Origin: Robertmurraya massiliosenegalensis JC6
GTDB taxonomy: Bacteria > Bacillota > Bacilli > Bacillales > Cytobacillaceae
Assembly: GCF_000311725.1 (NCBI RefSeq)
Contig: NZ_HE978519.1
Span: 28,848-92,847 of the forward strand
DNA length: 64,000 bases
Reading direction: 5' to 3'
Shown: positions 1 to 64,000 of the stretch, in pieces
Numbering within the stretch: position 1 is the stretch's first letter
How the letters are laid out: the number at the start of each line of letters is the position of its first letter
Made by a program: the position numbers and the translations under genes
The notes under the pieces: model-generated
Database searches by the model: none
What the model was told of the DNA's origin: nothing
Seen by the model: the letters and a program-made list of their open reading frames with translations, nothing else

Positions 1-416
1 GACTCCCTTCTGCGGTCGGGGCCACGGTAACAGTTGTAGGAGGACTTATCCTGGGGGATGCAGCCATTCGTGCTGGATTCTTATCCCCAGGTATCGTTGT
101 CATCGGAGCAATTACACAAATCTTTGGTTCAACTTTATCGAGCTTATCATTGGCTGGAACAATTAGTATCTTACGCTTTTTTCTTTTCATTCTGTCTGCC
201 ATGCTTGGCATTTATGGCTTCTTTCTTGGAATATTTATTGTGCTCAGCCATTTAGCCTCTTTGCGTTCATGCAGCTTGCCTTACTTGGCCCCAATATCAC
301 CTCCATTTAAAGACTTGGCCAACGCTTTGTTCCGATTACCTTGGCCATGGCGAAACACTCGACCGGACATGTTGAAGACACGAGATTCTACAAGACAAGG
401 GGATAAGCAAAAATGA
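1..416 (+). CDS. GerA-family spore germination protein, C-terminal part (5' end outside window)
   Basis: Germinant receptor A subunit, a polytopic inner-membrane protein of spores. The reading frame is open from base 3; only the last ~138 residues are present. They contain the family's typical C-terminal membrane block (GATVTVVGGLILGDAAIRAG, then hydrophobic segments ending in a Pro/Arg-rich cytosolic tail). GerAA proteins carry such a motif before their last transmembrane helices. The stop overlaps the start of the next gene by 4 bases (ATGA), showing translational coupling to the C subunit gene. The B subunit gene is not visible and could lie upstream. A plasmid location is not unusual for ger operons of Bacillus. 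The assignment is clear, but which receptor it belongs to is not. Confidence 0.9.
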   Translation, partial: LPSAVGATVTVVGGLILGDAAIRAGFLSPGIVVIGAITQIFGSTLSSLSLAGTISILRFFLFILSAMLGIYGFFLGIFIVLSHLASLRSCSLPYLAPISPPFKDLANALFRLPWPWRNTRPDMLKTRDSTRQGDKQK

Positions 417-1576
417 GGAGATATAAAAGTATGGTTGCACTTTTCCTTCTCCTCACCCTAACCGGTTGCTGGAGCAGATATGAAGTGCAAAACATGAACT
501 ATGCTACGGCTGTTGGAATAGACTATGTCGATGGCCAATACACCTTATATGTGCAATTGCTTGATTTCTCGACAGTGGCCAAGCTGGAGGGACAGCAAAA
601 AGCGGAGCAGCCCCCGGTTTGGGTGGCCAAAGGCGAAGGTTCCTCGTTTACAGAGGCGGCAAATGATTTGTACAGTACATCACAACAGCGCTTAAACTGG
701 GGACAAATCTCTGCCATCTTGTTCAGCGAGAGATTGATGAAGGAAAACAAAGTCGGAGAAGTGCTGGAATTGATCAACCGTTATCGTGAAATAAGATACT
801 TGGCCTGGCTGTTTAGTACAAGAGAGCCTCTTGAAGAAATCTTGCTGGCAACTCCATTTTTTAGATTATCGCCAAAGGCATCCATTCTTCACAATCCCGA
901 GCAAAGTTTCAGACAGTTCTCTATCCTTGCTCCGGTCCGCCTGCAACAATTTGTACTGGACTCAAACGAAAAGGCTAGAACCAGTTATATACCGGAATTA
1001 TCGCTTCGCAAAGGTCAATGGCAGGAAAGTAATAAACCAAAAGAGCTGCTTAGATATTCAGGCGTACAAGTATATGATCTAAACAATTATTATGGACGAA
1101 TGGATCTTAAGGATTTGTCGGGAATGCCCTGGCTAAGTACTCACACGATCCGAGTACCTCTTGATTTGTTTACCGAAGAGAAGCTTGCGGCTGTTCTTAT
1201 CGCAGAAAAACCCAAATATGAAGTGACTCCTATTGTGAAATTGAACAAGGCGTATTTCGATATTTCAGTAAAAGTGAAGGCGGGGATCAATGAATTGCAT
1301 ACGGACCTTACCGAAAAGGAACTCACACAAATGGCTCAGGAAAAAATAGAGGAGCAAATCCGCAAAACGTATCAAACTGCTTTTAAAGAGGGTATAGATA
1401 TTTACAATTTGGGCGAATCTTTGTATCGCAAACATCCACATCAATGGAAGAGCATTGCCACAGGAAAACAGCAACTCGTTTTAAACCAAGATTCCCTGCG
1501 CCATGTAAAGGTTGAGGTGAATATTGTTTACCCTGGAAGATATAAATTACATGAACATGGTGAATCCACCTCGTGA
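413..1576 (+). CDS. GerAC-family spore germination lipoprotein
   Basis: C subunit of a GerA-type germinant receptor, a lipoprotein on the outer face of the spore inner membrane. The 387-residue length is normal for the family. The N-terminus is a lipoprotein signal peptide: basic start, hydrophobic stretch and lipobox LTGC with the lipidated Cys near residue 19, followed by WSRYEVQNM, close to the conserved 'CWD..E' start of GerAC proteins. The C-terminal third contains the family's Lys/Glu-rich helical segment. The ATG overlaps the stop of the upstream gene, so the two are one operon; a strong hairpin terminator follows 25 bases after the stop. Confidence 0.93.
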   Translation: MRRYKSMVALFLLLTLTGCWSRYEVQNMNYATAVGIDYVDGQYTLYVQLLDFSTVAKLEGQQKAEQPPVWVAKGEGSSFTEAANDLYSTSQQRLNWGQISAILFSERLMKENKVGEVLELINRYREIRYLAWLFSTREPLEEILLATPFFRLSPKASILHNPEQSFRQFSILAPVRLQQFVLDSNEKARTSYIPELSLRKGQWQESNKPKELLRYSGVQVYDLNNYYGRMDLKDLSGMPWLSTHTIRVPLDLFTEEKLAAVLIAEKPKYEVTPIVKLNKAYFDISVKVKAGINELHTDLTEKELTQMAQEKIEEQIRKTYQTAFKEGIDIYNLGESLYRKHPHQWKSIATGKQQLVLNQDSLRHVKVEVNIVYPGRYKLHEHGESTS

Positions 1577-1601
1577 TTCTGGCAAGTGAAATTATTAACT
1601 C

Positions 1602-1644
1602 ACCTTGCTTCTTCTGCTTAGCGTTGGGGAAGCAAGGTTTTTGT
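1602..1644 (+). terminator. Rho-independent terminator of the ger operon
   Basis: Ten-base perfect stem ACCTTGCTTC / GAAGCAAGGT with a 17-base loop, followed by TTTTTG. It ends the germination operon and insulates it from the plasmid maintenance genes. Confidence 0.85.
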
Positions 1645-1710
1645 TTCCAAAAAAATAGTTTAACGTTGTAAATCCGCATTTTCCTGACGGAACCCCAATT
1701 AGGGGAAAAC

Positions 1711-2043
1711 ATGTATTATAAGTCCTACGATACAAATGGCCTTATTGTGACTGATGATGAGCAATTTGCTTGCCGAATAGCCAAGGAAGAATTTGCATAT
1801 CAGGATGTTGGATTTCTTCAAAACTTTTTTGACAATGCAGGTCAAATCATTGAAGAGAACAGAGACAAGATCATGCCGCCAATAGTTGGGCTAGCAGAAG
1901 CAGCAGAAATGTTAGGATGGGATAAGAGAAGAGTTAACACTTACGTATCCAGAGGAACATTTCCAGAGCCAATTCGAAAATTAGCGAGTGGTCCTATCTG
2001 GACTTATAAGCAAATAGAAGATTATAAGGATTCTTTAAAATAA
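1711..2043 (+). CDS. HTH (MerR/excisionase-like) DNA-binding protein
   Basis: A 110-residue protein. The C-terminal half contains a short winged helix of the HTH_17/excisionase type: VGLAEAAEMLGWDKRRVNTY followed by a wing and IWTYKQIEDYKDS. This pattern is typical of small DNA-binding adaptors of phages and plasmids. The N-terminal ~55 residues are acidic and not recognised. The ATG is preceded by AGGGGAA. The stop is 19 bases from the start of a small zinc-finger gene, so the two probably form an operon ended by the terminator at 2312-2340. The target is unknown. Confidence 0.6.
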   Translation: MYYKSYDTNGLIVTDDEQFACRIAKEEFAYQDVGFLQNFFDNAGQIIEENRDKIMPPIVGLAEAAEMLGWDKRRVNTYVSRGTFPEPIRKLASGPIWTYKQIEDYKDSLK

Positions 2044-2062
2044 AATGGCGGGGGCGATTAAA

Positions 2063-2302
2063 ATGATTAAAAAGATTTGCGCTGCCGATGGTTGTGATAA
2101 AGAGTTTCTGCCTAAAGTTCCACATTCAAAATATTGCTCGTCTAAGTGTAGATCAAGAGAACACAAAAGAAGGATTTATGAAAAAAGAAAATCAAAAGGA
2201 CTATGTTCTCAATGTGGCGGGCAAATGGACAACCCTAAGCATGTCTACTGCACTAAATGTCAGACGTACTTTCGTAAAAGGTACAAAAAATCTAATGCTT
2301 AA
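2063..2302 (+). CDS. Small basic zinc-ribbon protein
   Basis: A 79-residue basic protein with three Cys pairs: CAADGC, then CSSKC, then CSQC and CTKC near the C-terminus, suggesting two zinc knuckles. The arrangement resembles small phage/plasmid proteins with an N-terminal 'CxxxGCxxxF...YCSxxCR' finger. The ATG at 2063 is preferred over the one at 2045 because GGCGGGGGCGAT, a good ribosome binding site, lies just before it and downstream of 2045. It follows the HTH gene closely. No function can be assigned. Confidence 0.6.
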   Translation: MIKKICAADGCDKEFLPKVPHSKYCSSKCRSREHKRRIYEKRKSKGLCSQCGGQMDNPKHVYCTKCQTYFRKRYKKSNA

Positions 2303-2311
2303 ATAAAAATA

Positions 2312-2340
2312 AAAAGAACGGTATCAACACCGTTCTTTTA
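2312..2340 (+). terminator. Rho-independent terminator
   Basis: Eleven-base perfect stem AAAAGAACGGT / ACCGTTCTTTT with loop ATCAAC, 10 bases after the zinc-ribbon gene stop. Confidence 0.85.
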
Positions 2341-2442
2341 TAAAAATAAAATTAAGTTTATTACAATCCACGCCCCAGTTGGACGACTTTTAACTAGATA
2401 TAGATTAACATAGATGAATTTTTCTGTCAATTAAACCCTCAT

Positions 2443-2469
2443 AAGCCCTTACACATTGAGAAAGGGCTT
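2443..2469. terminator. Hairpin between convergent genes
   Basis: Stem AAGCCCTT / AAGGGCTT with a short loop and TTTTAATTAA on the plus-strand side. It sits just past the stop of the minus-strand gene at 2474, but the T-rich side faces the plus strand, so its direction is uncertain. Confidence 0.4.
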
Positions 2470-2473
2470 TTAA

Positions 2474-3397
2474 TTAATCATCAAATAAAATTTTTTCTTT
2501 AATTTCATTATTTAAACGCTCGTTTATATGCTTCTCGACATATTCATTAACAAACTTTATTTTTTCTAATTCGATCTTCTCCGACTGAAAAATTCTTGCT
2601 AAGATCGTTGCTTTGCTTGTTTCAGTCCATTTATTCAAAGCATCTATTTCAAGTTGTTCCTTCACCTTTTTTTCCAGTCTGTCTTTTCTAATTTTAATTG
2701 CTATATCGTGATTGCTTTCCTCTAATGCTTCCATTTGCTTCTTTAATTTTTCATTTTCTTCGAGTATTTTTTCAATATCCGCAGCTCTATCGGAACTTTC
2801 AAGGAGCTTCTGCGCAAATTCATCTTTTAAGGCAATTTGTTTAGTGCCTTTCCCATCCACGTCGATCACTTGAAAAAGACCAGTATACATAATCCCTTCA
2901 ACAAATTCAGTTAATTGTTCTACCTTACGACGTAGTTCCTGTGCTTCTGATTGCTCTTGTTCTTGCTGATAGCCAGCTTCTAAATCAGTTGATTTATTTA
3001 TGACTCCTTTTCTTCCTTTGCCGACAACAACAGCAGGTTCATAACCTAATTCAACTAAAAGATCTACGGTACTCTTCCCTCTCTTTTCGATCAAAAGAAA
3101 AACAAGATGAAGTCTAAAGACACTCTTAAAATCCATTCGATAATACTTTCCAAAACGCTCTGGAGCAATATAATCAATTAAATCCGTTCTAAAATGATTG
3201 CGAATTGTAGAATCGGGCCTATTTAATATTTTCCCAGCTTCGACTGTTCCATATGAAGTTTCATGGTGCATGGAAAGGATCGACTCTGGAAACAATTCTT
3301 CATCATCCAATTTATTGATGAGACACATTTTATAAATAGGATCGTCCCTAAATTCCCTTTCAAGCGCTTCCCTCATATCAATTTGCTCTATTTCCAT
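2474..3397 (-). CDS. HTH plus coiled-coil DNA-binding protein, possible partition/replication factor
   Basis: A 307-residue protein not recognised as a named family. Residues ~45-110 (HETSYGTVEAGKILNRPDST, then RFGKYYRMDF) look like a MerR-like winged helix in which a short peptide motif selects DNA. This is followed by a hydrophobic helix and, from about residue 150, long charged coiled-coil stretches. Such HTH-plus-coiled-coil proteins are frequent regulators on Bacillus plasmids. ATG at 3397 is chosen (AAGGTG 7 bases upstream); a GTG lies directly before it. It has its own 350-base upstream region with repeated TTCAT sites, which could be its binding region. The role in maintenance is inference. 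Confidence 0.45.
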   Translation of the reverse strand: MEIEQIDMREALEREFRDDPIYKMCLINKLDDEELFPESILSMHHETSYGTVEAGKILNRPDSTIRNHFRTDLIDYIAPERFGKYYRMDFKSVFRLHLVFLLIEKRGKSTVDLLVELGYEPAVVVGKGRKGVINKSTDLEAGYQQEQEQSEAQELRRKVEQLTEFVEGIMYTGLFQVIDVDGKGTKQIALKDEFAQKLLESSDRAADIEKILEENEKLKKQMEALEESNHDIAIKIRKDRLEKKVKEQLEIDALNKWTETSKATILARIFQSEKIELEKIKFVNEYVEKHINERLNNEIKEKILFDD

Positions 3398-3546
3398 CAC
3401 TCAACACCTTCAATCTCCGAATCTCATTAATATTCATACCATTAATAGTACACTTAAAACCCCATTGTTTCAATGGTTTAAAGGTTTTTAGGAGATTGGT
3501 AATTTCCGCTACACGCAGACAGACGATACCTAGCGTTTTGAATCTT

Positions 3547-3639
3547 TATGAATCACCCTCGTAATCGAATCATTCATATTCGTAATTATGATTCATTTAC
3601 CCATTTGATTTATTCATACTTTTATTCTATTTATTCATA
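3547..3639. repeat. Repeated TTCATA-type sites in a 349-base gene-free stretch
   Basis: The gene-free stretch 3401-3749 carries ATTCATA or its inverse at 3432, 3547, 3572, 3590, 3611 and 3632. Two copies of TTTATTCATA (3609 and 3630) lie exactly 21 bases apart, two helical turns. A small inverted repeat AACGCT/AGCGTT sits at 3671-3686. The arrangement resembles an iteron or operator cluster upstream of the HTH/coiled-coil gene. No ORF of note is seen here. Confidence 0.35.
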
Positions 3640-3749
3640 ACTTTACCGCTGTATATCGTCCAACGCTCAATAGCGTTTGATATATCAAGACTTTCGCTAT
3701 TTTAATGCTTGTGATTTTTATTGATTTATGTTGATTTTTAAATGGTCAT

Positions 3750-4358
3750 TTATTTATCGCTTAAATTATCAATAATTTTCCTCATCGCCATTTTATGATT
3801 TCCTTTTTTGTATTCTTCAATGAAATCATAGAGAAGCATCTCTAATATTTTTTCTAGAGTAAAAGGATGTTCTGGAAACGATTCATCCATATCTGCTAAT
3901 AATATTTCTCCACGTAATGCTTTTTTTCGAGTAAAAGATACTTCCAGTTGAACCGATGCAAGATTATTTTCTTCTGCAGCCATGAAGTAACTATGGAAGC
4001 GTTCATCACTATTAGCAAGAATTTTAACCGGAACCTTTTGAGAGTACATGTCATAAGTCATCATAAGAAACGAGTATGTTTTTTGAACATCATCCATTTG
4101 CCTTACATCATGTAAAAAACCATCATATAAAAGGGAGAGTAGATCACTTTGGTCAAAATAAATTTCACTTAATTCACGTACATCTTCACAAAAAGCTTCA
4201 GCTCGTAAATAAGTAGAGGTAGGGACAGACAAGATGTAATCTACATCTGTGTTCTTATAAAGCTTGTAAAATAGGCGTTCAAACCAATTATTTGGATTTT
4301 TTAAGGAAAGACTCTGAAGTTCGGACTGAATAAGGTTATGCCTACTAAAACTTCTCAT
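3750..4358 (-). CDS. Hypothetical protein downstream of the RHH protein
   Basis: A 202-residue soluble, mostly helical acidic protein without recognised motifs. Start MRSFSRHN at 4358 is chosen because AGGAGG lies 7 bases upstream, inside the 3' end of the preceding RHH gene; the two reading frames overlap by 14 bases. The tight overlap and co-direction suggest it works with the RHH protein, for instance as a relaxosome or regulatory partner, but this is only inference from context. Confidence 0.5.
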   Translation of the reverse strand: MRSFSRHNLIQSELQSLSLKNPNNWFERLFYKLYKNTDVDYILSVPTSTYLRAEAFCEDVRELSEIYFDQSDLLSLLYDGFLHDVRQMDDVQKTYSFLMMTYDMYSQKVPVKILANSDERFHSYFMAAEENNLASVQLEVSFTRKKALRGEILLADMDESFPEHPFTLEKILEMLLYDFIEEYKKGNHKMAMRKIIDNLSDK

Positions 4359-4773
4359 TTTCCAATCCTCCTGATTCAACTTTAAGAACAGTCGTTATTA
4401 TTCGGTGCGCTGCTTGTCTTAGGCTACAATCCCACTTAACCGAATATTCGAATAAAACATCGTAGTCTGGCTGGTGTAATTTCGCATGTACGCTCTTTTT
4501 ATCGGTAGGGGAGTATTCAACTCGCCGATACTCTGTTTTTCTCCTTAAATACAAAGCTAGGACTTCTGAACAATACGTCGTCATGGATAATCCACGAGTT
4601 TTCGCTAGTTTTTTCAAAATTTGCCTCTGTTCGAGAGACAGGGGTATTTTTATGTCGTTTTTCGCATCTGAACGTTTCTTTCTTGGAGTAGATGTAATAT
4701 TTGGTTTTTGTGGGTTCTGAGGTGGTTTCTTTTGAGAGGTTCTTCGATTAAACATTGGATTTAGTGATTTCAT
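4345..4773 (-). CDS. Ribbon-helix-helix protein, MobC-like relaxosome accessory candidate
   Basis: A 142-residue basic protein. Residues ~40-80 (DIKIPLSLEQRQILKKLA, then SMTTYCSEVLALYLRR) have the beta-strand plus two-helix pattern of MetJ/Arc ribbon-helix-helix proteins, as found in MobC-type mobilization proteins and plasmid repressors. The first 35 residues are Pro/Lys-rich and probably disordered. GGGGGA precedes the ATG. It reads away from a gene-free region that holds direct and inverted repeats, which are likely to be its operator or oriT. No relaxase gene is seen beside it, so a repressor role is an equal alternative. Confidence 0.55.
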   Translation of the reverse strand: MKSLNPMFNRRTSQKKPPQNPQKPNITSTPRKKRSDAKNDIKIPLSLEQRQILKKLAKTRGLSMTTYCSEVLALYLRRKTEYRRVEYSPTDKKSVHAKLHQPDYDVLFEYSVKWDCSLRQAAHRIITTVLKVESGGLENEKF

Positions 4774-4823
4774 ATTGATATTCCCCCAGGTTCATATTTT
4801 CCTATTTTCAAAGATTAGATCAG

Positions 4824-4903
4824 GGTCATGTGGTTAAGTGGTCATATGGTTAAAGTTTATGAGAGTAGGAGGGAGGTTAGAACAAGCCTTTTGTATAAAC
4901 TTT
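4824..4903. promoter_or_regulatory. Direct and inverted repeats upstream of RHH gene: operator or oriT candidate
   Basis: Two direct repeats GGTCATRTGGTTAA start at 4824 and 4840 (16-base period), followed by a perfect 9-base inverted repeat AAAGTTTAT (4852-4860) / ATAAACTTT (4895-4903) with a purine-rich GAGAGTAGGAGGGAGG inside. Repeats next to an RHH gene are where such proteins bind, and oriT sites often combine both repeat types. No nic site can be recognised. Confidence 0.4.
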
Positions 4904-4921
4904 GGAAGAATTGGCTATAAT
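4891..4921 (+). promoter_or_regulatory. Promoter of the small basic protein gene
   Basis: A perfect -10 TATAAT at 4916-4921, with TTGTAT at 4891-4896 as the best -35 (19-base spacer, long). An ACGAACGTTC box at 4941-4950 lies between it and the gene. Confidence 0.45.
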
Positions 4922-4972
4922 GCTACTAATGTATGAATAAACGAACGTTCTAAAGTAGAAAGGGGTTTTATT

Positions 4973-5083
4973 ATGAAATCCAATAAAAGAAAAACGACAA
5001 AAGAGGATAAAGAACTGTATAAAGAATTTGCAAAGTTAGGGAAGAAAAGTAAAACTGTTAAGATTGTTAAAAAGAGTAGCTAA
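4973..5083 (+). CDS. Small highly basic protein (36 residues)
   Basis: A short ORF preceded by AAAGGGG at good spacing and by a TATAAT box. The product is very Lys-rich (starts MKSNKRKTTKEDKELYKEF, ends KKSS) with one amphipathic helix. A hairpin terminator follows at once. Complete transcription and translation signals make it a likely real gene. Nucleic-acid binding is plausible from its charge but not shown. Confidence 0.55.
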   Translation: MKSNKRKTTKEDKELYKEFAKLGKKSKTVKIVKKSS

Positions 5084-5087
5084 AACA

Positions 5088-5132
5088 AGAGAAACTGGCT
5101 TCTTCAATTTATGAATGAAACCAGTTTCTTTA
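5088..5132. terminator. Bidirectional terminator
   Basis: Stem GAAACTGG (5091-5098) / CCAGTTTC (5121-5128), extended by A/T pairs and followed by TTTA; it lies between the small basic gene and the convergent membrane protein gene. Confidence 0.6.
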
Positions 5133-5142
5133 AAGAAATGTA

Positions 5143-5403
5143 TTAATATTTTCTTTTTCTTATTTCTTCTTGCATATATTTATGGTGCATATGGTTATAC
5201 CATGCTATAAATAAAAAGCTTAATATAACAGCAGGCACCAATGATATAAAAAATGCTATCTCCTCAGCATTGCTGCGATACATAAACATATCAAAGAATT
5301 CTGTTATTACCATAAAGGTTAGAAAATAAATAACAACAAAGCAAACAAATAAAGCTCCACATCCAGCGTTAGTACCCCTAGGTTGTGCTCTCCATCCACT
5401 CAT
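5143..5403 (-). CDS. Small two-helix membrane protein downstream of tubZ
   Basis: An 86-residue protein with a short polar N-terminus, then two hydrophobic segments at about residues 16-37 and 48-68, and a His/Lys/Arg-rich C-terminal tail. It starts 16 bases after the tubZ stop on the same strand, so it is probably the last gene of the partition operon. No family is recognised. A membrane anchor or immunity-like role would be speculation. Confidence 0.55.
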   Translation of the reverse strand: MSGWRAQPRGTNAGCGALFVCFVVIYFLTFMVITEFFDMFMYRSNAEEIAFFISLVPAVILSFLFIAWYNHMHHKYMQEEIRKRKY

Positions 5404-5419
5404 TTAGAATTCACCAACT

Positions 5420-6769
5420 TTAGAAATCAATATCATCTAAGTCTGAAGCCTTAACCATAGTTTCTGATTTGTTTGTGCCGAAGTCATCATCTAAATCGTC
5501 AAGAAGGCTCGTTTTTCTAGTTGGTGCAGTACCGGTTGAGAAGAAATCCGCAAATTCATCTAAGCCTAGGCTAGAAGCAGCTTGCTTTTTAGCATCTTCC
5601 TGTTCTTTCTCAATTTTCTCCCATTGTGCCTTTTCTTCCTGTAGTTGTTGGACACGTGAAGATGGAGTAGGAAGGACTGAAAGCCCATATAGCGTTAGAT
5701 TTTCTAACTTGCTGTTCTTACTGATTGATAGGTTCACTTTAGTACTTAACAGATCTGAAGAATATTTGTAAACATCATCTGCAATTTTAGGCGAAATGTT
5801 CTTAGCATTTGGATAAAGAACCGAAATGGCCCCAGCTACAACATTCTTCATTTCATAATCAGCCAATACTTCATTATCCTTGTAAAGACTGGTTATTTTC
5901 TCTTCTAAGTTATCATCTGTGCTTAAGTCTGTAACTTTAGAAATGGATAACCACCCTGGAGTCGACCAAGTTGTTAATAACTCTGTTTTATCAAATACAG
6001 CTCTACCATCTAATAACGGAATTGTTGAAATTTCAGTTAAAGCTGTTGCAACGACCATATTACTGTAGGACTTCGCATCAATTTCTGTTCCTGCATATGT
6101 TTTTAATGGACCATTCGCATAGTAGTCATTCATTTTCTCATTATCTATAGCAAGGGCATTACCAATTTTTCCTTCATTCATAAATTTTTGGATTAATGCT
6201 ACACCTGCAAGAGCATTTTTCCTGAAGGCAGAACCCTTTTCATCAGTTGAAGGAAAAGAGCAAATTACCCCTAAAGGAACCTTTCCACCATATAACGCAC
6301 GAGCCTTACGAACTTGCGATAAATAGGTAAGAGCCACATTTAATGCACCGTTACCTGTACCACCACCAAGAGATACAGTCACCCATACAAATTCAGCATT
6401 TTGTACTTCTTCTCTTAACGCTACTTTTTTGTATAGTTCTTTATTTTCAACTGCAATTTGATGGCCCAACTGTGCATTTTTGTCTGTTCCTTCTAATTCA
6501 GGATATTCTTCACTTTTAGTAACAATTCTTCGGTCGTCTGGAATAAGTCTCTTATGCTCGTCCATATCAGATTTTGAAGAATTTAATAAAAATGTTGGAA
6601 AACCGAATCTAGACAATTCTGCTGCCATTCGGCCACCACCTTGCCCTAGCCCAATGATGGTTTGTTTTGGAAATCTATCTATTTCTGCAGTTACCTCATT
6701 AGAGAATACATGAGGTGAAAGCAATGCTTTTAATGCCCCCAGCTGTTCATTTTTTTCAAAAGGTCTCAT
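5420..6769 (-). CDS. tubZ: TubZ-like tubulin/FtsZ-family plasmid partition GTPase
   Basis: A cytomotive GTPase of type III plasmid partition: it forms treadmilling filaments that move plasmid-TubR complexes. The 449-residue protein has the nucleotide-binding start IGLGQGGGRMAAEL (residues ~39-52) and the tubulin signature GGGTGNG (135-141). It ends in an acidic tail (DDLDDDFG and ASDLDDIDF), as in TubZ/RepX proteins, where the tail is flexible. Length fits the pXO1 RepX / pBtoxis TubZ group. Start ATG at 6769 lies one base past the stop of the TubR-like gene, with AGGAGG inside that gene, so the two are translationally coupled. It is followed by a small membrane protein gene. Confidence 0.92.
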   Translation of the reverse strand: MRPFEKNEQLGALKALLSPHVFSNEVTAEIDRFPKQTIIGLGQGGGRMAAELSRFGFPTFLLNSSKSDMDEHKRLIPDDRRIVTKSEEYPELEGTDKNAQLGHQIAVENKELYKKVALREEVQNAEFVWVTVSLGGGTGNGALNVALTYLSQVRKARALYGGKVPLGVICSFPSTDEKGSAFRKNALAGVALIQKFMNEGKIGNALAIDNEKMNDYYANGPLKTYAGTEIDAKSYSNMVVATALTEISTIPLLDGRAVFDKTELLTTWSTPGWLSISKVTDLSTDDNLEEKITSLYKDNEVLADYEMKNVVAGAISVLYPNAKNISPKIADDVYKYSSDLLSTKVNLSISKNSKLENLTLYGLSVLPTPSSRVQQLQEEKAQWEKIEKEQEDAKKQAASSLGLDEFADFFSTGTAPTRKTSLLDDLDDDFGTNKSETMVKASDLDDIDF

Positions 6770-6770
6770 T

Positions 6771-7133
6771 TTATTGTTCCTCCTCTAGTTTTCTTCTCTC
6801 TTCACTTAAAAGTGTACCTAGTTGTCTTCCGCGAATCGTTATGTAATACGGAGTTGCTGTTCCATCTTCTTTTTTTTCAATGAAGCCTTGGGCTTCTAAC
6901 ATAAGGAAAGCAGAGTCATATTTCTTTCGCATGTTGTGATAATCTTCTAATCGAGTTTTGACTAAGCCTCGATGATTTCTATTTTCGCTTACGACCTGTC
7001 GAAAGATATTGATTGAAAAATCATCAAGCTTTTTCCGCAAAAACTTTAGAGTATTTTCGTTGTACTCTATTTCATCCAAATCTATATATTTTTCAGAAAC
7101 AGATTTTTCGTTACTCACTACCACAAACACCAC
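6771..7133 (-). CDS. tubR: TubR-like winged-helix protein (partition adaptor/repressor)
   Basis: A basic protein of about 115-120 residues directly upstream of and coupled to tubZ, the position of TubR, which binds the centromere and represses the operon. The C-terminal part is a winged helix: a helical region around FSINIFRQVV, a recognition segment ending LMLEAQGFIEKKEDG, and a strand TPYYITIRGRQLG. It is a clear paralog of the protein at 7440-7775 (shared LEAQG, ITIRG and the spacing between them). The start is uncertain: several GTG codons follow AAGGTGG. The gene symbol rests on position and fold pattern, not on close similarity to known TubR. Confidence 0.65.
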   Translation of the reverse strand: MVFVVVSNEKSVSEKYIDLDEIEYNENTLKFLRKKLDDFSINIFRQVVSENRNHRGLVKTRLEDYHNMRKKYDSAFLMLEAQGFIEKKEDGTATPYYITIRGRQLGTLLSEERRKLEEEQ

Positions 7134-7298
7134 CTTTTTCTCTATCTAATTATGAACCTTAAAGATTCACAATTATGTCCTCTTAAGGAACATTATAGTA
7201 AAAAGCCTATTATTGTGCAATTCTAAGTGACTATAAATCTGCTATAAATATAAAAAACTCAGTAAAAATTGAAAAAATCAATTAAAACCGAGTCTTTA

Positions 7299-7410
7299 TG
7301 TACCTCAATTGTGTACCACAAATAAAAATCCTTTATTTATCTATCTTTGATACTCTTTTAACGAAAATACTTTGTTTTTTGGTTTCTTTAAGGAACACAA
7401 TTATGGTACA
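7299..7410. promoter_or_regulatory. Candidate tubC/operator region with TGTACC and CACAATT boxes
   Basis: The 306-base gene-free stretch upstream of tubR-tubZ contains TGTACC (7299), GTACC (7313), a GGTACA (7405) preceded by AACACAATTAT, and a related CACAATTATG near 7168. TGTACC/GGTACA also forms an inverted repeat upstream of the tubR paralog. Shared boxes at both paralog promoters suggest a binding site for these proteins and thus the centromere. A GAGTATC-containing promoter-like stretch lies near 7350. Confidence 0.45.
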
Positions 7411-7439
7411 TAATCAAATTAATTATTATAAACGAACGT

Positions 7440-7775
7440 TTATTTTTGTTTATCGATAACTGCTAACATTTGTTGCCCTCGTATCGTTATGAAATACGGT
7501 CTAAATGTTCCATCTGGAATAATACGAATAAGCCCCTGTGCTTCTAATCGATTTAATGAACCATCAATTAGTTTTCTTTTTGAAGAGTAGTTCTCAAAGT
7601 CTGTTTTTCGTAATCCTCTTGTATTGCTTTTTTCTTGGACACCTTTTAAACAATTAATGTCAAATTCATCTAATTTTGACTGAAGGTATTCCAGTGTCTC
7701 GCTGGTATATGTGAAATTTTCCTCTAATTCATGATTGTATCGTTTATTTAACTTATCTGGTTGTGATGTGGCCAT
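7440..7775 (-). CDS. Second TubR-like winged-helix protein (paralog)
   Basis: A 111-residue paralog of the tubZ-coupled protein: both have 'LxxLxxKLDxFxIN', a middle 'RGLxKTxxExY', and a C-terminal 'RLEAQGLI...YFITIRGQQ' winged-helix end. It has its own promoter region and AAAGGAG ribosome binding site, and is separated from tubR by 306 bases that look like a centromere. It could be a repressor of the partition operon or a copy-number/centromere cofactor (some TubZ systems have a third protein), but it does not resemble TubY. The duplication itself is certain from the sequence. Confidence 0.6.
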   Translation of the reverse strand: MATSQPDKLNKRYNHELEENFTYTSETLEYLQSKLDEFDINCLKGVQEKSNTRGLRKTDFENYSSKRKLIDGSLNRLEAQGLIRIIPDGTFRPYFITIRGQQMLAVIDKQK

Positions 7776-7783
7776 TCTCTTTT

Positions 7784-7840
7784 CTCCTTTCGATACTCTA
7801 TAAATCCAATTTTATGTAATTGTACCATTAAACAGGTACA
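7784..7840 (-). promoter_or_regulatory. Promoter and operator of the tubR paralog
   Basis: A 20-base inverted repeat TGTACC-N8-GGTACA (7821-7840) lies upstream of TTATAGAGTATC (minus-strand reading, 7802-7791), which is followed within a few bases by AAAGGAG. The same TATAGAGTATC plus AAAGGAG arrangement is found upstream of the gene at 11836. Confidence 0.45.
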
Positions 7841-7945
7841 TTGTATACTAAACCTTTATTTCACGCTATTTCCTTATAGAATTTCCTATATTTACATACC
7901 CTTTTCGGAAGGTTCTTGTATTACAATAGTCAAGGGGTGATTAAT

Positions 7946-8779
7946 ATGTATATTTCTCCTATGTTATTGCAAAAATCTCCTAATAATCTTCCTTTTGATG
8001 ATGATAGGATGATTACTGAGCTCAAGCTAGACGGAATTCGCTTGATTTTAAGTAAATTTAATGGAATTACTAAACTATATACCAGGCATCATAACGAAGT
8101 GACTTCACGATTTAAGGAACTCCTCGACTTACCGTTACCTGACAATATTGTGCTAGACGGTGAATTAATCGTCACTGACCAACATGGTAAACCAGACTTT
8201 GAATCGGTTATGGAAAGATTTCATAGTAATCGTTCAACACATAAAATCCAGTATGCTGCTTTCGATATTGTGTATTATGACCGTAAAAAAGTAACACATC
8301 TGCCCTTAATTGAAAGGAAATCTATCTTAGAAAAGGTGATTCCTAAAGATTCAGCAATGTTGGTTAGCGTTCAATGGACGAACGGTAACGCTACTAATTA
8401 TTTTGATTTAACTAAACAATTAGGACTGGAAGGTATCGTTCAGAAGGTTGCGAACTCAACTTATAAAATTGATGAACGGTCCTACGATTGGTTGAAGGTA
8501 ATTAACTATTCATTTGCTGACAATATCCATATAGTAGGAGTGAGAAAAGATAAATTTGAGCTGTTGCTTCAGTTCCCAGATGGTTCAGTAGCTGGCACAA
8601 TGGAATTCATGCCTAAAGAGCATAGAAAAATATTCTATTCTCTCCATAAACAGCTCATTATTAAAGAAACCGACAAGTATATCTACTTAGATCCTGTCTT
8701 GAAGTGCAAAGTTAAATATAGAAATCTTACGAAAAATGGCTATTTACGAATCCCATCCTTTGTTGAATGGTGTATCTAA
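7946..8779 (+). CDS. ATP-dependent DNA ligase
   Basis: Seals nicks using ATP through a covalent enzyme-AMP intermediate. The 277-residue protein has the nucleotidyltransferase motif I KLDGIR with catalytic Lys27, motif Ia/III-type sequences (FDIVYYDRK), motif IV LEGIVQK and motif V near YDWLKV, followed by a small OB-fold region. Size and motifs match compact phage/plasmid ligases such as the SP-beta YoqV type. ATG at 7946 is chosen (CAAGGGGTGATTAAT before it) over upstream in-frame codons. It stands alone on the plus strand between replication genes; a role in plasmid replication or repair is inferred. Bacterial chromosomes use NAD-dependent LigA, so this is an accessory enzyme. Confidence 0.88.
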   Translation: MYISPMLLQKSPNNLPFDDDRMITELKLDGIRLILSKFNGITKLYTRHHNEVTSRFKELLDLPLPDNIVLDGELIVTDQHGKPDFESVMERFHSNRSTHKIQYAAFDIVYYDRKKVTHLPLIERKSILEKVIPKDSAMLVSVQWTNGNATNYFDLTKQLGLEGIVQKVANSTYKIDERSYDWLKVINYSFADNIHIVGVRKDKFELLLQFPDGSVAGTMEFMPKEHRKIFYSLHKQLIIKETDKYIYLDPVLKCKVKYRNLTKNGYLRIPSFVEWCI

Positions 8780-8836
8780 CAAAAATGAAAGTTAAATATA
8801 TGATGTCAGACCTCTGACAAGTGACGATAAAAGGAA

Positions 8837-8865
8837 GGGAGAGAAGTTTATGTGTCCTCTCTCCC
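8837..8865. terminator. Hairpin between convergent genes
   Basis: Perfect stem GGGAGAGA / TCTCTCCC with a 13-base loop, between the ligase stop and the stop of the convergent Replic_Relax gene. T-rich stretches on both sides are weak but allow termination either way. A smaller hairpin TGTCAGA/TCTGACA lies just upstream. Confidence 0.55.
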
Positions 8866-8915
8866 TAAATTATTTAGGCTTACTTTATCTTTCCCTCTGA
8901 GACCTTCATTTTGGC

Positions 8916-9989
8916 TCATATTAGCTTGGATTTTTCTATTTGAGAGATATAAGTCTCTTTTATGTTTTTTATCGGTACAGGGACTATATTTATGTGAGGA
9001 TAATTCTTAAAACGTTCCTCTAATTCACTTCTATTTGCTGACCAGCACACTAAATCTACCTCTCTTCCATCTTGTTTATAGATGGATTCATGATAATTTA
9101 ATTCTAATTTCTTTAAAACAGGAAGATTTAGGCTTAAATAATCCACTACATATGTTTCTTTATTTCCATAATCAGCTACATATTGGGTAAAAAGCTCTTT
9201 ATTCCCCTTTAACATGATATGTTCATTATATAAACGAGCGTTTAAAATTTGTTCAAGGGTTGCTTTTCGTTCTTTTTCATCTCGACTTATACGCAATAGA
9301 TTAAATCCGAAATTTTCTTTACCCATTGGAATAATCATTAGTTCTTTTCTCGCTAGAATCTTCTCATCTTTACTTACTGCATCGACTATCCTTTCGTATA
9401 TGTTTGGGTTGTAACATAAGATTGCTAAACGATTTTTTTGAGGGAATTTTTGAATTTCAGTAATGAATCTATTTAGTGTTTCCTCTGCTAAACCGGCTCC
9501 TTCTATTTGTTCCTTTGAAAAGAATAAATACAACCCAATTTCTCGGCCATCACGCATTTTTAATCCACCACGCACCAGGTTGTTCCTGTCCATTTTATTC
9601 CGTAGTTTCCATTCTCTAGAATCATACATGTGTATACCATAGGGTGTAAGCGCTGCATATACTTCATTTGTTTGAATTGTGTACTTTAACTTGATTTTAG
9701 GAGGTCTATTGAATTTTGCTAGTATTCCATTTTCGATATATCCCTCATTTTTAAGTCTTTCTATGGCTTGATCCGTTACAAAATAGACTTTAGCTAACCT
9801 TTTTTTTCCACTGGAATCATATCCAGATGATAACCATTCCTCTCTTTCTAATTTTTTCAAGTATCTGTAAGCATATACTTTACTTTTAAACATTACTTCT
9901 ACCAACTGTGATATCGTTAACCCTCTCATACGGTAGATTTCGTACAATATTTTACTTTCTTCATAGATTTTTTTATGTTCGCCTTTCAT
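8916..9989 (-). CDS. Replic_Relax (replication-relaxation) family protein
   Basis: A 357-residue protein with the layout of the Replic_Relax family found on Gram-positive plasmids and conjugative elements. It has an N-terminal winged helix (LYEIYRMRGLTISQLVEVMF, then a recognition helix and LAKVYFVTDQA), a middle region starting after a 'HNL/TNEVYAAL'-like helix, and a C-terminal alpha/beta region ending in KELELNYHES/REVDLVCW-like strands. Family members assist plasmid replication or relaxosome function. The ATG is preceded by AAGGGA. It is followed by a hairpin shared with the ligase, and preceded by 611 gene-free bases with repeats that may be its DNA target. Confidence 0.6.
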   Translation of the reverse strand: MKGEHKKIYEESKILYEIYRMRGLTISQLVEVMFKSKVYAYRYLKKLEREEWLSSGYDSSGKKRLAKVYFVTDQAIERLKNEGYIENGILAKFNRPPKIKLKYTIQTNEVYAALTPYGIHMYDSREWKLRNKMDRNNLVRGGLKMRDGREIGLYLFFSKEQIEGAGLAEETLNRFITEIQKFPQKNRLAILCYNPNIYERIVDAVSKDEKILARKELMIIPMGKENFGFNLLRISRDEKERKATLEQILNARLYNEHIMLKGNKELFTQYVADYGNKETYVVDYLSLNLPVLKKLELNYHESIYKQDGREVDLVCWSANRSELEERFKNYPHINIVPVPIKNIKETYISQIEKSKLI

Positions 9990-10040
9990 TTTTTCCCTTA
10001 ACCCCTCTCATTTTATATTTAGCTGCCATCTATCCAGTCG

Positions 10041-10209
10041 TTTCAGTCGAATCCTTCGAGCATAGCTCTCATACTTCTTCCTCAACTCCTTAGTAATTCT
10101 GCCTATCTTGATTTTTCCATTTCACACGAAGCCCCTCACGTTTCTTCACGTATCTTTCCTGCTTTGGCTGACGCGCTTTCAATCGAGTCCGTCGAGCGAG
10201 CTCTCCTAC
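10041..10209. repeat. Two imperfect 33-34-base direct repeats in a 611-base gene-free region
   Basis: Units at 10041-10074 and 10177-10209 share TTTCARTCGARTCC-TCGAGC and AGCTCTC-TAC, 136 bases apart. They are more GC-rich than their surroundings and each can fold (TCGA and GAGCTC elements). They lie upstream of the Replic_Relax gene on its strand. No ORF with supportable signals is seen in 9990-10600. A replication or transfer origin or a structured leader are the likely options. Confidence 0.4.
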
Positions 10210-10381
10210 CTCTCAATCAAGCCCTGTTTAGTTTATAACTCTATTTCTCCTTACCTCTATTTTTCAAAAATCTTACTTTAACCATTTTTCTCATAATTCG
10301 ATTGGTCATCCTCTAACCAACCCTCTCCTACTTTTATGTATTACCTCTAAAATTGACTATTAACCCCATATAAAATAAGCA

Positions 10382-10531
10382 TTTTTATGGTATAAACTAT
10401 TTTTAAAAGAACGTTTACTTGAAAAGTGCTAAAATTCCTTATTATATCAATGGTTTAAATCTATATTATTATGTACCTATTATACGTATAAAGATAATTT
10501 TAATTTGATAGTTAGATTATACCATAAAAAC
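10382..10531. repeat. 14-base perfect inverted repeat flanking an AT-rich stretch
   Basis: TTTTTATGGTATAA at 10382-10395 and its exact complement TTATACCATAAAAA at 10518-10531, 122 bases apart, enclosing very AT-rich DNA with an AAAAGAACGTTTACTT box. Possibly protein-binding sites of an origin or centromere. Confidence 0.35.
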
Positions 10532-10548
10532 AAGTGAAAATTGGCAAA

Positions 10549-10583
10549 TAAAAAGTCTTAGATTATACCTATAATCAAGACTC
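10549..10583 (-). terminator. Rho-independent terminator of the 10601-11836 operon
   Basis: On the minus strand, a stem of 13 pairs (AGTCTT, GATTATA) with loop GG and one bulged base is followed by TTTTTATTT. Confidence 0.85.
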
Positions 10584-10600
10584 ATTTTAACCATCTAATT

Positions 10601-11317
10601 CTATTTTTTATCCTTGTTACTTAAGTTTATAATATCTATCATATTCTCATTGTTACCAACGAAGATTTCCGTATAAGGTTTTCCAGATGTTTTTTTACCA
10701 TCCTCCATGTAAGATAAATTTTTCCAGTTGTCATCGGGAATAATTAATGAAGCTCTTAGTGCATTAAAAATAAATGAGTGAAATCGATTATCTAAATCTG
10801 TTATTATATTGTTTCCAAAATGTTGAACTATTAATATAAATACTTTATCTGAATTTGAAAAATTGGGTAAATCTTTTCTATTTTGAACTAATAGTTTTAT
10901 TAATGGCATTTGGTAAATATCTTGCAGTGTATTGTAGTAAGCTAGTTTTATATTTTTGGTTTTTTTATAAACTGGTAAGAGAAAGTTTGTCTTTATCTTG
11001 AGTACTTTATCTTTAAGTTCTGTACTAATTTCATAAGTAATCATCCCTGTTTCTTTCATCATGTTTTTGTATTCTGGGTGAAGAGTAGGATCGTTATATC
11101 GGGAATATTCTTCCTCTACATTTTGTAAAATCTTATATTGTTCCGCTCTAAGAATTTCAATATACTCCAATTGCTCTAATGCTTTTATTGATGTTCTTTC
11201 AAGTTGTTCTATGGTTTTTGGAACAAGTAATATTTCATGTTTCCGATTATGTGATTTATTTTTTTTATTATCTTTTATCGTTTCGGATTCGTCCCAAAAA
11301 GAATCTTCTGAAGGCAT
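10601..11317 (-). CDS. Possible RusA-like Holliday junction resolvase
   Basis: A 238-residue protein with a Lys-rich N-terminus, a helical middle, and a C-terminal segment resembling RusA-type resolvases: hydrophobic strand KVFILIVQHFG, then TDLDNRFHSFIFNALRASLI (the family's D-x-D-N acidic motif followed by a helix), then IPDDNWKNLSYMEDG and PYTEIFV. RusA proteins resolve four-way junctions with those aspartates. The family is usually ~120-140 residues, so the N-terminal 120 residues are extra and unrecognised. AAAGGAG precedes the ATG; it follows the 167-residue protein gene by 15 bases, and the pair ends at a strong terminator. The assignment is tentative. Confidence 0.45.
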   Translation of the reverse strand: MPSEDSFWDESETIKDNKKNKSHNRKHEILLVPKTIEQLERTSIKALEQLEYIEILRAEQYKILQNVEEEYSRYNDPTLHPEYKNMMKETGMITYEISTELKDKVLKIKTNFLLPVYKKTKNIKLAYYNTLQDIYQMPLIKLLVQNRKDLPNFSNSDKVFILIVQHFGNNIITDLDNRFHSFIFNALRASLIIPDDNWKNLSYMEDGKKTSGKPYTEIFVGNNENMIDIINLSNKDKK

Positions 11318-11332
11318 AATGCTTCTCTCCTT

Positions 11333-11836
11333 TTATTCATTTTCTTTTTTTGCAAGTAATTCTTTAGTGAATGCCTGGACTGTTGATTCTACCCAAAATG
11401 GAGTTCCATTGACTGAAATATCTTCCAGAGGAAATCTCCCTGTGGGTTTTTTCTTCTCTCTACGATAATACGTTCCTAATTTGTTAGGAGTAAAATTTAA
11501 ACCTTTATCATCCAAATATTTAGCAAAGGTTGTTTGGTTATATAATGTTTCTTCATCTAGTTCTCTAGCAGTAAGAAAAGCATTCCTTTTATTTTTAATT
11601 AATAAAGTATCTTTTTGAAAGAAATCAATCATAATACGAATCCCTAATATTAAGTCATCATCTTTTAGGTATTTATAGAATAATCCTGTATTAAAGCTAT
11701 ATTTATCGGGTTCAGAGATAAATAATGCTAACTGATGAAATACTTCCTCCGTATTTGTTAAAGGGACATCCTCCCCATTCATTCGTCTTTTTACATTTGG
11801 ATAATTTGTATATACCTTTTCTAATGATTTTTTCAT
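11333..11836 (-). CDS. Putative DNA-binding protein with C-terminal HTH-like domain
   Basis: A 167-residue protein. The N-terminal half is helical and unrecognised (repeat-like YKYLKDDDLILGIRIMIDFF). The C-terminal half, from about residue 85, reads as a helix-turn-helix with wing: LYNQTTFAKYLDDKGLNFTP, basic GTYYRREKKKPTGRF, and a closing FWVESTVQAF, as in HTH_17-like modules. AAAGGAG precedes the ATG. It is the first gene of a two-gene operon with the possible resolvase, and its promoter shares elements with the tubR paralog. Confidence 0.45.
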   Translation of the reverse strand: MKKSLEKVYTNYPNVKRRMNGEDVPLTNTEEVFHQLALFISEPDKYSFNTGLFYKYLKDDDLILGIRIMIDFFQKDTLLIKNKRNAFLTARELDEETLYNQTTFAKYLDDKGLNFTPNKLGTYYRREKKKPTGRFPLEDISVNGTPFWVESTVQAFTKELLAKKENE

Positions 11837-11857
11837 TTATGATTCTCCTTTCTATTT

Positions 11858-11887
11858 AGATACTCTATATAAACAAACGTTCATTTA
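11858..11887 (-). promoter_or_regulatory. Promoter region with AACGTT box
   Basis: Minus-strand reading: TTTAAATGAACGTTTGTTTA directly followed by TATAGAGTATC, 22 bases before the ATG at 11836. The TATAGAGTATC part is shared with the 7775 gene; the AACGTT box recurs at 4941 and 7431. Confidence 0.4.
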
Positions 11888-11936
11888 AAACTAAATATAA
11901 TCGCAACAGAAGTGTTCCTCTTCAGATTTTTATTAA

Positions 11937-11971
11937 AGAAGGAAAGATAACATTTAGCTATCTTTCCTTTT
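11937..11971. terminator. Terminator at the end of the adhesin operon
   Basis: Perfect stem AAGGAAAGATA / TATCTTTCCTT with a 9-base loop, flanked by T-runs on the plus side and a T-rich stretch on the minus side, just past the stop of the 869-residue protein. Confidence 0.75.
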
Positions 11972-11975
11972 TTTA

Positions 11976-14585
11976 CTAATTACTTCTATAAATATCATAA
12001 GCCCCATAAACATCATCGACGATATTTATAGTTACCAAATCATGTTTAACAGTTCCATTTGTCCACTCGGCTGTAAATAGAAAATGAACATTTCCTTTTG
12101 CTAGTTTTGTATTTAGCTGAGACATTTTTATATCATATATTTCACCTGTATAAAGAGGATGTTGAGATATAAGATCCTGTCCGATTACTATTTCTTCATT
12201 ATCAACCTGCATTCCTTTGAATGTAACTGATACCTTTTTAGTAGGGTAATCTGTAACGGCTGCAGATACTAGAAATTTCTCCCCCGAAAGAAACACATTA
12301 GACGGATGGCCTACTTGTGCATGATATTCTTCCCATTCGGGAGTATGAAATACATATCCTACTATCTCTAAAGGTAAAACATGAATTTCTTTTGTTATAG
12401 CTCTGCTGACATTATCATCATCTGTTACTGTTTGTTCAATTTTAAATATGCCAGCTTCTTCTGTTTTAAATTCAAAATTTACTGTATTAAAATTATGAAC
12501 TTGCCCTCTCGGTGTAGTTAATTTATAGACAATAGTAATTGGGTCTTTATCTGGATCTGTTGCTGTGCTAGTGATTTTTAAATTATCACCCTCATAATAC
12601 TTGGTTTTGTCAAAAGTAAAATTTGGTACGGGCGCTCTATTTTGAACGACAATATTCTTAGATACAGAATGAGTGGAATTGCTTGCCCCAACATCGTCGT
12701 TAACCGTTAATCGAATACTCCAAGTCTTTTTCATATTTAATACTCTTGATGGATTTTTGGCTGTTGAAAACCTTACCCATGAATTTGAGTTAGGAGCTTT
12801 GTATTCCCAGACGTAACTCAATGTATCTCCATCAGCATCACTTGAAGTGTTTGTAAATTGAACAGTGGTATCGTTATAAATAGTTGTTGGAGAAAAACTA
12901 AAGTCTGCGACAGGTGGATTGTTAAGTTTATATAATCCTTGTCTTGTCGTAACTACATTTCCCACATTATCTTCTGCTTGTACATGTAGATACCATTGAC
13001 CTTGTTTATTCTGTGTAGTGGTATAGTTTGTGCTTGTTGACCAACTAGACCACGATGACGGTGTCGCAGTTGAAGTTGTCCATGCATAACGAGAACGCTT
13101 GTATCCAGAATCAGCATCACTAAATTTCAATCTTACGACTATATTCGTGCTGTTCCAATCTCGACTATGGAAATTTGCTGTATCACCACTATTTCGAAAT
13201 TGCACAGTAGGAGCTACACCATCGACTCTTAATTTCATCCCTGTACTGTTATAACCTACTGTATTTTGAGCAATGTCAGTGTAGTAATAGTGAACGTCAT
13301 AATTATGTCCATGAGTTTTGGGTTTAACTGTCCAATTCACTCTACCATATTGAGTATTCTCAGTTCGACTGGCTGCATCAATAGATACGTGTGAACTCGT
13401 ATAATTATTAAGCCGAGTTATATTTGTTGCACTGGCTAATGTGAAATTGTGATAGCTTCGAACATCTTGACTGCTACCTACTAAACGTAAATGTTGATAT
13501 AGGTTCCCCGATTCTTGATCTCGTTGTCTTAAATTAATTGTTACATTTGTATTTGGCTGTACCCAATAATTATTCCCATTTTGATACGTCGAGGTCATAC
13601 TATGTGAAATGTGTGTAGGTGGCAAATTTTCAGGAACAAAAGAGAGCAGTGCTTGAGTACCACCAAAACCCCAATAACCCGATTGAGCATACCTTGTAGA
13701 GTTCCCATCTTTCGGACTTCTTACCCCATACCAAATGGCTGTTCCTGTTTCATTACTATTTACTCTTGTATACGGTTGCCCCAATGTAAAATAGCGATCT
13801 GCTCCTAAAGAATTGACAATTTCACTAGCAGGTTGATTTTTATATGTTCTTCTTAATGCGTTAGTTGTCATCATAATAAGAGTATTTGTATTCATCCCAC
13901 TACTTAATGAAACCTGTCCATGTTGATAAGAGAGATTACTAAATTCAAAAGGTACAATTAAAGGTACATAAACAACATGATTATTCACTTTTTTTATTAA
14001 ATACATTTTCCATTGTGATGCTGTGCCTATATCGGGGAATAATTCATTGAGAGGTAAATAAGCATCGAAACCTACATTATCATATCTCATATTACAATCA
14101 TCACTAAATCTATTGATTGCTCCACTTGGACAAGCATTCCACAAACTACCATCAGCTTGTTTGTTATAAGCTAAATCATCTGTAGCACTTAAATTAAGCT
14201 TTAAAGTGCTATACACTTTTAATGCTCCAGTCTTTACATTTTCAAGACCGATATATGTTTCGTTGTTAGATGATGTATGATGTGCATGTCCAGATAGAAC
14301 TGCCCATCCAGTGAAGCGTACATAGGGTTGATTACCAGTATTGTTAAAATTCCTATTTGTGATAGAATATCCACCCGAAATATACTTATTATAATACACA
14401 TCGTACATCAGACGAGTACCGTTATTTACACGATTTGTTTCTTTACCTCCTACTGCTCCCCAATTAGTTCTTAAACTACTTGGCACGTCATAGGGGTGTG
14501 ATGCACCTAAAACTTTTATTTCATCTATTAATATAAAACCAACCAATAAGATGAAAATGAAACTGAACTTATTTAATAATTTCAT
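11976..14585 (-). CDS. Large secreted surface protein with PKD-type domains
   Basis: An 869-residue protein with a signal peptide (KLLNKFSFIFILLVGFILI, cleavage near VLGAS) and a beta-rich extracellular body. The first ~340 residues form an unrecognised domain with many Asn/Gly/Tyr. Ig-like 'YTDIAQN' and 'VQAEDNVGNV' segments follow at ~450-550. Two PKD-type domains occupy about 558-650 (PPVADFSFSP, DADGDTLSYVWEY) and 651-738 (APVPNFTFD, TDPDKDPI), and a 131-residue C-terminal domain ends the chain. No LPXTG or transmembrane anchor is present. Its start abuts the stop of the membrane-anchored Pro-repeat protein, so the two are co-expressed. An adhesin or mating-pair factor next to pilus genes is the natural guess. 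Confidence 0.7.
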   Translation of the reverse strand: MKLLNKFSFIFILLVGFILIDEIKVLGASHPYDVPSSLRTNWGAVGGKETNRVNNGTRLMYDVYYNKYISGGYSITNRNFNNTGNQPYVRFTGWAVLSGHAHHTSSNNETYIGLENVKTGALKVYSTLKLNLSATDDLAYNKQADGSLWNACPSGAINRFSDDCNMRYDNVGFDAYLPLNELFPDIGTASQWKMYLIKKVNNHVVYVPLIVPFEFSNLSYQHGQVSLSSGMNTNTLIMMTTNALRRTYKNQPASEIVNSLGADRYFTLGQPYTRVNSNETGTAIWYGVRSPKDGNSTRYAQSGYWGFGGTQALLSFVPENLPPTHISHSMTSTYQNGNNYWVQPNTNVTINLRQRDQESGNLYQHLRLVGSSQDVRSYHNFTLASATNITRLNNYTSSHVSIDAASRTENTQYGRVNWTVKPKTHGHNYDVHYYYTDIAQNTVGYNSTGMKLRVDGVAPTVQFRNSGDTANFHSRDWNSTNIVVRLKFSDADSGYKRSRYAWTTSTATPSSWSSWSTSTNYTTTQNKQGQWYLHVQAEDNVGNVVTTRQGLYKLNNPPVADFSFSPTTIYNDTTVQFTNTSSDADGDTLSYVWEYKAPNSNSWVRFSTAKNPSRVLNMKKTWSIRLTVNDDVGASNSTHSVSKNIVVQNRAPVPNFTFDKTKYYEGDNLKITSTATDPDKDPITIVYKLTTPRGQVHNFNTVNFEFKTEEAGIFKIEQTVTDDDNVSRAITKEIHVLPLEIVGYVFHTPEWEEYHAQVGHPSNVFLSGEKFLVSAAVTDYPTKKVSVTFKGMQVDNEEIVIGQDLISQHPLYTGEIYDIKMSQLNTKLAKGNVHFLFTAEWTNGTVKHDLVTINIVDDVYGAYDIYRSN

Positions 14586-15464
14586 TTAATTCACCTTTCT
14601 TTTTCTAAACCTCCAATACCCTACTCCGCTTAAAGCAATTATGATAATAAGACCACTGACAATCCATACTCCATTACCTTTTTTGCTGTTTTTATCGTCT
14701 ACATCAACATCAAGACTTGCAACTAACTCTTCCGTTTCTTCTTCGACTTCAGCAACCGTTTCATCTTCTTCCTTCTTTTCAACTGTTTCAAATGCTTCAA
14801 TTGCTTCTTCTTTCGTTTCTTCCTTATTTTCAACTGTTTCTGTAGCAGTTTTTTCTTCTACCTTAGTTTGTTCTTTTTCTGTGCTTGTTGTATTACTACT
14901 ACTTTGAGATGAAGATGGTTTTGAAGTCGCGCTACTTGTACTCGTTTTGTTCGTACTGGTGTTAGTATTCGGCTTTGTAGGTTCCTGTTTTGGTTGAGTC
15001 GTACTTGTGTTTGATTTTGGTTCCTCTTGCTTAGGCTGAGAAGGTTTTGTTGGCTCTGGCTTCGGCTCTGGCTTCGGTTCTGGCTTTGGTTCTGGCTTTG
15101 GTTCTGGCTTTGGTTCTGGCTTTGGTTCTGGCTTTGGTTCTGGCTTTGGTATCGCTTTAGGGATAATAGTAACGGTTAATATAGGTTTAGGGTTAACTCC
15201 TAAAACCGGAACTGTAAACTGTTCACCATTTGATGATACAGTGGCAAATAAAGAACCACCTAAATTATAAGTATTACTTTCATCTACATAATACCCATAC
15301 ACATGACCATTACAGACTCCGCTAGGATAAGCAGGAGAATTAAAAGTATGTTTGTTTCCATCAATAGTCATAGTACAATCAGAACTAGCAAAAACATTAG
15401 TAAATGGTTGAAATAGTAACAATAGTAAACTAGCTATCAAGATCCTTAAAAAATGTTTTTTCAT
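14586..15464 (-). CDS. Membrane-anchored Pro-rich repeat surface protein
   Basis: A 292-residue protein with a signal peptide (ILIASLLLLLFQPFTNVFA), a small ~70-residue domain with two Cys (DCTMTIDG and GVCNGHVYG, possible disulfide), eight KPEP repeats, and a Ser/Thr/Asn/Gln stretch followed by an acidic Glu/Thr stretch. A C-terminal transmembrane helix (VWIVSGLIIIIALSGVGYW) precedes RFRKRK. The layout places the small domain beyond the wall on a long stalk. There is no LPXTG motif, so it is membrane- rather than sortase-anchored. It has its own promoter and precedes the PKD protein. Confidence 0.7.
   Translation of the reverse strand: MKKHFLRILIASLLLLLFQPFTNVFASSDCTMTIDGNKHTFNSPAYPSGVCNGHVYGYYVDESNTYNLGGSLFATVSSNGEQFTVPVLGVNPKPILTVTIIPKAIPKPEPKPEPKPEPKPEPKPEPKPEPKPEPKPEPTKPSQPKQEEPKSNTSTTQPKQEPTKPNTNTSTNKTSTSSATSKPSSSQSSSNTTSTEKEQTKVEEKTATETVENKEETKEEAIEAFETVEKKEEDETVAEVEEETEELVASLDVDVDDKNSKKGNGVWIVSGLIIIIALSGVGYWRFRKRKVN
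15052..15147. repeat. Eight tandem 12-base repeats encoding KPEP
   Basis: Eight units of GGYTCTGGCTTY, of which the last six are identical GGTTCTGGCTTT. They encode Lys-Pro-Glu-Pro in the stalk of the surface protein. Near-identity suggests recent expansion and likely length variation by slippage. Confidence 0.9.
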
Positions 15465-15510
15465 AGTATACTACCTCTCTTGTCTAATAAATTATTTATC
15501 TCTTAACTCT

Positions 15511-15538
15511 ATTATACTATATTTGTGTTATATTTCAA
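15511..15538 (-). promoter_or_regulatory. Sigma-A promoter of the surface protein operon
   Basis: On the minus strand TTGAAA, 16 bases, TATAAT, located ~45 bases upstream of the ATG at 15464. It makes the two surface protein genes a transcription unit that can be separate from the Tad-like genes. Confidence 0.65.
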
Positions 15539-15569
15539 CATTAATTTGTTTTAAAATAATACATTTTTA

Positions 15570-16478
15570 TTATGGATAGAAAATCATAGGATCATATGGA
15601 ACACCATTTATTCTAGTTTCAAAATGCAAATGAGGACCAGTTGAATATCCAGTTGACCCAACAAGACCGATTACTTGACCACCTACTACCTCTTGACCTT
15701 TTGTTACATTCATAGAGTTTAAATGTGCATATCTTGTTTCAAAACCACCCCCATGATCAACAATGACTATATTTCCATATCCTGTTATTGTTCCCGCAAA
15801 AATCACCTTCCCATTTGTGGCTGAAACAACAGGTTTATTCAATATCCCTTCGATTGCTATATCTACTCCATTATGTGGTTGATACACATTTTTAATTGGA
15901 TGAAAACGATTTGGATCGAAAGGTGATGTAATATTTCGAGTAAAAGGAACAACCCAAAATAATCCGTTTTCGTTTGCTACTATTCCTTCGATGACCGTAG
16001 TTGGTGGACTTGCCTTTCTATCTAAATTCACCTTATAGGTATAGGATGCTACCCTCCTAACTGTGTGTTCTGAATTTCTATTGAAGTATTTATCAACGTT
16101 CGTTTCAATAATGGCTACAATAGTGGGGCTTGTGAAAGTATCTTGAAAATTTAAAGAAGTTGCATTATAAGTGACTGGAAAAACTGAATTTGATTCATCC
16201 AAAACCTCAAATTCTATAATCTCGTAATCACTCTCTGTAAGACCTGTATTTTCATTAAAACTTTCTTTAAAAGCTTCCTTAGCTTTCGCATAATCAAAAG
16301 CAAATTTTCCTTGAGCTAATGAAAGTTGATCCAGGTGTAAGGCTGCGTCATGAACTGCTATTTCTAAATCTTCTTTTAAATATTTAGTTGCTCTTGCATG
16401 TGTAGATAAATCCATATTTGTCACAAGCCCCATAATTGCCATAACGACAACAGCTAATATTTTTACGATCAGATTCAT
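15570..16478 (-). CDS. Pseudopilin-like protein fused to M23 peptidase
   Basis: A 302-residue two-part protein. The N-terminal ~150 residues start with a hydrophobic helix (MNLIVKILAVVVMAIMGLV) followed by an amphipathic helix (LEIAVHDAALHLDQLSLAQG), as in TadE/TadG/TadF pseudopilins. The C-terminal ~130 residues form an M23 (LytM) metallopeptidase: PHNGVDIA and GPHLHFE carry the zinc ligands His/Asp and HxH, with the conserved YGNIVIVDHG between them. M23 enzymes cut peptide cross-links of peptidoglycan. The gene ends the Tad-like cluster, 12 bases after the TadE-like gene. A wall-opening tip or base component is an attractive reading. Confidence 0.75.
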   Translation of the reverse strand: MNLIVKILAVVVMAIMGLVTNMDLSTHARATKYLKEDLEIAVHDAALHLDQLSLAQGKFAFDYAKAKEAFKESFNENTGLTESDYEIIEFEVLDESNSVFPVTYNATSLNFQDTFTSPTIVAIIETNVDKYFNRNSEHTVRRVASYTYKVNLDRKASPPTTVIEGIVANENGLFWVVPFTRNITSPFDPNRFHPIKNVYQPHNGVDIAIEGILNKPVVSATNGKVIFAGTITGYGNIVIVDHGGGFETRYAHLNSMNVTKGQEVVGGQVIGLVGSTGYSTGPHLHFETRINGVPYDPMIFYP

Positions 16479-16490
16479 GCTATTTCCACC

Positions 16491-16871
16491 TTAATCCTTA
16501 TACTCGCTAAGAATTGTTTTTTGAACAGTGAAGGGTTCTGACGTATCAATTTTAAATAGGTCTATTACTGTCATTAGTGGTTTCGGAACAGTTATTTTAA
16601 TAGCTAGTTTCTCTCCTCTAGGCGTGAGTGTTTCAGTCCCATTAATTTCGATCAGTTCTGGTCTATAATTATGGGTCTCTACAAGATAATCTCTCATTTC
16701 TTTGTATATTTCTTCGTCATATCTCCCTTTTAAACTAGCTTCTTTCTGTCCTTCATATATTGCTAGTTGTAATGATTCTTCAATCATCACTGCATTATTG
16801 TAAAGGGGTTGTTGGAAAATAGACCAAACAATCAAAGGTAGCAGAAGAATAAAAGTTACTACTTGTTCCAA
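16491..16871 (-). CDS. TadE-like minor pseudopilin
   Basis: A 126-residue protein with an N-terminal hydrophobic helix (VVTFILLLPLIVWSIFQQPLY) followed by a long amphipathic helix and a small beta-rich end. This is the general plan of TadE-like proteins of Flp/Tad pili. Start is TTG at 16871 with AGGAGGG at good spacing. Located between the short pilin-like gene and the pseudopilin-M23 fusion. Family assignment rests on plan and context. Confidence 0.5.
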   Translation of the reverse strand: MEQVVTFILLLPLIVWSIFQQPLYNNAVMIEESLQLAIYEGQKEASLKGRYDEEIYKEMRDYLVETHNYRPELIEINGTETLTPRGEKLAIKITVPKPLMTVIDLFKIDTSEPFTVQKTILSEYKD

Positions 16872-16892
16872 ATCAAATATCCCTCCTATATT

Positions 16893-16926
16893 AAAAAATC
16901 AAGCCATTGACTATTCTCAATGGCTT
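16893..16926 (-). terminator. Terminator/attenuator after the pilin-like gene
   Basis: Stem AAGCCATTGA / TCAATGGCTT with a 6-base loop, followed on the minus strand by GATTTTTTAATA. It would make the short pilin-like gene more abundant than the downstream TadE-like and M23 genes. Confidence 0.7.
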
Positions 16927-16952
16927 TTATAAACAATTTGTTTTCCTGGCAA

Positions 16953-17147
16953 TTAGGTTAAAATGATTGGTAAAGAGTTAGTATCTTCTTGCTCGTAGTT
17001 GAAGGAACTTACATTTGTATTCGTAATTGTATTCTGAACTTCTGTACCTTTTCCAGTGATTGCAGGTGTAAGTTGATTAATAACTACCAATAAGAACAAC
17101 GCGATTGCAGCTACAATTAATAACGTTTTTACAATAATACTTTCCAT
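16953..17147 (-). CDS. Short pilin-like membrane protein (Flp-like)
   Basis: A 64-residue protein with one N-terminal hydrophobic helix (residues ~5-28) and a short polar tail rich in Asn/Thr, the size and plan of Flp-type major pilins. The usual prepilin cleavage site (Gly followed by Glu at +5) is absent, so processing would have to differ. Placed after TadC and before TadE-like and M23 genes, and followed by a terminator that favours its own expression. AAAGGAG precedes the ATG. Confidence 0.5.
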   Translation of the reverse strand: MESIIVKTLLIVAAIALFLLVVINQLTPAITGKGTEVQNTITNTNVSSFNYEQEDTNSLPIILT

Positions 17148-17179
17148 CTAAAAATCTCTCCTTTTATGTTTCCTAATTT

Positions 17180-18067
17180 TTATAAAAGACCGTTTGACAT
17201 ATAACCACTGAACATATTGAATACAAAAAATACAAGCCAACCAATGATTACTACACTGGTGAATGTGAAGAAGGTAAAGATAACTGTTTTTTGTTTGCCA
17301 GTATATCTTAGTTCATTTTCATAATAGGTAAATGAAAATACGTTCGATTCTGCTTCAATAATTTTTAAAGCTTCATCTTTAGTTGACTTATCTAATTTAA
17401 TGAGAATATCACCTAGTATTTTTGCTGTTTCACCTCCAATTTCTTCATATAAAACGTTTTTCGCTTTTTCAGGTGACACTTTCCAAAGAGATAATATTCT
17501 AGAGATACTGCCCTGTATATGTTCAAACATGGGTAAAGATTCTCTCAAAATACTATAAACATTCACCTGTTGGGATGACTTCAAAGTATATAAATCAGCT
17601 TTTAATAAATCAAAAAGCGTAAAAACCTCAATTACCCTTTTCTTTTGTCTATTGGCTACTAAGCTATTTAAAATGATAGAAACAAGCGAATATTTTAATT
17701 TTGGTTCAGTCAGAAAATATAATCCAAGTGGATAAAAAATGTTATATAAACTGAAATCATCGCTCAATAGTGGTGCTACTACATAAGCCACTATTACAAC
17801 TAAAATTAAGCACCATCTCAATACATAGAATCTAACAGCATTAAAATATGATATTCCAGTTGCCTTTAATCTTTTTTGTAATAGCGACTCTTGGCTCTCT
17901 TTAACAAATTTTTCTTTCTTTTCTTTAACACCTTTTAATGCTCTTAATCTATAAATTCGTCTTTCAGACAACGTAGTGATGTTTTTATATATGTGTATTG
18001 TTCCTAAAATGATAAGAGTTAAATAAAATGTGTAGAGAATTATTTTTACAATTAATGAACTTACTAT
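17180..18067 (-). CDS. TadC-like inner-membrane pilus assembly protein (likely ATA start)
   Basis: A T2SSF-type membrane platform protein of Tad/Flp pili. It contains a transmembrane pair near FYVLRWCLILVVIVAYVVAP, a long cytosolic region with LLKADLYTLKSSQQVNVYSI and GGETAKILGDI, and a C-terminal transmembrane helix. With a TTG at 17971 it would have 263 residues, but the frame stays open upstream and adds a further N-terminal membrane helix (SLIVKIILYTFYLTLIILG) typical of TadC. The only codon at the correct distance from a perfect AAAGGAGGG is ATA at 18067. It follows TadB by 40 bases. Confidence 0.75.
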   Translation of the reverse strand: MVSSLIVKIILYTFYLTLIILGTIHIYKNITTLSERRIYRLRALKGVKEKKEKFVKESQESLLQKRLKATGISYFNAVRFYVLRWCLILVVIVAYVVAPLLSDDFSLYNIFYPLGLYFLTEPKLKYSLVSIILNSLVANRQKKRVIEVFTLFDLLKADLYTLKSSQQVNVYSILRESLPMFEHIQGSISRILSLWKVSPEKAKNVLYEEIGGETAKILGDILIKLDKSTKDEALKIIEAESNVFSFTYYENELRYTGKQKTVIFTFFTFTSVVIIGWLVFFVFNMFSGYMSNGLL

Positions 18068-18107
18068 GTGCCTTCCCTCCTTTCAACCATATTTAAGCTA
18101 AGACATT

Positions 18108-19085
18108 CTAAATATCTGCTCTTGGTTTACTAGTGATGTAAGCTGTTAGTACAGATATAACGCTCATGCTTACAGCCACAATGAAAATCGAGAATGAAGT
18201 CTTTTCAAAAAAGAAATGCCAAAAATCACGAATTCCGGTAATACGATAGGCTAAAAAAACAATTAAAGGTAATAGCGCTATAGGCAAGTATCCCATCATG
18301 ATTGTTTCAAGTTTATCGGTTTTAGATACTTGCATATCCTTTTGTCTTTTCTTTATGTCGTTATTTAGGTCATTTAAGGGTAAGGAAATGTCTGCTCGAT
18401 CTATCTGTGCTTTGATTAGTAATTTTGCAAATCGTTTAGCGTGAGTTGAGTTGATTGAATATGAAAGAACAGTAATCGCCTTTACAAAAGCTTCTTCACT
18501 TCTTTCTTTTTGCATAGAAGATAGCAATTTTTGATATATCTTTTTGAGGTCTCTATCTTCTGTATCTTTAATTACATTCATGATCGTGTAGTAAATATCT
18601 CTACCTGTACTTTGATAATTTTGAAGTAATGCATGGTATTCATTTAAAAAAGCAAGCTGTGTTCTTAGTCGTAATGTTGTTAACCGTAGCCTTATCACGA
18701 TATAGGGAATACTTGTAAATACAATGCTAGTGAACAAAGAGAAAAGTATATCGCTAATTGATAACATTAACGCAGTTATACTGACTGAAAAAATTACCCC
18801 TATCAAAAATAAGAAATTAAACACATTCGCCTTTTCTTCTTTCTTTGAAATTGCGTTTAAAAGCAGTTCTAAGTGTTGAAAAATTGGATTTTGTGTATTC
18901 GATTTTTTCGAGTCCTCCGTTTTATTTAATTCATTGAGCCTTTTTAAACGTCGATTTCTTTTCCATTTCTTAAAACCTTTTTCAAGCTCATTTTGTAAAA
19001 AAGGACTTCCGATTAATAGCCATAATCCGTAAATAGCAAGTGAATACGAAACTATTTTTAAGAGAATTTCTAATACCTCAAACAT
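18108..19085 (-). CDS. TadB-like inner-membrane pilus assembly protein
   Basis: A 325-residue T2SSF-family protein. It has an N-terminal hydrophobic segment, a basic linker (KKWKRNRRLKRLN), two membrane segments around residues 90-125, a cytosolic helical domain (LRTQLAFLNEYHALLQNYQS, IDRADISLPLNDL), and two C-terminal membrane helices. TadB and TadC form the membrane platform that works with the CpaF ATPase. It starts 10 bases after cpaF on the same strand with AGAGGTG before the ATG. The order CpaF-TadB-TadC is the classic one for Tad clusters. Confidence 0.8.
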   Translation of the reverse strand: MFEVLEILLKIVSYSLAIYGLWLLIGSPFLQNELEKGFKKWKRNRRLKRLNELNKTEDSKKSNTQNPIFQHLELLLNAISKKEEKANVFNFLFLIGVIFSVSITALMLSISDILFSLFTSIVFTSIPYIVIRLRLTTLRLRTQLAFLNEYHALLQNYQSTGRDIYYTIMNVIKDTEDRDLKKIYQKLLSSMQKERSEEAFVKAITVLSYSINSTHAKRFAKLLIKAQIDRADISLPLNDLNNDIKKRQKDMQVSKTDKLETIMMGYLPIALLPLIVFLAYRITGIRDFWHFFFEKTSFSIFIVAVSMSVISVLTAYITSKPRADI

Positions 19086-19095
19086 CGCTTCACCT

Positions 19096-20526
19096 CTAGT
19101 CTTTGAAAATTATTTCTTCTACTGTTTCCTCTGTAATAGGATGTAATTTACTCATTTTCAGTAGATGAGAAATAACTTTTTCGGCTCTTTTTTCGTCAAA
19201 TTTAAAAATTTTCTTTTTCAATTCATAAGAAATATTGCTATTGTATTCCCAACAATCACTTTTTTCGTTATATTTTATTAGATAATTAATCCATGCTTTA
19301 TCTGTCATTCTGTTGTAGCAGACTTCATAAACAGTGGTTATTTTCTTTTGGTTTCCCTCAAATGTTTCCATTGTGATACCGATATCCAACTGTCTTGATA
19401 CCCTTCTAATTTCATTAGATAGTCGTCTGTTAGGAAATTCATCTACGATGTGGCCCGCAATTTGTTCTGGAGTATTAGCTGGGTCGGTAATATGGTAAGT
19501 CATTAGCAAACCTGTGGAACCTCTCTCTGTTGCTTTCATTGCTCCCTCAGCCTCAATTCCCCTAACTTCTTGAAACATGATAAAGTCATGGTCAATTCTT
19601 AAAGCTAAGCGTATAGTTCCTTCGATATCATCTAACGTATAAAGGTCATGTACTAACCTTTCTGGGAAGTCTCGCTTAAAGTACGATTCGGGAGAAGGTT
19701 CTATATTAACAGCTACTTTTTGAGAATCTCTCGCACCGTAAAATGTTTTTAACATTGTCGATTTCCCCGATTCAACATGCCCTGCAATGATTGTGTTTAA
19801 ATAGAGTTTTGAAAGATCGTTGAAGAATTCAACATCCTCTAATGCAATGGTTTTTCTTTTTGCTTGTTCCAAAAATGAAAAACTCTTGACAATAAACCTT
19901 CTAAACACGATTACTGGTTTAAAAGATGCAGGAGGAATGGAGATAGTTACCCTTGTTCCATTCTTCATCTCAATTTCTGCTCGTGGGTTTGATTCATTAA
20001 TTTTGAATCCTTTATTTGCAACTTCCAAAGCTCTAAGGATTTCATAAACATGTTCATCATTTCTTAATGTTTCTTGCTGCTTTACAAATTGACCATCCAC
20101 TTTAAACCATATTTCTTTTCCTATGATTTTCGCAGATGGTGAATCTGCTAATTTTTCCCATTTATAAAAAACTCCAAAACCATATATTTCATGAAAAATT
20201 GCACTAGCAAGAGAATCAAAGAAATCATAATGCGTGATACCTTGTAAATTGTTTTGTTGAAGGAATTCTTTAATTTCGGGTACTAATATACTTTGTGCTT
20301 TTTCATCTCCTAATATGGCGTTGTGTTCAATCTCTTGGCGTATTCTCTTTTCTTCATCCGTCAAGCGATCACTTGTATAAAGTTCCTCAAAATACTCCTT
20401 AACTAAAATAACAGCTTCTTGGAAATCGTTTTTTCTGACTTTCTTTTCTTCTTTTTCTTCTTCAAAAACTCTGTTTGTATCAATAAAATCATTAATATCA
20501 AATATTACTGGTGAATTTATTGTCAT
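19096..20526 (-). CDS. CpaF/TadA-family secretion ATPase
   Basis: A hexameric ATPase of the GspE/VirB11 superfamily that powers Tad pilus assembly, or substrate export as in VirB11. In the 476-residue protein the Walker A is GHVESGKST (residues 249-257), the Walker B region is DHDFIMFQEVRG (~312-323), and a His box TYHITDPAN follows. The N-terminal ~190 residues match the CpaF N-domain with an acidic linker. The first P-loop residue is Gly rather than Ala. It is the only VirB11/CpaF-like ATPase seen, so it might serve both the Tad-like platform and the neighbouring T4SS. Confidence 0.88.
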   Translation of the reverse strand: MTINSPVIFDINDFIDTNRVFEEEKEEKKVRKNDFQEAVILVKEYFEELYTSDRLTDEEKRIRQEIEHNAILGDEKAQSILVPEIKEFLQQNNLQGITHYDFFDSLASAIFHEIYGFGVFYKWEKLADSPSAKIIGKEIWFKVDGQFVKQQETLRNDEHVYEILRALEVANKGFKINESNPRAEIEMKNGTRVTISIPPASFKPVIVFRRFIVKSFSFLEQAKRKTIALEDVEFFNDLSKLYLNTIIAGHVESGKSTMLKTFYGARDSQKVAVNIEPSPESYFKRDFPERLVHDLYTLDDIEGTIRLALRIDHDFIMFQEVRGIEAEGAMKATERGSTGLLMTYHITDPANTPEQIAGHIVDEFPNRRLSNEIRRVSRQLDIGITMETFEGNQKKITTVYEVCYNRMTDKAWINYLIKYNEKSDCWEYNSNISYELKKKIFKFDEKRAEKVISHLLKMSKLHPITEETVEEIIFKD

Positions 20527-20537
20527 TCGCCTCTCTC

Positions 20538-21683
20538 CTACCCTCTACTAAAGAGTCTTTTTTTCTTCTTACCATTTGGTTGTGTAAGTTCAATTCCTGT
20601 GGCTGAAGATATAGACTTGGCAATGATATTAATAGAGTCCTGGTATGTGCTATACTCATTCATTTCATAATTATATAAAAGAGTTTGCTCTTTCTCTGCA
20701 ATACGACCATAGTTACTTTCTTCAATCGTAGTTAACATCGGAACGCCAATCTCTTTGTTAATTTCTTTGCTATTCATCAATCCAAAATCATCATGATAAT
20801 TATTAATGACCATTAAAAAATCAGATTTTTTGTAGCCGATCGGATATAACACATCATCATAAAATTGATTGAATTTTTTTATTGCCTTGTTTTGCTGATT
20901 TACTATCAAGAATCTTAAATCACTTTCTGTTAACGATTGAACCATTAAGGCATTATCGAAGTGACAACCACAGTCTATGAGAACAATGTCAAAATACTCT
21001 TTTGACAGCTCAATAAGATAGTTAACCTCTTCTTTTTTAAAAAGCCTTTCCATACGAGTGTTCTTATTCCCACCAAGAACATATAAAGAATCTTTTTCAA
21101 CCATATGGAATAGGGATAAAAATTCGTCTTGATTACTAAGTAGTTGACTTGCCAATCTTGTTTTAATTTCATGCAAATAACTTCCTCGATAATCTAATTG
21201 ATCCGTTCCATCATCCCAAGCATTTAATAAGAGCACTCCTATCTTGTCCTTTGAATGACTCGCTAAGTGTTTAGCAACACTTAAACAGGTAGTCGTTGTT
21301 CCGACGTTTCCAATAGACGAAAGGAAACAAAATACATTTGAACTATTATATTTCAAGGGATTGATAGTTTTTTCTATTACTTCAATAATTTGATCCGCTA
21401 CTAACCTTGATGGTACGAGAACAATATCACGACTTTCACAAAACGCTTTCACTATTCTTTCTAAATTAGGCTCGTAATGATTTTGGAGCATATAGAAGGT
21501 CTTTTTTGTTTTCTGCAAATCCAGATTCGATAACTCGTCATAGGATAATAAGGTATCTGAGATTAAAAGATAATCTTCCGTAACCTTATCTAATGAGTGT
21601 ATAGTTACCACTTGTTCAAAGAGGTTTTTTTCTTTGATTTTAGAAATCAAAATTTCGTCTGCTGATAAAACTTGTAATTTCAC
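20538..21683 (-). CDS. CpaE/TadZ-like protein with degenerate P-loop
   Basis: A 381-residue MinD/ParA-fold protein. Residues 1-110 are a small receiver-like domain; from ~115 the fold has the MinD pattern, but the Walker A position reads SIGNVGTTTT (123-132) in place of KGGxGKTT, lacking both the signature and the catalytic lysine. The later VLIDCG-type motif (FDIVLIDCGCHF) is kept. CpaE/TadZ proteins localize Tad machinery at poles, and some members have lost ATPase activity. GTG start after AAAGGAG. It lies between the CpaB-like gene and cpaF. Confidence 0.7.
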   Translation of the reverse strand: MKLQVLSADEILISKIKEKNLFEQVVTIHSLDKVTEDYLLISDTLLSYDELSNLDLQKTKKTFYMLQNHYEPNLERIVKAFCESRDIVLVPSRLVADQIIEVIEKTINPLKYNSSNVFCFLSSIGNVGTTTTCLSVAKHLASHSKDKIGVLLLNAWDDGTDQLDYRGSYLHEIKTRLASQLLSNQDEFLSLFHMVEKDSLYVLGGNKNTRMERLFKKEEVNYLIELSKEYFDIVLIDCGCHFDNALMVQSLTESDLRFLIVNQQNKAIKKFNQFYDDVLYPIGYKKSDFLMVINNYHDDFGLMNSKEINKEIGVPMLTTIEESNYGRIAEKEQTLLYNYEMNEYSTYQDSINIIAKSISSATGIELTQPNGKKKKRLFSRG

Positions 21684-21708
21684 CTTTTTCTCCTTTCCTG
21701 TTTATAAA

Positions 21709-22500
21709 TTATCTTTCATATTTATAAACAACATATAATTTGTACCCTTTTTCTGTATATTCTCTTAGTGTTTTTAACTTTTCTTCATTAGCGATTATCT
21801 CAATGTTTGCAACCGAACCAGTTGTTGCATTAGTATTTTCCTCAATTTCGCTTACTTCGGTGTTTGATTTATCTTTCACCGCAGAAACTCGAACATCAGC
21901 AAGTATTGGTTTATAATCACCTATTATTTTCATGTCTGACAGTTCACTATTATTAATTGGCTTTTTGTTTGTAACTTCTTCATTGTTCTCTGAGGTATCT
22001 GATGCTTCTGCTGTTACATTATTTTCATTTTGTTTTTGTGCATCAACCAATAACGAGCGAATTACATCTTGTTCTTGATCTGGTATTGCATAAAAATCAG
22101 CAATGAAAGTCCTCCTTAATGAACCAGGGACAGCAAACAACCAACTTTCGGGTACAGGAGCTATAAACTCTCCTTCTTTTTCATTAGGAATCAAATTATA
22201 TTCATCAATTAGTTCAGAATATATTTGTGTACCTTTTTTTATCGAAATCGCTGCGTTCTTATTAAGGACTAATCCTGTGTCTGTTGGGATAATAGCGTCC
22301 TTAATCATATTGTCCTTTCTAATGGTCACAAGTTCTGTATTTTCCTCTGTCAGTAATTCTTTGAAGCTAATATCCTCTTTAGCTACTAAAACATCAACGG
22401 TGTTAATCTTTTCGCTAAAGTAAAATTCATACGATATTAGCGATCCTATTCCTATCCCTAAAAACAACAATGGAACAAGAATTTTTGCTACCTTTTTCAT
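21709..22500 (-). CDS. CpaB/RcpC-like SAF-domain protein
   Basis: A 263-residue membrane-anchored protein: N-terminal helix (ILVPLLFLGIGIGSLISYEF), then an SAF-like domain (NTVDVLVAKEDISFKELLTE, KGTQIYSELID), and a C-terminal beta segment. CpaB proteins are periplasmic/cell-surface parts of Tad pili. AAAGGGG precedes the ATG. It is the first gene after the strong terminator at 22626-22661 and has the TTGGCACT-type promoter element, so it opens the Tad-like operon. Confidence 0.65.
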   Translation of the reverse strand: MKKVAKILVPLLFLGIGIGSLISYEFYFSEKINTVDVLVAKEDISFKELLTEENTELVTIRKDNMIKDAIIPTDTGLVLNKNAAISIKKGTQIYSELIDEYNLIPNEKEGEFIAPVPESWLFAVPGSLRRTFIADFYAIPDQEQDVIRSLLVDAQKQNENNVTAEASDTSENNEEVTNKKPINNSELSDMKIIGDYKPILADVRVSAVKDKSNTEVSEIEENTNATTGSVANIEIIANEEKLKTLREYTEKGYKLYVVYKYER

Positions 22501-22554
22501 TTATCTTCCCCTTTCTATTGATAGAAAATTATTTAATGTTTGTTTCTAAATTAA

Positions 22555-22590
22555 AGTATAGATAAATTTTTCAAAGGCAGAGTGCCAATA
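22555..22590 (-). promoter_or_regulatory. TTGGCACT-type promoter element of the Tad-like operon
   Basis: Minus strand: ATTATTGGCACTCT, with the -10-like box TATACT starting 22 bases after TTGGCA. Three further copies with the identical spacing are found at 32905-32940, 39893-39928 and 40013-40050. Confidence 0.55.
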
Positions 22591-22625
22591 ATTTTTCTCT
22601 AGTAAATTTTCCATTAGCGAAAAAA

Positions 22626-22661
22626 CAAAAAAAGGAACGAACCTTTATTCGGCTCGTTCCT
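22626..22661 (-). terminator. Strong terminator at the end of the T4SS operon
   Basis: Stem AGGAACGA / TCGTTCCT with a 13-base loop and eight T residues on the minus strand. The stem overlaps the stop codon of the CpaE-like gene at 22660. Confidence 0.88.
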
Positions 22662-24150
22662 ACACTCTACTGAAAAATCCTCTTTTTTTCTTTTTTCTGT
22701 ACTTTATTTCTTCTTCCAGTCCCATTTCTTTTAATAATCCATCGTAGACAATAATAAGTTCTTCTTCTACGTCTCTGCTAATGTCATATGGAATTTTTTT
22801 ATCATAATATGCCTTAAAAATATGTTCATACGGTAATGAGATACACTGATGTGAATTAGCAAGGTTTAGTTGCTTTATTTCTTTCTTTGGCAAATACGAT
22901 TCGTAACGATTAAGCAAAAAAGTTACTTCTGTCTGGTACCTTTCATCTTCCTTATATTCTTGGAAAAATGCTAACCTTTCTATATTCGGATTAATCATTG
23001 TCGGCATTAAATCCGTTACTACTACTACATGGTGAAAAACCGACAGTAAATCTATAAACGAAGATTCATAATTAAGATTGGCAGAAGGAATATATCCAAA
23101 GTCCATAATCTTTATAGAATGTTTCCCTGTATTTATGTATCTTAATAACTGTTCGTTTGTGAAATCTGTAATACACTTACTTTCATAATCAGTAGCATAT
23201 ATATGAATGTTTTCATATATTGGTGCTTGTTCTAAAAATATCGGTTTCCGATCACAAATTAAATGAGGAACACTAATTTGCTGTTTTTTTAAGGTATCCC
23301 CATTATAGTCAAAGAAATCAAATACATCGGAAAGATACGTTCTACCTTCACTATGAATCGGATATTCATAAACTCCAACATCTCTTCCTTTATCACTTAG
23401 GAAACTAGCAAAATTTAAAGAATGAAAAGTTGATCCAGCTCCTTTTGACAAGGAGATAAAAGCAACACTTTGTTGATTTAAAGTAACATATTTCTCAATT
23501 ACTTTTGTTTTTGGTAGATGGACACTGAAAGAAAATGAGTCAGCCAGTCTTTTAATACCAGGAAATTTTTCTTCTTTTTGATTTGACTTGCCATCTTCTT
23601 CCTCTTCTATTTCTATCTCAGATAATTCTAAATCGGGTGAGCTTTGTTTTTCGTTAGGTTCTATAACCTTATACTTTAAATTGTCATTGACCTTTTCTTT
23701 ACTATTTTCATGGACAATTAAATCCTTCACTAAATCTTTTACATCAGCTAAGGTCTTGGGAGTTTCAATCCAGCCTAAAATGGACTGGATTGAAAAATTG
23801 TCCTCAAAATGAAAATCATAAATACTCAAGCTCATTAAATTTCTCTGCATTTGCTTCATATGTTTGAATTGCGAAGGAAGATTAATGATTAATCGCATAT
23901 TAGGATTATTGAAACGTATTTCACTTAGATACTCGGTATATTCTTCTGCCTTTACTTCAACTGGCACTTCATCATCAAAAGCATCAATGAACAAGGCTAT
24001 TGGACTTTTATTCCCAACACCAGTGGCGTAATGATAAAAAGTTTCTAATGAATAATCTCTATTCTCAATTTTGTATCCTTCTTTTGCTAGTAAATCTGCT
24101 ATTTTTTCCATATATTCTTTCGGTAAGATTACATGAATTCTATTTTCCAT
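22660..24150 (-). CDS. Second CpaE-like protein with degenerate P-loop
   Basis: A 496-residue protein. The N-terminal ~140 residues look like a receiver-type domain (IHVILPKEYMEKIADLLAKE). An acidic Glu/Ser-rich linker spans residues ~155-205, and a MinD/CpaE-like domain follows with SLSKGAGSTFHSLNFASFL at the P-loop position, without the usual Lys. A later 'IMDFGYIPS' stands for the MinD DCP motif. It ends in basic RKKKKRGFF, a possible membrane-binding tail also seen in the 381-residue paralog (KKKKRLFSRG). It is the last gene of the T4SS block, which ties that block to the Tad-like one. Confidence 0.6.
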   Translation of the reverse strand: MENRIHVILPKEYMEKIADLLAKEGYKIENRDYSLETFYHYATGVGNKSPIALFIDAFDDEVPVEVKAEEYTEYLSEIRFNNPNMRLIINLPSQFKHMKQMQRNLMSLSIYDFHFEDNFSIQSILGWIETPKTLADVKDLVKDLIVHENSKEKVNDNLKYKVIEPNEKQSSPDLELSEIEIEEEEDGKSNQKEEKFPGIKRLADSFSFSVHLPKTKVIEKYVTLNQQSVAFISLSKGAGSTFHSLNFASFLSDKGRDVGVYEYPIHSEGRTYLSDVFDFFDYNGDTLKKQQISVPHLICDRKPIFLEQAPIYENIHIYATDYESKCITDFTNEQLLRYINTGKHSIKIMDFGYIPSANLNYESSFIDLLSVFHHVVVVTDLMPTMINPNIERLAFFQEYKEDERYQTEVTFLLNRYESYLPKKEIKQLNLANSHQCISLPYEHIFKAYYDKKIPYDISRDVEEELIIVYDGLLKEMGLEEEIKYRKKKKRGFFSRV

Positions 24151-24151
24151 A

Positions 24152-24529
24152 TTAACTACCTGTTACTCTAGACATTACTGAGTCTACTGCTGCCATCATG
24201 ATACCAACAATTTGTGGTGCAAAATTGACTAATAGGAAAAATAATAACCCCATTCCTAGTAAGGAACCAGCTAGTATTTTGGCAGGTTTAAAGGCTAGTC
24301 CAATTAACGCTGAAAAACCCGACAATACAACTAAAACAATTAGGATAGGTATAGAATATTCTTTTGCTAAAGACATCATCCCATCCAAACTTACATTCTC
24401 AGATGTTGCTTTAACTGAATCTACATCAATATTTACCGTACTAGCACTTGCCAATTCCGGTTGGGCAAAAAAACCCCAACAAATTAATCCGATTGCCATT
24501 GCAAAAACATATTTTAAATGTATACTCAT
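24152..24529 (-). CDS. Small membrane protein, VirB2/TrbC-like candidate
   Basis: A 125-residue protein with a signal peptide (FAMAIGLICWGFFAQPELASA), a short polar region, and two hydrophobic segments separated by a short basic loop (PILIVLVVLSGFSALIGLA; LLGMGLLFFLLVNFA). Signal peptide plus two membrane helices is the plan of VirB2/TrbC pilins of type IV secretion systems. Start overlaps the stop of the preceding gene (ATGA). The family assignment is by plan and location only. Confidence 0.45.
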   Translation of the reverse strand: MSIHLKYVFAMAIGLICWGFFAQPELASASTVNIDVDSVKATSENVSLDGMMSLAKEYSIPILIVLVVLSGFSALIGLAFKPAKILAGSLLGMGLLFFLLVNFAPQIVGIMMAAVDSVMSRVTGS

Positions 24530-25101
24530 TTTTCTTCTCCCTCACTTTCAATGCTAATTAGATTTTCTTCAAATTCGGTTATAGATTGAATTTTTCTTTC
24601 TTTTACGACTGAAGTATAAATAAATGGTGTTTTATTTTCTAAAGTTGCAATAGTTATTTCATATGTCTGTTCATTTTCGTCACCCTCACCATTAATTAAT
24701 TTTGCTTCAACACCTGTTGGGGTGTAACCTTTCATAAACATTTTGTAAATTATTTCACCTTTCTCATTTTCAGTTAAATCTTCTCTATCAAAATAGGAAT
24801 CAACTATATTGTTTCCTATACATTCATAGGATTCTAATGCTTTTGCAGTTAAAATACATTGGCAAATCGCATACATTAGTTGTTCATGATATTCTGTGTC
24901 AGAAACCGTTGGATATGAATTTTTGGACATTTCAGCTTCTTCCTCGCTACTTATGGAATAACCATCCTTCAACATTCCATTTTTGTCTATCGGATTTTTC
25001 TTTTCTTCATCTATTCGTGCTGTAATCATACTTCCGACTATTTCAATTAGCAATAATACTACGATACCAATCCCTATTAAAGATGCCATTTTACTATTCA
25101 T
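24526..25101 (-). CDS. Membrane-anchored protein of the T4SS block
   Basis: A 191-residue protein with an N-terminal transmembrane helix (SLIGIGIVVLLLIEIVGSMI) and an extracellular domain of ~160 residues with Glu-rich start and beta-strands near the end (QTYEITIATLENKTPFIYTSV). It could correspond to a TcpC/VirB8-type or lipoprotein-like component, but no motif supports a firm name. It is coupled to both neighbours: 15 bases after the hydrolase gene, and overlapping the next ORF. Confidence 0.5.
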   Translation of the reverse strand: MNSKMASLIGIGIVVLLLIEIVGSMITARIDEEKKNPIDKNGMLKDGYSISSEEEAEMSKNSYPTVSDTEYHEQLMYAICQCILTAKALESYECIGNNIVDSYFDREDLTENEKGEIIYKMFMKGYTPTGVEAKLINGEGDENEQTYEITIATLENKTPFIYTSVVKERKIQSITEFEENLISIESEGEEK

Positions 25102-25116
25102 AACTATTCCTCATTT

Positions 25117-26505
25117 CTAAGCATCAGGCAGTATTCTTCTCACATGACCTTCAAATCGATCAGAATAATATTTTTTACTTAAGTTTTCAATAGCAACTCC
25201 CGTTGAAGATTGAGAACCAATCCATTTACCATTACCAATATATATTCCTACGTGTCCATCTCTTTTATAAGTATTCCAGAATATTAGATCACCAACTTTA
25301 ATCTCGCTAATAGATACTTTTCTACCCATTTTGTTCAAAGTTTCTGTTGAAGTTCCGGTTAACGGTCCTAAATCGATCCCTGCTTGTGCATATGCCCAAT
25401 GCACAAAAGATGAACAATCAAAACGCCCATTAAGGATGTCAAATTGGTTACGACCACCACCAAATACATATTCTGATCTACCTATATATTTTGAACCTAC
25501 GCTTGCAACGATTTTAGCAGCTTCACTTACATCACCATCAAAAGCTATATCTAGGCCATTTGCATAGGCTTCACAGTTCATCGTAAGCCCACCAAGTTGT
25601 GTAACAATCTTTGTTACATTTGGAACCCAATGATTATTTAGTCCACTTGGATCGTTTGCTGCACCTACTGGAGCATACTTTGAGCCTAATTGTTCAATTG
25701 TTGTTAATCCATCCTTAATAATGCGATTGTGTAAAGTTCTAGACATACTTTCTAGTCCTTCTTCTAAAGTAGAAAATTCGTAAAGTCCCGAGCTTCCCAT
25801 TAATCCACCTGGATTATTTTTATTCATAATTGCAGGAGATGTACCATTCCCTGTTTCATGAAAGGCGATCGCTGCAAAAAGCACTGGATCAATACCTTGT
25901 TTCTCTGATAAATCTATAATAGTCTGTCCATAGGAACTTAACTTTCCTGCACTAACAAAAGCTGTATCCCAATGTGACTTTTCAATTTCTTTGGTAGGTG
26001 AGCAATATGCACCGCCACCAATACCACCAAAATAGAAATTTGCTAATTGAGGATATTCTTCTTCGATCAACTCTGAGTCTATAATATCTTGATAATACTC
26101 TTTTTCCTCTTCTGTTAAGCCTAAATCTTCTATTGCCATTTCGGGTGAAAGGGTTGTTACTGTTAAACGCACGTTCTCTTTTTTATCAATATTTGCAATG
26201 GCTGTGATAATATCACTATTCGACTCTTTATGAGATTTGAAAAATTCTTTTAGTTGTTCTTTACCCTTGTATGTATTTCTTTCAAGAATTTCTTCGGGAA
26301 TCTGTACAAAGCTTAAACAATAACCATCTATATCAATTTCTACACAACTAGATTCAGCAGGTTTATACTTTTCGTAAGTAATAGTTAGAAAGTGATAGAC
26401 TATGTCATTGAGTTCATAGTCAAGTAAGTTCTCATTTTCATATAAAACCATTTCTAATGCGACAAGCCATACAGGATTTATTTTGAATTTTTCCCCAAAA
26501 GTCAT
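25117..26505 (-). CDS. Glucosaminidase-like plus NlpC/P60 cell-wall hydrolase (VirB1-like)
   Basis: Cleaves peptidoglycan to let the secretion channel through the wall. The 462-residue ORF contains a glucosaminidase-like domain around residues 195-290 (GIDPVLFAAIAFHETGNG, NNPGGL, and the SMSRTLHNRI helix) and a C-terminal NlpC/P60 domain with Cys in RFDCSSFVHWAY (~363) and His in GHVGIYIGNG (~418). The first ~160 residues (INPVWLVALEMVLYENEN) are typical of Tn916 Orf14/CwlT-like T4SS hydrolases. It lacks a membrane anchor of its own; the anchor is encoded in the ORF immediately upstream in the other frame. Confidence 0.85.
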   Translation of the reverse strand: MTFGEKFKINPVWLVALEMVLYENENLLDYELNDIVYHFLTITYEKYKPAESSCVEIDIDGYCLSFVQIPEEILERNTYKGKEQLKEFFKSHKESNSDIITAIANIDKKENVRLTVTTLSPEMAIEDLGLTEEEKEYYQDIIDSELIEEEYPQLANFYFGGIGGGAYCSPTKEIEKSHWDTAFVSAGKLSSYGQTIIDLSEKQGIDPVLFAAIAFHETGNGTSPAIMNKNNPGGLMGSSGLYEFSTLEEGLESMSRTLHNRIIKDGLTTIEQLGSKYAPVGAANDPSGLNNHWVPNVTKIVTQLGGLTMNCEAYANGLDIAFDGDVSEAAKIVASVGSKYIGRSEYVFGGGRNQFDILNGRFDCSSFVHWAYAQAGIDLGPLTGTSTETLNKMGRKVSISEIKVGDLIFWNTYKRDGHVGIYIGNGKWIGSQSSTGVAIENLSKKYYSDRFEGHVRRILPDA

Positions 26506-26525
26506 ATAATCATTTAATTTTACTT

Positions 26526-26792
26526 CTATCGCATCATCAATTTCCTTTTTTCTTTTACTTCATCCTTAGAGAAATCGGGTGTTAGGATAGCGATTATCAC
26601 AACTACTATAAGGAGGATTGCTAGGAATCCCCCCCATATCGGTGAAGTTTTTAATAAAATACCTCCGATGACTTTTTTAGTTGCCTTCATTGCAAACTTT
26701 TTCGTTACATTTTTAAGAGCGTTACCCGCTTTTGACAAACCTTTTTTAGCTAGATTTTTTGTTGGATCATTTTGTTGATGTGAGTAACTCAT
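26526..26792 (-). CDS. Membrane anchor ORF, probably the N-terminal part of the wall hydrolase
   Basis: An 88-residue ORF with a basic N-terminus (KNLAKKGLSKAG, NVTKKFAMKATKK) and one transmembrane helix (IWGGFLAILLIVVVIIAIL). T4SS wall hydrolases normally begin with such a basic region and helix. One extra A in the six-A run at 26549-26554 (or a -1 shift there) would join this frame directly to the hydrolase ORF with no stop between. It overlaps the VirB6-like stop by 4 bases (ATGA). Confidence 0.7.
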   Translation of the reverse strand: MSYSHQQNDPTKNLAKKGLSKAGNALKNVTKKFAMKATKKVIGGILLKTSPIWGGFLAILLIVVVIIAILTPDFSKDEVKEKRKLMMR

Positions 26793-28945
26793 GGCTGACC
26801 ACTCGAACGAGTTCGATTTTGCATCCCTCGAGTTGCATTTGCATGATTATTAATAGCTTCAAGGTTTTTTTGTCTCCTTTGTTGTTGTTCAGCGTAAAAT
26901 CTAGCTCTTTTTTCTTTCATTTTTCTTACTTCTTGCTCTGATGTGAGGTAATTTACGTTCTGCTTATGGTAATCTTCTTTTTTCGCTTTTGCTTCAACAC
27001 TACCTTCACCATGTTGGGCAACAGCAACTTCTAAGTCTTTCTTTGCAGACATTTGTTGATATTTTAAAGGGATTAAGCCTTCCTCTTTTTGTCCTATTTC
27101 CCAATCTAAATCTCGTTGTTGATTGACTAAATCATAATTTTCTTTAGAAGGTTCATAATGGTCTTTCAATAGTGCGTCGTTAGTATAGTTTGCGTTTCCT
27201 ATTACACTACCAAGTGTAGATCCTGTCCATCCTCCTATTAATTCTTCTCCCATTCTTTTCATTTCTTGAGGATTACTTAATTGAGATTTATCATGGAAAC
27301 CTAATCGTTCTTTTGTAAGATCCATTACTCCTAAACCTTGTGCATTACTTTGTATTCCTTCACCTAGAACTTGTATACCTTTACCTGTTTTCCCTTTCAT
27401 AGAACCAGCTACATAAGCGCCACCTAACCCTACTGCTCCACCTATAACTGTTCCATTAGCACCTTTACCTGAAACCATTGTTCCTGCCATTGCTCCTAAT
27501 GCTGCCATTCCTCCAACAGCAGTCACCCTTCCTATTCTTCCTAAATTTGGATTTTTAGCCATTTTCTTTCCAGTCTTGGCTAAATTACTCCCTACTGCGG
27601 CCATTCCTCTAGGGCGTGATTTAGTTAAACCATTACCCACTGGTGCAGAACCGACACCTTGATTAGCCATAGCTTTGGAGTCTGTGGATTCCCCTCCTGC
27701 CATAGTATTAGATTGTCCAACGGAATACCCATTTAGGTCTCTATCGGTTTGACCTCTAACTCCTTCAGCAGTTTTAGTTTTATTCTCCAATACGTCTTTA
27801 GAAGAACCACCTTTTTCTGAGAATATACCTTTTGCCATCATTCCTACGCCCATTAATCCAGCCATTCCACTACCATTAGCTATACTTCGACCTAATCCTC
27901 CGCCGCCATCTCCTTCACCAGTGAAACCACTGACAATTCTTTGTACTAGATCAGACATTGCAGGTAAAGCAAAGAACATTGTAAATACAAACCAAAAATT
28001 CAAATCTTCTGCATTAGATATTGCAAAGAAAAATAGACCAAGAGCAATTGCATGAGCACTTTGCATAAATATTTGGCTAGTGAAATTTGTAAACCATGTA
28101 TTCAACACATTTCTTCGAGATGGGATAATCGCACTAAGAATGACTAGTGGGAATAAAGCTACAAGCATTCCAAGTGTAATCATTCTCATCATGTACTGAT
28201 AATTTAAAATGAAGGTCATAAACAAAGCACAAACAACTAATATTGCAGTTGTAAATGAACCCGAACTCATTACATCTTCCGTTTCCGTAGGATTCCATAC
28301 TGTCGAGAGGAATGATGTTACCTCTATGCTTTGTCCTTTTAAGGCTACATAAACAGTGTCCACAATAAAGTAATTTATTCTGATTATCCAGTCCCAAGCG
28401 ATATGCCCGAATCGAAGTAATAAAGTAGTTATAACGATTCCGAATAATATCTCTTTCGCTTTGGACATTGATTCGGGATTTTTAAGCAAATCTAGTAATA
28501 ACACCAAACCACCTAATGCTATTAGTACCACAACTGGAATAGGCAATAAAAATATAAAAATATCATAGATCCTTGCTATACCGTTAAATAGACCTTGTGG
28601 AAAAACACCTAACGTTAAGTCGTCTCTAAATGCATTTGCTTTGTTCTCAAGAAGAGAATCATCTTCATTTATGACGTCTTCTCTTTGAAAGACAAGAACC
28701 GATACATCTTGTGCTTGCATAATAGCGATAAGACTATTCGCTACATTTAAGAAGAACTTTGATAAATGTTTTTCCACTAAGGCAGGTTTTCTATCTTCCT
28801 CATTCTCTGGATCAAGTACAGGGGTATAGTCAGCCAAAGCACTAATAGGCTGCATTAGAATTGTCATTAAAAACAACCCTATTAGAACTTTTTTGATGAA
28901 TGACCGTTTATTTTCGTTTTCGTGACTTATACGCATAATAAGCAT
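26789..28945 (-). CDS. VirB6/TrbL-like polytopic T4SS membrane protein
   Basis: A ~718-residue protein. It has a signal-peptide-like N-terminus (VLIGLFLMTILMQPISALA) and at least six membrane segments up to about residue 345 (e.g. IFLLPIPVVVLIALGGLVLL, LGMLVALFPLVILSAI, FVFTMFFALP). A long Gly/Ala/Met-rich region follows (VGMMAKG, GGMAALGAMAGTMVSGKG), and the chain ends in a charged, Gln-rich coiled-coil tail. This is the plan of Gram-positive VirB6/TrbL-like channel proteins. Its start overlaps the 3' end of virB4. ATG at 28945 is taken; another ATG is at 28936. Confidence 0.75.
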   Translation of the reverse strand: MLIMRISHENENKRSFIKKVLIGLFLMTILMQPISALADYTPVLDPENEEDRKPALVEKHLSKFFLNVANSLIAIMQAQDVSVLVFQREDVINEDDSLLENKANAFRDDLTLGVFPQGLFNGIARIYDIFIFLLPIPVVVLIALGGLVLLLDLLKNPESMSKAKEILFGIVITTLLLRFGHIAWDWIIRINYFIVDTVYVALKGQSIEVTSFLSTVWNPTETEDVMSSGSFTTAILVVCALFMTFILNYQYMMRMITLGMLVALFPLVILSAIIPSRRNVLNTWFTNFTSQIFMQSAHAIALGLFFFAISNAEDLNFWFVFTMFFALPAMSDLVQRIVSGFTGEGDGGGGLGRSIANGSGMAGLMGVGMMAKGIFSEKGGSSKDVLENKTKTAEGVRGQTDRDLNGYSVGQSNTMAGGESTDSKAMANQGVGSAPVGNGLTKSRPRGMAAVGSNLAKTGKKMAKNPNLGRIGRVTAVGGMAALGAMAGTMVSGKGANGTVIGGAVGLGGAYVAGSMKGKTGKGIQVLGEGIQSNAQGLGVMDLTKERLGFHDKSQLSNPQEMKRMGEELIGGWTGSTLGSVIGNANYTNDALLKDHYEPSKENYDLVNQQRDLDWEIGQKEEGLIPLKYQQMSAKKDLEVAVAQHGEGSVEAKAKKEDYHKQNVNYLTSEQEVRKMKEKRARFYAEQQQRRQKNLEAINNHANATRGMQNRTRSSGQP

Positions 28946-30986
28946 CACTCACTTCTTGTAATCTATCTGGATTCGTTTCAAACAACATGGCTTCATGGAG
29001 AGATGAAGAAACTTGAATAATACTGCGTTCTTCGTTAATTCGTAAAATTCCTAATCCCTCACCAGCTTCATGTACTAAAAAATCAGCTTCATATTCCGTT
29101 AGATTGAATTTACCTTGAATATCACCAATATCTATTGAGTCTTGTTTCAAGAATAGCTTTGTAGGTGCATTTTTTAAAATTCCTAATCCAAATTCAGAAC
29201 GAGTAAATACTTCGAAACCTTGTGTTATTGCTAACATAGAAGTATTAAAAAATCGAACAATCCTATATTCTGCTTCTAGCCATTGTGCAGTTTCTGGGTC
29301 TTCCATTGGAATTTGTGCTTCATCAACTACTAATCGCTTACGAATATGTCTATCTTTATGACTAAATTTAGTAGATAGCCATTTGGTAGCTATGAATAAG
29401 CCTAAAGGTTTCATAATATCTGCATCTAAATTTGAAAGACCAAAAGCAAACAAAGGAGTATCTTGAATTTTTACATTTGATTGAGTATCAAAAATAGCCT
29501 GTGTAGGAGAATCACCGTATTTGGTAAAGTTCTTAAGTAATTCTGCAACAATTTTTGTCTCTTGATCTTCCTTTAATAATTGGTATAACTCTCCAATTGT
29601 CGGCATGTCTTTCAATTCTTTCTCTAATGAAAAATGAGCATTCCCATTTTCATCAGTATTCGTTACTCTTTCGGCCTTATATAATGATTCGGGGGACTGT
29701 GTAATTCCTTTATTTCGATAAAGTTCTCGAATTTTGTTATCAATTCTTACTTTTACAATCCCTGTCAAACTATCTTCATCAAGAATTTTAATCATACGAT
29801 AAACGATTGCACGAGCAGCAATAATTGTATCTTCTAAGTTCACGCGTCTTACTGTCTCACCATTAATAACCTGTTCTTCAACATCTACATCAAAAAAGTT
29901 AATTTTAAACGGACTTTCTGGACCGAGGTCAATATATGGGCAATTCATCGCTTTAACATATGTGGCATAGTCACCTTTGGGACAAATTATACAATGCTTA
30001 ATTCCACGTAAAGTGTCATGATGTACCAAACGAAGCGTTGAAAATGTTTTACCCGCTCCCGAACCACCAGTAATAACACCGTTCCGATTCATCAAAGACC
30101 GATCCCAAGCATCGTAAAAAATTGGTCTATTTAGATGATCTCGCCCCCAAATAATCCCACTGTTATGCGATATTTTTCCGTTTCCAAATGGGAAAAAATC
30201 TGCTATATTTGATGTTTCATAACTAAAAGTATGTTCTTTATAAAATGGATTATCAGCTAAAGGAGTGATGTTCAATAGAGCATCTAACTGTTTACCATCT
30301 GGGGAACGTAAGATAATATCATTCCCACTGAATCTTCGGATCATATTATTAGAGAATTTTTTTAAAGCCTTTAATTCCGTTGCAGATGAAACAATCTGTA
30401 AACTAACTCTAAATGGTTTCTCTATGTTCTGACGCAAACGTCTTTGTCTTGACTGTAAATCGTGTAATTCGTCTAACAATTTATCTCTTTTTTCATCTGG
30501 CATATCACGATAGAGATCTGATTTTATCCCTCGAATACGCTTCCCTACTTCTTCTAATTCATCTGTTGTTTCAACAGGATCAATGTGAATTGCTAGGTCT
30601 ATATCTCCTTGTCCGAACTCCCCAACTAATAAGGGGTTTAACATCCCTGCGATAGTTGAACCACTAGTAATCTCCGCATAATATGAACGGAAATACCTAG
30701 CAAATTCATTCGTACCGCCTATTTCCACATAATAATCATTTACTTGCGTTCCATCGAATGTTATATCAGTTGGAATTGTTTCTTTAATCATAGAAGGAGC
30801 AACAAAGTCAATTCCTTCTGCTTTTGTTTCTTCAGAGCGAACAAAGTTTGGCAATTTTTCTTCCTCATGATTTTCTTTGGTTATATCAATATTTGTTTTA
30901 TCTTCAGTTGACGACCTACGAGTTTCTTTTGTTTGTTCCTGTTTTTTTGTTGATAATTTACCTTTTTTCTTTGTGAAAATCCCCAT
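28908..30986 (-). CDS. VirB4-family T4SS ATPase
   Basis: An energizing ATPase of conjugative transfer. In the 692-residue protein the Walker A is GGSGAGKTF (~307-315), the Walker B is RLVVDEAQIPM, and a conserved C-terminal HEAGEGLGILRI segment follows. The N-terminal ~80 residues are charged and disordered; residues ~83-240 match the VirB4 N-domain (VNDYYVEIGG, GQGDIDLAIHIDP). GGGAGGG precedes the ATG. It sits between a VirB4-N-like membrane protein and the VirB6-like gene, the usual order in Gram-positive T4SS operons. No VirD4/TcpA coupling ATPase is visible nearby. Confidence 0.9.
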   Translation of the reverse strand: MGIFTKKKGKLSTKKQEQTKETRRSSTEDKTNIDITKENHEEEKLPNFVRSEETKAEGIDFVAPSMIKETIPTDITFDGTQVNDYYVEIGGTNEFARYFRSYYAEITSGSTIAGMLNPLLVGEFGQGDIDLAIHIDPVETTDELEEVGKRIRGIKSDLYRDMPDEKRDKLLDELHDLQSRQRRLRQNIEKPFRVSLQIVSSATELKALKKFSNNMIRRFSGNDIILRSPDGKQLDALLNITPLADNPFYKEHTFSYETSNIADFFPFGNGKISHNSGIIWGRDHLNRPIFYDAWDRSLMNRNGVITGGSGAGKTFSTLRLVHHDTLRGIKHCIICPKGDYATYVKAMNCPYIDLGPESPFKINFFDVDVEEQVINGETVRRVNLEDTIIAARAIVYRMIKILDEDSLTGIVKVRIDNKIRELYRNKGITQSPESLYKAERVTNTDENGNAHFSLEKELKDMPTIGELYQLLKEDQETKIVAELLKNFTKYGDSPTQAIFDTQSNVKIQDTPLFAFGLSNLDADIMKPLGLFIATKWLSTKFSHKDRHIRKRLVVDEAQIPMEDPETAQWLEAEYRIVRFFNTSMLAITQGFEVFTRSEFGLGILKNAPTKLFLKQDSIDIGDIQGKFNLTEYEADFLVHEAGEGLGILRINEERSIIQVSSSLHEAMLFETNPDRLQEVSDAYYAYKSRKRK

Positions 30987-31002
30987 TTGTTTCCCTCCCC
31001 TA

Positions 31003-32013
31003 CTAATTAGTTACTTCCGCTAATTCCTTTTCTTGTTCCAAAGGATTTTGTTTTACATGTTCAAAATCATTAAAGTTTAAATCGTCGTTTATAATTGTCT
31101 CAGGGTTTTCAGTGGTCATATGAATAACATTAAATCCTTGCATTTTAAGAGACTCATATTCAGCCAATTCTTCAACAAGAAACGGTGTTTCAGAAAATTT
31201 GAATTCACTAAATGAACTAGCTCTTGCTGCATCATCTAACCTTTGTGCTAGAGTTAAGTCTCGATTTAACGTCATATAGACCATATTTAATACTCCTGTA
31301 CGATTTAGACGAGTGGCTCTAATTCCCATTCCATGAAATAATTGATATGCTAGATCTGTCACTTCTTCTAATATTGAATTAGCTAAATCTTGGGCTTCTT
31401 CTTCACTCATACTTGTAGCTTTTTGCCTAGTTTTGTTTATTAATGAATTAAGAACCGAGTTACCTGTATCTAACCCTTTTTCTAATCCTTCCTTATAAGG
31501 ATTAAATCGGAATATCGCATAGCACCTTACTTCTCTTGTTTTTACCTCTGCAAACTCCCGATAATTGTCAAGAACTTCCTCTCTAGCTTCACTAAATTCT
31601 TTGGTTAGATTATCGAGTTTTTCTGATTCTTCTTCATAGTTATTTATAAAATCAGTCATATCCAAGTATTGAGACTGGACTAACAATGTATTTCGAATGC
31701 TTAAAGCGTTAATCAAGCTTCTAAATTTCCGCCAAATAGAGGTATTTTCATTTGCATTATTTAAACGTTGATTTATTTCTGATAATTCAAGAATTGCTGT
31801 AAATGTCCCATCATTTAACTGAGTAATTCCTTTATCAGAAATCTCCTTGTACTCAAACAATTCTTGTACTGTTTCCTTCTTGGCTTTCTTAGCTTTTGAT
31901 GATTTATCCCCTTTTTTATTTTTCTTGTTGTCTTTCTTTGATGTGAATAGTGAGTAAAGGAAATACCCGCCGACTACGACGAGTATGATTAATCCCACTA
32001 CTTGCATGTTCAT
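31003..32013 (-). CDS. Membrane-anchored protein resembling a VirB4/TraC N-domain
   Basis: A 336-residue protein with an N-terminal transmembrane helix (VVGLIILVVVGGYFLYSLF) and a Lys-rich linker. The folded part begins GITQLNDGTFTAILEL and continues with NTLLVQSQYLDMTDF and a coiled region, much like the N-terminal domain of VirB4/TraC ATPases, but there is no P-loop. It precedes the complete VirB4 by 16 bases. Stand-alone relatives occur in Firmicute conjugation operons (TrsD-like); the exact role is unknown. Its start overlaps the stop of the PrgI-like gene. Confidence 0.55.
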   Translation of the reverse strand: MNMQVVGLIILVVVGGYFLYSLFTSKKDNKKNKKGDKSSKAKKAKKETVQELFEYKEISDKGITQLNDGTFTAILELSEINQRLNNANENTSIWRKFRSLINALSIRNTLLVQSQYLDMTDFINNYEEESEKLDNLTKEFSEAREEVLDNYREFAEVKTREVRCYAIFRFNPYKEGLEKGLDTGNSVLNSLINKTRQKATSMSEEEAQDLANSILEEVTDLAYQLFHGMGIRATRLNRTGVLNMVYMTLNRDLTLAQRLDDAARASSFSEFKFSETPFLVEELAEYESLKMQGFNVIHMTTENPETIINDDLNFNDFEHVKQNPLEQEKELAEVTN

Positions 32014-32354
32014 CTACTTTCCACCTCGTTTACAGAAGGCATGTTTTTTCTACGATAATAGAAGGTTCGGTTTCTAGCCTTTAGTTTTATTTTTGTTAAA
32101 ATTAGTTGGAACAATGATAAGTTGGTTTTTGGGTCTTTAAAAAACGCAAAAACTAATGAAATAATAATTGGAATAAACCAATGTACTCTATCAAATATCA
32201 GTGAACCCAATGGTAATTTCGGGAAAATTTGAGCTACTTGATAGGTCCCCATAATTCCAGGAGCCAACCATAACAGTTGACTCCAAGAGAAAGGACCTAT
32301 GATTGCTTCTTCAACATTACTGTTATAAGGGACTTCATGGTATTGTCCGTACAC
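32010..32354 (-). CDS. PrgI/VirB3-like T4SS membrane protein
   Basis: A 114-residue protein: N-terminal YHEVPYNSNVEEAIIGPFSW, two hydrophobic segments (LLWLAPGIMGTYQVAQ; WFIPIIISLVFAFF), and a basic C-terminal tail (KLKARNRTFYYRRK). The 'VP.......I.G..SWRQ' start followed by two helices is the hallmark of the PrgI family, which stands in for VirB3 in Gram-positive systems and precedes VirB4. GTG start after AAAGGACGAGG. Confidence 0.8.
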   Translation of the reverse strand: MYGQYHEVPYNSNVEEAIIGPFSWSQLLWLAPGIMGTYQVAQIFPKLPLGSLIFDRVHWFIPIIISLVFAFFKDPKTNLSLFQLILTKIKLKARNRTFYYRRKNMPSVNEVESR

Positions 32355-32396
32355 AGAATATCCTCGTCCTTTCTTTACTTCTATTTAGTGTTCAAA

Positions 32397-32861
32397 TTAA
32401 ATTTTTACTCCGAAAATACCTAATATTGCTCCAAGAATTTGCTCTGTAAAGAAGATTAGCGCTATCGCTAAAATTAGACCTCCCATACGACCTTTCATAT
32501 CTGCGAGACCTTCTGCTGATTTTTTAATAAATAGTGAATAAGCCATTAACATAATTAAGATTATCGCTACTACTATTGCAATATCACGAGCGAATTTGAC
32601 TAAGGTATTACCTGCTGAATCAACAGTTTTCTCTAATTGGTTCAGATTACTTCCAGACACCTTGCTCTTTAAAGAAGCTTCAGCAACATTTGTTAGTTCT
32701 AAATTAAATTGATGTGAAATTACCTGTCCGATTCCTAAAGACAAGACTAAAACCGCAAGTAGTACAATTAGAATTTTTTTAATTAAACTTCCTTTATTTT
32801 CAACAAGCTCCATATTCATATCTCCCTCTTGTTTATTTGGCTGTAAAGAAATTTCTTTCAA
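32397..32861 (-). CDS. VirB2/TrbC-like pilin or channel protein of the T4SS
   Basis: Up to 154 residues: a signal-peptide-like helix (IKKILIVLLAVLVLSLGIGQ), a polar middle, and two membrane helices (IAIVVAIILIMLMAYSLFI; GGLILAIALIFFTEQILG), resembling TrbC/VirB2-type proteins. It is the first gene of the T4SS operon. TTG at 32861 follows AAAGGGGGGAG with ideal spacing; ATG at 32819 after GAGGGAG is the alternative. A TTGGCACT-type promoter lies ~70 bases upstream. Confidence 0.6.
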   Translation of the reverse strand: MKEISLQPNKQEGDMNMELVENKGSLIKKILIVLLAVLVLSLGIGQVISHQFNLELTNVAEASLKSKVSGSNLNQLEKTVDSAGNTLVKFARDIAIVVAIILIMLMAYSLFIKKSAEGLADMKGRMGGLILAIALIFFTEQILGAILGIFGVKI

Positions 32862-32904
32862 AATTACTCCCCCCTTTCATTAGGAGAAACACTCCTTTTT
32901 TTAT

Positions 32905-32940
32905 AGAGTAGCAATTTTTCCTTATAGTAGAGTGCCAATA
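32905..32940 (-). promoter_or_regulatory. TTGGCACT-type promoter element of the T4SS operon
   Basis: Minus strand: TTTATTGGCACTCT followed after 22 bases (counted from TTGGCA) by TACTCT. Same layout as at 22555, 39893 and 40013. Confidence 0.5.
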
Positions 32941-32942
32941 AA

Positions 32943-33407
32943 TTACGAATTGGACTTTTTTGACTGGTGATAGGAGTAATCAGCTTTCTGATCAGTTATC
33001 CTTAATTTTTCAATGATAATGCTGTTACTAAAGTAAATTTCATCCATGTATTGCTCTTTTTGATTTTGATATTCTTCTATTTTTTGTAAAGCATCTTGAA
33101 CAGCCCATTTTCTATTAAATTTCTCTTTGAACATTAAGAACAGCTTTTTTTGTTCCTCATGTGGTAACATAGATAACTCATAAGCTATAACTTTCTTTAA
33201 TTGGCCTACTCTTAGAAGGTCTTTGAACTCAACGATGAGATTATTTAATTTATAGAGTCTTTTTAAGTTTCTAACAGCTTCATAGAGATGAAGAGATAAA
33301 TAGTCGTAGCTATATTCAGTTGAATCTTTTATATTTTTTATCATTCTAGCTCTTTCAATAAGACAAGTTTCGTTTATAAAATCCAATTTCTGTTTATTAG
33401 ATAACAT
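32943..33407 (-). CDS. ParB-HTH-like regulatory protein candidate
   Basis: A 154-residue helical basic protein. The middle part (LLRVGQLKKVIAYELSMLPHEEQ) resembles the HTH-adjacent segment of ParB/KorB-type proteins ('L..G.l....a.eLs.L..eeQ'). The ParB N-terminal nuclease/CTPase domain is absent and the C-terminus is a coiled coil. It stands immediately upstream of the T4SS operon, with its stop on the far side of the TTGGCACT element. A regulator of the transfer operon is a reasonable guess. AGGAGG precedes the ATG. Confidence 0.4.
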   Translation of the reverse strand: MLSNKQKLDFINETCLIERARMIKNIKDSTEYSYDYLSLHLYEAVRNLKRLYKLNNLIVEFKDLLRVGQLKKVIAYELSMLPHEEQKKLFLMFKEKFNRKWAVQDALQKIEEYQNQKEQYMDEIYFSNSIIIEKLRITDQKADYSYHQSKKSNS

Positions 33408-33421
33408 TTTTTTCCTCCTAT

Positions 33422-33477
33422 TTTAAAAATTATCGAATTTAAAAATTATCGAACTTTCTAATGCCATCTTGTATAAT
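33422..33477. promoter_or_regulatory. Divergent promoter region with two perfect 16-base repeats
   Basis: TTTAAAAATTATCGAA occurs twice in tandem (33422-33437, 33438-33453). The second copy overlaps the -35 position of a plus-strand promoter with perfect -10 TATAAT at 33472-33477. AATTATCG also forms the arms of the operator upstream of the Xre gene at 37455. Confidence 0.5.
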
Positions 33478-33511
33478 AAGTTTTAGATTCCCTTTTTAGG
33501 AAGGTTGTAGT

Positions 33512-33838
33512 ATGATGAATTTTTCAAGTAAAGAAATAATTAAAACTTTTTGGCGTAGCTATAACCTTGCAACCAGTAAGACTGATTACAAAAATCTTTT
33601 AAAACAATCAAAATTAGATTGTTTAGAGTTTCTCTCTTCATTAGAAGATGAAGAACATTTGATTTTTTATGACCAGCTACCCTTATTTGCGATTATTTCG
33701 GAAGTGCATCGAATCTGCCCTGAATCTGTCACTGAACTAGCAGAAGAAGATGATTTTTTTGAAACTGCATTGAACTTATTTTCTACTTATTCAAAAGAAA
33801 AAAGAGATTTGTTGCGTGATACCTTTTTAAAACAATAA
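33512..33838 (+). CDS. Small acidic hypothetical protein
   Basis: A 108-residue helical, acidic protein without recognised domain (FWRSYNLATSKTDYKNLL, then Glu/Asp-rich). It is transcribed alone from the repeat-containing divergent promoter and closed by a strong terminator. AGGAAGG precedes the ATG. Single-gene control by an operator shared with the Xre regulator suggests a regulatory or antirepressor-like function, but this is inference. Confidence 0.5.
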   Translation: MMNFSSKEIIKTFWRSYNLATSKTDYKNLLKQSKLDCLEFLSSLEDEEHLIFYDQLPLFAIISEVHRICPESVTELAEEDDFFETALNLFSTYSKEKRDLLRDTFLKQ

Positions 33839-33840
33839 AA

Positions 33841-33875
33841 AGAAGGTTGCTATTTTTTAGCAACCTTCTTTTATT
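33841..33875. terminator. Bidirectional terminator
   Basis: Stem AGAAGGTTGCTA / TAGCAACCTTCT with a short T-loop, followed by TTTTATTT on the plus strand and preceded by AAAACAATAAA, serving both convergent genes. Confidence 0.88.
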
Positions 33876-33880
33876 TAGTT

Positions 33881-36097
33881 TTAAACTATTTTGATTTTTG
33901 TACTATGCTGTTGGTTAATATACTTTCTTTTCTCTAAAATTTTATCCTTCAAAGTAGTTTTTCTAGCATGTACTCTATTCGTATTAATTGCTTTCTGTAC
34001 TGCTGTTCTTGTACCAAATAAAATATAGAGTTTTTCTGTTCTTGTGATTCCTGTGTAGAATAAATTTCGAGTTAACATAATATTATGTTCATCACTTAAG
34101 CACATAATATTGATTTTAGACTGTCCCCCCTGGCTTTTGTGGATTGTTGAGCAGTAAGCTATTTGAATATTCTTCCATTGGTCTTTTTCTAAATCTACTT
34201 TGCGACCTTCAAAATCAATCGTAATTGTAGCATTGCTTTTATTGATATTTGTGACAATGCCAATATCTCCATTATATATATCTATATTTTTATTATTAAC
34301 AAGGTACATGACTTTATCACCTGTTCGATATGTCACTCCCTTGATAACTAACTCTTTTTTCTTAGCACTGTGAGGGTTAATTAGTTCCTGTATTTTTGTA
34401 TTAAGATTATGTATTCCCAATTCTCCTTGTTTCATTGGAGATAATACCATAATGTCATTAATGGTTTCACCTTGTGATAAGAGTTTTTTGACTGAATGTG
34501 CTATTAAGTTTGCTGTCCTTTGAGGATGATTGCTCTCTATGAAGTAGCTATCTTTTTTATTTTCTAACTCAATCATTTGCCCTTGATTAATTTTATGTGC
34601 ATTTTTTACAATCGTTGAGTCTTGGGCCTGTCTGAAAATCCTAGTTAAATGTATCTGTGGTAAACCTGCTTCTAGGCAGTCTTTTAGTACATTACCAGCA
34701 TTGACTGAAGGTAACTGATCGGGATCGCCCACTATAAGCACTTTTGCCCCTTGTTTAATGGCGCTAAATAAATGTTTTGCCAATTCAATGTCAACCATTG
34801 AAAATTCGTCAACAATGATAAAGTCACATTCTAAAGGGTTTTCTTTATTATATTGAGGACGTTCCATACCATTATATCCAATACCTAAAAGTCTGTGGAT
34901 CGTTTGGGCATGACTTCCCATTTCCGAGACTTCTCCCAATCGCTTTGCAGCTCTTCCAGTGGGAGCAGCTAAAGCAATCTTATGGTTCGGAAATAGATTT
35001 CTATATACTTTTAAAATGGCATTGACTGTATATGTTTTGCCTGTTCCTGGTCCACCAGTCAAGAATAATAGGTTTTCCCTCATTAATGCATGGATGGCTT
35101 GTTTCTGTTCACTCGTTAATCTTGTCTCATTTTTCTCAATAAGGTGAATTGCTTTATCTATATTAAAAGGCTCATAGTTATTTGCATCAAAAGTTAGTTG
35201 ATGTACTTTTTCAGCCACTTCTTTTTCAGCGTAATAAAGATGAGATGGATACACTTTTTTACCTTCAATGTAGCAATATTTGGACTCTTCCATTAAAGCT
35301 ATAAATGACATTTCGTGTACTTTATCATATTCATCCTTAGCTTCTTGATTCAGTACATTAAGGCATTTATTCAATAATTCTTTTTCCTCGATGTAACAAT
35401 GACCCATCATTCGATTTATTTCTTTTAAATATAGGCATAAGACTGTTTCAAGCCTATATCGAGAATGTGGAAGAATCCCCATTTTTCTACCTATTTCATC
35501 ACTTGTTTGAAAGTGCATTAAATTATAATATGCAAATAAATAAGGGTTTTCTTTTAATTCCAAGACTCTATTTCCTAATTTTGAATGAGCTTTTAAAACC
35601 GTTTCCGAATTTACTCCGTATTTTTGATATTGCTCTATTATCCCATTCAGTAAAAAGGTTTGTTGTGTTATTAATGCGATTTCTACTGCTTTATCTTTGG
35701 GCAAATTTGCTACCTTATCAAGTGCTGACTGCCCATACTTATTTATTTTGATTATCGCATTATCACCTAATGCATCATAAATATTCTTGGCTGTTTTCTT
35801 TCCGATCCCTTTAAATAATGTTGAGCTGAAGAAGGTAATTATTTGGTCTTTTGTTTTTGGTGTCGGGCGTTGCCAATTTTCTACGGTGAACTGTTGCTTA
35901 CCGTTTTTATTAGAAATAGTAAAAAAACCTTCAATTATAATTTCTTCGTGCTTCGTCAACTTAGGGAGTATCCCTGCTGCAACAAAGGATTTTTGGGTTA
36001 TGTTGGATGAGATAGGTTTAACTACAACAACTTGATACTGTTCGTTGGTGAAAATTGTTTTCGATAGTTTAACAGGTATTGACAGTTTTTCTATCAT
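33881..36097 (-). CDS. RecD2-type SF1B DNA helicase
   Basis: A 5'-3' DNA helicase of the RecD2 type. The ~738-residue protein has an N-terminal OB-like region (ILPKLTKHEEIIIEGFF), two HhH-like segments (FKGIGKKTAKNIYDALG), and helicase motifs: Walker A FLTGGPGTGKTYT, motif Ia APTGRAAKRL, DEFSMVD (motif II), VGDPDQLPSV (III), LTRIFRQ (IV), and a C-terminal CSTIHKSQG plus YTGITRTEKLY. ATG at 36097 preceded by GCGGGAAG is preferred over TTG at 36109. It overlaps the NusG-like gene by ~29 bases, so the two are coupled. Plasmid replication or transfer-DNA processing is the expected role. Confidence 0.88.
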   Translation of the reverse strand: MIEKLSIPVKLSKTIFTNEQYQVVVVKPISSNITQKSFVAAGILPKLTKHEEIIIEGFFTISNKNGKQQFTVENWQRPTPKTKDQIITFFSSTLFKGIGKKTAKNIYDALGDNAIIKINKYGQSALDKVANLPKDKAVEIALITQQTFLLNGIIEQYQKYGVNSETVLKAHSKLGNRVLELKENPYLFAYYNLMHFQTSDEIGRKMGILPHSRYRLETVLCLYLKEINRMMGHCYIEEKELLNKCLNVLNQEAKDEYDKVHEMSFIALMEESKYCYIEGKKVYPSHLYYAEKEVAEKVHQLTFDANNYEPFNIDKAIHLIEKNETRLTSEQKQAIHALMRENLLFLTGGPGTGKTYTVNAILKVYRNLFPNHKIALAAPTGRAAKRLGEVSEMGSHAQTIHRLLGIGYNGMERPQYNKENPLECDFIIVDEFSMVDIELAKHLFSAIKQGAKVLIVGDPDQLPSVNAGNVLKDCLEAGLPQIHLTRIFRQAQDSTIVKNAHKINQGQMIELENKKDSYFIESNHPQRTANLIAHSVKKLLSQGETINDIMVLSPMKQGELGIHNLNTKIQELINPHSAKKKELVIKGVTYRTGDKVMYLVNNKNIDIYNGDIGIVTNINKSNATITIDFEGRKVDLEKDQWKNIQIAYCSTIHKSQGGQSKINIMCLSDEHNIMLTRNLFYTGITRTEKLYILFGTRTAVQKAINTNRVHARKTTLKDKILEKRKYINQQHSTKIKIV

Positions 36098-36743
36098 AAC
36101 TTCCCGCAATTTCTAGGAGTGTTCGGATTGGTTTAAACATAAGATCATGTATGGACTTATCCGAGTCTGAGAATATGTCCATTAAAGTTTTTGAATTAGA
36201 GGAAATAGTTAGTGTTTTTTCGTCAAGTTGAATTGAAATTTTCTTCCCCTTTGCTCTAAAAATTTCTTGAATGTATCGAGTAAAAGAAATTTTTTGTTTC
36301 ATGAATCTATTCTTGATAAATTTTTCTTTATACAGTTTTATAGATGGGTTTTGAGTTGTATTTTCTTGGGGTTTCGGTACTATTACTTCAACTTCTGAAA
36401 TATTAGATGTTTCAAGAAAAGCTTCATATTCTTGTTGTAATAAGCTGTGAGGTAGGATTTTACGGATATGTGGAGATGCATTTTTTAAGAAGTGAAATAC
36501 AGTTCCACTTAATTCATGATAGTTGGCCAGTGATTCTTTTTTAACTGATACAAAAATGTACGAATCTAGCTTTGCTTTGACTGATTGTTTTACTTTACTT
36601 TTAGTCGTCATATCTATAATCGTCTTTGTTGGAACTATAACATTTTCAATTTCATCACGATTTTGTTTTTTGCAAATAATACTTATATGCTTAGCGACTA
36701 TGCGTTCACATCCAGTCTTCACGTGAATTGCAAAGTATGGCAT
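36069..36743 (-). CDS. NusG-like (NGN domain) specialised transcription elongation factor candidate
   Basis: A 224-residue protein. The first ~110 residues follow the NusG N-terminal pattern: PYFAIHVKTGCERIVAKHIS, then VIVPTKTIID, a basic stretch, LDSYIFVSVKKE (NusG: PGYVLVEM), and HELSGTVFHFLKNAS. The usual KOW domain is not evident; the C-terminal ~100 residues are a different, unrecognised domain. NusG paralogs such as RfaH, ActX and LoaP act as antiterminators for long operons, which suits a plasmid with >10-kb transfer operons. AAGGAGGG precedes the ATG. Confidence 0.6.
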   Translation of the reverse strand: MPYFAIHVKTGCERIVAKHISIICKKQNRDEIENVIVPTKTIIDMTTKSKVKQSVKAKLDSYIFVSVKKESLANYHELSGTVFHFLKNASPHIRKILPHSLLQQEYEAFLETSNISEVEVIVPKPQENTTQNPSIKLYKEKFIKNRFMKQKISFTRYIQEIFRAKGKKISIQLDEKTLTISSNSKTLMDIFSDSDKSIHDLMFKPIRTLLEIAGSYDRKTVNTC

Positions 36744-36774
36744 TTCTCTCCCTCCTTAAAATCTCCAATTTCTT

Positions 36775-37029
36775 TTAATCTCTATACCTTTTTAAAACTT
36801 CAACTTGTGATTGCAAACTGGCAACGCTTGCTTTTTGGTCAGTTGCCAATAATTCTTTAGTTGTCATATTTCCAGTATGATTGTGAAGGTTAGCGAAAAA
36901 GTCGGACAGTTTGTTACTAGAAGCGTTTTTCGCTGGAACTACGTTACTAACTTCTTTGGTTAGTTGCTTTATCAGTTTTCTATTATCATCATAGATTTCT
37001 GATAACATTTCATGCGTAGTCTGTTTCAC
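36775..37029 (-). CDS. Small helical hypothetical protein
   Basis: An 84-residue soluble, helical protein (HEMLSEIYDDNRKLIKQLTK, SLQSQVEVLKRYRD at the end). GTG at 37029 is preferred because GGGGGAGG lies directly before it; an ATG five codons upstream lies within that ribosome binding site. It leads the NusG-like/RecD2 operon. Function unknown. Confidence 0.5.
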   Translation of the reverse strand: MKQTTHEMLSEIYDDNRKLIKQLTKEVSNVVPAKNASSNKLSDFFANLHNHTGNMTTKELLATDQKASVASLQSQVEVLKRYRD

Positions 37030-37391
37030 TTTTTCCTCCCCCATTTTGCTGTCTATATTATTTTTTTGAGTACAGTTTCAAAGTTTCCAGTATATGAATT
37101 CTATTATCTAAACAAAATATATCTTTATCAGTTTATTTTATCAATAAAAAATTCTAGTTCTATCGATATGCGAGAAAATAGGTTCTAAAGTCCTAAAATT
37201 TCGACATTAAATTGTAACATATAACAAAAATCAACGAACTTTTATATTTATATTGAAAAATAAACCTAGAACGATGTAATTGTACAAGTAATATAATGCA
37301 CTCATATATTATTATATTCATATAGGTCTATATTCACTTATACTTGATATTTTCCTATAAAATACAATTCGTTACAAGATATATACGAAAT

Positions 37392-37438
37392 AATTATCGT
37401 TATTTGCGATAATTTTGCGCATGATTAATCGTTATAAT
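37392..37438 (+). promoter_or_regulatory. Promoter and operator of the Xre regulator gene
   Basis: Perfect inverted repeat AATTATCG (37392-37399) / CGATAATT (37407-37414) with a 7-base spacer, overlapping the -35 position of a promoter with -10 TATAAT (37433-37438). The remaining gene-free DNA from 37030 to 37391 is very AT-rich and shows no other clear element. Confidence 0.6.
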
Positions 37439-37454
37439 ATTTTTAGGTGATATT

Positions 37455-37796
37455 ATGAATATTGGTGGTCGCATAAGAGAATTACGAAAAATCAAGAAAC
37501 TTAAGTTAACAGAATTAGCTCAGAAATCGTACATATCACAATCTTTTTTATCAGATATAGAAAATAATCATACAAAGCCATCGCTAGACACTTTATTTGC
37601 AATTTGTAATAGCCTAGATATTTCGCCCGCTATGTTTTTTAGTGTCTTCCCTGAAGCAGATGTAGAAGAACAACTATACTTGATAGACTATATTTCAAAC
37701 GACATAAAAGAAATGATAGGGCTAATAACAAAGCTGCCCGATAATGAAAGAAAGGCTTTAATTAATTTTCTTTCAGAAAGATTAAACAATAATTAG
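37455..37796 (+). CDS. Xre-family transcriptional regulator
   Basis: A 113-residue protein with a canonical N-terminal Cro/C1 HTH: IGGRIRELRKIKKLKLTELA, QKSYISQSFLSDIEN, KPSLDTLFAICNSLDISPA. A short C-terminal helical oligomerization region follows. The size and C-terminal 'FFSVFP' resemble SinR/SlrR-like repressors. It has its own promoter with an inverted-repeat operator, so autorepression is likely; the same half-site upstream of 33512 suggests a small regulon. It is ended by a strong terminator. Confidence 0.85.
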   Translation: MNIGGRIRELRKIKKLKLTELAQKSYISQSFLSDIENNHTKPSLDTLFAICNSLDISPAMFFSVFPEADVEEQLYLIDYISNDIKEMIGLITKLPDNERKALINFLSERLNNN

Positions 37797-37835
37797 AACC
37801 TTATCTAGATTTCTATACTAGATAAGGTTCTTTAC
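37796..37835. terminator. Bidirectional terminator
   Basis: Stem GAACCTTATCTAG / CTAGATAAGGTTC with a 9-base loop, flanked by AT-rich tails, between the Xre gene and the convergent 411-residue protein gene. Confidence 0.85.
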
Positions 37836-37850
37836 TGTAAAAGTAAGACC

Positions 37851-39086
37851 TTATACGCTTTTTCTAAATTGTTTAAGCAATTCATCGATTTCCTCTTTAT
37901 CGCTTTTCATTTTCTTTAGGGCTTCCTCTGTCTTACTAATTTCCACTGTTAAATCTTTGTTCTCTTTGAATCGTTCTCTAGTTAAAAGTGAATAAAGCTT
38001 TTCTAATTTTTCCTCTAATTCTTGTATTGTAGGTGCTGCCACATTTTCATTTTCTTCCTCCATGTATAAAGGTATTTTTTCTACACGAATGGGTTTATGT
38101 ACTTTTGACAATGATGAATCTACAACTCTTTTCTTTTTATAATTGATTAATGCTGTTGAAAAAAAGTTGTTCGTATTACCAATATTACTTTTCGCATAAC
38201 TTAAAGCGTTATCAAGCATATTAGCAAATTCATATTCATTCAGTCCATTTTCACTATGTTTTTCTGTTTCCCATATATTAAAAAGTTCGTTTAAATTAAT
38301 TTGATCAGAAATCAATCTATCTATCTTTTTCATAAAAATAACTTGGATTGGTAAAGGGAATCCTAATTCTATTATTTTATTTTCGTAGATAGATAGATCT
38401 TCAATATTATTAGGAGAAGATATTCTTAAAGAAGAAGTATTATTAAGACTGTCCTCATTTGACTCAACTTGTTGTCCAGATTCGGGATAGCTTGTTGTGT
38501 CATTTTGGGACAACTGATTAGATTGGGCATTCTCTTCTTTTTTGTTGTCGGAACTATTGGTGTTATCAGTTGTGTCATTTTGGGACAACAAGGACTGAGT
38601 GTATTTATTTTGTTTTCTTTTCTCCATTTGTTTTTGAATAATTTCTTTTTTCTCAGCAAAGAATTGGTCTTTAAAGTCTTGGTAAGAAGCTAGCGATTCT
38701 TCTAATAACTTTTCGATGTTCTCATGGTTTAGTAGAATAAAACGTCTGGCTGGAAGTCCTCTTTGCTCAGTAATGAGTAATTTCATATCCATCATTTTAG
38801 CTAGTAGAACAATTTGCTTTTTCCTTTTAATGGTTGTAGCTAATTCAAGTTCTGTTGCTGTACATTCAAATGCTCTATCAGATTCATAGAAGGAAACTTT
38901 ATTTTGATTTATTTTTTTGTTTTCGTTGCTCATTAATTCTTTGAACATCAAATGTTTTTGTTCTTTATACTCTTCCATTCCAACTAGTTCCATGAGTATG
39001 ATTGTTTCTTCTAGTCCAATTTTATGAGCTAAAGGTTTTATTACAGTTAAATAATTTCCTTGTTTTAGTAATTCCGATTTTTTCAT
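37851..39086 (-). CDS. Winged-helix protein, candidate plasmid replication initiator
   Basis: A 411-residue protein. Residues ~1-140 form a winged-helix module: LLKQGNYLTVIKPLAHKIGL, ECTATELELATTIKRKKQIV (recognition helix), and LLITEQRGLPARRFILLNH (wing), similar in plan to the N-domain of RepA_N/DnaD-like initiators. The middle is a low-complexity Asn/Ser/Gln linker (two copies of LSQNDTT) and the C-terminal part has a DnaD-like helical region (NELFNIWETEKHSENGLNEY) and a coiled coil. A 470-base leader with several hairpins precedes it, as in copy-number-controlled rep genes. AAAGGAGGG is present. Rep function is inferred. Confidence 0.5.
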   Translation of the reverse strand: MKKSELLKQGNYLTVIKPLAHKIGLEETIILMELVGMEEYKEQKHLMFKELMSNENKKINQNKVSFYESDRAFECTATELELATTIKRKKQIVLLAKMMDMKLLITEQRGLPARRFILLNHENIEKLLEESLASYQDFKDQFFAEKKEIIQKQMEKRKQNKYTQSLLSQNDTTDNTNSSDNKKEENAQSNQLSQNDTTSYPESGQQVESNEDSLNNTSSLRISSPNNIEDLSIYENKIIELGFPLPIQVIFMKKIDRLISDQINLNELFNIWETEKHSENGLNEYEFANMLDNALSYAKSNIGNTNNFFSTALINYKKKRVVDSSLSKVHKPIRVEKIPLYMEEENENVAAPTIQELEEKLEKLYSLLTRERFKENKDLTVEISKTEEALKKMKSDKEEIDELLKQFRKSV

Positions 39087-39308
39087 AAAAAATAACCCTC
39101 CTTTTAGAATTTCATAGTAAAAAAGGCGAAGGGTTAGTTATTCTTATTATTTAATTCGATTCTATAAATTGAGTATCTATAAAATGACTTAGTTACCAAA
39201 AAATATATAGTGTTAACTCTATATTTTTTCTTGATAAATAAACATATTTATATTATACTTTTTATTAAAGAATACAAAAAAATAAGTGTTTGAAATCCTT
39301 AACCCAGG

Positions 39309-39436
39309 AATCCTTTAAGCTGCTGTCGCCAAACTTTAGCTTAAGGGATTTTCGCTTTTACTATATGTTTTTGTTATTTTATATGTAGTTTAAAGACCCT
39401 ATCTTTTTTTAAAAAAGGACAGGGATTTTTTTATAG
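39309..39436. terminator. Two hairpins in the 470-base leader of the candidate rep gene
   Basis: Hairpin 1: AATCC-TTTAAGCT (39309-39321) / AGCTTAA-GGGATT (39338-39350), followed by TTCGCTTTTA. Hairpin 2: CCCTATCTTTTTT / AAAAAAGGACAGGG (39397-39424), then TTTTTTT on the plus strand; its minus strand also carries a T-rich tail. They could attenuate the rep transcript or end a plus-strand antisense RNA. Otherwise nothing is seen in 39087-39529. Confidence 0.5.
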
Positions 39437-39529
39437 TTTAGCATAATTCAATTTATTATTGTAGATATTTTTATAAAATTGTAGAATTACAACGAATTAT
39501 ATCCTGTGACTTTTCAAGAAATTTTCAAA

Positions 39530-39558
39530 AAAAACTCCAAAATTAATTGGAGTTTTTT
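39530..39558. terminator. Rho-independent terminator
   Basis: Stem AAAAACTCCAA / TTGGAGTTTTT with loop AATTAA and T/A runs on both sides, at the 3' end of the small zinc-ribbon gene. Confidence 0.8.
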
Positions 39559-39850
39559 ATGTTTGATTAGCCAGTTCGATATATTTTTTGGAGTGGCTCT
39601 CTGTTCTTTTTTGAATATCTTTTGTATAAGATTTCTTTTTTTCCTTTTTAACGTGCGTTAAAAATTCTCTACTTGCTTCTATTTTTGTATAATTGCACTT
39701 ATCAACAGAGCAAATATATATAAATAGCTTATAGTTCGTCTCGTTTTGAGATATTCCGAAGAGTAGAGTCAACTCTATTGGCTTGATATAGTCAAGACAA
39801 ATTTCCCCAGCTACTTCTAATACAGCAGTTCGGCAAATAGGACAATTCAA
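39557..39850 (-). CDS. Small zinc-ribbon protein
   Basis: A 97-residue protein with N-terminal CPICRTAVLE and a later ICSVDKCNYTK pair, giving one zinc ribbon, and a basic C-terminal half. TTG at 39850 is chosen because GAAAGGGGG lies 7 bases before it. Its promoter belongs to the TTGGCACT class, which links it to the transfer operons. Function unknown. Confidence 0.5.
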   Translation of the reverse strand: MNCPICRTAVLEVAGEICLDYIKPIELTLLFGISQNETNYKLFIYICSVDKCNYTKIEASREFLTHVKKEKKKSYTKDIQKRTESHSKKYIELANQT

Positions 39851-39892
39851 AGTGTTTCCCCCTTTCTCCATGTATCTTTTTCCTTAATTTTA

Positions 39893-39928
39893 ACGATACA
39901 TTAAAATCTCTCGATGAAAGTGCCAATA
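39893..39928 (-). promoter_or_regulatory. TTGGCACT-type promoter element of the zinc-ribbon gene
   Basis: Minus strand: ATTATTGGCACTTT with TATCGT starting 22 bases after TTGGCA. It is the mirror image of the plus-strand copy at 40013. Confidence 0.5.
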
Positions 39929-39955
39929 ATAAAAGGTAGGAATATCTTAAATTTA

Positions 39956-39984
39956 TTGACACATTAAATGTGTCGTTCTATAAT
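39956..39984 (+). promoter_or_regulatory. Perfect sigma-A promoter with an internal palindromic operator
   Basis: TTGACA (39956-39961), 17 bases, TATAAT (39979-39984): full consensus. The palindrome GACACAT-TAA-ATGTGTC (39958-39974) overlaps the -35 box and fills most of the spacer, so a dimeric repressor bound there would block RNA polymerase. It reads into the 40081-41176 genes. Confidence 0.8.
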
Positions 39985-40012
39985 GTAGCCAATAAAAACT
40001 TTTCTCTTTCTA

Positions 40013-40050
40013 ATTATTGGCACTTTACTTTTCTAAATTTTTGATATTGT
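40013..40050 (+). promoter_or_regulatory. TTGGCACT-type promoter element of the 40081 operon
   Basis: ATTATTGGCACTTT followed after 22 bases by TATTGT; it lies downstream of the consensus promoter, so the operon may have two starts. Confidence 0.5.
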
Positions 40051-40080
40051 GATAACAAAAGAACGAAAAGAGGTTCTCTT

Positions 40081-40263
40081 ATGAAGGTAAATGGATTTAG
40101 TCTATCTGAATTAGAACGTTTAATAATACATAGTAAAGACATAACTCCCCAAGCGAAAGGCCAATTAGGAATAATCATATTCAAGTTGAAAAGTAAATTA
40201 GAGTTAGACTTGGAGGAACAATCTTTTTTAGATGATATAATGTCGTTTTTAAGAGTTAGTTAA
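40081..40263 (+). CDS. Small hypothetical protein
   Basis: A 60-residue helical protein (SLSELERLIIHSKDI, LELDLEEQSFLDDIMSFL). AGAGGT precedes the ATG. It is the first of three closely spaced genes behind the operator-controlled promoter. The charged amphipathic helices suggest a small adaptor; nothing more can be said. Confidence 0.5.
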   Translation: MKVNGFSLSELERLIIHSKDITPQAKGQLGIIIFKLKSKLELDLEEQSFLDDIMSFLRVS

Positions 40264-40280
40264 TACTGGAGGTGTTCAAA

Positions 40281-40550
40281 TTGAGAAAACGAAAAGACGT
40301 ATATGTTGTCCTAGTAGCAGTATTTGATACAGAGTTAAATGAAAATCAAATTTTGATTGGGGAAGGTTTAACTTTGGTTGAAGCTATTGTAAGAGGTATT
40401 GAATTTGAATTGTCTGATGAAGAATTACGAAACATTATTCATGTGTATGGGCCAGATGATATAGAAGGATTATACGAATGGTATTTGTCTAGAGGGATCT
40501 ACTTAAGTGAACCAATGATTATTCAAGGAGAAAGTATATTTGCCACATGA
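40281..40550 (+). CDS. Small hypothetical protein
   Basis: An 89-residue acidic protein with an N-terminal beta-type segment (KDVYVVLVAVFDTEL) and a helix (LTLVEAIVRGIEFELSDEE). TTG at 40281 is chosen because GGAGG lies 8 bases before it and overlaps the alternative GTG at 40272. Its stop overlaps the start of the next gene (ATGA). Confidence 0.5.
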   Translation: MRKRKDVYVVLVAVFDTELNENQILIGEGLTLVEAIVRGIEFELSDEELRNIIHVYGPDDIEGLYEWYLSRGIYLSEPMIIQGESIFAT

Positions 40551-41176
40551 ATGAACTGAAAATTCAATGTGTTTCATGTGGATTTGAATACAGAGAAACC
40601 TTTATACGATACCATCAAAAGGTACCATACTGTGATATATGCTATTTAGACTACCTCGTTCGGGGAGATAAATCAGAAATATCTGTCCCATCATTCTATT
40701 TATCGGAAGAACATGAACAAAATTTTGAGAAAGTACTAGAAGGTTTTATATCGAGGTCTGAAATAAGCTCCTATTCAGTCATTATTGCCTATGTCTTAGG
40801 AGTACCCGAAATTTATAATCACGATATATATAAGCAAGTATACTCTGAAAAGTTTTTAGGTCTATTTGATTCTATTCCATTAATTTGGCAATTTGATTAC
40901 ATGGTTATGGAGTTCAAATTATCAGATGAGATTCATTTTAGGTTCCCCTCTTCTATCTCTTATAGAATTAGAAAAAATAAGGAGGGTTACCCAATTCAAA
41001 ATCAAGTTGTTAAGAGAATGAGTAAAGAATGCCAGGTGATTCTGAAGCTTGGCTTTTATCTGCAATTCAATTACTTTTCTCCTAATGAAATTCGTGAAAT
41101 TGCTTTAAATGAGTATTCTTTGTTGGAGCAACCTTATCAGAAAATGATTGAAGAGATGTTGCTTTTGCCTCGATAA
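40547..41176 (+). CDS. Zinc-ribbon hypothetical protein
   Basis: A 209-residue protein with an N-terminal zinc ribbon (CVSCGFEY and YCDICYLDYL) and a helical/beta remainder without recognised motif. Overlaps the upstream gene by 4 bases and ends the three-gene operon. Small zinc-ribbon proteins of this kind are common plasmid accessories; function unknown. Confidence 0.5.
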   Translation: MNELKIQCVSCGFEYRETFIRYHQKVPYCDICYLDYLVRGDKSEISVPSFYLSEEHEQNFEKVLEGFISRSEISSYSVIIAYVLGVPEIYNHDIYKQVYSEKFLGLFDSIPLIWQFDYMVMEFKLSDEIHFRFPSSISYRIRKNKEGYPIQNQVVKRMSKECQVILKLGFYLQFNYFSPNEIREIALNEYSLLEQPYQKMIEEMLLLPR

Positions 41177-41222
41177 TTAAAAGCTGACTTATGATTCTAT
41201 CTTTAAAGGGGGTGAATAAGTA

Positions 41223-41342
41223 ATGGAACATAAAAGCTGACAAATTGTTAAATTTTATCGTGACAAAAATATTATTTTAACTGTGGAAGATGCTATGACC
41301 AATTTAGAGAAAAGCATGTATAAAATTAAAACAGCTTTATAA
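41223..41342 (+). pseudogene. Very short ORF interrupted by in-frame TGA
   Basis: AAAGGGGGTG stands before ATG at 41223. The frame reads five codons, a TGA at 41238-41240, then runs open for another 33 codons to TAA at 41342, giving QIVKFYRDKNIILTVEDAM and a Lys-rich helical end. Good initiation signals plus a long open remainder suggest a small gene broken by a stop. Chance is not excluded at this length. Confidence 0.35.
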
Positions 41343-41402
41343 ATTTTTGAGGATTTCTACTGTTAATTTTCAGCAGTGAAGAAATTAATATAGGAGGTTA
41401 AA

Positions 41403-42113
41403 ATGAAAAAGATTTTGTTGTTAGTAGGAATAGTTGGATTGTTTTTATTAGTAGGTTGTGGAGATAAAGACGTGGCTAAATCTGAAGTAGAGGAACAAGC
41501 AGAAAAGATGGGAGATAGTCTGTCCAATGTATCAGATGAAGGTTCTTTAAAAGAGTTGGAAATTCTCTCAGACCAAAAAGAGTTCGAAATACATGGAGCT
41601 AAAGTTACACTTAATGGAATGTATGAAGTAACTGACAAGAAAGATATTGCAATTATACAGGATGCAACGAAGAATCCCCCAGACACTGCTTATCTAATTC
41701 TTGATTTTAATATTCAACGTGATGTCCCTATTAGGATCGATGATGTATTGTATCTCAGTAACAAACCTTACTACAATATGTGGGGCGAAGAAACAGATGC
41801 AAACCAAATTGGCAATCATATCAGCTCATTTTCTAGTAGTGGGAAAGAGGTAATAAGTAAAGTTGCAGAAAAATATGATTTTATTGTTGATTTATATAAA
41901 GAAGAATTAGAACAGAATATTGGTCTAGAAGGCAAGGCAGATCGGGTTAGGTTGTTGTATGAAGCACCATTAGAAAAGTTTCAGCAGACTGGAGGATACG
42001 GAGGCTATGGAGAAGATGAACCTTTATATATATTAATGACAAATATAAATGCCCCGTCCGAAGGTGCAAGTAAGGAAGAAGCTGTCGTTGCCATAGAGGT
42101 TAAGAAAAACTAA
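41403..42113 (+). CDS. Lipoprotein of unknown function
   Basis: A 236-residue lipoprotein: signal MKKILLLVGIVGLFLLVGCG with lipobox LVGC (Cys19), an acidic linker, then a beta-rich domain (FEIHGAKVTLNGMYEV, TAYLILDFNIQRDVPI) resembling DUF4352/DUF5067-type exported domains. The C-terminal ~50 residues include GGYGGYGEDEP. AGGAGG precedes the ATG. On conjugative plasmids, exported lipoproteins can act in surface exclusion; here that is only a possibility. Confidence 0.65.
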   Translation: MKKILLLVGIVGLFLLVGCGDKDVAKSEVEEQAEKMGDSLSNVSDEGSLKELEILSDQKEFEIHGAKVTLNGMYEVTDKKDIAIIQDATKNPPDTAYLILDFNIQRDVPIRIDDVLYLSNKPYYNMWGEETDANQIGNHISSFSSSGKEVISKVAEKYDFIVDLYKEELEQNIGLEGKADRVRLLYEAPLEKFQQTGGYGGYGEDEPLYILMTNINAPSEGASKEEAVVAIEVKKN

Positions 42114-42330
42114 TATTTATATAGAAAAAATTACAAAGATTAGGTAAAGGGGAATTAGCCCCCTTCGGACAATCGTAGTAAAAGGAAAAGGACCCCCTCT
42201 CCCTTCTAATTTTTTTCCTATGATGATTTAATTGAGACATTCAATAAATCATTATTTAAAGTAATTTTTGTTTTTTTCTAAATCAGATTCTATGTGTCCG
42301 TCGTGAATAAATGAAAGAGAGTGGTAAAGT

Positions 42331-42768
42331 TTGAGTATTATTAACAATATTTTAAAAACGCTTAATAGTAAAAGCGTGTTAAATCTTTATATTATGTCTG
42401 TGATAGGAGTAAGTTTAATTGCCGCAATATTTGCTTTAATAAAATTCGATTGGAGTCAAATTTTAGTTTCAGATCTTGCAGGACTATATTTATATAGTTC
42501 GATGGTTACTATAGTGATAGCTCTTCTGTTTGTTTCAATTAGCACATTTCCTGCTCCATTTAAAAATGTTTTGAAAAGTTCGAAATCAAAAATCGAAAAG
42601 TTATTATGGTTGTTCTTCTTCATTGTGTTTAGCCCATTTGTATTAGGAGGTTTAACAGCCTTATCCGATCTATTGACAGGATCTCATATTCTAATCCCTC
42701 GAATACTAATATTGATTGGTGCTATCATAATATTAAGTCGTAACTGGAGGTTCAAAACAGTAAGCTAA
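42331..42768 (+). CDS. Polytopic membrane protein of unknown function
   Basis: A 145-residue protein with four hydrophobic segments (LYIMSVIGVSLIAAIFALI, MVTIVIALLFVSIST, WLFFFIVFSPFVLGG, IPRILILIGAIIILS). TTG start after GAGAGTGG. Stands alone, closed by a strong terminator. The 217 bases before it hold only short hairpins. No family recognised. Confidence 0.5.
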   Translation: MSIINNILKTLNSKSVLNLYIMSVIGVSLIAAIFALIKFDWSQILVSDLAGLYLYSSMVTIVIALLFVSISTFPAPFKNVLKSSKSKIEKLLWLFFFIVFSPFVLGGLTALSDLLTGSHILIPRILILIGAIIILSRNWRFKTVS

Positions 42769-42842
42769 TAAGAAGTAAGTGAATTTCAGTATGGACACAT
42801 AGACCTGCTTTAGAGGATATTTCATCTCCCTAGATAATATCT

Positions 42843-42880
42843 AAAATTCTGTTTCTGTTAAACTGAAACAGAATTTTTTT
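42843..42880 (+). terminator. Rho-independent terminator
   Basis: Stem AAATTCTGTTTC / GAAACAGAATTT with a 9-base loop and a run of T. Confidence 0.88.
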
Positions 42881-43060
42881 ACCAGTATTTAGTATTTGAT
42901 AAAGTGTACTTTTTCAAATAATATAATTGTCGTAAAAATTTCTAGCAAACTACTGTTTATTAAACTCTAAAATAACTTTTTAAATGTTTATTTAATTTGA
43001 TATACCTTTTTAAACAGAAATGAGGTAAAATTAGGTTATTCAGAATAAGGAGAGTAACAA

Positions 43061-43672
43061 ATGAACGGAAAAAAATTTGGATATATTCGTGTCAGTTCGA
43101 AAGATCAAAATGAAAGTAGACAAATTGATTCGTTGTTAAATATTGGGATTGATGAAAGAGATATTTTTATAGATAAACTGTCAGGTAAAAATTTCGAACG
43201 ACCTCAATATCAGCTAATGAAGAGGATGGTACGACAAGGTGATATTTTGTATATTCATTCTCTAGACCGTTTCGGGAGAAATAAGGATGAAGTATTAAAT
43301 GAGTGGAAAGAATTGACTAAAGACATGGGTGTGGACATAGTAGTGTTAGATATGCCTTTATTAGATACCACTACTCATAAAGATAGCTTAGGTACATTAA
43401 TAGCAGATCTTGTCCTGCAAATTTTATCCTGGATGGCAGAAGAAGAACGCGAGAAAATTCGCACACGTCAACGTGAAGGAATTGACTCAGCTTTAAAGAA
43501 AGGCGTTCAGTTTGGTAGACCAAAGGTTCCGGTGCCTAATAACTTCGTAGAAGTTTATTCTGAGTGGAAACAGGGAGAAATTACAGCGACTGCTGCTATG
43601 AAACGATTGGGTTTAAAACGAAATACTTTTTATAAATTAGCGAAAGAATATGAAAAAACTCTTGTCCAGTAA
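43061..43672 (+). CDS. Serine recombinase (resolvase/invertase family)
   Basis: A 203-residue serine recombinase. N-terminal catalytic domain: FGYIRVSSKDQNESRQ (nucleophile Ser near residue 12), DKLSGKNFERPQ, DILYIHSLDRFGRN and the E-helix region ILSWMAEEEREKIRTRQREG. The C-terminal HTH is short: ITATAAMKRLGLKRNTFYKL. It resembles Tn3-type resolvases and plasmid multimer-resolution enzymes. There is no transposase next to it, so a plasmid dimer-resolution role, with a res site in the 180 bases upstream, is likely. AAGGAGAG precedes the ATG and a strong terminator follows. Confidence 0.88.
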   Translation: MNGKKFGYIRVSSKDQNESRQIDSLLNIGIDERDIFIDKLSGKNFERPQYQLMKRMVRQGDILYIHSLDRFGRNKDEVLNEWKELTKDMGVDIVVLDMPLLDTTTHKDSLGTLIADLVLQILSWMAEEEREKIRTRQREGIDSALKKGVQFGRPKVPVPNNFVEVYSEWKQGEITATAAMKRLGLKRNTFYKLAKEYEKTLVQ

Positions 43673-43705
43673 TTATAAAAATTCATTGTATTAAGGAGTA
43701 TTAAG

Positions 43706-43750
43706 GGCCCAAGAAGCGTATTGATTCAATATACGCTTCTTGGGTTTTAT
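43706..43750. terminator. Bidirectional terminator
   Basis: Fourteen-base perfect stem CCCAAGAAGCGTAT / ATACGCTTCTTGGG with a 9-base loop and TTTTAT, between the recombinase and the convergent metallopeptidase-like gene. Confidence 0.88.
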
Positions 43751-43785
43751 ATCTGTTTTTTTTGAAAATGCAATGTTATAAGACT

Positions 43786-44328
43786 TCATTTAAACATTGC
43801 CAACACGAACAAACATAAAAATATAATCGTACACCATTGAAGTACATTTTTTAGAATTACTTTACGAGTATGTAGTTTATAACTAGAAGCTAACTCATCC
43901 AGTTTACATGATTTTAAGTAATTTTCAGCATATCTAAATGCTTCTCTTTCAGTTGGGTAGAATGCATACCCTGTTTTATATAATAATTTCATCCATTTTT
44001 TAGATCCCATCCACTTGTTATTTTCCTGAAATTGTTTGGCATGACATAATTCATGTGCGAGAGTTCCAATTTGTCCATTGAAAATACAAACAACCCCTGT
44101 ATTAGCATAATCTTGGGAAAGGTTCACATGATGGAAATACCCATTTGCACGTTGAAGTATCTGTTTATCTGATTTATTGTGATATACAGGAACGTTTTCT
44201 CTGAAAAATGTAAATGCTTCATCCTCATAGAGTACAATGGGTTCGTGCTTAAATTGTAAATCCTTAATGATATTATTTTTATGTGATTCCAATAATTCTC
44301 TATCCGACATTGATTTTTGACTTATCAA
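43786..44328 (-). CDS. Membrane-anchored zinc metallopeptidase-like protein
   Basis: A 180-residue protein with the zinc motif GTLAHELCHAKQF (HELCH, residues 92-96) and a likely third ligand Glu in TEREAFRYAENYL, the layout of small gluzincin/ImmA-like peptidases. A C-terminal transmembrane helix (WCTIIFLCLFVLAMF) anchors it with the catalytic part facing the cytosol, if the N-terminus is inside. TTG start with AGGAGGTC at good spacing. Stand-alone gene between two terminators. ImmA-type proteases cleave repressors; whether this one does is unknown. Confidence 0.65.
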   Translation of the reverse strand: MISQKSMSDRELLESHKNNIIKDLQFKHEPIVLYEDEAFTFFRENVPVYHNKSDKQILQRANGYFHHVNLSQDYANTGVVCIFNGQIGTLAHELCHAKQFQENNKWMGSKKWMKLLYKTGYAFYPTEREAFRYAENYLKSCKLDELASSYKLHTRKVILKNVLQWCTIIFLCLFVLAMFK

Positions 44329-44439
44329 TTTTTTTGACCTCCTGTTTATTGACTGATGAACAAAATATTAAAAATATCTAGTCCCTATTAAGCTTTCTAA
44401 ATTTCTATATATAATAAATATAATAATAGAAGAAACTCG

Positions 44440-44478
44440 AAAAAATGAAACACCGTTCAAATAAGAACGGTGTCATTT
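44440..44478 (-). terminator. Terminator of the long minus-strand gene run
   Basis: Stem ACACCGTTC / GAACGGTGT, loop of 6, followed by TTTCATTTTTTCG on the minus strand, directly after the stop of the gene at 44482. Confidence 0.85.
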
Positions 44479-44481
44479 TTA

Positions 44482-44862
44482 TTAATTACATAGTTGTAAA
44501 GACTCTTTTTGATAGGGTTGTTCGGCCATGATAATATCTCTAAAACAAACAGCATACTTAGCACTGGTGATTTTTTTATTATGTGTCGTATAAAACTCAT
44601 TGTCCACGCAGTAAAGTATTTGTTCACCATTCGGGATTATCGGCAAATTAGAGACATAGTTCCCTCTTATAATTTTTCGACCACTTCTAACTCGCAGCTC
44701 TACGTTCTCAAGATGAATGTACTGACAGTGTGCCACAATACGATTATAATGAGGATTTTCGATATCCACTGAACGAACGGATATCATTCCTTTTCTATTG
44801 TTGTAATAGCACTCTACTTTTTCACCCAATTTAAGAGTAGCTTTTTTATTAAATCTTAACAC
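44482..44862 (-). CDS. Small beta-rich hypothetical protein
   Basis: A 126-residue basic, beta-rich protein (KATLKLGEKVECYYNNRKG, KYAVCFRDIIM). GTG at 44862 is preferred: GGGGAGAGG lies just before it and this avoids overlap with the upstream gene. Last gene of the minus-strand run that ends at the terminator at 44440. Function unknown. Confidence 0.5.
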   Translation of the reverse strand: MLRFNKKATLKLGEKVECYYNNRKGMISVRSVDIENPHYNRIVAHCQYIHLENVELRVRSGRKIIRGNYVSNLPIIPNGEQILYCVDNEFYTTHNKKITSAKYAVCFRDIIMAEQPYQKESLQLCN

Positions 44863-44878
44863 AGGAACCTCTCCCCTT

Positions 44879-45538
44879 TTATAGAAAACTAAATAAACTG
44901 ATTTGGTTTTCCTCTTTCCATGCATCATGATAAAGTTCCCATAGTTTTTGTTCGGTTGGTGTTAAAAATCGACCATCTCTAGTTTTAATTTGAATGATGT
45001 TATTAACCTTAAGATAGTCAATCATACCTCCACCTGTACCAGACTCATTTATCATTTTCCTAAATGCACGAAAGGCTCGGCCTGCATCTCCATTGTTTAA
45101 GGCAGCATGTATAATATTTTTGTTACCGCTCATGCGTACCCAATCTTTTGCAGTGTATAGAAGAATGTCTAAATCAGACATAGAAGATAGAGTTTTTATA
45201 TGATCTTCATTTATTTGTCTGGAACGCTCTTTTATCTCTGCATTTTTATCTATGTTTTTTTCTGTTTCTTCATGAGTTTCAAATGACTGTAAAATTAAAT
45301 CTAAATCGTTATCATCGATAACAGTGAATAGATCGTTTATTTCAGCCCTTTTCTCTTTTTTCTTTTGATTATTTCTTTGATAGCAATGACAATAATCTGC
45401 AGCTTCTTGGTCATTTTCAAGAATAGCACAACCATTTTTTCCATAATTGCAAATGTGCCAATGTGAACAACAAGAAAAACCTTTCTTTGAAAAACCAAGT
45501 ATTGTGAATCCTTGTCTAATGCTTGTTTCCGCAGTCAT
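44879..45538 (-). CDS. Cys-rich N-terminal zinc protein of unknown function
   Basis: A 219-residue protein. The N-terminal ~55 residues hold a Cys/His cluster (CCSHWHICNYGKNGC and YCHCYQRNNQ) that looks like a zinc module of plasmid/phage proteins. The rest is helical and charged, with GTGGGMIDYLKVNNIIQIK near the end suggesting a winged helix. AGGGGCG precedes the ATG. It follows mini-hairpin element A (45563-45608). Confidence 0.5.
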   Translation of the reverse strand: MTAETSIRQGFTILGFSKKGFSCCSHWHICNYGKNGCAILENDQEAADYCHCYQRNNQKKKEKRAEINDLFTVIDDNDLDLILQSFETHEETEKNIDKNAEIKERSRQINEDHIKTLSSMSDLDILLYTAKDWVRMSGNKNIIHAALNNGDAGRAFRAFRKMINESGTGGGMIDYLKVNNIIQIKTRDGRFLTPTEQKLWELYHDAWKEENQISLFSFL

Positions 45539-45562
45539 ACTGTCGCCCCTATGACTACATTT

Positions 45563-45608
45563 GGAGGAATATCCCCCAAAATGTTAGTCATTTTGAGGGC
45601 TTCCCTCC
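45563..45608 (-). repeat. Paired GGAGGG/CCCTCC mini-hairpin, copy A
   Basis: Plus-strand parts GGAGGAATATCCCCC and GAGGGCTTCCCTCC, 17 bases apart; each folds into a tiny hairpin. One of four related intergenic elements (see B, C, D). Confidence 0.6.
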
Positions 45609-45618
45609 TATCTCTTAT

Positions 45619-45837
45619 TTAGTTATACAATCTATCACGTGGATTCTCTTTAAAGCGTTTGAATTTATGCTTATGATCCACTTTGTTTCCAGATAATAAA
45701 TCAATTAATATTTGGATATTGTGTTTATTAGTTTCAAATGGTCCAAAAAATACACCGTTAATAATTAATATAAACTCTGAGTCATTTTCGATTACTCCAA
45801 ATTCTCGACTATTCATAGTTTTAATATTAATATTCAT
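45619..45837 (-). CDS. Small hypothetical protein
   Basis: A 72-residue acidic/basic mixed protein (EFGVIENDSEFILIINGVFF) with short beta segments. Start overlaps the stop of the preceding gene by 4 bases, with AGGAGGG before it. Function unknown. Confidence 0.5.
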   Translation of the reverse strand: MNINIKTMNSREFGVIENDSEFILIINGVFFGPFETNKHNIQILIDLLSGNKVDHKHKFKRFKENPRDRLYN

Positions 45838-46226
45838 TGATATTCCCTCCTGTTTTCGGAAATATCATCAAGCATACCTTCGTAAATTTGACCATAATAT
45901 CTAATGTCATTCACATAAGTAACTAAAGAAAAGTCACTCCTAATGCGTGATTCAATTCTATATTTGTTCTTGTAGTCCATAAAGGCTTCATTCGATTCAA
46001 ATAAAACTTCATCCTCTGAATATACCTTTAAGGTTATTTCATTTGAATCAAGACCCATTAAGTCATTCACACAGTAGTCAGCTTCAAACATTAAAGAAGA
46101 TATCAAGTCACAAAGTTGAACCATTTTATTAAAATCATCTTTATCTAAGGAAAACAGGTAAGCTCCTTTCATTTCAGTAATTTGCTTACCTTGAATAGCT
46201 ATTTCAATCACATATTTCTTTTCCAT
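45834..46226 (-). CDS. Hypothetical protein
   Basis: A 130-residue soluble acidic protein (YVIEIAIQGKQITEMKGA, LMGLDSNEITLKVYSEDE). AGGAGGG precedes the ATG and its stop overlaps the next start. No family recognised. Confidence 0.5.
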   Translation of the reverse strand: MEKKYVIEIAIQGKQITEMKGAYLFSLDKDDFNKMVQLCDLISSLMFEADYCVNDLMGLDSNEITLKVYSEDEVLFESNEAFMDYKNKYRIESRIRSDFSLVTYVNDIRYYGQIYEGMLDDISENRREYQ

Positions 46227-46237
46227 TTGAAACCCTC

Positions 46238-46483
46238 CTAGAATAATGTGAGCTGTTTGAATTCTTGCTCTACACTTTCGTTATTTTTTGAATTGTCGTT
46301 AATAACTATTTTCTCAATCTCAAACCAGTCAACAGGTAAACAGCCTTTGAAAGTACCATCTAGGTTATAGAAATAAACGTGAGTACCTTTATCTAATCTT
46401 GTTTGACTAACTAAGAAAGACTCCCCATTTGAAAGGTTCGGATACTTATTTTTGGGTTTATTGATGAGTTTAGCTTTTTTCAT
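46238..46483 (-). CDS. Small hypothetical protein
   Basis: An 81-residue protein with a basic beta-rich N-terminal half (YPNLSNGESFLVSQTRLDKG, YFYNLDGTFKGCLPVDWFEI) and a short acidic tail. Its start lies just downstream of mini-hairpin B and AGGGGAG. Function unknown. Confidence 0.5.
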   Translation of the reverse strand: MKKAKLINKPKNKYPNLSNGESFLVSQTRLDKGTHVYFYNLDGTFKGCLPVDWFEIEKIVINDNSKNNESVEQEFKQLTLF

Positions 46484-46505
46484 AAACTCCCCTTAAACAG
46501 CAAAA

Positions 46506-46545
46506 AGAGGGCTGCCCCCTATTTTGCTACTAGGGCAATCCCTCC
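46506..46545 (-). repeat. Paired GGAGGG/CCCTCC mini-hairpin, copy B
   Basis: Plus-strand parts AGAGGGCTGCCCCCT and AGGGCAATCCCTCC. On the minus strand a TTTTTGC follows the second hairpin, so partial termination is possible between the helicase gene and the small genes. Confidence 0.6.
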
Positions 46546-46556
46546 TTTATTTTCGA

Positions 46557-49500
46557 TTACACCGCAAAGTCGAATAAAGATAGTCCTTCGTAAGCATCAT
46601 CTTTAGATGAGCGTTTACTCTTCTTAGAAGGAATGTCCTTCATTTCAACTTTTGGTACTTCATCTTTTTGCTCTTTTGGTTGAGTAGATTCAAAAGCTTC
46701 GAGTGCTGCGAGATCTTCATCAGTAATCTTATCGAAGTTTGCAAAGACACTATCAAGTTCAAAGTCGTCCACACTATTAAAAAGTGCTTCCAGTTCATCG
46801 TTAAGGGTATCTTTGACTGGTTCTACATAACCGCAGAGATTTTTTGTTTCTTGAGTGAGATTAGTAAAAGCCTCAGTTATCTTTTGTTGGAACTCTTCTT
46901 CAGTAACCATTTGAAGATTACTATCAATGTCCTTTTGTGCTGCTTGTTCCCAAGCGTTGGCAATCTCACTAGATTCAAGCATTTTACTTAAATCATTTGT
47001 AAGAGCACCTGCTGAAACATCTGCATACTTCGCAAGGGCATCAGAACGTTCAATCGCTCCTTCAACTAATAAGGCACTTACACGACGAGACATTAATCGT
47101 TGGAATTGAGCCATTTGCTGAGTCTTATCATTAACTAGGAAAAGCACTTCACAATGTTTGTGCTGTCCAAGTCTGTGACTACGCTTGGCCGCTTGTCTAA
47201 CGGTGTTAATATCGTCATTCATTTGCCAGAAAATAATTGTCGGAAACGCCAACAAATCTAAACCAACCTCAACAAGTCTTTGGTTTGTGATAATGACACG
47301 AGTCCCTTTTTGCTCCTGTTGTTCTAACCATTCAAATCTCGCATCTACACTTACTTTTCCATCAAGAATAACTGAATCTACACCGTTGTTTTTTAAGACT
47401 TTCTGCAGTCTTTGGTTGGTTCTATATTCTTGGGTAAAGTTTGTATAAATGATCACTCGACGATTTTGAGCTATTCGTTGTAAGACTAATTCAATGAGTT
47501 TACGCTCTTTAGCAGTTTCATAGCTTGGAGGAAAGGCAGGTGCAGTAATGTGTTTCAAAGTAGCTCCATCTTTATCCTTAAATTCTACGGACATACCTAA
47601 AGTCGGTTGGTCTGCATAATTTAGGACAGAAGGAGTAAATTTACTCCATGCTGCTGTCCCTAAGTCCTTTTGTAATGCTTGACAAGCATTATACATCGAA
47701 GTATGAAACTTTCTATATTCATCAAAATGATCATCATCTAACGTTACAACAATCGGTTTTTCTTCAAGTGTAATCATGGGCACTTGAAGTTCAGATACAT
47801 CCATGAATACCGATTTATCAAGTAAGTGGTTAGCGACCAAATCAGGCGAAATACCAGGCTTTTCTTTAATGATGACATCGTTTTTCTTTTGATTGGTTGT
47901 AACACCAACACGTAAGTTATCATCATTGATTTTTTTCACCTTCTCAAGGACACCATAGCGTTGAGCCCATGTTTCAACAGTTGTTTTATGAGTAAACCCT
48001 AAATCAAGTAACTCCTTTGGAAATACTCTCCATAAAACAGCTTGAATTGAACTTGAAGCTCCATTAGTTAATGTACCTGTGAGAAATAAACTCTTGCGAC
48101 AAGCTTTTAGGATTTTGTGGAACGCCATTCCCCTTCCAGAACCTTGAGCCTTCATTTGGTGAATTTCATCAAATATGCCCATATGAAAGTGCTTTGGCAA
48201 CATACGTTGGAACAATTGAGCTATCATCCAACGATTTCCGTATTTACTTTCGCCAAACTTCTTTAAAGCAGGTCTAGCAAGGTTACGGTTGCTTTTTTCA
48301 TTTTCATAATTGTCTTGGAAAGAACGAACTTCCGGTTTCCACTTTTTCACATAGCCAATAGGTAATCCATGTGTATCTAACATGCCTTTTTTGCGAGCTT
48401 CTTGTATTTCGGCCATTGTAGGAGGATTAGAAGGTTTTTCAACTACATCACTCCATCCAGCTAAAATACCTGCTTTGCGATCCTCTATTTTTTCTCTTGG
48501 TGATTGCAAAGGTTTACCAGTCTCTGGACTTACCCAATGGAAGTGGTATGGATTCCATTTTGCTCCTAATACAAAACCGAACGAATGTAATTTCATTCGG
48601 TCCGTTGAAACTAAAATGAAGTGCATCTTCCCTTTTGGGATTCTCCAACCTAATTTTATAAGTTGGATATAAGCAAGAGCATCCTCACTACTGTTTAGAA
48701 CAGTTATGATGTTCTTTGCTTTCTTATATTCAGTCCATAACTTATATTCCTTACGATTTCTCGATTGTTGAAAATCATCAATTTTAGATAGTTGAGAAGA
48801 ATCGACTATACAAGTTGTGCCTAATGCTGTTGGAATCTCACTTGTTGCCCACTTAGGTAGAACGTTAGAAGGTGCAACAATAAGAGCGCGGAAACCATCT
48901 TTCGCTCCACTTTCTTCGCGTTGTCGAGCTTTTATATAAGCAGTTGTCAAACTCATTTGAGTTTTCCCAGTACCCATACCAGCAACGAGAAACGCTCCAA
49001 TTTTCTCTTTTAAAACCCCAAGTAACCCCATTACTGAACGAGCTTGTGCAGGAACACATATACGATTTGTTTCTGCAATATATTTGGAGTAATGAGAACC
49101 ATCATATTTAGGTTTCATGAATGTGTCGATTTTTGCGAATAGCAAGTTAGCATTAGCACGAAGATAATCTTCAGTAGACCAATTCTCCTTAAAGGTAGCA
49201 TTAATAGCCATTCCTTTTTGTTTTGTTGGAAGATACCCCATCTGAATCCCATCTTGAACATATGCAAGCATTTCTTCCTCTTTCATAGACTTGATAACGA
49301 ATGCTTTTATGTTTTGCAACTCACCCGCAATATTAGTCGTTTCAACATCAACTTTTTGTAATTTATCTAAAGGAAGAATGGATAAATAATGTTTAGTCCA
49401 CTCTTTATTTCTTGGAAGTCCAAAGGTTTCAGCTAAGAAATGCCCTGCGACTTCGTATATATCTTGTTCCCACGTCATAATTACTCTTTCTGGCATGGCT

Positions 49501-49841
49501 TGGTTATCTGTTTTAGAATTTTGCAATACGGCATCTTGATAGTCCTCACCAACTGCCATTCTAGGCATTGCAAACATATGACAAACCTTTCCGTTTACTT
49601 CTTCGATACGCCTGAAAGATTGGCTAGAACGAATCTTCTCCACCTTTCCAGTTCTATCATCAAAGATTTCAACGTAAGGCTGATATAAGGCTGCATGAAC
49701 CGCACGACAAGATGTTAGAGAACCTGCGAGAGCAACCCCAATAAGCGTTTTTTCGTTCTTATCGTTTGTAGTTGTCATCGCTACTTTTAAGAATGCTTCA
49801 AATTGCTTACCATCTTCTGTTACACGAATCTTTTTTGCCAT
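46557..49841 (-). CDS. Large SNF2-type DEAD/DEAH helicase-like ATPase
   Basis: A 1,094-residue SF2 translocase. Walker A VAGMGTGKTQMS (~288-296), a DEIH box (FDEIH, 558-561), LTGTLTNG (motif III), and a C-terminal lobe with IIYTNFTQEY, IITNQRLVEVGLDLLAF (motif V) and RQAAKRSHRLGQ (motif VI, 882-893), the pattern of SNF2 proteins. A ~275-residue N-terminal domain and an acidic C-terminal tail are extra. A similar set of large helicase plus DUF6094 methyltransferase is found on other large plasmids and phages. It lies between the methyltransferase and a row of small genes. Proposed role: DNA remodelling in plasmid defence or replication, not proven. Confidence 0.85.
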   Translation of the reverse strand: MAKKIRVTEDGKQFEAFLKVAMTTTNDKNEKTLIGVALAGSLTSCRAVHAALYQPYVEIFDDRTGKVEKIRSSQSFRRIEEVNGKVCHMFAMPRMAVGEDYQDAVLQNSKTDNQAMPERVIMTWEQDIYEVAGHFLAETFGLPRNKEWTKHYLSILPLDKLQKVDVETTNIAGELQNIKAFVIKSMKEEEMLAYVQDGIQMGYLPTKQKGMAINATFKENWSTEDYLRANANLLFAKIDTFMKPKYDGSHYSKYIAETNRICVPAQARSVMGLLGVLKEKIGAFLVAGMGTGKTQMSLTTAYIKARQREESGAKDGFRALIVAPSNVLPKWATSEIPTALGTTCIVDSSQLSKIDDFQQSRNRKEYKLWTEYKKAKNIITVLNSSEDALAYIQLIKLGWRIPKGKMHFILVSTDRMKLHSFGFVLGAKWNPYHFHWVSPETGKPLQSPREKIEDRKAGILAGWSDVVEKPSNPPTMAEIQEARKKGMLDTHGLPIGYVKKWKPEVRSFQDNYENEKSNRNLARPALKKFGESKYGNRWMIAQLFQRMLPKHFHMGIFDEIHQMKAQGSGRGMAFHKILKACRKSLFLTGTLTNGASSSIQAVLWRVFPKELLDLGFTHKTTVETWAQRYGVLEKVKKINDDNLRVGVTTNQKKNDVIIKEKPGISPDLVANHLLDKSVFMDVSELQVPMITLEEKPIVVTLDDDHFDEYRKFHTSMYNACQALQKDLGTAAWSKFTPSVLNYADQPTLGMSVEFKDKDGATLKHITAPAFPPSYETAKERKLIELVLQRIAQNRRVIIYTNFTQEYRTNQRLQKVLKNNGVDSVILDGKVSVDARFEWLEQQEQKGTRVIITNQRLVEVGLDLLAFPTIIFWQMNDDINTVRQAAKRSHRLGQHKHCEVLFLVNDKTQQMAQFQRLMSRRVSALLVEGAIERSDALAKYADVSAGALTNDLSKMLESSEIANAWEQAAQKDIDSNLQMVTEEEFQQKITEAFTNLTQETKNLCGYVEPVKDTLNDELEALFNSVDDFELDSVFANFDKITDEDLAALEAFESTQPKEQKDEVPKVEMKDIPSKKSKRSSKDDAYEGLSLFDFAV

Positions 49842-49882
49842 CTATAAACGCCCATTAAAAAACATTAAACTATATAGATGGT

Positions 49883-49935
49883 AGAGGGATTACCCTCTGC
49901 ATCAGATATAGCTTAATGCGAGAGGGCTTCCCTCC
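49883..49935 (-). repeat. Paired GGAGGG/CCCTCC mini-hairpin, copy C
   Basis: Plus-strand parts AGAGGGATTACCCTCT and GAGGGCTTCCCTCC (the latter identical to copy A). It lies in the 152-base gap in front of the SNF2 gene. Confidence 0.6.
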
Positions 49936-49993
49936 TTTATTTATTCGTTTAGTTTATGGATATATTTTCTACTTCTATTGCTAATCTATTAAC

Positions 49994-50206
49994 CTAGTTT
50001 CGGTAGCGATCCCACAATGTGATTGCAAAATTTATTATCACAGCACCAAACAGAAAGAAAATAAATAGTGCTCCTGCCATTTTTTTAACGACTAGATTGA
50101 CCGTTAAAGCATTAACAGGCTGAGTGATATAGATTAATGCCAATGTTACCAGTGAAATTACTGAAACTACATTTATTATTACTAATAGGAAATTAGTTTG
50201 TTTCAT
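49994..50206 (-). CDS. Small two-helix membrane protein
   Basis: A 70-residue protein with two hydrophobic helices (LLVIINVVSVISLVTLALIY; ALFIFFLFGAVIINFAITL). AGAGGGG precedes the ATG. Between the methyltransferase side and the helicase gene. Function unknown. Confidence 0.5.
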   Translation of the reverse strand: MKQTNFLLVIINVVSVISLVTLALIYITQPVNALTVNLVVKKMAGALFIFFLFGAVIINFAITLWDRYRN

Positions 50207-50250
50207 TTTTATACCCCTCTCTTGTTTTTAGAATGTATTGACTATGCAAA

Positions 50251-50547
50251 TCATTTTTTTAGAATGAAATTTATCAAATTGCAGAGGACATTATACATAT
50301 CGTTTTCTGGAATATAAACATCTTGATCATGTTTGAAAGGGAAACTAAATACCCCATCCTTTATAACGCCTGGAATAGAGCCATAGCTCCTTTCTTCACT
50401 TATAAATAAATGATAAGTGTCCCATGTTATCAATCGCTTATCCAATAAACTATCTACTATGGGTAAGCAGTCGAACTGTTCACCGTTTTTGATGGTATGA
50501 CCTTCTAATTGAGAGATTTTATTTAGAGCTTCTTCAACAAGGTTCAT
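50251..50547 (-). CDS. Small hypothetical protein
   Basis: A 98-residue protein (EEALNKISQLEGHTIKNG, VYIPENDMYNVLCNLINF). AAGGAGTGAG precedes the ATG. It follows the methyltransferase gene on the same strand. No family recognised. Confidence 0.5.
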   Translation of the reverse strand: MNLVEEALNKISQLEGHTIKNGEQFDCLPIVDSLLDKRLITWDTYHLFISEERSYGSIPGVIKDGVFSFPFKHDQDVYIPENDMYNVLCNLINFILKK

Positions 50548-50573
50548 ATGAATTACTCACTCCTTATCCCAAT

Positions 50574-51626
50574 TTATTTTAGATTGAAAATTCCTTTTTC
50601 CGAGAAGACACGCACAATTGACTTAGGTTTAAAAGTCGTTACTTCTTCTTCTTTTCCGCTTTTTGGATTAATCTGCACTTTTTGCTCTTGAACACGTTTA
50701 GAAACACCTACAAGTAAGTGATCTCCCATATTTTCGGGCAATGTTCCTGAAGCTATTGCAGTTGCAATGTGTGTGATTTTTAAAGGCATCGCAGGGTTTA
50801 TCTGCTTTCCAGTGGTAATATTCAAGTCTTTGATTTTATCCGCTACTTTTTCGTAAAACTTATTAGCAGATTGTAGAGAAAGTAATATATCATCTTCCTC
50901 TACTTTCATTGATTGAAACAATGCCACAGGTTTTTCGTTCTTTGGAATGGTATAGAAATTCATATCCCAATCAGCAATATCTAAGGAAGGTAGTGCTTCT
51001 TTCCCAAGAAAAGAGAAATTATATAACTCTTTTTCTATTGCCACTTGGTATTGTCTTTCTTTTTCACTCCTTAAACCCTTTCTACGCCTAACTCCATAAA
51101 CAATAACTTGTTTATATGAATCATAGTTAGCGTCAGTAAATCGGTAGACTTTTATATCTACAAACCTACTAGCAAGGATTTTAGCAACATCTTTTAAAAT
51201 GTACTGAGGAAGGTTAAAAATCAAAACTCCTCCCGATTGAAGATAGTCGCTAGTCAAATCTCTTAAGAAAGTTAGTTCCATCCGTTCCCCATTCATGTGC
51301 ATAAAAGGAGGGTTGAGGTACATAGCACTAAAGGCATCATGAGACATACGAGTTTCTTCATATCCACACTTTGCTACATGGTCATTAATACTTTCAGCAT
51401 GAGCTCCACGAGATTTTTCAATCTCAATTCCGTAACTTGTTGGATTAGCCCCTTTAGCTGTCATATCTTCTTTCCATTGTTTAAGTGCTAAACCTTTTCC
51501 GCAACAAGGATCTAATAGTGTAATTGATTCTCCTTTTTTACAGGATAATCGTTTTAATATTAAGTCCATTTCCTCTGTCGAAGTAGGATAAAAACCGCCT
51601 TTTGCTTCACTTTCGATTCTTGCCAT
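50574..51626 (-). CDS. DUF6094-like adenine-specific DNA methyltransferase
   Basis: A 350-residue SAM-dependent methyltransferase. SAM-binding LLDPCCGKGLAL (~37-48) and catalytic NPPF (MYLNPPFMH, 105-108) show an N6-adenine/N4-cytosine DNA methylase of the type often called DUF6094 on large plasmids and phages. ATG at 51626 is chosen, after GGAGATGG, since upstream codons overlap the preceding gene. It is close to the SNF2 gene and the MoxR/VWA pair. No restriction endonuclease gene is visible, so it may mark plasmid DNA as self rather than belong to a classic R-M pair. Confidence 0.75.
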   Translation of the reverse strand: MARIESEAKGGFYPTSTEEMDLILKRLSCKKGESITLLDPCCGKGLALKQWKEDMTAKGANPTSYGIEIEKSRGAHAESINDHVAKCGYEETRMSHDAFSAMYLNPPFMHMNGERMELTFLRDLTSDYLQSGGVLIFNLPQYILKDVAKILASRFVDIKVYRFTDANYDSYKQVIVYGVRRRKGLRSEKERQYQVAIEKELYNFSFLGKEALPSLDIADWDMNFYTIPKNEKPVALFQSMKVEEDDILLSLQSANKFYEKVADKIKDLNITTGKQINPAMPLKITHIATAIASGTLPENMGDHLLVGVSKRVQEQKVQINPKSGKEEEVTTFKPKSIVRVFSEKGIFNLK

Positions 51627-51643
51627 ATAAAACCATCTCCTTT

Positions 51644-51913
51644 TTAGTTTGCTATTTTCAGAGGTTTGACATTGCAAGTTCCACCGATGATGGAAATAGC
51701 TATAATTTCCTCGATATAGAAAAGTACAGAACCCTGGAAAATTAATGTAGAGTCATCGACTGGTTCCGTAACAACAAGATTTCTAAGCGATATATAATCA
51801 GTTGTAATTGCTTCGACAGTTCCAACTAATACCCCGAAATCTTTTACGGATAGTTCTACCAAATCTTTTACATCTATATCAATTTCTTGTTGTTTTTGGA
51901 TTAAAATTTTCAC
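51644..51913 (-). CDS. Small hypothetical protein
   Basis: An 89-residue beta-rich protein (DVKDLVELSVKDFGVLVGTV, SVLFYIEEIIAISIIGG). GTG start after AAAGGAG. Between the DUF2325-like and methyltransferase genes. No family recognised. Confidence 0.5.
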   Translation of the reverse strand: MKILIQKQQEIDIDVKDLVELSVKDFGVLVGTVEAITTDYISLRNLVVTEPVDDSTLIFQGSVLFYIEEIIAISIIGGTCNVKPLKIAN

Positions 51914-51942
51914 TTATAACTCTCCTTTATAAAAATAAATGT

Positions 51943-52248
51943 TCATTTATTTTTAATTTTGTGATATTCATTTAGAGCCATATAGATAGCCATTGAGATT
52001 CCTCTACCCTTTGTATAGACAATAGGCTTGTTTAACTCCTTTGCTAAACTTCTAGCAGTATTCATACTGTTATGATTAAGAGCATCAACCATTACAGTCA
52101 CAACGTCAGCCCTATTTATTAGACTTCTGTACTTTGATGTCCTTTGACTCATTTTTCCGTTATGGAATAAAATTTCAATGTCTTGTTTCTTGGCATATTT
52201 TTTAATAGAGGATTCCTGTGAACCGCCGATAATCGCAAGTGTACACAT
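51943..52248 (-). CDS. DUF2325-like Rossmann-fold protein
   Basis: A 101-residue protein with LAIIGGSQESSIKKYAKKQD, then NRADVVTVMVDALNHNSMN, ARSLAKELNKPIVYTKGRGI, matching the DUF2325 pattern (start with IIGG, aDvViv..d.vsHn, pv.y.rg.G). It resembles proteins found on phages and plasmids near DNA-modifying genes. Function unknown. Confidence 0.6.
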   Translation of the reverse strand: MCTLAIIGGSQESSIKKYAKKQDIEILFHNGKMSQRTSKYRSLINRADVVTVMVDALNHNSMNTARSLAKELNKPIVYTKGRGISMAIYMALNEYHKIKNK

Positions 52249-52273
52249 GAGTAATCCCCTCCCTTCTCCTTTT

Positions 52274-53161
52274 TTAGATCGCTAATTGCGATTTATGATT
52301 ATTTAATCTATTCAGTCTCTCTATTTCAGACGCTATGACTGACATAGCTTCAGGCGTACTGGTTTCTTCAAATACTCTAAAGAAATCCCATCCTGGTGGA
52401 TAAACAATCGTGTAATTTCCGTTTAAATTAGTCCAAGTTCCCCCTGTATAAGTGAGAATCAGACTAATATCTTTTAGTTCCGTAGCTTCACATAAGGCCG
52501 CCAATACCAATCGGGTAGGTATAATCACTTTGATTTCTGGGCGATAGCTATGTGTGGGTAATCCACAGAAAAAAGCGTGTTTTTCAAAGTAACTCTTCAT
52601 TTCGTTATAGTCTTTAATCAAACTAATTTCTTCTGAAGCTACTTTAATAACAGCTTTTTCAAGTTTCTCTGAAAATCGGGAAATCTTTGAACCTCTTACC
52701 TCTTCATTATTCATAAAGTAATCAAGAGCTTTTTGTTCTTGAACCAGTCTTTGAGCAAAGCTATCAAAAGCTTTTTTGTTTAATTCCCAAAACTGGAATT
52801 GTAAATCTCTAGTTGCAAATTCAAAATGGGGATGCCATCTACAGCCTAGTGCCTTTTGGTAATTCCCATTTAGATATGCTTCTTCAGCTTCTTCGACAAT
52901 TGATTCAATCGCTTCATCTGGCGTGTGCCAATCACGTAAGTCATGTTTTAAACTCACACCCGATCGATCACCAGAATAGAATTTAATCCATTTTCTTTCC
53001 TCAAAATCAAGAAGATAAGGAATTACCTCATTTGGTAAATCAGACTTACGAATTCCCCAAATGTTCCTTTTATTTTTGAATGTTTGCTTAAGAATTTGAA
53101 AATGGTCTAGAATGTCTGTTTCGCTTTTTGGTTTAGTTTCAATGAAGTCAAACAAATCCAT
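52274..53161 (-). CDS. Hypothetical protein of the SNF2/MoxR block
   Basis: A 295-residue soluble protein, helical in its first two thirds with a beta-rich C-terminus (SYRPEIKVIIPTRLVLAALC, TYTGGTWTNLNGNYTIVYPP). ATG at 53161 (MDLFDFIE) is chosen; the longer frame runs through mini-hairpin D. No known domain is recognised. It sits between the DUF2325-like gene and the VWA gene. Confidence 0.5.
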   Translation of the reverse strand: MDLFDFIETKPKSETDILDHFQILKQTFKNKRNIWGIRKSDLPNEVIPYLLDFEERKWIKFYSGDRSGVSLKHDLRDWHTPDEAIESIVEEAEEAYLNGNYQKALGCRWHPHFEFATRDLQFQFWELNKKAFDSFAQRLVQEQKALDYFMNNEEVRGSKISRFSEKLEKAVIKVASEEISLIKDYNEMKSYFEKHAFFCGLPTHSYRPEIKVIIPTRLVLAALCEATELKDISLILTYTGGTWTNLNGNYTIVYPPGWDFFRVFEETSTPEAMSVIASEIERLNRLNNHKSQLAI

Positions 53162-53184
53162 ATATCTTGCCCAAATAAAAAAAA

Positions 53185-53222
53185 GGAGGATAGTCCCCCT
53201 TTTTAAATGAGGACTTCCTCCC
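53185..53222 (-). repeat. Paired GGAGGG/CCCTCC mini-hairpin, copy D
   Basis: Plus-strand parts GGAGGATAGTCCCCCT and GAGGACTTCCTCCC. On the minus strand the second hairpin is followed by eight T residues, so this copy could act as a terminator or attenuator after the VWA gene. Confidence 0.65.
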
Positions 53223-53231
53223 TTCAATTTT

Positions 53232-54782
53232 TTAGATTGTAAAGACTGTATCTGCAACATTCTCATTATTGAAGTCGCCAGCCCTTACAATTTTGTCTGA
53301 AAAAGGTTTCACGTAACGTTCTGATACATCATTACCAATAAGAACTGTTACGACATTAAAACCTTTCTCTCTTTTTCTCTTTGTAAATGCACCATCCTCA
53401 CCACAATATGGTTCAAGACCATAACTATCGGAAGGATCACCATCAGTTACAAAGACAATATCAGACTTATTAAACCTTTTTTTTCTTTCGATAATACTTA
53501 CTGCCTGTTTTAAAGGAGGAAGAAAATTAGTTCCACCACCCATAAACATTTTACTTAAATTAACTAAGTCAGCAGGAAGTATTTTTCCTTTTTCAAAGTA
53601 GAGATTTTCTTGTTTCGTAGCAGAAGAAAAAGCAATAAGTGCAAAGTCACGTCGTTGTTTCTTAGCAATCATCATGAGTGCTAAGGTAAAACCTTTACTC
53701 TGTTCATCCAAACCTCTCATGGAACTAGATTGGTCCAGACATAGAATAATTGGTCCTTTTCCTAACGTTTCTTTTCCTTCGGGGGCATACATCATGGTTT
53801 GATGTTCCGCATATCGTCTTAAAAAGTCCAATTTAGTTACTGGATTCTTATAAGCTGCCAATTCGGAAGGTAATAGCCTTTCTACATCAATACCAAGTGT
53901 CACTCCACTACGGTCAATCGTTTCAACATGCTTTGATTTTTGCTTTTTACGAGCAATAGCTTTAAATCTTCCTGCCCATTCTGCAATTTCACGAAGTTTT
54001 CTGTTTTTAGAAAGCATTTCAGCAAGGCTAATTTGATTGCGTAAAGGAATTTTTTGCAATTCTCCTTCACCATTACCAGCTCCACCTGCCAAAAGATTTA
54101 CTAAGTCATCTTTTGCTTTATTCGTTTCACTGGTAGCTTCTTTAATAGCTTTGCTAAGTTGCTGTCCATTTTCATTTAGCGAATTTTGCATTTGTTGTTG
54201 AACTTGCTGCATAGCTTGTTCTAAACTTTGCTGAGCCTTTTCAGCCTTCATATTCGCTTTCTCTTGCTTTTTTTGAGCTTGTTTTTGCTGATTGTCATCG
54301 CCATTTTTAAGAGAATCTTGTATATCCTCTTGAGCCTGCTGTTGTTGTTGTTGGGCTTTATTCAATTCTTTCTGAGCTTTCATAGCTTCTTCTAATGCTT
54401 TTTGGAGTTCCTCATTTTCCTGTCTTTGTTTCTCTACCCAATCGTATACCTTTTCGGAGAACCGAACAGTACCGAGAGCAGAAGTCAAATCATCTAAACG
54501 AGTTGCACTCCTAGCAGTAGTAAATGATTCATCAGCCATGACTTTACTCATGAAATTATGATTAGTCTGAAACTCTTTATCATATTCATCCTCTTCGAGA
54601 AGAGAAGGTTTCATTTTATAAAGAGATGCCCACACATCATTCATTAAAGGGCCAAAGGTAGGTAATACCTCTTGCCCTTTATGTTTGATTTCTTGTAAGC
54701 GTGGAGACATATCAAGAATTTGCCCAAAACGTCTACGATCAAAACTATCAGTGTTTATAACAGATTCACGTTGAGCTTTCAT
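53232..54782 (-). CDS. VWA-domain protein (ViaA/CobT-like partner of the MoxR ATPase)
   Basis: A 516-residue protein. The N-terminal half is helical with a long Gln/Lys/Glu-rich coiled coil (KAQQQQQQAQEDIQDSLKN). The C-terminal half is a von Willebrand A domain with an intact metal site: DQSSS (350-354), GGGTNF with the Thr, and VTDGDPSD. VWA proteins paired with MoxR ATPases (RavA-ViaA, CobS-CobT, NorQ-NorD) act as adaptors or metal-insertion helpers. It starts 12 bases after the MoxR gene. The target is unknown. Confidence 0.8.
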   Translation of the reverse strand: MKAQRESVINTDSFDRRRFGQILDMSPRLQEIKHKGQEVLPTFGPLMNDVWASLYKMKPSLLEEDEYDKEFQTNHNFMSKVMADESFTTARSATRLDDLTSALGTVRFSEKVYDWVEKQRQENEELQKALEEAMKAQKELNKAQQQQQQAQEDIQDSLKNGDDNQQKQAQKKQEKANMKAEKAQQSLEQAMQQVQQQMQNSLNENGQQLSKAIKEATSETNKAKDDLVNLLAGGAGNGEGELQKIPLRNQISLAEMLSKNRKLREIAEWAGRFKAIARKKQKSKHVETIDRSGVTLGIDVERLLPSELAAYKNPVTKLDFLRRYAEHQTMMYAPEGKETLGKGPIILCLDQSSSMRGLDEQSKGFTLALMMIAKKQRRDFALIAFSSATKQENLYFEKGKILPADLVNLSKMFMGGGTNFLPPLKQAVSIIERKKRFNKSDIVFVTDGDPSDSYGLEPYCGEDGAFTKRKREKGFNVVTVLIGNDVSERYVKPFSDKIVRAGDFNNENVADTVFTI

Positions 54783-54794
54783 AATAGTTCCTCC

Positions 54795-55910
54795 CTAAAA
54801 GCCTAATAGTGCATCGGCTATTTGTTTTTGAGAGGTTTCAACTTTCTTACGAACAGCTTGAATCTCTTTTTCTTTCTTAGGGTTTTCATTGGATAGCTTT
54901 GTTAACTCCATAAGCAATGATTTCATTTTTTTCGTACCCTCTAAAGCAGTATCTGATGATTGGTCTTTTTTGACTTCTTCATAGATTTCTTTTGCTTCAT
55001 TTTCGATAGCTATTAACATTGTTTTCACAATATCTTGAGCGTGCTTTATTACAACTTCATGTACTTTATCCATTTGATCAACAGTTTCCCATAGACCATC
55101 TTTTAGAATTAATATATCTTCTACCTCAACGTCACTTCTACCCGCTAATAAAGCATTTGCTTTTAGAATAGATAAAGATTGTCTGAAACGTCTGTCTGAT
55201 GGTCGAATACCTTCATCTTTTAATTCTTGACGAATTTTTGTGAGGGTATCAAATACAACAGGAGGAACGTTCGTCATATCTGCAAACATTTGCAAATCAT
55301 CAATATCATCTAAAGTTAATTTCTCAGAAGGTTCTTTTGCTTGAGTACCTTGTAACATAGCTACAAAGTTGTTATCTTCCCCGATATATTCTACTTCAAA
55401 TCGAAGTAAGAAACGGTCAAATAATGCTTCAAGCCCTTCCCCTTCTTCTGGATATTCGTTACTAGCACCTATAACGCTAATCAATGGTGTGTTAATTGGA
55501 ACACCATTGTTATAAAATAAACGTTCATTTATGAGTGTTAGTAATGCGTTTAGAATAGCCGAGTTAGCTTTGAAGATTTCATCTAAGAACGAGAGGTGAG
55601 CCATAGGCATTTTGTGGTCTGTATTCCGTTTGTATACTCCTTTCTCTAATTCAGAAAGGGATACGGGACCGAATAGTTCTTCTGGAGTTGTAAAGCGACC
55701 TAACAACCATTGGAAGTAATCAATGCCCTTAATAGACTTGGCTACATCCATTGTTAAAGCCGACTTACCAGTACCAGGAGGACCAACTAGCAAACAGTGT
55801 TGTTTTGCTATAATGCTTAGAAAGATTGCCTTAATTATTTCCTCACGCTCTACATATCTACAAGACAAATATTTAACCCATTCGTTTAATTTTTGGATTG
55901 AATTATTCAT
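54795..55910 (-). CDS. MoxR/RavA-family AAA+ ATPase
   Basis: A 371-residue AAA+ ATPase. Walker A VGPPGTGKS (42-50), Walker B LSFLDEIFKA (FLDE 108-111), and the MoxR signature EELFGPVSLSELEKG with the arginine-rich FDRFLLRFEVEY (sensor 1/Arg finger region). The C-terminal ~100 residues are helical coiled coil. MoxR proteins are chaperone-like and nearly always paired with a VWA protein, as here. The gene follows a partner of DUF6744-like type and precedes the VWA gene. Confidence 0.85.
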   Translation of the reverse strand: MNNSIQKLNEWVKYLSCRYVEREEIIKAIFLSIIAKQHCLLVGPPGTGKSALTMDVAKSIKGIDYFQWLLGRFTTPEELFGPVSLSELEKGVYKRNTDHKMPMAHLSFLDEIFKANSAILNALLTLINERLFYNNGVPINTPLISVIGASNEYPEEGEGLEALFDRFLLRFEVEYIGEDNNFVAMLQGTQAKEPSEKLTLDDIDDLQMFADMTNVPPVVFDTLTKIRQELKDEGIRPSDRRFRQSLSILKANALLAGRSDVEVEDILILKDGLWETVDQMDKVHEVVIKHAQDIVKTMLIAIENEAKEIYEEVKKDQSSDTALEGTKKMKSLLMELTKLSNENPKKEKEIQAVRKKVETSQKQIADALLGF

Positions 55911-55934
55911 TTGAAATCCCTCTCTTTTTTTAGA

Positions 55935-56882
55935 TTATTTGAATTCCTTTTTTCTTCTATCTGGTTGTTCTGAAGCTTTATCCAGTAAGGATTGAATAGC
56001 TCCTTGAATCAATGTCTGATAGCTTTCCATTTTAGATAGTGCCTCTCCTACTATTTCACGATAATCAGCCATATCTTTTAATACTCGTTTAGCATCATTG
56101 GCTAACATCTTGAATTGTGCAGCAGGAACTTTTTCTTGTTTAGCAAGTTCTTGACAACTTTTTAGGGTGCTATCCAAGTGTTCAAGCACCTTGCGTTGTA
56201 ACATATCTTGGTTTTCATCCGTTTTAATTAACGGAATCAAAAACGCTTCCCCTTTTGATAAAGAGTTTAGAAGGTTTACCAATCTACGCAATTTGTTCTC
56301 ATGCTTAGCAGGAATAAAGTAAACACCACCGCTTGGCCGAACAGGAGTAGGTGACATTGTTTTTAAAATGTCATTAGCCATGTATCGAACTGCTTGTCCA
56401 TTATGACAAGTCTTATAAATTTCGAATAACTTACAGGCTTCTTCACCGAGTTCTTCTGCCATAGTGCCTGGATTCACAATACCCATTGATATTTGTTCGT
56501 TATTCTTATTAAAGAGTAAAATGACTTCATTCTCTTTATAAGATAATTTTTGTCCTTTTGAATCCACAGTTTCTTCAACAATGTTTCGTTGAATAAACTG
56601 CTCGTTCGCACAAACATTCCGAACAATGTAATTTTTGTAAACTCCCTCTTGGTTCGTCTCGACTCTCTTGGTCTCAATATCTTTTGTAGCTCTACGGAAA
56701 GCATCACTTGTACGAATTTCATTAGGTAGATCCTCTTCAGTAAATCCATTTTGTAGAAGTTTTTTCCTTAATTCATTTCGATCATAATGATCTTCACCGA
56801 TAGAGTACCAACAAAGATGACCAATAATTTGCTCCTTAGAACCGTTTTCGACTGCTGCAACATTTGCTAAATCCATTGTCAT
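55935..56882 (-). CDS. DUF6744-like conserved partner of the MoxR ATPase
   Basis: A 315-residue soluble protein with mixed alpha/beta pattern (LCWYSIGEDHYDRNELRKKL, VRPSGGVYFIPAKHENKLRR) and a C-terminal helical region. I recall it as DUF6744-like, comparable to DUF3150 proteins which in Proteobacterial plasmids precede MoxR-VWA; this is memory-based and not checked. First gene of the MoxR-VWA operon. AGGGAGAG precedes the ATG. Confidence 0.5.
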   Translation of the reverse strand: MTMDLANVAAVENGSKEQIIGHLCWYSIGEDHYDRNELRKKLLQNGFTEEDLPNEIRTSDAFRRATKDIETKRVETNQEGVYKNYIVRNVCANEQFIQRNIVEETVDSKGQKLSYKENEVILLFNKNNEQISMGIVNPGTMAEELGEEACKLFEIYKTCHNGQAVRYMANDILKTMSPTPVRPSGGVYFIPAKHENKLRRLVNLLNSLSKGEAFLIPLIKTDENQDMLQRKVLEHLDSTLKSCQELAKQEKVPAAQFKMLANDAKRVLKDMADYREIVGEALSKMESYQTLIQGAIQSLLDKASEQPDRRKKEFK

Positions 56883-56917
56883 TTTTTAGAACACTCTCCC
56901 TTTTTGTTTTTTTTTAC

Positions 56918-56968
56918 ACAAAAAAAGAACAGATTATGAGTTCATGAAAATGAACAAATCTGCTCTTT
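56918..56968 (-). terminator. Strong hairpin overlapping the 3' end of the 57310 gene
   Basis: Minus strand: an outer stem AGAGCAGATT / AATCTGTTCT with an inner perfect GTTCAT/ATGAAC hairpin, then TTTTTTTG. It separates the single gene at 56942 from the MoxR operon. Confidence 0.8.
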
Positions 56969-57310
56969 TGGGACAACGCAAAAAAGACCTACATAATTGT
57001 ACGCCTTGACGATTGCATTGCCAAATCCTATTAATTTCTTCTGTACACTAAAAACTTGCACAGTCTTTTCTTCTAGCTTTTGGGCTAGAGTTGTCTTTCT
57101 TCCAGCATGTTTAAAACAAGGGAAAATGAAAGACGCACCATCCAAAGAATGGTTTTTTACGAAGGAGCTTTCGCAACCCTTCTGTCCAACTTCATTCAGC
57201 ATATATCCAAAAGGATAAAGGAAAGTACAAGGACTAGGAAATTTAAATAAAGCTATATCTACATTATAAGCAAAAAAAACTTCAGTATCAATAACTAGAT
57301 TTCTTTTCAT
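56942..57310 (-). CDS. Hypothetical protein
   Basis: A 122-residue protein without recognised family, with several Cys, Phe and basic residues (NVDIALFKFPSPCTFLYPFG, FCVVPKEQICSF). AGGAGGG precedes the ATG. Transcribed alone; its last codons are inside the terminator hairpin. Confidence 0.5.
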   Translation of the reverse strand: MKRNLVIDTEVFFAYNVDIALFKFPSPCTFLYPFGYMLNEVGQKGCESSFVKNHSLDGASFIFPCFKHAGRKTTLAQKLEEKTVQVFSVQKKLIGFGNAIVKAYNYVGLFCVVPKEQICSFS

Positions 57311-57447
57311 CCTTGTTCCCTCCTGTTATTTGAAAATTCTTTTGAGTGTACTTTTAAATGACCATTTATAATTAAGTTATATCCATATTCTACCACCGAT
57401 AAACAAGATATTCAAGTATATAATTAAGTATTTAATAAATACATATA

Positions 57448-57518
57448 GTATACACAATGCATTAAGACGTATACATATTAAAATATGTGTATACACTTTG
57501 GACTTTAAAGGGTATAAT
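57448..57518 (+). promoter_or_regulatory. Promoter region with three GTATAC boxes
   Basis: GTATACAC at ~57448, GTATACAT at 57469 and GTGTATAC at 57487 cluster just upstream of a perfect -10 TATAAT (57513-57518); the second and third form an imperfect 26-base palindrome. A dimeric repressor site is likely. The rest of 57311-57563 is plain AT-rich DNA. Confidence 0.45.
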
Positions 57519-57631
57519 GGTGATATATGAGAAGATGAAAAATTGAAAAGGGTGTGTTTTGTCGTGAATAATGAGGAAAAGGATGATGTTCTAAAAGGAA
57601 AAAAAGTAGTGATAGCAAGGAAGAAAATCAC

Positions 57632-58657
57632 TTGTCTGATGAGGAAATGCGAGAGGAAATGAATAGAATCATTTTTAGTGATGATGATTCAACGGAACCG
57701 ATCTCTTATAGAATGTCTAAGAAGGTTATTTCCTTCTTTAAAGACACCATGAAAGAAATGAATTTATCTCCTAAAGAGTTTTTTAATGTGATTGCTGCTG
57801 ATGTGCAGAAGAATAAAATACTTGAACATTCATCTGGATTATCAAATGAAATGCGTAGAAACTTTGATTCAGATGTAAGGCGATTAAGAGAAGCTACTGA
57901 CAGCATTATGTTCATCTTTATGAATCAGATGAAACACATAACTGTAGAGAAGGATAATTGGTTACGGGAAAAAGATACAATTTTAGATGATATTAAGAAT
58001 TTACAAGGTAGTCTAAAAAATGCTAAAAATACTATTCAATCTTTAAGTGATGAACTCCATGTTAAGGAAAATGAATTAACAGAATTACAAAATGATTTAA
58101 GGGACAAGATTGCTGATAAAGAGAGCATTATTAAAGAAAAGGACCAAAGGATCTTTGATAAAGAAATAAAAATTACTGACTTAGAGAATAATATTTCTAG
58201 CCTTAAATCTTCTTTTGAAGAGGAAAAGAATAATCTTAACAAGCAAATTGTTGATTTACTCAATGATATAAAGCAATTTGAACCGATCAAGGAAGAAAAG
58301 GAAAAATTGGAAAGAGAAGTAACTGGACACAAGGATAACGTGGACAAATTAAAAGAACGCCTTGAATACTATAAGGACAAGCATCAGTCTGAAATGAGTA
58401 ACTTGATTGCCAAGCATGATGTGGAGGTTAAAACTGCAATAGTGGACACAGAGAGCAAAGTACGCAAGGAACTAAATGATTCCTTGTCAGAATATCGAGA
58501 TGAGAATCGTACCTTATATGAAAGAATTGATAAATTACGTGAGGATAATAGTCAATTATCAAGGGAACATATGCAGTTATTCGAAGAAAGAAAACGATTG
58601 TTAAGTGAAAACGATCGTTTAAAAAAGGAACTAGAAGAACTGAACAAAAAGAAATAG
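57632..58657 (+). CDS. Long coiled-coil protein
   Basis: A 341-residue protein. The first ~60 residues include SYRMSKKVISFFKDTMKEMN, a possible small helical DNA-binding or adaptor region. From about residue 95 to the end it is an almost continuous charged coiled coil (Lys/Glu/Leu/Asn heptads). Such proteins on Bacillus plasmids can act as partition or DNA-organising factors. TTG at 57632 with AGGAAG upstream is the annotated start. A GTG at 57564 with AAGGGTGTG would add ~23 residues only if a frame change occurs in the seven-A run at 57599-57605. Confidence 0.65.
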   Translation: MSDEEMREEMNRIIFSDDDSTEPISYRMSKKVISFFKDTMKEMNLSPKEFFNVIAADVQKNKILEHSSGLSNEMRRNFDSDVRRLREATDSIMFIFMNQMKHITVEKDNWLREKDTILDDIKNLQGSLKNAKNTIQSLSDELHVKENELTELQNDLRDKIADKESIIKEKDQRIFDKEIKITDLENNISSLKSSFEEEKNNLNKQIVDLLNDIKQFEPIKEEKEKLEREVTGHKDNVDKLKERLEYYKDKHQSEMSNLIAKHDVEVKTAIVDTESKVRKELNDSLSEYRDENRTLYERIDKLREDNSQLSREHMQLFEERKRLLSENDRLKKELEELNKKK

Positions 58658-58662
58658 GCATC

Positions 58663-58696
58663 AAAAAAAGGAGTAACTAAAAGTTACTCCTTTTTT
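58663..58696. terminator. Bidirectional terminator
   Basis: Stem AAAAAAAGGAGTAACT / AGTTACTCCTTTTTT with loop AAA, between the coiled-coil gene and the convergent minus-strand genes. Confidence 0.9.
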
Positions 58697-58702
58697 AATA
58701 TC

Positions 58703-58903
58703 TTATTTTGAGTATGCACGAAATCTAGCTATAGTGCGAGCTTTTCTAGAGGCAAATGGGCTGACAGGTTTATACTTTAAAGTATTATCAATATCTTTGT
58801 TCAAACGTTCTCCTTCTGCTAAAAGAGTATGTGTTTGAATTAAGAGATTATCGATATCCTCATATCCTGTCTTTTTAACTTTTACGTTTGTTTTTATAGC
58901 CAT
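58703..58903 (-). CDS. Small basic hypothetical protein
   Basis: A 66-residue protein (NLLIQTHTLLAEGERLNKDI, basic ARTIARFRAYSK end). Its start lies 28 bases inside the end of the GAF-domain gene, so it is translationally coupled to it. Function unknown. Confidence 0.5.
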   Translation of the reverse strand: MAIKTNVKVKKTGYEDIDNLLIQTHTLLAEGERLNKDIDNTLKYKPVSPFASRKARTIARFRAYSK

Positions 58904-59936
58904 TTGGATCGCCCCCTTTATTAGCGTCTATTTCTAAATTTATTGTATCATACATAATAACCATCGTACATAATCTCGCATAGAATTCCACAGTTCTTAG
59001 GTCTGAATTACTAAATCCTTCTTCGGCTTCGGATTGTAAACACAAGACCCCTACTATTTGGTCATCTACTTTTAAAGGAAATCCTAGAATAGAGCCAATA
59101 GGAGTAGTTGGAATATGAAAATCGTTGAAGCGTTCATCATTTTCTACATCTACATTATTTACAATTTCTGCTTCACTAATACTCCATATATGTCCGGCGA
59201 ACCCTTGATTTATTTCGAAAAATCGTTTGGTTACAGATTCAGCATTAATTCTAATCGATTCTGCAATTTCTAGTTTATCTCCATTAACTTTAAAAAGAGA
59301 GATTGATTTATCAGCTTGGTCTTTTTCAAGAATTGTAACGCACTCAGATAATATTTCTTTTAACATCTTTTTATAAAGTTGCTCGGGCTGTTCTTTATTT
59401 AAGTAATTATATGAACGTATCAGCCTATTTGCATTATCGTTATGACGTAGCAATACTCTTAATTTTGTTACATAATTATTGATATGTTCGCTTAGATCTT
59501 TAACAAGATTACGAGAATATTCAAGATTTAATCTTACTTTTCTATATTCAGAATAAAGTCTTTGATATTCTCTTTGTAATCTTAAAGGTCCTTTTTGAAA
59601 TTTTGCATCGTAGAAAATATTAGGAAAGCCTGTTACAGAAGTTCCGATTTCAACATTTTCATTAGATCTCCAATGATCCCCCAAGTTTTTAGTAATCCTA
59701 AAAATGAAGTAAATCACTGAAACGAATGTAATGATTTTCATGGCAGAAATATTTTCAATGCTAGTTAAAGCTTTAACACTTCTAACAATTCCCTCTGTTA
59801 GTCCAAATATGATTACCAGGACTAATGTAAGAGATAAAGCATAACAACCTATCCATTTCCCTATCGAGTATTTTGGTATATTTAAAATGTCTTCTGATTC
59901 TAACTCTGATTGGTTTTGTTCTAAATTAGTATTCAT
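58875..59936 (-). CDS. Membrane-anchored GAF-domain protein
   Basis: A 353-residue protein: two transmembrane helices (CYALSLTLVLVIIFGLTEGI; IITFVSVIYFIFRITKN), a coiled-coil stretch around residues 130-200, then a GAF domain (FFEINQGFAGHIWSISEAEI, GSILGFPLKVDDQIVGVLCL, FSNSDLRTVEFYARLCTMVI). GAF domains bind small ligands or sense redox state; there is no kinase or output domain, so it may report to a partner. ATG at 59936 with AAAAGGAGG is the start. The small basic protein gene overlaps its 3' end. Confidence 0.75.
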   Translation of the reverse strand: MNTNLEQNQSELESEDILNIPKYSIGKWIGCYALSLTLVLVIIFGLTEGIVRSVKALTSIENISAMKIITFVSVIYFIFRITKNLGDHWRSNENVEIGTSVTGFPNIFYDAKFQKGPLRLQREYQRLYSEYRKVRLNLEYSRNLVKDLSEHINNYVTKLRVLLRHNDNANRLIRSYNYLNKEQPEQLYKKMLKEILSECVTILEKDQADKSISLFKVNGDKLEIAESIRINAESVTKRFFEINQGFAGHIWSISEAEIVNNVDVENDERFNDFHIPTTPIGSILGFPLKVDDQIVGVLCLQSEAEEGFSNSDLRTVEFYARLCTMVIMYDTINLEIDANKGGDPNGYKNKRKS

Positions 59937-59975
59937 TCTATTAACCTCCTTTTTAATAAACATTTCAACTACGTA

Positions 59976-60011
59976 AATATAGGAGCTCACAAGATAGTCA
60001 GCTCCTATATT
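59976..60011. other. Strong 12-base hairpin between two genes
   Basis: Perfect stem AATATAGGAGCT / AGCTCCTATATT with a 12-base loop. It lies 40 bases upstream of the GAF-protein ATG with no T-run behind it, so an mRNA-processing, stability or translation element is as likely as a terminator. The rest of 59937-60086 holds no gene. Confidence 0.6.
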
Positions 60012-60086
60012 ACATACTTTATTTGTTGAAATCTATTGTTTATCCTGCTCTCCAAAATTAATGTCCATTTTCATCGTATTGCGACA

Positions 60087-60275
60087 TTATTCAACTTTCG
60101 ACAAATCCTTTTCAAAACTAATTTTGCTAACTATTTCAGTAAGAGAATTAGATAACTTCACAATACACTCATTACAAACAAAAGTCGTTCCGTAAAAATA
60201 GGAAATTTTATACCCTTCTTTTTCACTTGCACATTCACAACATTCAATTTTCCCTTTAGTTTTTTTGATTTCCAC
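60087..60275 (-). CDS. ClpX-type zinc-finger mini-protein
   Basis: A 62-residue protein. KIECCECASE and TFVCNECIVKLSNSL give a Cys4 zinc knuckle of the pattern found at the N-terminus of ClpX ('CSFC...VYICDECI.LC'). GTG at 60275 with AAAGGAG at 8 bases is preferred over the longer frame, which overlaps the upstream gene. In ClpX this domain dimerizes and binds adaptors; a free copy could mimic it. Function here is open. Confidence 0.5.
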   Translation of the reverse strand: MEIKKTKGKIECCECASEKEGYKISYFYGTTFVCNECIVKLSNSLTEIVSKISFEKDLSKVE

Positions 60276-60315
60276 CTTAATCACTCCTTTGTTCGCAATA
60301 TGTTCGTGGTGTGCA

Positions 60316-61041
60316 TTAAATATCCGCCAAATCGCGTATGATTGCATCTACATGCCAGATAACAAAAATATCTCGATTAGAATGGCTACTCCTGTTATCC
60401 CACTTATGGATCTCTAAAGAAGGGAATCGATTCTTTAACATTTTAGTTAATAAAGTACGGTTGTTTTGATTGTCAATCAAATCTAGTTTTTCGCTACGAG
60501 ACTTTTCGAAATCAGCAAAATCAAAACCCATATCTCTTAAATGCTGAATATGTTCTTCACGATTTCTTTTATCAGAAACAGGAGTTTTGCTGTACATTCC
60601 GTAATGATCTAACATAAAACAAAATTCCAATCTTAAGTTACCGTAAGGAGTAAATCTCTCTTCACTGACATGATTGAAGCCCTCTGTATTCCACCACTTG
60701 CTTACTTTATCTCTAAGAAATTCGAGTTGCTCACCTAATCCATCAATCGTTCTACTAGAACCTAGCTTTTCCTCTAGCTCACGAATCCTTTGATTTGCTC
60801 TCCTGATTTCCACATAACGTTCTTCTTTTTCTTCTAGTAAATGAGATTTATAATTTAATACTTTTGCTGCTTCACTAAAATAATTTTCAATTAACGAAGG
60901 GAGAGTCTTAGCCATTTCTTCTGTTAAAGATTCTTTCTTAACCCATTCATGTAATTGTCCGTTTGCAAAATGAATATCTTTCAACGCTTTTAATAAGACT
61001 GCCTTTTCATCCTCACTAAATACAACTACATTTTCTTTCAT
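60316..61041 (-). CDS. Coiled-coil hypothetical protein
   Basis: A 241-residue protein with helical N-terminal half (ALLKALKDIHFANGQLHEWV), a coiled coil (EEKEERYVEIRRANQRIREL), and a C-terminal half ending HSNRDIFVIWHVDAIIRDL. ATG at 61041 follows AAAGGGTG. It precedes the ClpX-type zinc-finger gene on the same strand. No family recognised. Confidence 0.5.
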   Translation of the reverse strand: MKENVVVFSEDEKAVLLKALKDIHFANGQLHEWVKKESLTEEMAKTLPSLIENYFSEAAKVLNYKSHLLEEKEERYVEIRRANQRIRELEEKLGSSRTIDGLGEQLEFLRDKVSKWWNTEGFNHVSEERFTPYGNLRLEFCFMLDHYGMYSKTPVSDKRNREEHIQHLRDMGFDFADFEKSRSEKLDLIDNQNNRTLLTKMLKNRFPSLEIHKWDNRSSHSNRDIFVIWHVDAIIRDLADI

Positions 61042-61078
61042 ACCATCAAACACCCTTTCTGTCGTTTCATCTTTCCCT

Positions 61079-62206
61079 TTAACGTTTCTTTGAGAATAAA
61101 TCTTCTATAGTTTCACCAAACAGAGAAGCAATCTTTATTCCTTCCTCTATTGTGAAACGACTAATCTCTTTTTCTTTTCTACTATAAGTAGATATGGTTA
61201 TTCCTAACAAATCAGCCATATCATTTTGAGTTAATCCATGTTTTTTACGAATTGTTCTAATATCCATAGATTGTTTAGTAGAATCTATTTTATTAGTTAA
61301 TTTCTCAACTTTTCTCTTACTATTTTTAATAGAAGAATCAACAGCTTGTCTTGAAACTTTAAGAATACTAGCTATTTCTCCTAAGCTTTTTCCTGTTTTT
61401 CTTAACTTAACAATCTTTCTTTGTTTAGATGTCAATAAGTGTAAATAATCATCTAAAAGTGATACAGTACGTTGTCTGTTTTCGATTGTTTTTTGGCGAT
61501 TTTTTTCTTGTTTTTTTTCTTTTTTACAAGAGGGACAAATTTGATCAGTGGCAATTGTTTTTTGACCGCATTCTAAGCAATTGACACCTTTTGCCTCTAG
61601 CCCTGTCAAATTTTTTTTATACAAAAGACTCAATGCTTCTGAAGACGTTGCCCATTGTAAATTTTTCAAGGAAAGATTGTTTTTATTACTATCTTTAAAA
61701 ATAACCAGACGTTTATTTTCAGGGTTAGGAATAAATGCTTTCGCTAATAATTTGTGAACATAAAAGTATCGTTGTTGTCCATTAATGGTTGTGCTAACTG
61801 TTTTATATCCATTAATTTTATTAAATTTGCATTCAATTTTTCCTTTTTTATTTATCCTGAATATCCTACCATTCTTAAAGACTTGGAATAATCCATTTTC
61901 TACTATTGCGGATGGAATATTTTCAAGTTCTTTAGGTATCTGTATTTTTGGGGATGAGAGAATCTCTTTTTTTCTTTCTGGACTTTTTGACAGCTTTTTT
62001 TGTTTGTTTCTCTCCTTAATCAAGCAACCACAGCTTTTTTTATTGCCAGATCGTAGGTGTATAGTTGAGGCTTCTGTTTTATTGCTACACTCACATAAAC
62101 ACAACCAGATTTTCCCTTTTTTAGGATCTCTTTTACCTGTATCCTTTAAAACCGTTAGTTTTTCAAAGGTTTGTCCAACAAGGTTATATCCTGCGTTGTT
62201 TCCCAT
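61079..62206 (-). CDS. Degenerate homing-endonuclease-like protein fused to two HTH domains
   Basis: A 375-residue mosaic. Residues 9-60 are the zinc-binding start of AP2/HNH-type homing proteins (GQTFEKLTVLKDTGKRD, LCLCECSNK, SGNKKSCGCL). Residues ~104-186 are NUMOD4/HNH_3-like (FQVFKNGRIFRINKKGK, INGYKTVSTTINGQ, VHKLLAKAFIPNPENKRL, NNLSLKNLQWATSSEA), but the catalytic 'NHIDGN' reads IFKDSN, so the His is lost. A Cys4 knuckle (CLECG/CPSC) follows. Next is a sigma-r4-like HTH (LTSKQRKIVKLRKTGKSLGE) and last an Xre HTH (TIRKKHGLTQNDMADLLGIT). It looks like a domesticated homing enzyme turned DNA-binding regulator. AGGGAGAG precedes the ATG. Confidence 0.7.
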   Translation of the reverse strand: MGNNAGYNLVGQTFEKLTVLKDTGKRDPKKGKIWLCLCECSNKTEASTIHLRSGNKKSCGCLIKERNKQKKLSKSPERKKEILSSPKIQIPKELENIPSAIVENGLFQVFKNGRIFRINKKGKIECKFNKINGYKTVSTTINGQQRYFYVHKLLAKAFIPNPENKRLVIFKDSNKNNLSLKNLQWATSSEALSLLYKKNLTGLEAKGVNCLECGQKTIATDQICPSCKKEKKQEKNRQKTIENRQRTVSLLDDYLHLLTSKQRKIVKLRKTGKSLGEIASILKVSRQAVDSSIKNSKRKVEKLTNKIDSTKQSMDIRTIRKKHGLTQNDMADLLGITISTYSRKEKEISRFTIEEGIKIASLFGETIEDLFSKKR

Positions 62207-62289
62207 TTTAATTATCTCTCCCTTTAGCTTTATTTTTTGAAAAGAAGCCCATCATGACTGAAAAAGTCTCCTGAGGGCTTCCAACTTTT

Positions 62290-62345
62290 TGGTGAGTTCT
62301 TACAGGTAAAATAAGTTGCAACAAATCAGCTTTACTGTTAATAAA
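62290..62345 (-). pseudogene. Remnant of a second dnaN 3' end
   Basis: On the minus strand this stretch reads SKADLLQLILPVRTH, the same ending as the intact clamp gene (KSDLLQIVLPVRTY), but no dnaN body precedes it. The remaining gap 62207-62387 contains only this relic and a GAGGGCTTCC (62273) similar to the mini-hairpin elements. Confidence 0.75.
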
Positions 62346-62387
62346 GCTATATGATGAACTTGCATACCATTAGTATTTTTTATTGTT

Positions 62388-62972
62388 TTAGGGCCGTTTG
62401 GCAAGGTTACGTTGATTACGATATAAGTAACTCTTGAGTTTAGATAATAACGGTATAAAATAGCGTTTTTTTGTTATTTTTTTGACTATTTCTATATGGT
62501 TGCTATAACTTGATACAATTTCAGAAATTTGATTTATTAGTTCTTGATTTTTTGCCTTTAAAGAAGAGTTATCTTTTTTAAGGTTTTCGTTTTCTTTTTT
62601 TAATTTTTCATTTTCTTTTTTAAGGTTGTATAGAAGCAACTTTTGGGCTATAGATTCAGTGATTGATAAAAGTTCTGAGATAGTTATAGTTTTCCCATAA
62701 GATTCATACCAACTTTTCCCCCAATTCTCACCGTCAATTTCTTTTACTTCAAATGAAACGAGGTTCGTTGCAGAATTAAAACACACTTTTATATCACCTT
62801 GCCCCCATGTATTTAGCTCCTGTTTTTGATTAATTAATAGATTTATTGTATTTTCATTTTTGACGATACTAACCTCTTTGTTGTATCTATCCTCAAATGA
62901 AATACCGTATATTCTATCAATCGCATAAAGTCGAATCGCTTCTAAATTATCCTTATTAAGTATATTTTTCAA
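62388..62972 (-). CDS. Coiled-coil hypothetical protein inserted between two dnaN ends
   Basis: A 194-residue protein: an N-terminal alpha/beta part (LEAIRLYAIDRIYGISFEDR, KVCFNSATNLVSFEVKEIDG), a Lys/Glu/Asn coiled coil (KENEKLKKENENLKKDNSSL) and a basic C-terminus. TTG start after AAAGGGGAGAG. It directly follows dnaN and is itself followed by the relic of another dnaN end. No nuclease motif is recognised. Confidence 0.5.
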   Translation of the reverse strand: MKNILNKDNLEAIRLYAIDRIYGISFEDRYNKEVSIVKNENTINLLINQKQELNTWGQGDIKVCFNSATNLVSFEVKEIDGENWGKSWYESYGKTITISELLSITESIAQKLLLYNLKKENEKLKKENENLKKDNSSLKAKNQELINQISEIVSSYSNHIEIVKKITKKRYFIPLLSKLKSYLYRNQRNLAKRP

Positions 62973-62988
62973 AGTATCTCTCCCCTTT

Positions 62989-64000
62989 TTAGTAAGTTCT
63001 CACAGGTAAAACGATTTGCAATAAATCTGATTTCCCTTTTTCGCGTATAACGAATGGCCGCATAGCACCATTGAATTCAATCTCAATTTCATTCCCCATT
63101 GTTTTTAGTGCATCTAACATATACTTAGCACTATATGAGAGTTCGAGATCGTCTCCTTCTAGTGATATTGCAAGCAATTCATCCTTCACTTCCCCTATTT
63201 CGGGTGCTTTAGCAGTTAAATCAATAAACATGTTATCCTTATTTATTGTCATTTTAACTACTTTGTTTTTTGAACTGGCTAGTAGAACGCTAGCTCTACT
63301 TAGAGATTCTGAATATTCCGCTTTATTTAAGATCAATACTGTCTTAGATTGGGTAGGAATAAGTCTAGATGTATCAGGGTAATTCCCTTCCAGCAAACGA
63401 GTGTAGAATGTTAAATATCTATAACGGAAAATAATTTGAGTTTCTTCTAGGATAATGTCTACCTCTTCGTCAGTGTCCTCTAGAACCTTATTTAACTCAA
63501 CAAGAGATTTACCTGGAACAACGACACTCACAGGTTCATTTAGTCCTTTTATGGCTACTTCTCTTCTTGATAATCGGTGACTATCGGTTGCTGTAGCGAT
63601 CAATACGTCTGAATCTACTTTCCATTGAACACCAGTAAGAACAGGGCGAGATTCGCTTGTAGATACCGCAAAAACGGTCTGATGGATGAGTTCTTTTAAC
63701 TTTCTAGCAGATAGTGTAATCGTGTTTTCATCATCAATGACAGGTAAGCGAGGATATTCCTCAGAGTCTAATCCATTAAGGGTAAATTTAGACTTTCCGC
63801 TTTTGATGGTTGAAACCAAATTATCCACATTGATCTGCAGATCGTCCTTTGGCAACTTTTTAATAATGTCACTAAAGAATTTACCTTGAAGAACAATCGA
63901 ACCATCCTTCTCTACTTCGACTAATGTATCTCCGTTCATTTCACAAGGAATGAATGTAGTGATAGAAATGTCCCCATCACTACCAGTCAATTCAATGCCT
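62989..64000 (-). CDS. dnaN: DNA polymerase III beta subunit (sliding clamp), 5' end outside window
   Basis: A ring-shaped processivity clamp. The frame remains open to the window edge (GIELTGSDGDISITTFIPCE); about 337 of the usual ~375 residues are present. Conserved pieces: LPKDDLQINV, SRPVLTGVQWKVDSDVLIATATDSHRLSRRE split over the middle domain, EGNYPDTSRLIP, and the canonical C-terminus DLLQIVLPVRTY. A plasmid-borne second clamp is uncommon but known in large elements; it could feed a plasmid-specific replisome together with the ligase and RecD2-type helicase. Confidence 0.92.
   Translation of the reverse strand, partial: GIELTGSDGDISITTFIPCEMNGDTLVEVEKDGSIVLQGKFFSDIIKKLPKDDLQINVDNLVSTIKSGKSKFTLNGLDSEEYPRLPVIDDENTITLSARKLKELIHQTVFAVSTSESRPVLTGVQWKVDSDVLIATATDSHRLSRREVAIKGLNEPVSVVVPGKSLVELNKVLEDTDEEVDIILEETQIIFRYRYLTFYTRLLEGNYPDTSRLIPTQSKTVLILNKAEYSESLSRASVLLASSKNKVVKMTINKDNMFIDLTAKAPEIGEVKDELLAISLEGDDLELSYSAKYMLDALKTMGNEIEIEFNGAMRPFVIREKGKSDLLQIVLPVRTY

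Follow-up and report, generated by a model that had tools for sequence, protein, structure and literature searches.

Mobile elements that encode T4SS proteins together with a separate type IV pilus are described for IncI/R64 and PAPI-1, the pilus being reported to help mating in liquid for IncI and to be essential for PAPI-1 (PMC12857230). In plasmids of Cutibacterium acnes, a tad locus is reported to adjoin genes for VirB4, FtsK and TcpC and some TadE proteins have an N-terminus that is not a signal peptide, with the authors regarding the link between tad and conjugation as unclear (PMC5696575). For Sulfobacillus thermotolerans, plasmids pL15/pY0017 are reported to combine CpaF, TadB/TadC, VirB4, a relaxase and TraG on one backbone, a set termed T4SS plus T2SS (PMC6803676). 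On the conjugative plasmid pAW63 of Bacillus thuringiensis, a gene labelled VirB11 (444 aa) is shown adjoining genes of 278, 250, 121, 84 and 100 aa (PMC1196294). A Tad/T4SS pairing is already on record for the Sulfobacillus and C. acnes plasmids.

The DNA analysed here (the window) is a stretch of 64,000 nucleotides of Robertmurraya massiliosenegalensis JC6, located on a 119.6-kb contig (i.e. C9) of a 4.96-Mb genome. Between positions 15570 and 32861, a Gram-positive T4SS operon on the minus strand is followed by a Tad-like gene set. The preliminary description of this DNA had proposed a near-complete Tad-like set co-directional with a T4SS set, with two links between them (i.e. a CpaE-like gene closing the T4SS unit and the element TTATTGGCACTCT in front of each operon); the genes were found where it had placed them and both links were recovered. 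The T4SS unit and a gene upstream of it were as follows:

36069..36743, minus strand, plasmid NusG paralog (PF02357 23.5 bits, over cut-off)
32397..32861, minus strand, VirB2/TrbC-like pilin (PF04956 E 0.0011, below cut-off; homolog in L040)
32010..32354, minus strand, PrgI, VirB3-like (PF12666 E 0.0015, below cut-off; homologs in L040, L051 and L054)
31003..32013, minus strand, VirB4 N-terminal part, a separate gene (NF045971 N-term 1.3e-8, below cut-off)
28908..30986, minus strand, VirB4 C-terminal ATPase (PF19044 47.7 bits, over cut-off)
26789..28948, minus strand, VirB6/TrbL-like membrane protein (PF19597 E 0.033; homologs adjoin VirB4 in L040, L051 and L054)
26526..26792, minus strand, 88-aa ORF with one hydrophobic stretch (open frame within the T4SS operon)
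25117..26505, minus strand, NlpC/P60 cell-wall hydrolase (PF00877 85 bits)
24526..25101, minus strand, 191-aa ORF with N-terminal TM (no family match; homolog search negative)
24152..24529, minus strand, 125-aa membrane protein of VirB2-like topology (weakly similar to ORFs of Brevibacillus T4SS runs)
22660..24150, minus strand, CpaE2, second CpaE-like gene and last of the T4SS unit (profile-level cross-match to CpaE with iterative profiles)

VirB4, VirB6, PrgI and a wall hydrolase, the content of a Gram-positive T4SS, lie in one gene run, with VirB6 and PrgI individually below cut-off. VirB4 is encoded by two adjacent genes, split likewise in several relatives and single in others, and its profile (A1) matched the solved VirB4-like protein 4ag5 with 224 bits. 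The NlpC/P60 hydrolase would take a VirB1-like role; a VirB8-like role for the 191-aa ORF is a guess with which its topology alone fits. Matches of the 125-aa protein to Brevibacillus ORFs had E-values of 0.0016 and 0.0037 in a database of six sequences. NusG-RecD was also observed upstream of the T4SS in relatives L040 and L051, and the plasmid NusG paralog is a possible antiterminator. The Tad unit and its flanks contained:

22633..22661, minus strand, terminator-like hairpin between the T4SS and Tad units (11 pairs, T tail)
21709..22500, minus strand, CpaB/RcpC-like protein with SAF domain (TIGR03177 E 0.0027, below cut-off; homologs)
20538..21683, minus strand, CpaE/TadZ-like ATPase (PF13614 1.3e-4, below cut-off; homologs)
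19096..20526, minus strand, CpaF/TadA motor ATPase (PF00437 41.5 bits, over cut-off; best PDB match of profile A3 is CpaF)
18108..19085, minus strand, TadB-like platform protein (PF00482 weak, 0.04)
17180..17971, minus strand, TadC-like platform protein (homologs at the equivalent place in relatives)
16953..17147, minus strand, short pilin-like protein (hydrophobic helix from the first residues)
16491..16871, minus strand, TadE-like pseudopilin (homologs in relatives; TTG start)
15570..16478, minus strand, TadG-like pseudopilin fused to an M23 peptidase (PF01551 112 bits)
14586..15464, minus strand, surface protein with C-terminal TM anchor (sequence; homologs 3' of Tad in L045 and L053)
11976..14585, minus strand, PKD-domain surface protein, a likely adhesin (PF18911 over cut-off; homologs 3' of Tad in L045 and L053 and in pNe-1)

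CpaF/TadA, TadB and TadC platform genes occupy one run, TadC being recognised solely by homology to relatives. Matches over the Pfam cut-offs included CpaF (cut-off 24.9 bits), M23, NlpC/P60 and the C-part of VirB4. Taken singly, PrgI, VirB2/TrbC, CpaB, CpaE, TadB/T2SSF, Flp (0.054) and VirB6/TrbL_4 were sub-threshold, and TadC and TadE gave no Tad-type match in profile scans; these assignments rest on homologs in relatives and on how the genes are ordered there. A Planococcus TadB homolog (PF00482 7.9e-5) is below cut-off, as is TadB of the window, and the iterative TadB profile also matched TadC of relatives. Iterative profiles for PKD, T4CP, M23 and NlpC were cross-contaminated; such cross-matches were dropped and cleaner profiles used. 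In most relatives TadG is ~160-180 aa, leaving no room for M23. An Rfam scan of the window gave no match. CpaE2 is found immediately 5' of cpaB in 38/48 partly overlapping loci (one of which, L054, is from a peptidase-bearing plasmid), a position that rules out its being a T4SS gene confined to the present plasmid.

CpaF had been named as the sole VirB11/GspE-type ATPase, and PF00437 indeed matched CpaF only on the contig. Single-protein NCBIfam scores for the CpaF and VirB11 models were near equal (49.3 and 48.4). Profile A3 scored 203 bits against solved Caulobacter CpaF and 111 bits against VirB11, on which score the VirB11 assignment of CpaF was rejected, and the gene is grouped with those for TadB/TadC.

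No coupling protein was detected among 44 Pfam-scanned ORFs of the window, in agreement with the preliminary description, but a VirD4-type coupling protein (PF02534 55 bits, over cut-off) exists on the contig outside the window, at C9:103866-105674. A relaxase had likewise not been seen: PF03432, the single family used genome-wide, had no match in the whole genome, and a Replic_Relax-like ORF at 8916-9989 was below cut-off. In relatives, coupling-protein and relaxase genes lie beside the Tad block, two Alicyclobacillus plasmids having a relaxase over cut-off just 5' of Tad.

The sequences of the pilins are unusual for a type IV filament. An in-frame stop lies right before the ATG of the short pilin, which has no leader, unlike a Flp prepilin, whose leader is cleaved at G in front of xxxxE(Y); TadE has no leader from its TTG start, with a G-xxxx-D/E-like pattern in nine upstream open codons, and the TadG-M23 protein is leaderless. 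Pilin, TadE and TadG of most relatives also begin without a prepilin leader; for TadG, 3/42 proteins without a TM by threshold were left out, leaving 39 from overlapping loci. As already noted for the window, a prepilin peptidase is missing: in a whole-genome search no TadV/A24 enzyme was found on C9, the two A24 peptidases being on other contigs. Prepilin peptidase was absent from 18/23 plasmids and present in 5/23, four of these five having classic leaders. Leaderless pilin, TadE and TadG, and the apparent lack of a peptidase on most such plasmids, are what the present sequence comparisons add. Leaderless pilins might be unable to form filaments.

Exact copies of TTATTGGCACTCT precede three operons, the third lying outside the window in front of the coupling-protein operon. 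Those within the window, and a divergent pair, were:

32929..32941, minus strand, TTATTGGCACTCT element before the T4SS operon (exact match; begins 80 bp upstream of the virB2-like ORF)
22579..22591, minus strand, TTATTGGCACTCT element before the Tad operon (exact match; starts 91 bp before cpaB)
39917..40026, divergent pair TTATTGGCACTTT (39917-39929 minus, 40014-40026 plus)

Across the genome, TTATTGGCACTYT had six matches, all on the 119.6-kb contig, and the reversed control had 0. A sigma-54 promoter was rejected for TTATTGGCACTCT, its GG/GC spacing being unfit. The element would drive the Tad, T4SS and coupling-protein operons together. It was not found in the relatives searched; Planococcus plasmids are organised by the same logic through another device, one leader hairpin before the relax/T4CP, S1, Tad and T4SS operons.

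On other plasmids, where a search for the combined cluster had been envisaged, the pairing recurs. VirB4 was present on the same record in 21/21 CpaF-selected plasmids (19 at E<=1e-50 and 2 weak), of which W01, W03 and W06 supplied rows to profile A1 and match by construction, and some are also among the listed VirB4 matches. These 21 were taken from 33 leading Bacillota-type CpaF plasmid matches (H1-H33), near-duplicates and a few others being omitted; W02 and W05, chosen by VirB4, are outside the 21. In family genomes, VirB4 was found in 19/19 with CpaF versus 15/174 without (Fisher 2e-17, an overstatement because the genomes are related). CpaF and VirB4 shared a contig in 17/19 genomes, and in seven VirB4-bearing family genomes the contig with VirB4 lacked a CpaF-like gene. 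At least seven of 20 loci from the genome-contig search are elements already counted (equal positions). Searches for related loci from a single VirB4, and with A6 on viral contigs, had no yield. A Tad block without a T4SS, named beforehand as contrary evidence, was nearly encountered once, in the near relative Heyndrickxia sporothermodurans: Tad, a MobQ relaxase and VirD4 were present (order MobQ-VirD4-TopB-Tad) and VirB4 was not found by profile A1. This Tad copy lies on the chromosome and its cpaE is interrupted, and another VirB4 type could be missed because A1 reaches TcpF-type VirB4 weakly.

Tad swaps T4SS partners yet nearly always has one. A single Tad lineage is paired with very different T4SS lineages; the window and pNe-1 share 62% identity in CpaF but 20% in VirB4, and in Halobacillus locisalis the contig with Tad also encodes a T4SS of TcpF/TcpC type. 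The identities of CpaF and those of VirB4 correlate (Mantel r 0.62), which fits tighter coupling; for this comparison, eight VirB4 were represented by the longest ORF at the matching locus, the Rossellomorea AcN35-11 CpaF was truncated and many discordant pairs trace to few elements.

The shared element, its third copy at the coupling-protein operon, the recurrent co-occurrence and the relaxase and coupling-protein genes beside Tad support the T4SS and Tad blocks being one functional and regulatory group. Probably, the locus is the mating apparatus of a large plasmid of Bacillaceae type, with a mating pilus co-regulated with the T4SS. The roles given to the single proteins in the following scheme are taken from what is established for Tad and T4SS systems. 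CpaE and CpaE2 would place the pilus machine and CpaB align it, TadG-M23 would open the cell wall, and CpaF would power TadB/TadC so that small leaderless pilins are lifted out of the membrane, the Tad-like block thereby building a thin type IVc-like pilus. This filament would form and retract in the service of mating, reaching and pulling in a recipient, with PKD surface proteins aiding cell sticking; DNA would afterwards be moved by the T4SS (i.e. VirB2, PrgI, VirB4, VirB6, hydrolase and the coupling protein encoded ~42 kb away), so that transfer would take place.

The preliminary description had favoured one hybrid machine. Its grouping of T4SS and Tad holds by the shared element and co-occurrence, but a physical hybrid is not supported, CpaF being Tad-type beside TadB/TadC and the two modules shuffled. 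A single channel in which CpaF acts as VirB11 of the T4SS, and TadB/C and pilins form an extracellular conduit, could draw on the common element, the sole PF00437 protein, the overall identity correlation and the reported requirement of PAPI-1 for a type IV pilus and VirB4/VirD4 (review PMC12857230), yet is unlikely given the CpaF profile, the module swap with pNe-1 and the TcpF/TcpC-type partner. Missing leaders and E5 motifs in most pilins, TadE and TadG, and the fused M23, would also suit a short pseudopilus, or a pump secreting a wall hydrolase or adhesins, that supports transfer without a filament. This is quite unlikely, as many relatives have 2-5 tandem pilin-like genes, suggesting a bulk subunit, and C. 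acnes TadE2, which does not begin with a signal peptide, is reported in sheared surface fractions (PMC5696575).

An independent adhesion/biofilm pilus that rides on the plasmid as cargo and has no part in transfer would explain the adhesin-like genes downstream, and Tad is reported as the type IV filament system most often plasmid-borne (PMC6668835); the element common to the T4SS and coupling-protein operons, the relaxase and coupling-protein neighbours and the near-constant company of VirB4 make it very unlikely. A pilus for DNA uptake or contact sensing is extremely improbable: Tad pili are reported in uptake/transformation of other bacteria, but the association here is with transfer genes.

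Tentatively, such plasmids may form a class of Gram-positive conjugative plasmids that is widespread yet so far unrecognised, their mating pilus being a peptidase-free type IV filament; pilins born leaderless would make a prepilin peptidase dispensable, and the pilus module would be a portable partner exchanged among unlike T4SSs under common control. The pairing suggests a little-noticed way for Gram-positive plasmids to reach partners. Were Tad blocks mating pili, many Bacillota plasmids would be conjugative and mis-typed, Gram-positives would own a plasmid-encoded reach-and-pull pilus of a sort so far best known from Gram-negatives, and subunits without a leader would run counter to the rule by which type IV filaments depend on a prepilin peptidase.

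Compared with Tad/Flp (type IVc) loci, the window has the same ordered CpaB, CpaE, CpaF, TadB, TadC, short pilin, TadE and TadG, but differs in its leaderless subunits, the absence of a peptidase from the contig, the extra CpaE2 and the TadG-M23 fusion. In contrast, the Tad locus on the host chromosome (C2) is classic, with a leader-bearing Flp and a neighbouring A24 peptidase. The window resembles IncI/R64 and PAPI-1, as described, in having a T4SS and a type IV-like pilus set on one element, whereas those systems are Gram-negative. Their pili are of the T4b kind, not Tad. R64, unlike the window, is described as having a prepilin peptidase, PilU. C. acnes tad plasmids are similar in the reported position of tad beside VirB4 and in some TadE without a signal peptide, but belong to an Actinobacterium whose TadE1 retains a cleavage-site-like motif (PMC5696575). 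The available sections of the pL15/pY0017 account differ from the present one in giving no mechanism, leader or regulon analysis (PMC6803676). Finally, the neighbours of the pAW63 VirB11-labelled gene have the sizes of the small Tad set and are not labelled Tad in the part of the source available (PMC1196294), a parallel based on gene sizes and on similar runs in G169, G173 and G190.

The preliminary description had placed a type IV secretion system (T4SS) set and a Tad-like set in the same direction, with Tad downstream and a second CpaE-like gene (CpaE2) closing the T4SS unit. This arrangement was confirmed by the minus-strand gene run that extends from 32861 to 15570, where a T4SS unit, a terminator-like hairpin and a Tad unit share one orientation.

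Gene order of the two units
T4SS unit, minus strand: VirB2-like, PrgI, VirB4 (two genes), VirB6-like, 88-aa ORF, NlpC/P60 hydrolase, 191-aa ORF, 125-aa ORF, CpaE2
Tad unit, 3' of the hairpin, minus strand: CpaB, CpaE, CpaF, TadB, TadC, pilin, TadE, TadG-M23

Two surface-protein genes come after TadG-M23. Several gene assignments are under the family threshold on their own and are backed by relatives. The source genome comprises 4.96 Mb in 24 contigs, the window's contig (C9) having 119,641 bases; the window spans C9:28848-92847. A TubZ-like gene (window 5420-6769; PF00091, 31.1 bits, below the cut-off of 33) and the relatives suggest that C9 is a plasmid. No overlap was found between its two ends, so that a circular form of C9 is putative. 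TubZ homologs lie near a coupling protein in four loci (L046, L048, L053 and L055), and a replication-relaxation gene is annotated in L053 and L055. Below cut-off in the window are a Replic_Relax/MarR-like gene (8916-9989) and a weak match to PF16848, a putative Dot/Icm substrate family (10601-11317; E = 0.00025), the latter probably due to chance.

Both units are preceded by the same element, as had been proposed: one exact copy of TTATTGGCACTCT begins 80 bp ahead of the opening gene of the T4SS unit and another 91 bp ahead of cpaB. A third exact copy was located 465 bp before the ORF preceding a VirD4-type coupling-protein gene, ~42 kb away from the T4SS; 0.005 exact copies are expected on C9. 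The pattern TTATTGGCACTYT had six matches in the whole genome, all on C9 (chance by length, 2e-10; ~3e-7 without the two pattern-defining sites) and none inside ORFs of >150 aa, while a reversed control had 0 matches genome-wide. Allowing two mismatches gave 6 matches in the window versus 2.15 expected, so that only near-exact sites count. The six sites share a promoter-like layout, TTATTGGCACTYT-N13-TTTGCTA-like with an invariant TA, for which we know of no nameable sigma factor. The sixth copy (C9:119539-119551), near the contig end, lies 403 bp ahead of an ORF resembling a restriction-type gene.

The window's element was not found in the relatives searched. Two Planococcus plasmids (L053 and L055) follow the same regulatory logic by different means: a leader hairpin resembling a terminator, composed of GGGAGCACCCC and its complement followed by a T run. 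This hairpin precedes the relax/coupling-protein, S1, CpaE2-Tad and T4SS operons, and a further copy adjoins an integrase gene. Matches numbered 5 in L055 (0.31 expected) and 4 in L053 (0.47 expected), with one more in locus L130. A plasmid NusG paralog (window 36069-36743) is a possible candidate antiterminator for the transfer operons; it adjoins RecD2, ahead of the T4SS, in the window and in loci L040 and L051.

The pairing of T4SS and Tad genes recurs on other plasmids. A VirB4 profile (A1) matched 23/23 plasmid records examined, including all 21 selected by CpaF, three of which had supplied rows to A1; 19 of these matches had E<=1e-50 and two were weak (B. velezensis, 7e-9; P. sonchi, 6e-12). 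The window's family was represented by 193 genomes, of which 19 contained CpaF and 34 contained VirB4 (both E<=1e-30). VirB4 was present in 19/19 genomes with CpaF versus 15/174 without (Fisher 2e-17, kinship ignored), on the same contig in 17/19 and on two contigs in the drafts G034 and G055. In one genome (G049:C2:329935-331967), VirB4 is interrupted by stops and CpaF is present. A wider CpaF profile was applied to the 15 VirB4 genomes without CpaF at E<=1e-30. With it, a CpaF-like gene was detected alongside VirB4 on a single contig in six of them (G052, G067, G169, G182, G185 and G190), on a different contig in G050 and as fragments in G154. No CpaF-like gene was detected with this profile on the VirB4 contig of the other seven (G065, G093, G115, G125, G132, G145 and G158), indicating that such T4SSs can also be found without Tad.

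In a separate scan of 20 loci, partly elements already counted among the family genomes, CpaB-CpaE-CpaF-TadB-TadC-pilin-TadE-TadG was complete in 20/20, and a coupling protein was situated <=10 kb upstream of Tad in 10. A1 matched in all 20 genomes, the sole match in Heyndrickxia being its coupling protein. Halobacillus locisalis encodes TcpC and a TcpF-like ATPase (331.7 bits, below the model cut-off) on a contig equal in size to its Tad contig. A relaxase above the PF03432 cut-off lies ~1 kb or less upstream of CpaE2 in the A. fastidiosus and A. mengziensis plasmids; pNe-1, a related plasmid, also has a PF03432 relaxase, and the C. gottheilii match is below cut-off. In Heyndrickxia, and likewise in pNe-1, the genes for MobQ relaxase, VirD4, TopB and Tad are co-directional. 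The chromosomal copy of Heyndrickxia (L151) contains extra DNA (6348-8961 and 12388-14993) that splits cpaE and parts tadB from tadC. The window's own coupling protein (602 aa; L010:11867-13675, i.e. C9:103866-105674) is beside an S1-domain protein, and many relatives carry this pair upstream of Tad.

The pilins of most of these blocks appear to lack leaders. The window's pilin starts MESIIVKTLLIVAAIALF, with an in-frame stop codon directly before its ATG. Across 20 curated blocks, the median number of residues ahead of the hydrophobic helix was 3 for 49 pilins, 2 for 20 TadE and 0 for 20 TadG. For 44 partly overlapping loci (39 scorable TadG), the helix began <=10 residues from the longest possible start in 108/117 pilins, 36/44 TadE and 39/39 TadG; an upstream stop left <=12 codons before the helix, with any start codon, in 67/117, 32/44 and 38/39, respectively. 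As counter-evidence, the longest frame contains G/A-xxxx-E/D before the helix in 2/117 pilins and 5/44 TadE, including the window's TadE. Comparison with paralogs suggests that the longer exceptions reflect starts placed too far upstream. An A24 prepilin peptidase was detected on 5/23 plasmid records. Four of these (two Brevibacillus, P. polymyxa and Thermoanaerobacterium, the last with its peptidase ~40 kb off the Tad block) and G067, outside the 23, show leaders of the classic type (medians, 17, 12 and 10 residues). In the fifth, from Rossellomorea AcN35-11, the block is leaderless and A24 lies far away. The host chromosome carries its own classic Tad locus with a leader Flp and an A24 peptidase (G000:C2:286502-294371; L150), which serves as an internal control. 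Plasmid pilins might in principle be substrates of this peptidase, but the window's pilin has no site for it.

The proposal of a single hybrid machine was supported as far as a common functional and regulatory group, for which the shared element and the recurrent pairing speak; exchange of modules speaks against one physically hybrid machine. Between the window and pNe-1, CpaF is 62% identical but VirB4 only 20%. The closest relative of the window's VirB4 among those compared (61%; contig C204 of G068) comes from a genome with a CpaF of 26% identity. In a comparison of 32 elements, 11 pairs combined CpaF >=45% with VirB4 <30% and 21 combined VirB4 >=40% with CpaF <32%, a few elements recurring among these pairs; CpaF and VirB4 identities correlate overall (Mantel r 0.62, 0/2000 permutations as high). 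As T4SS and Tad modules swap, two cooperating machines are favoured over one. The best reading, held with moderate confidence, is that a T4SS plus a Tad-like apparatus under a shared element would form a mating pilus with a transfer machine.

Among the matches listed from the open-licence literature, the word for leaderless pilins was absent, and there was no earlier account of one class with shared regulation, swapped T4SS partners and leaderless subunits. Within the available excerpts of published reports, T4SS plus Tad is noted for Sulfobacillus plasmids (PMC6803676) and for C. acnes plasmids, where the link is called unclear (PMC5696575), and the pAW63 gene table has a VirB11-labelled gene adjoining Tad-sized genes (PMC1196294). 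R64 and PAPI-1 are Gram-negative parallels in the excerpted text of PMC12857230. The window's block differs from full members of the Tad family in leader and peptidase, and the apparatus would work like the pilus-plus-T4SS of R64.
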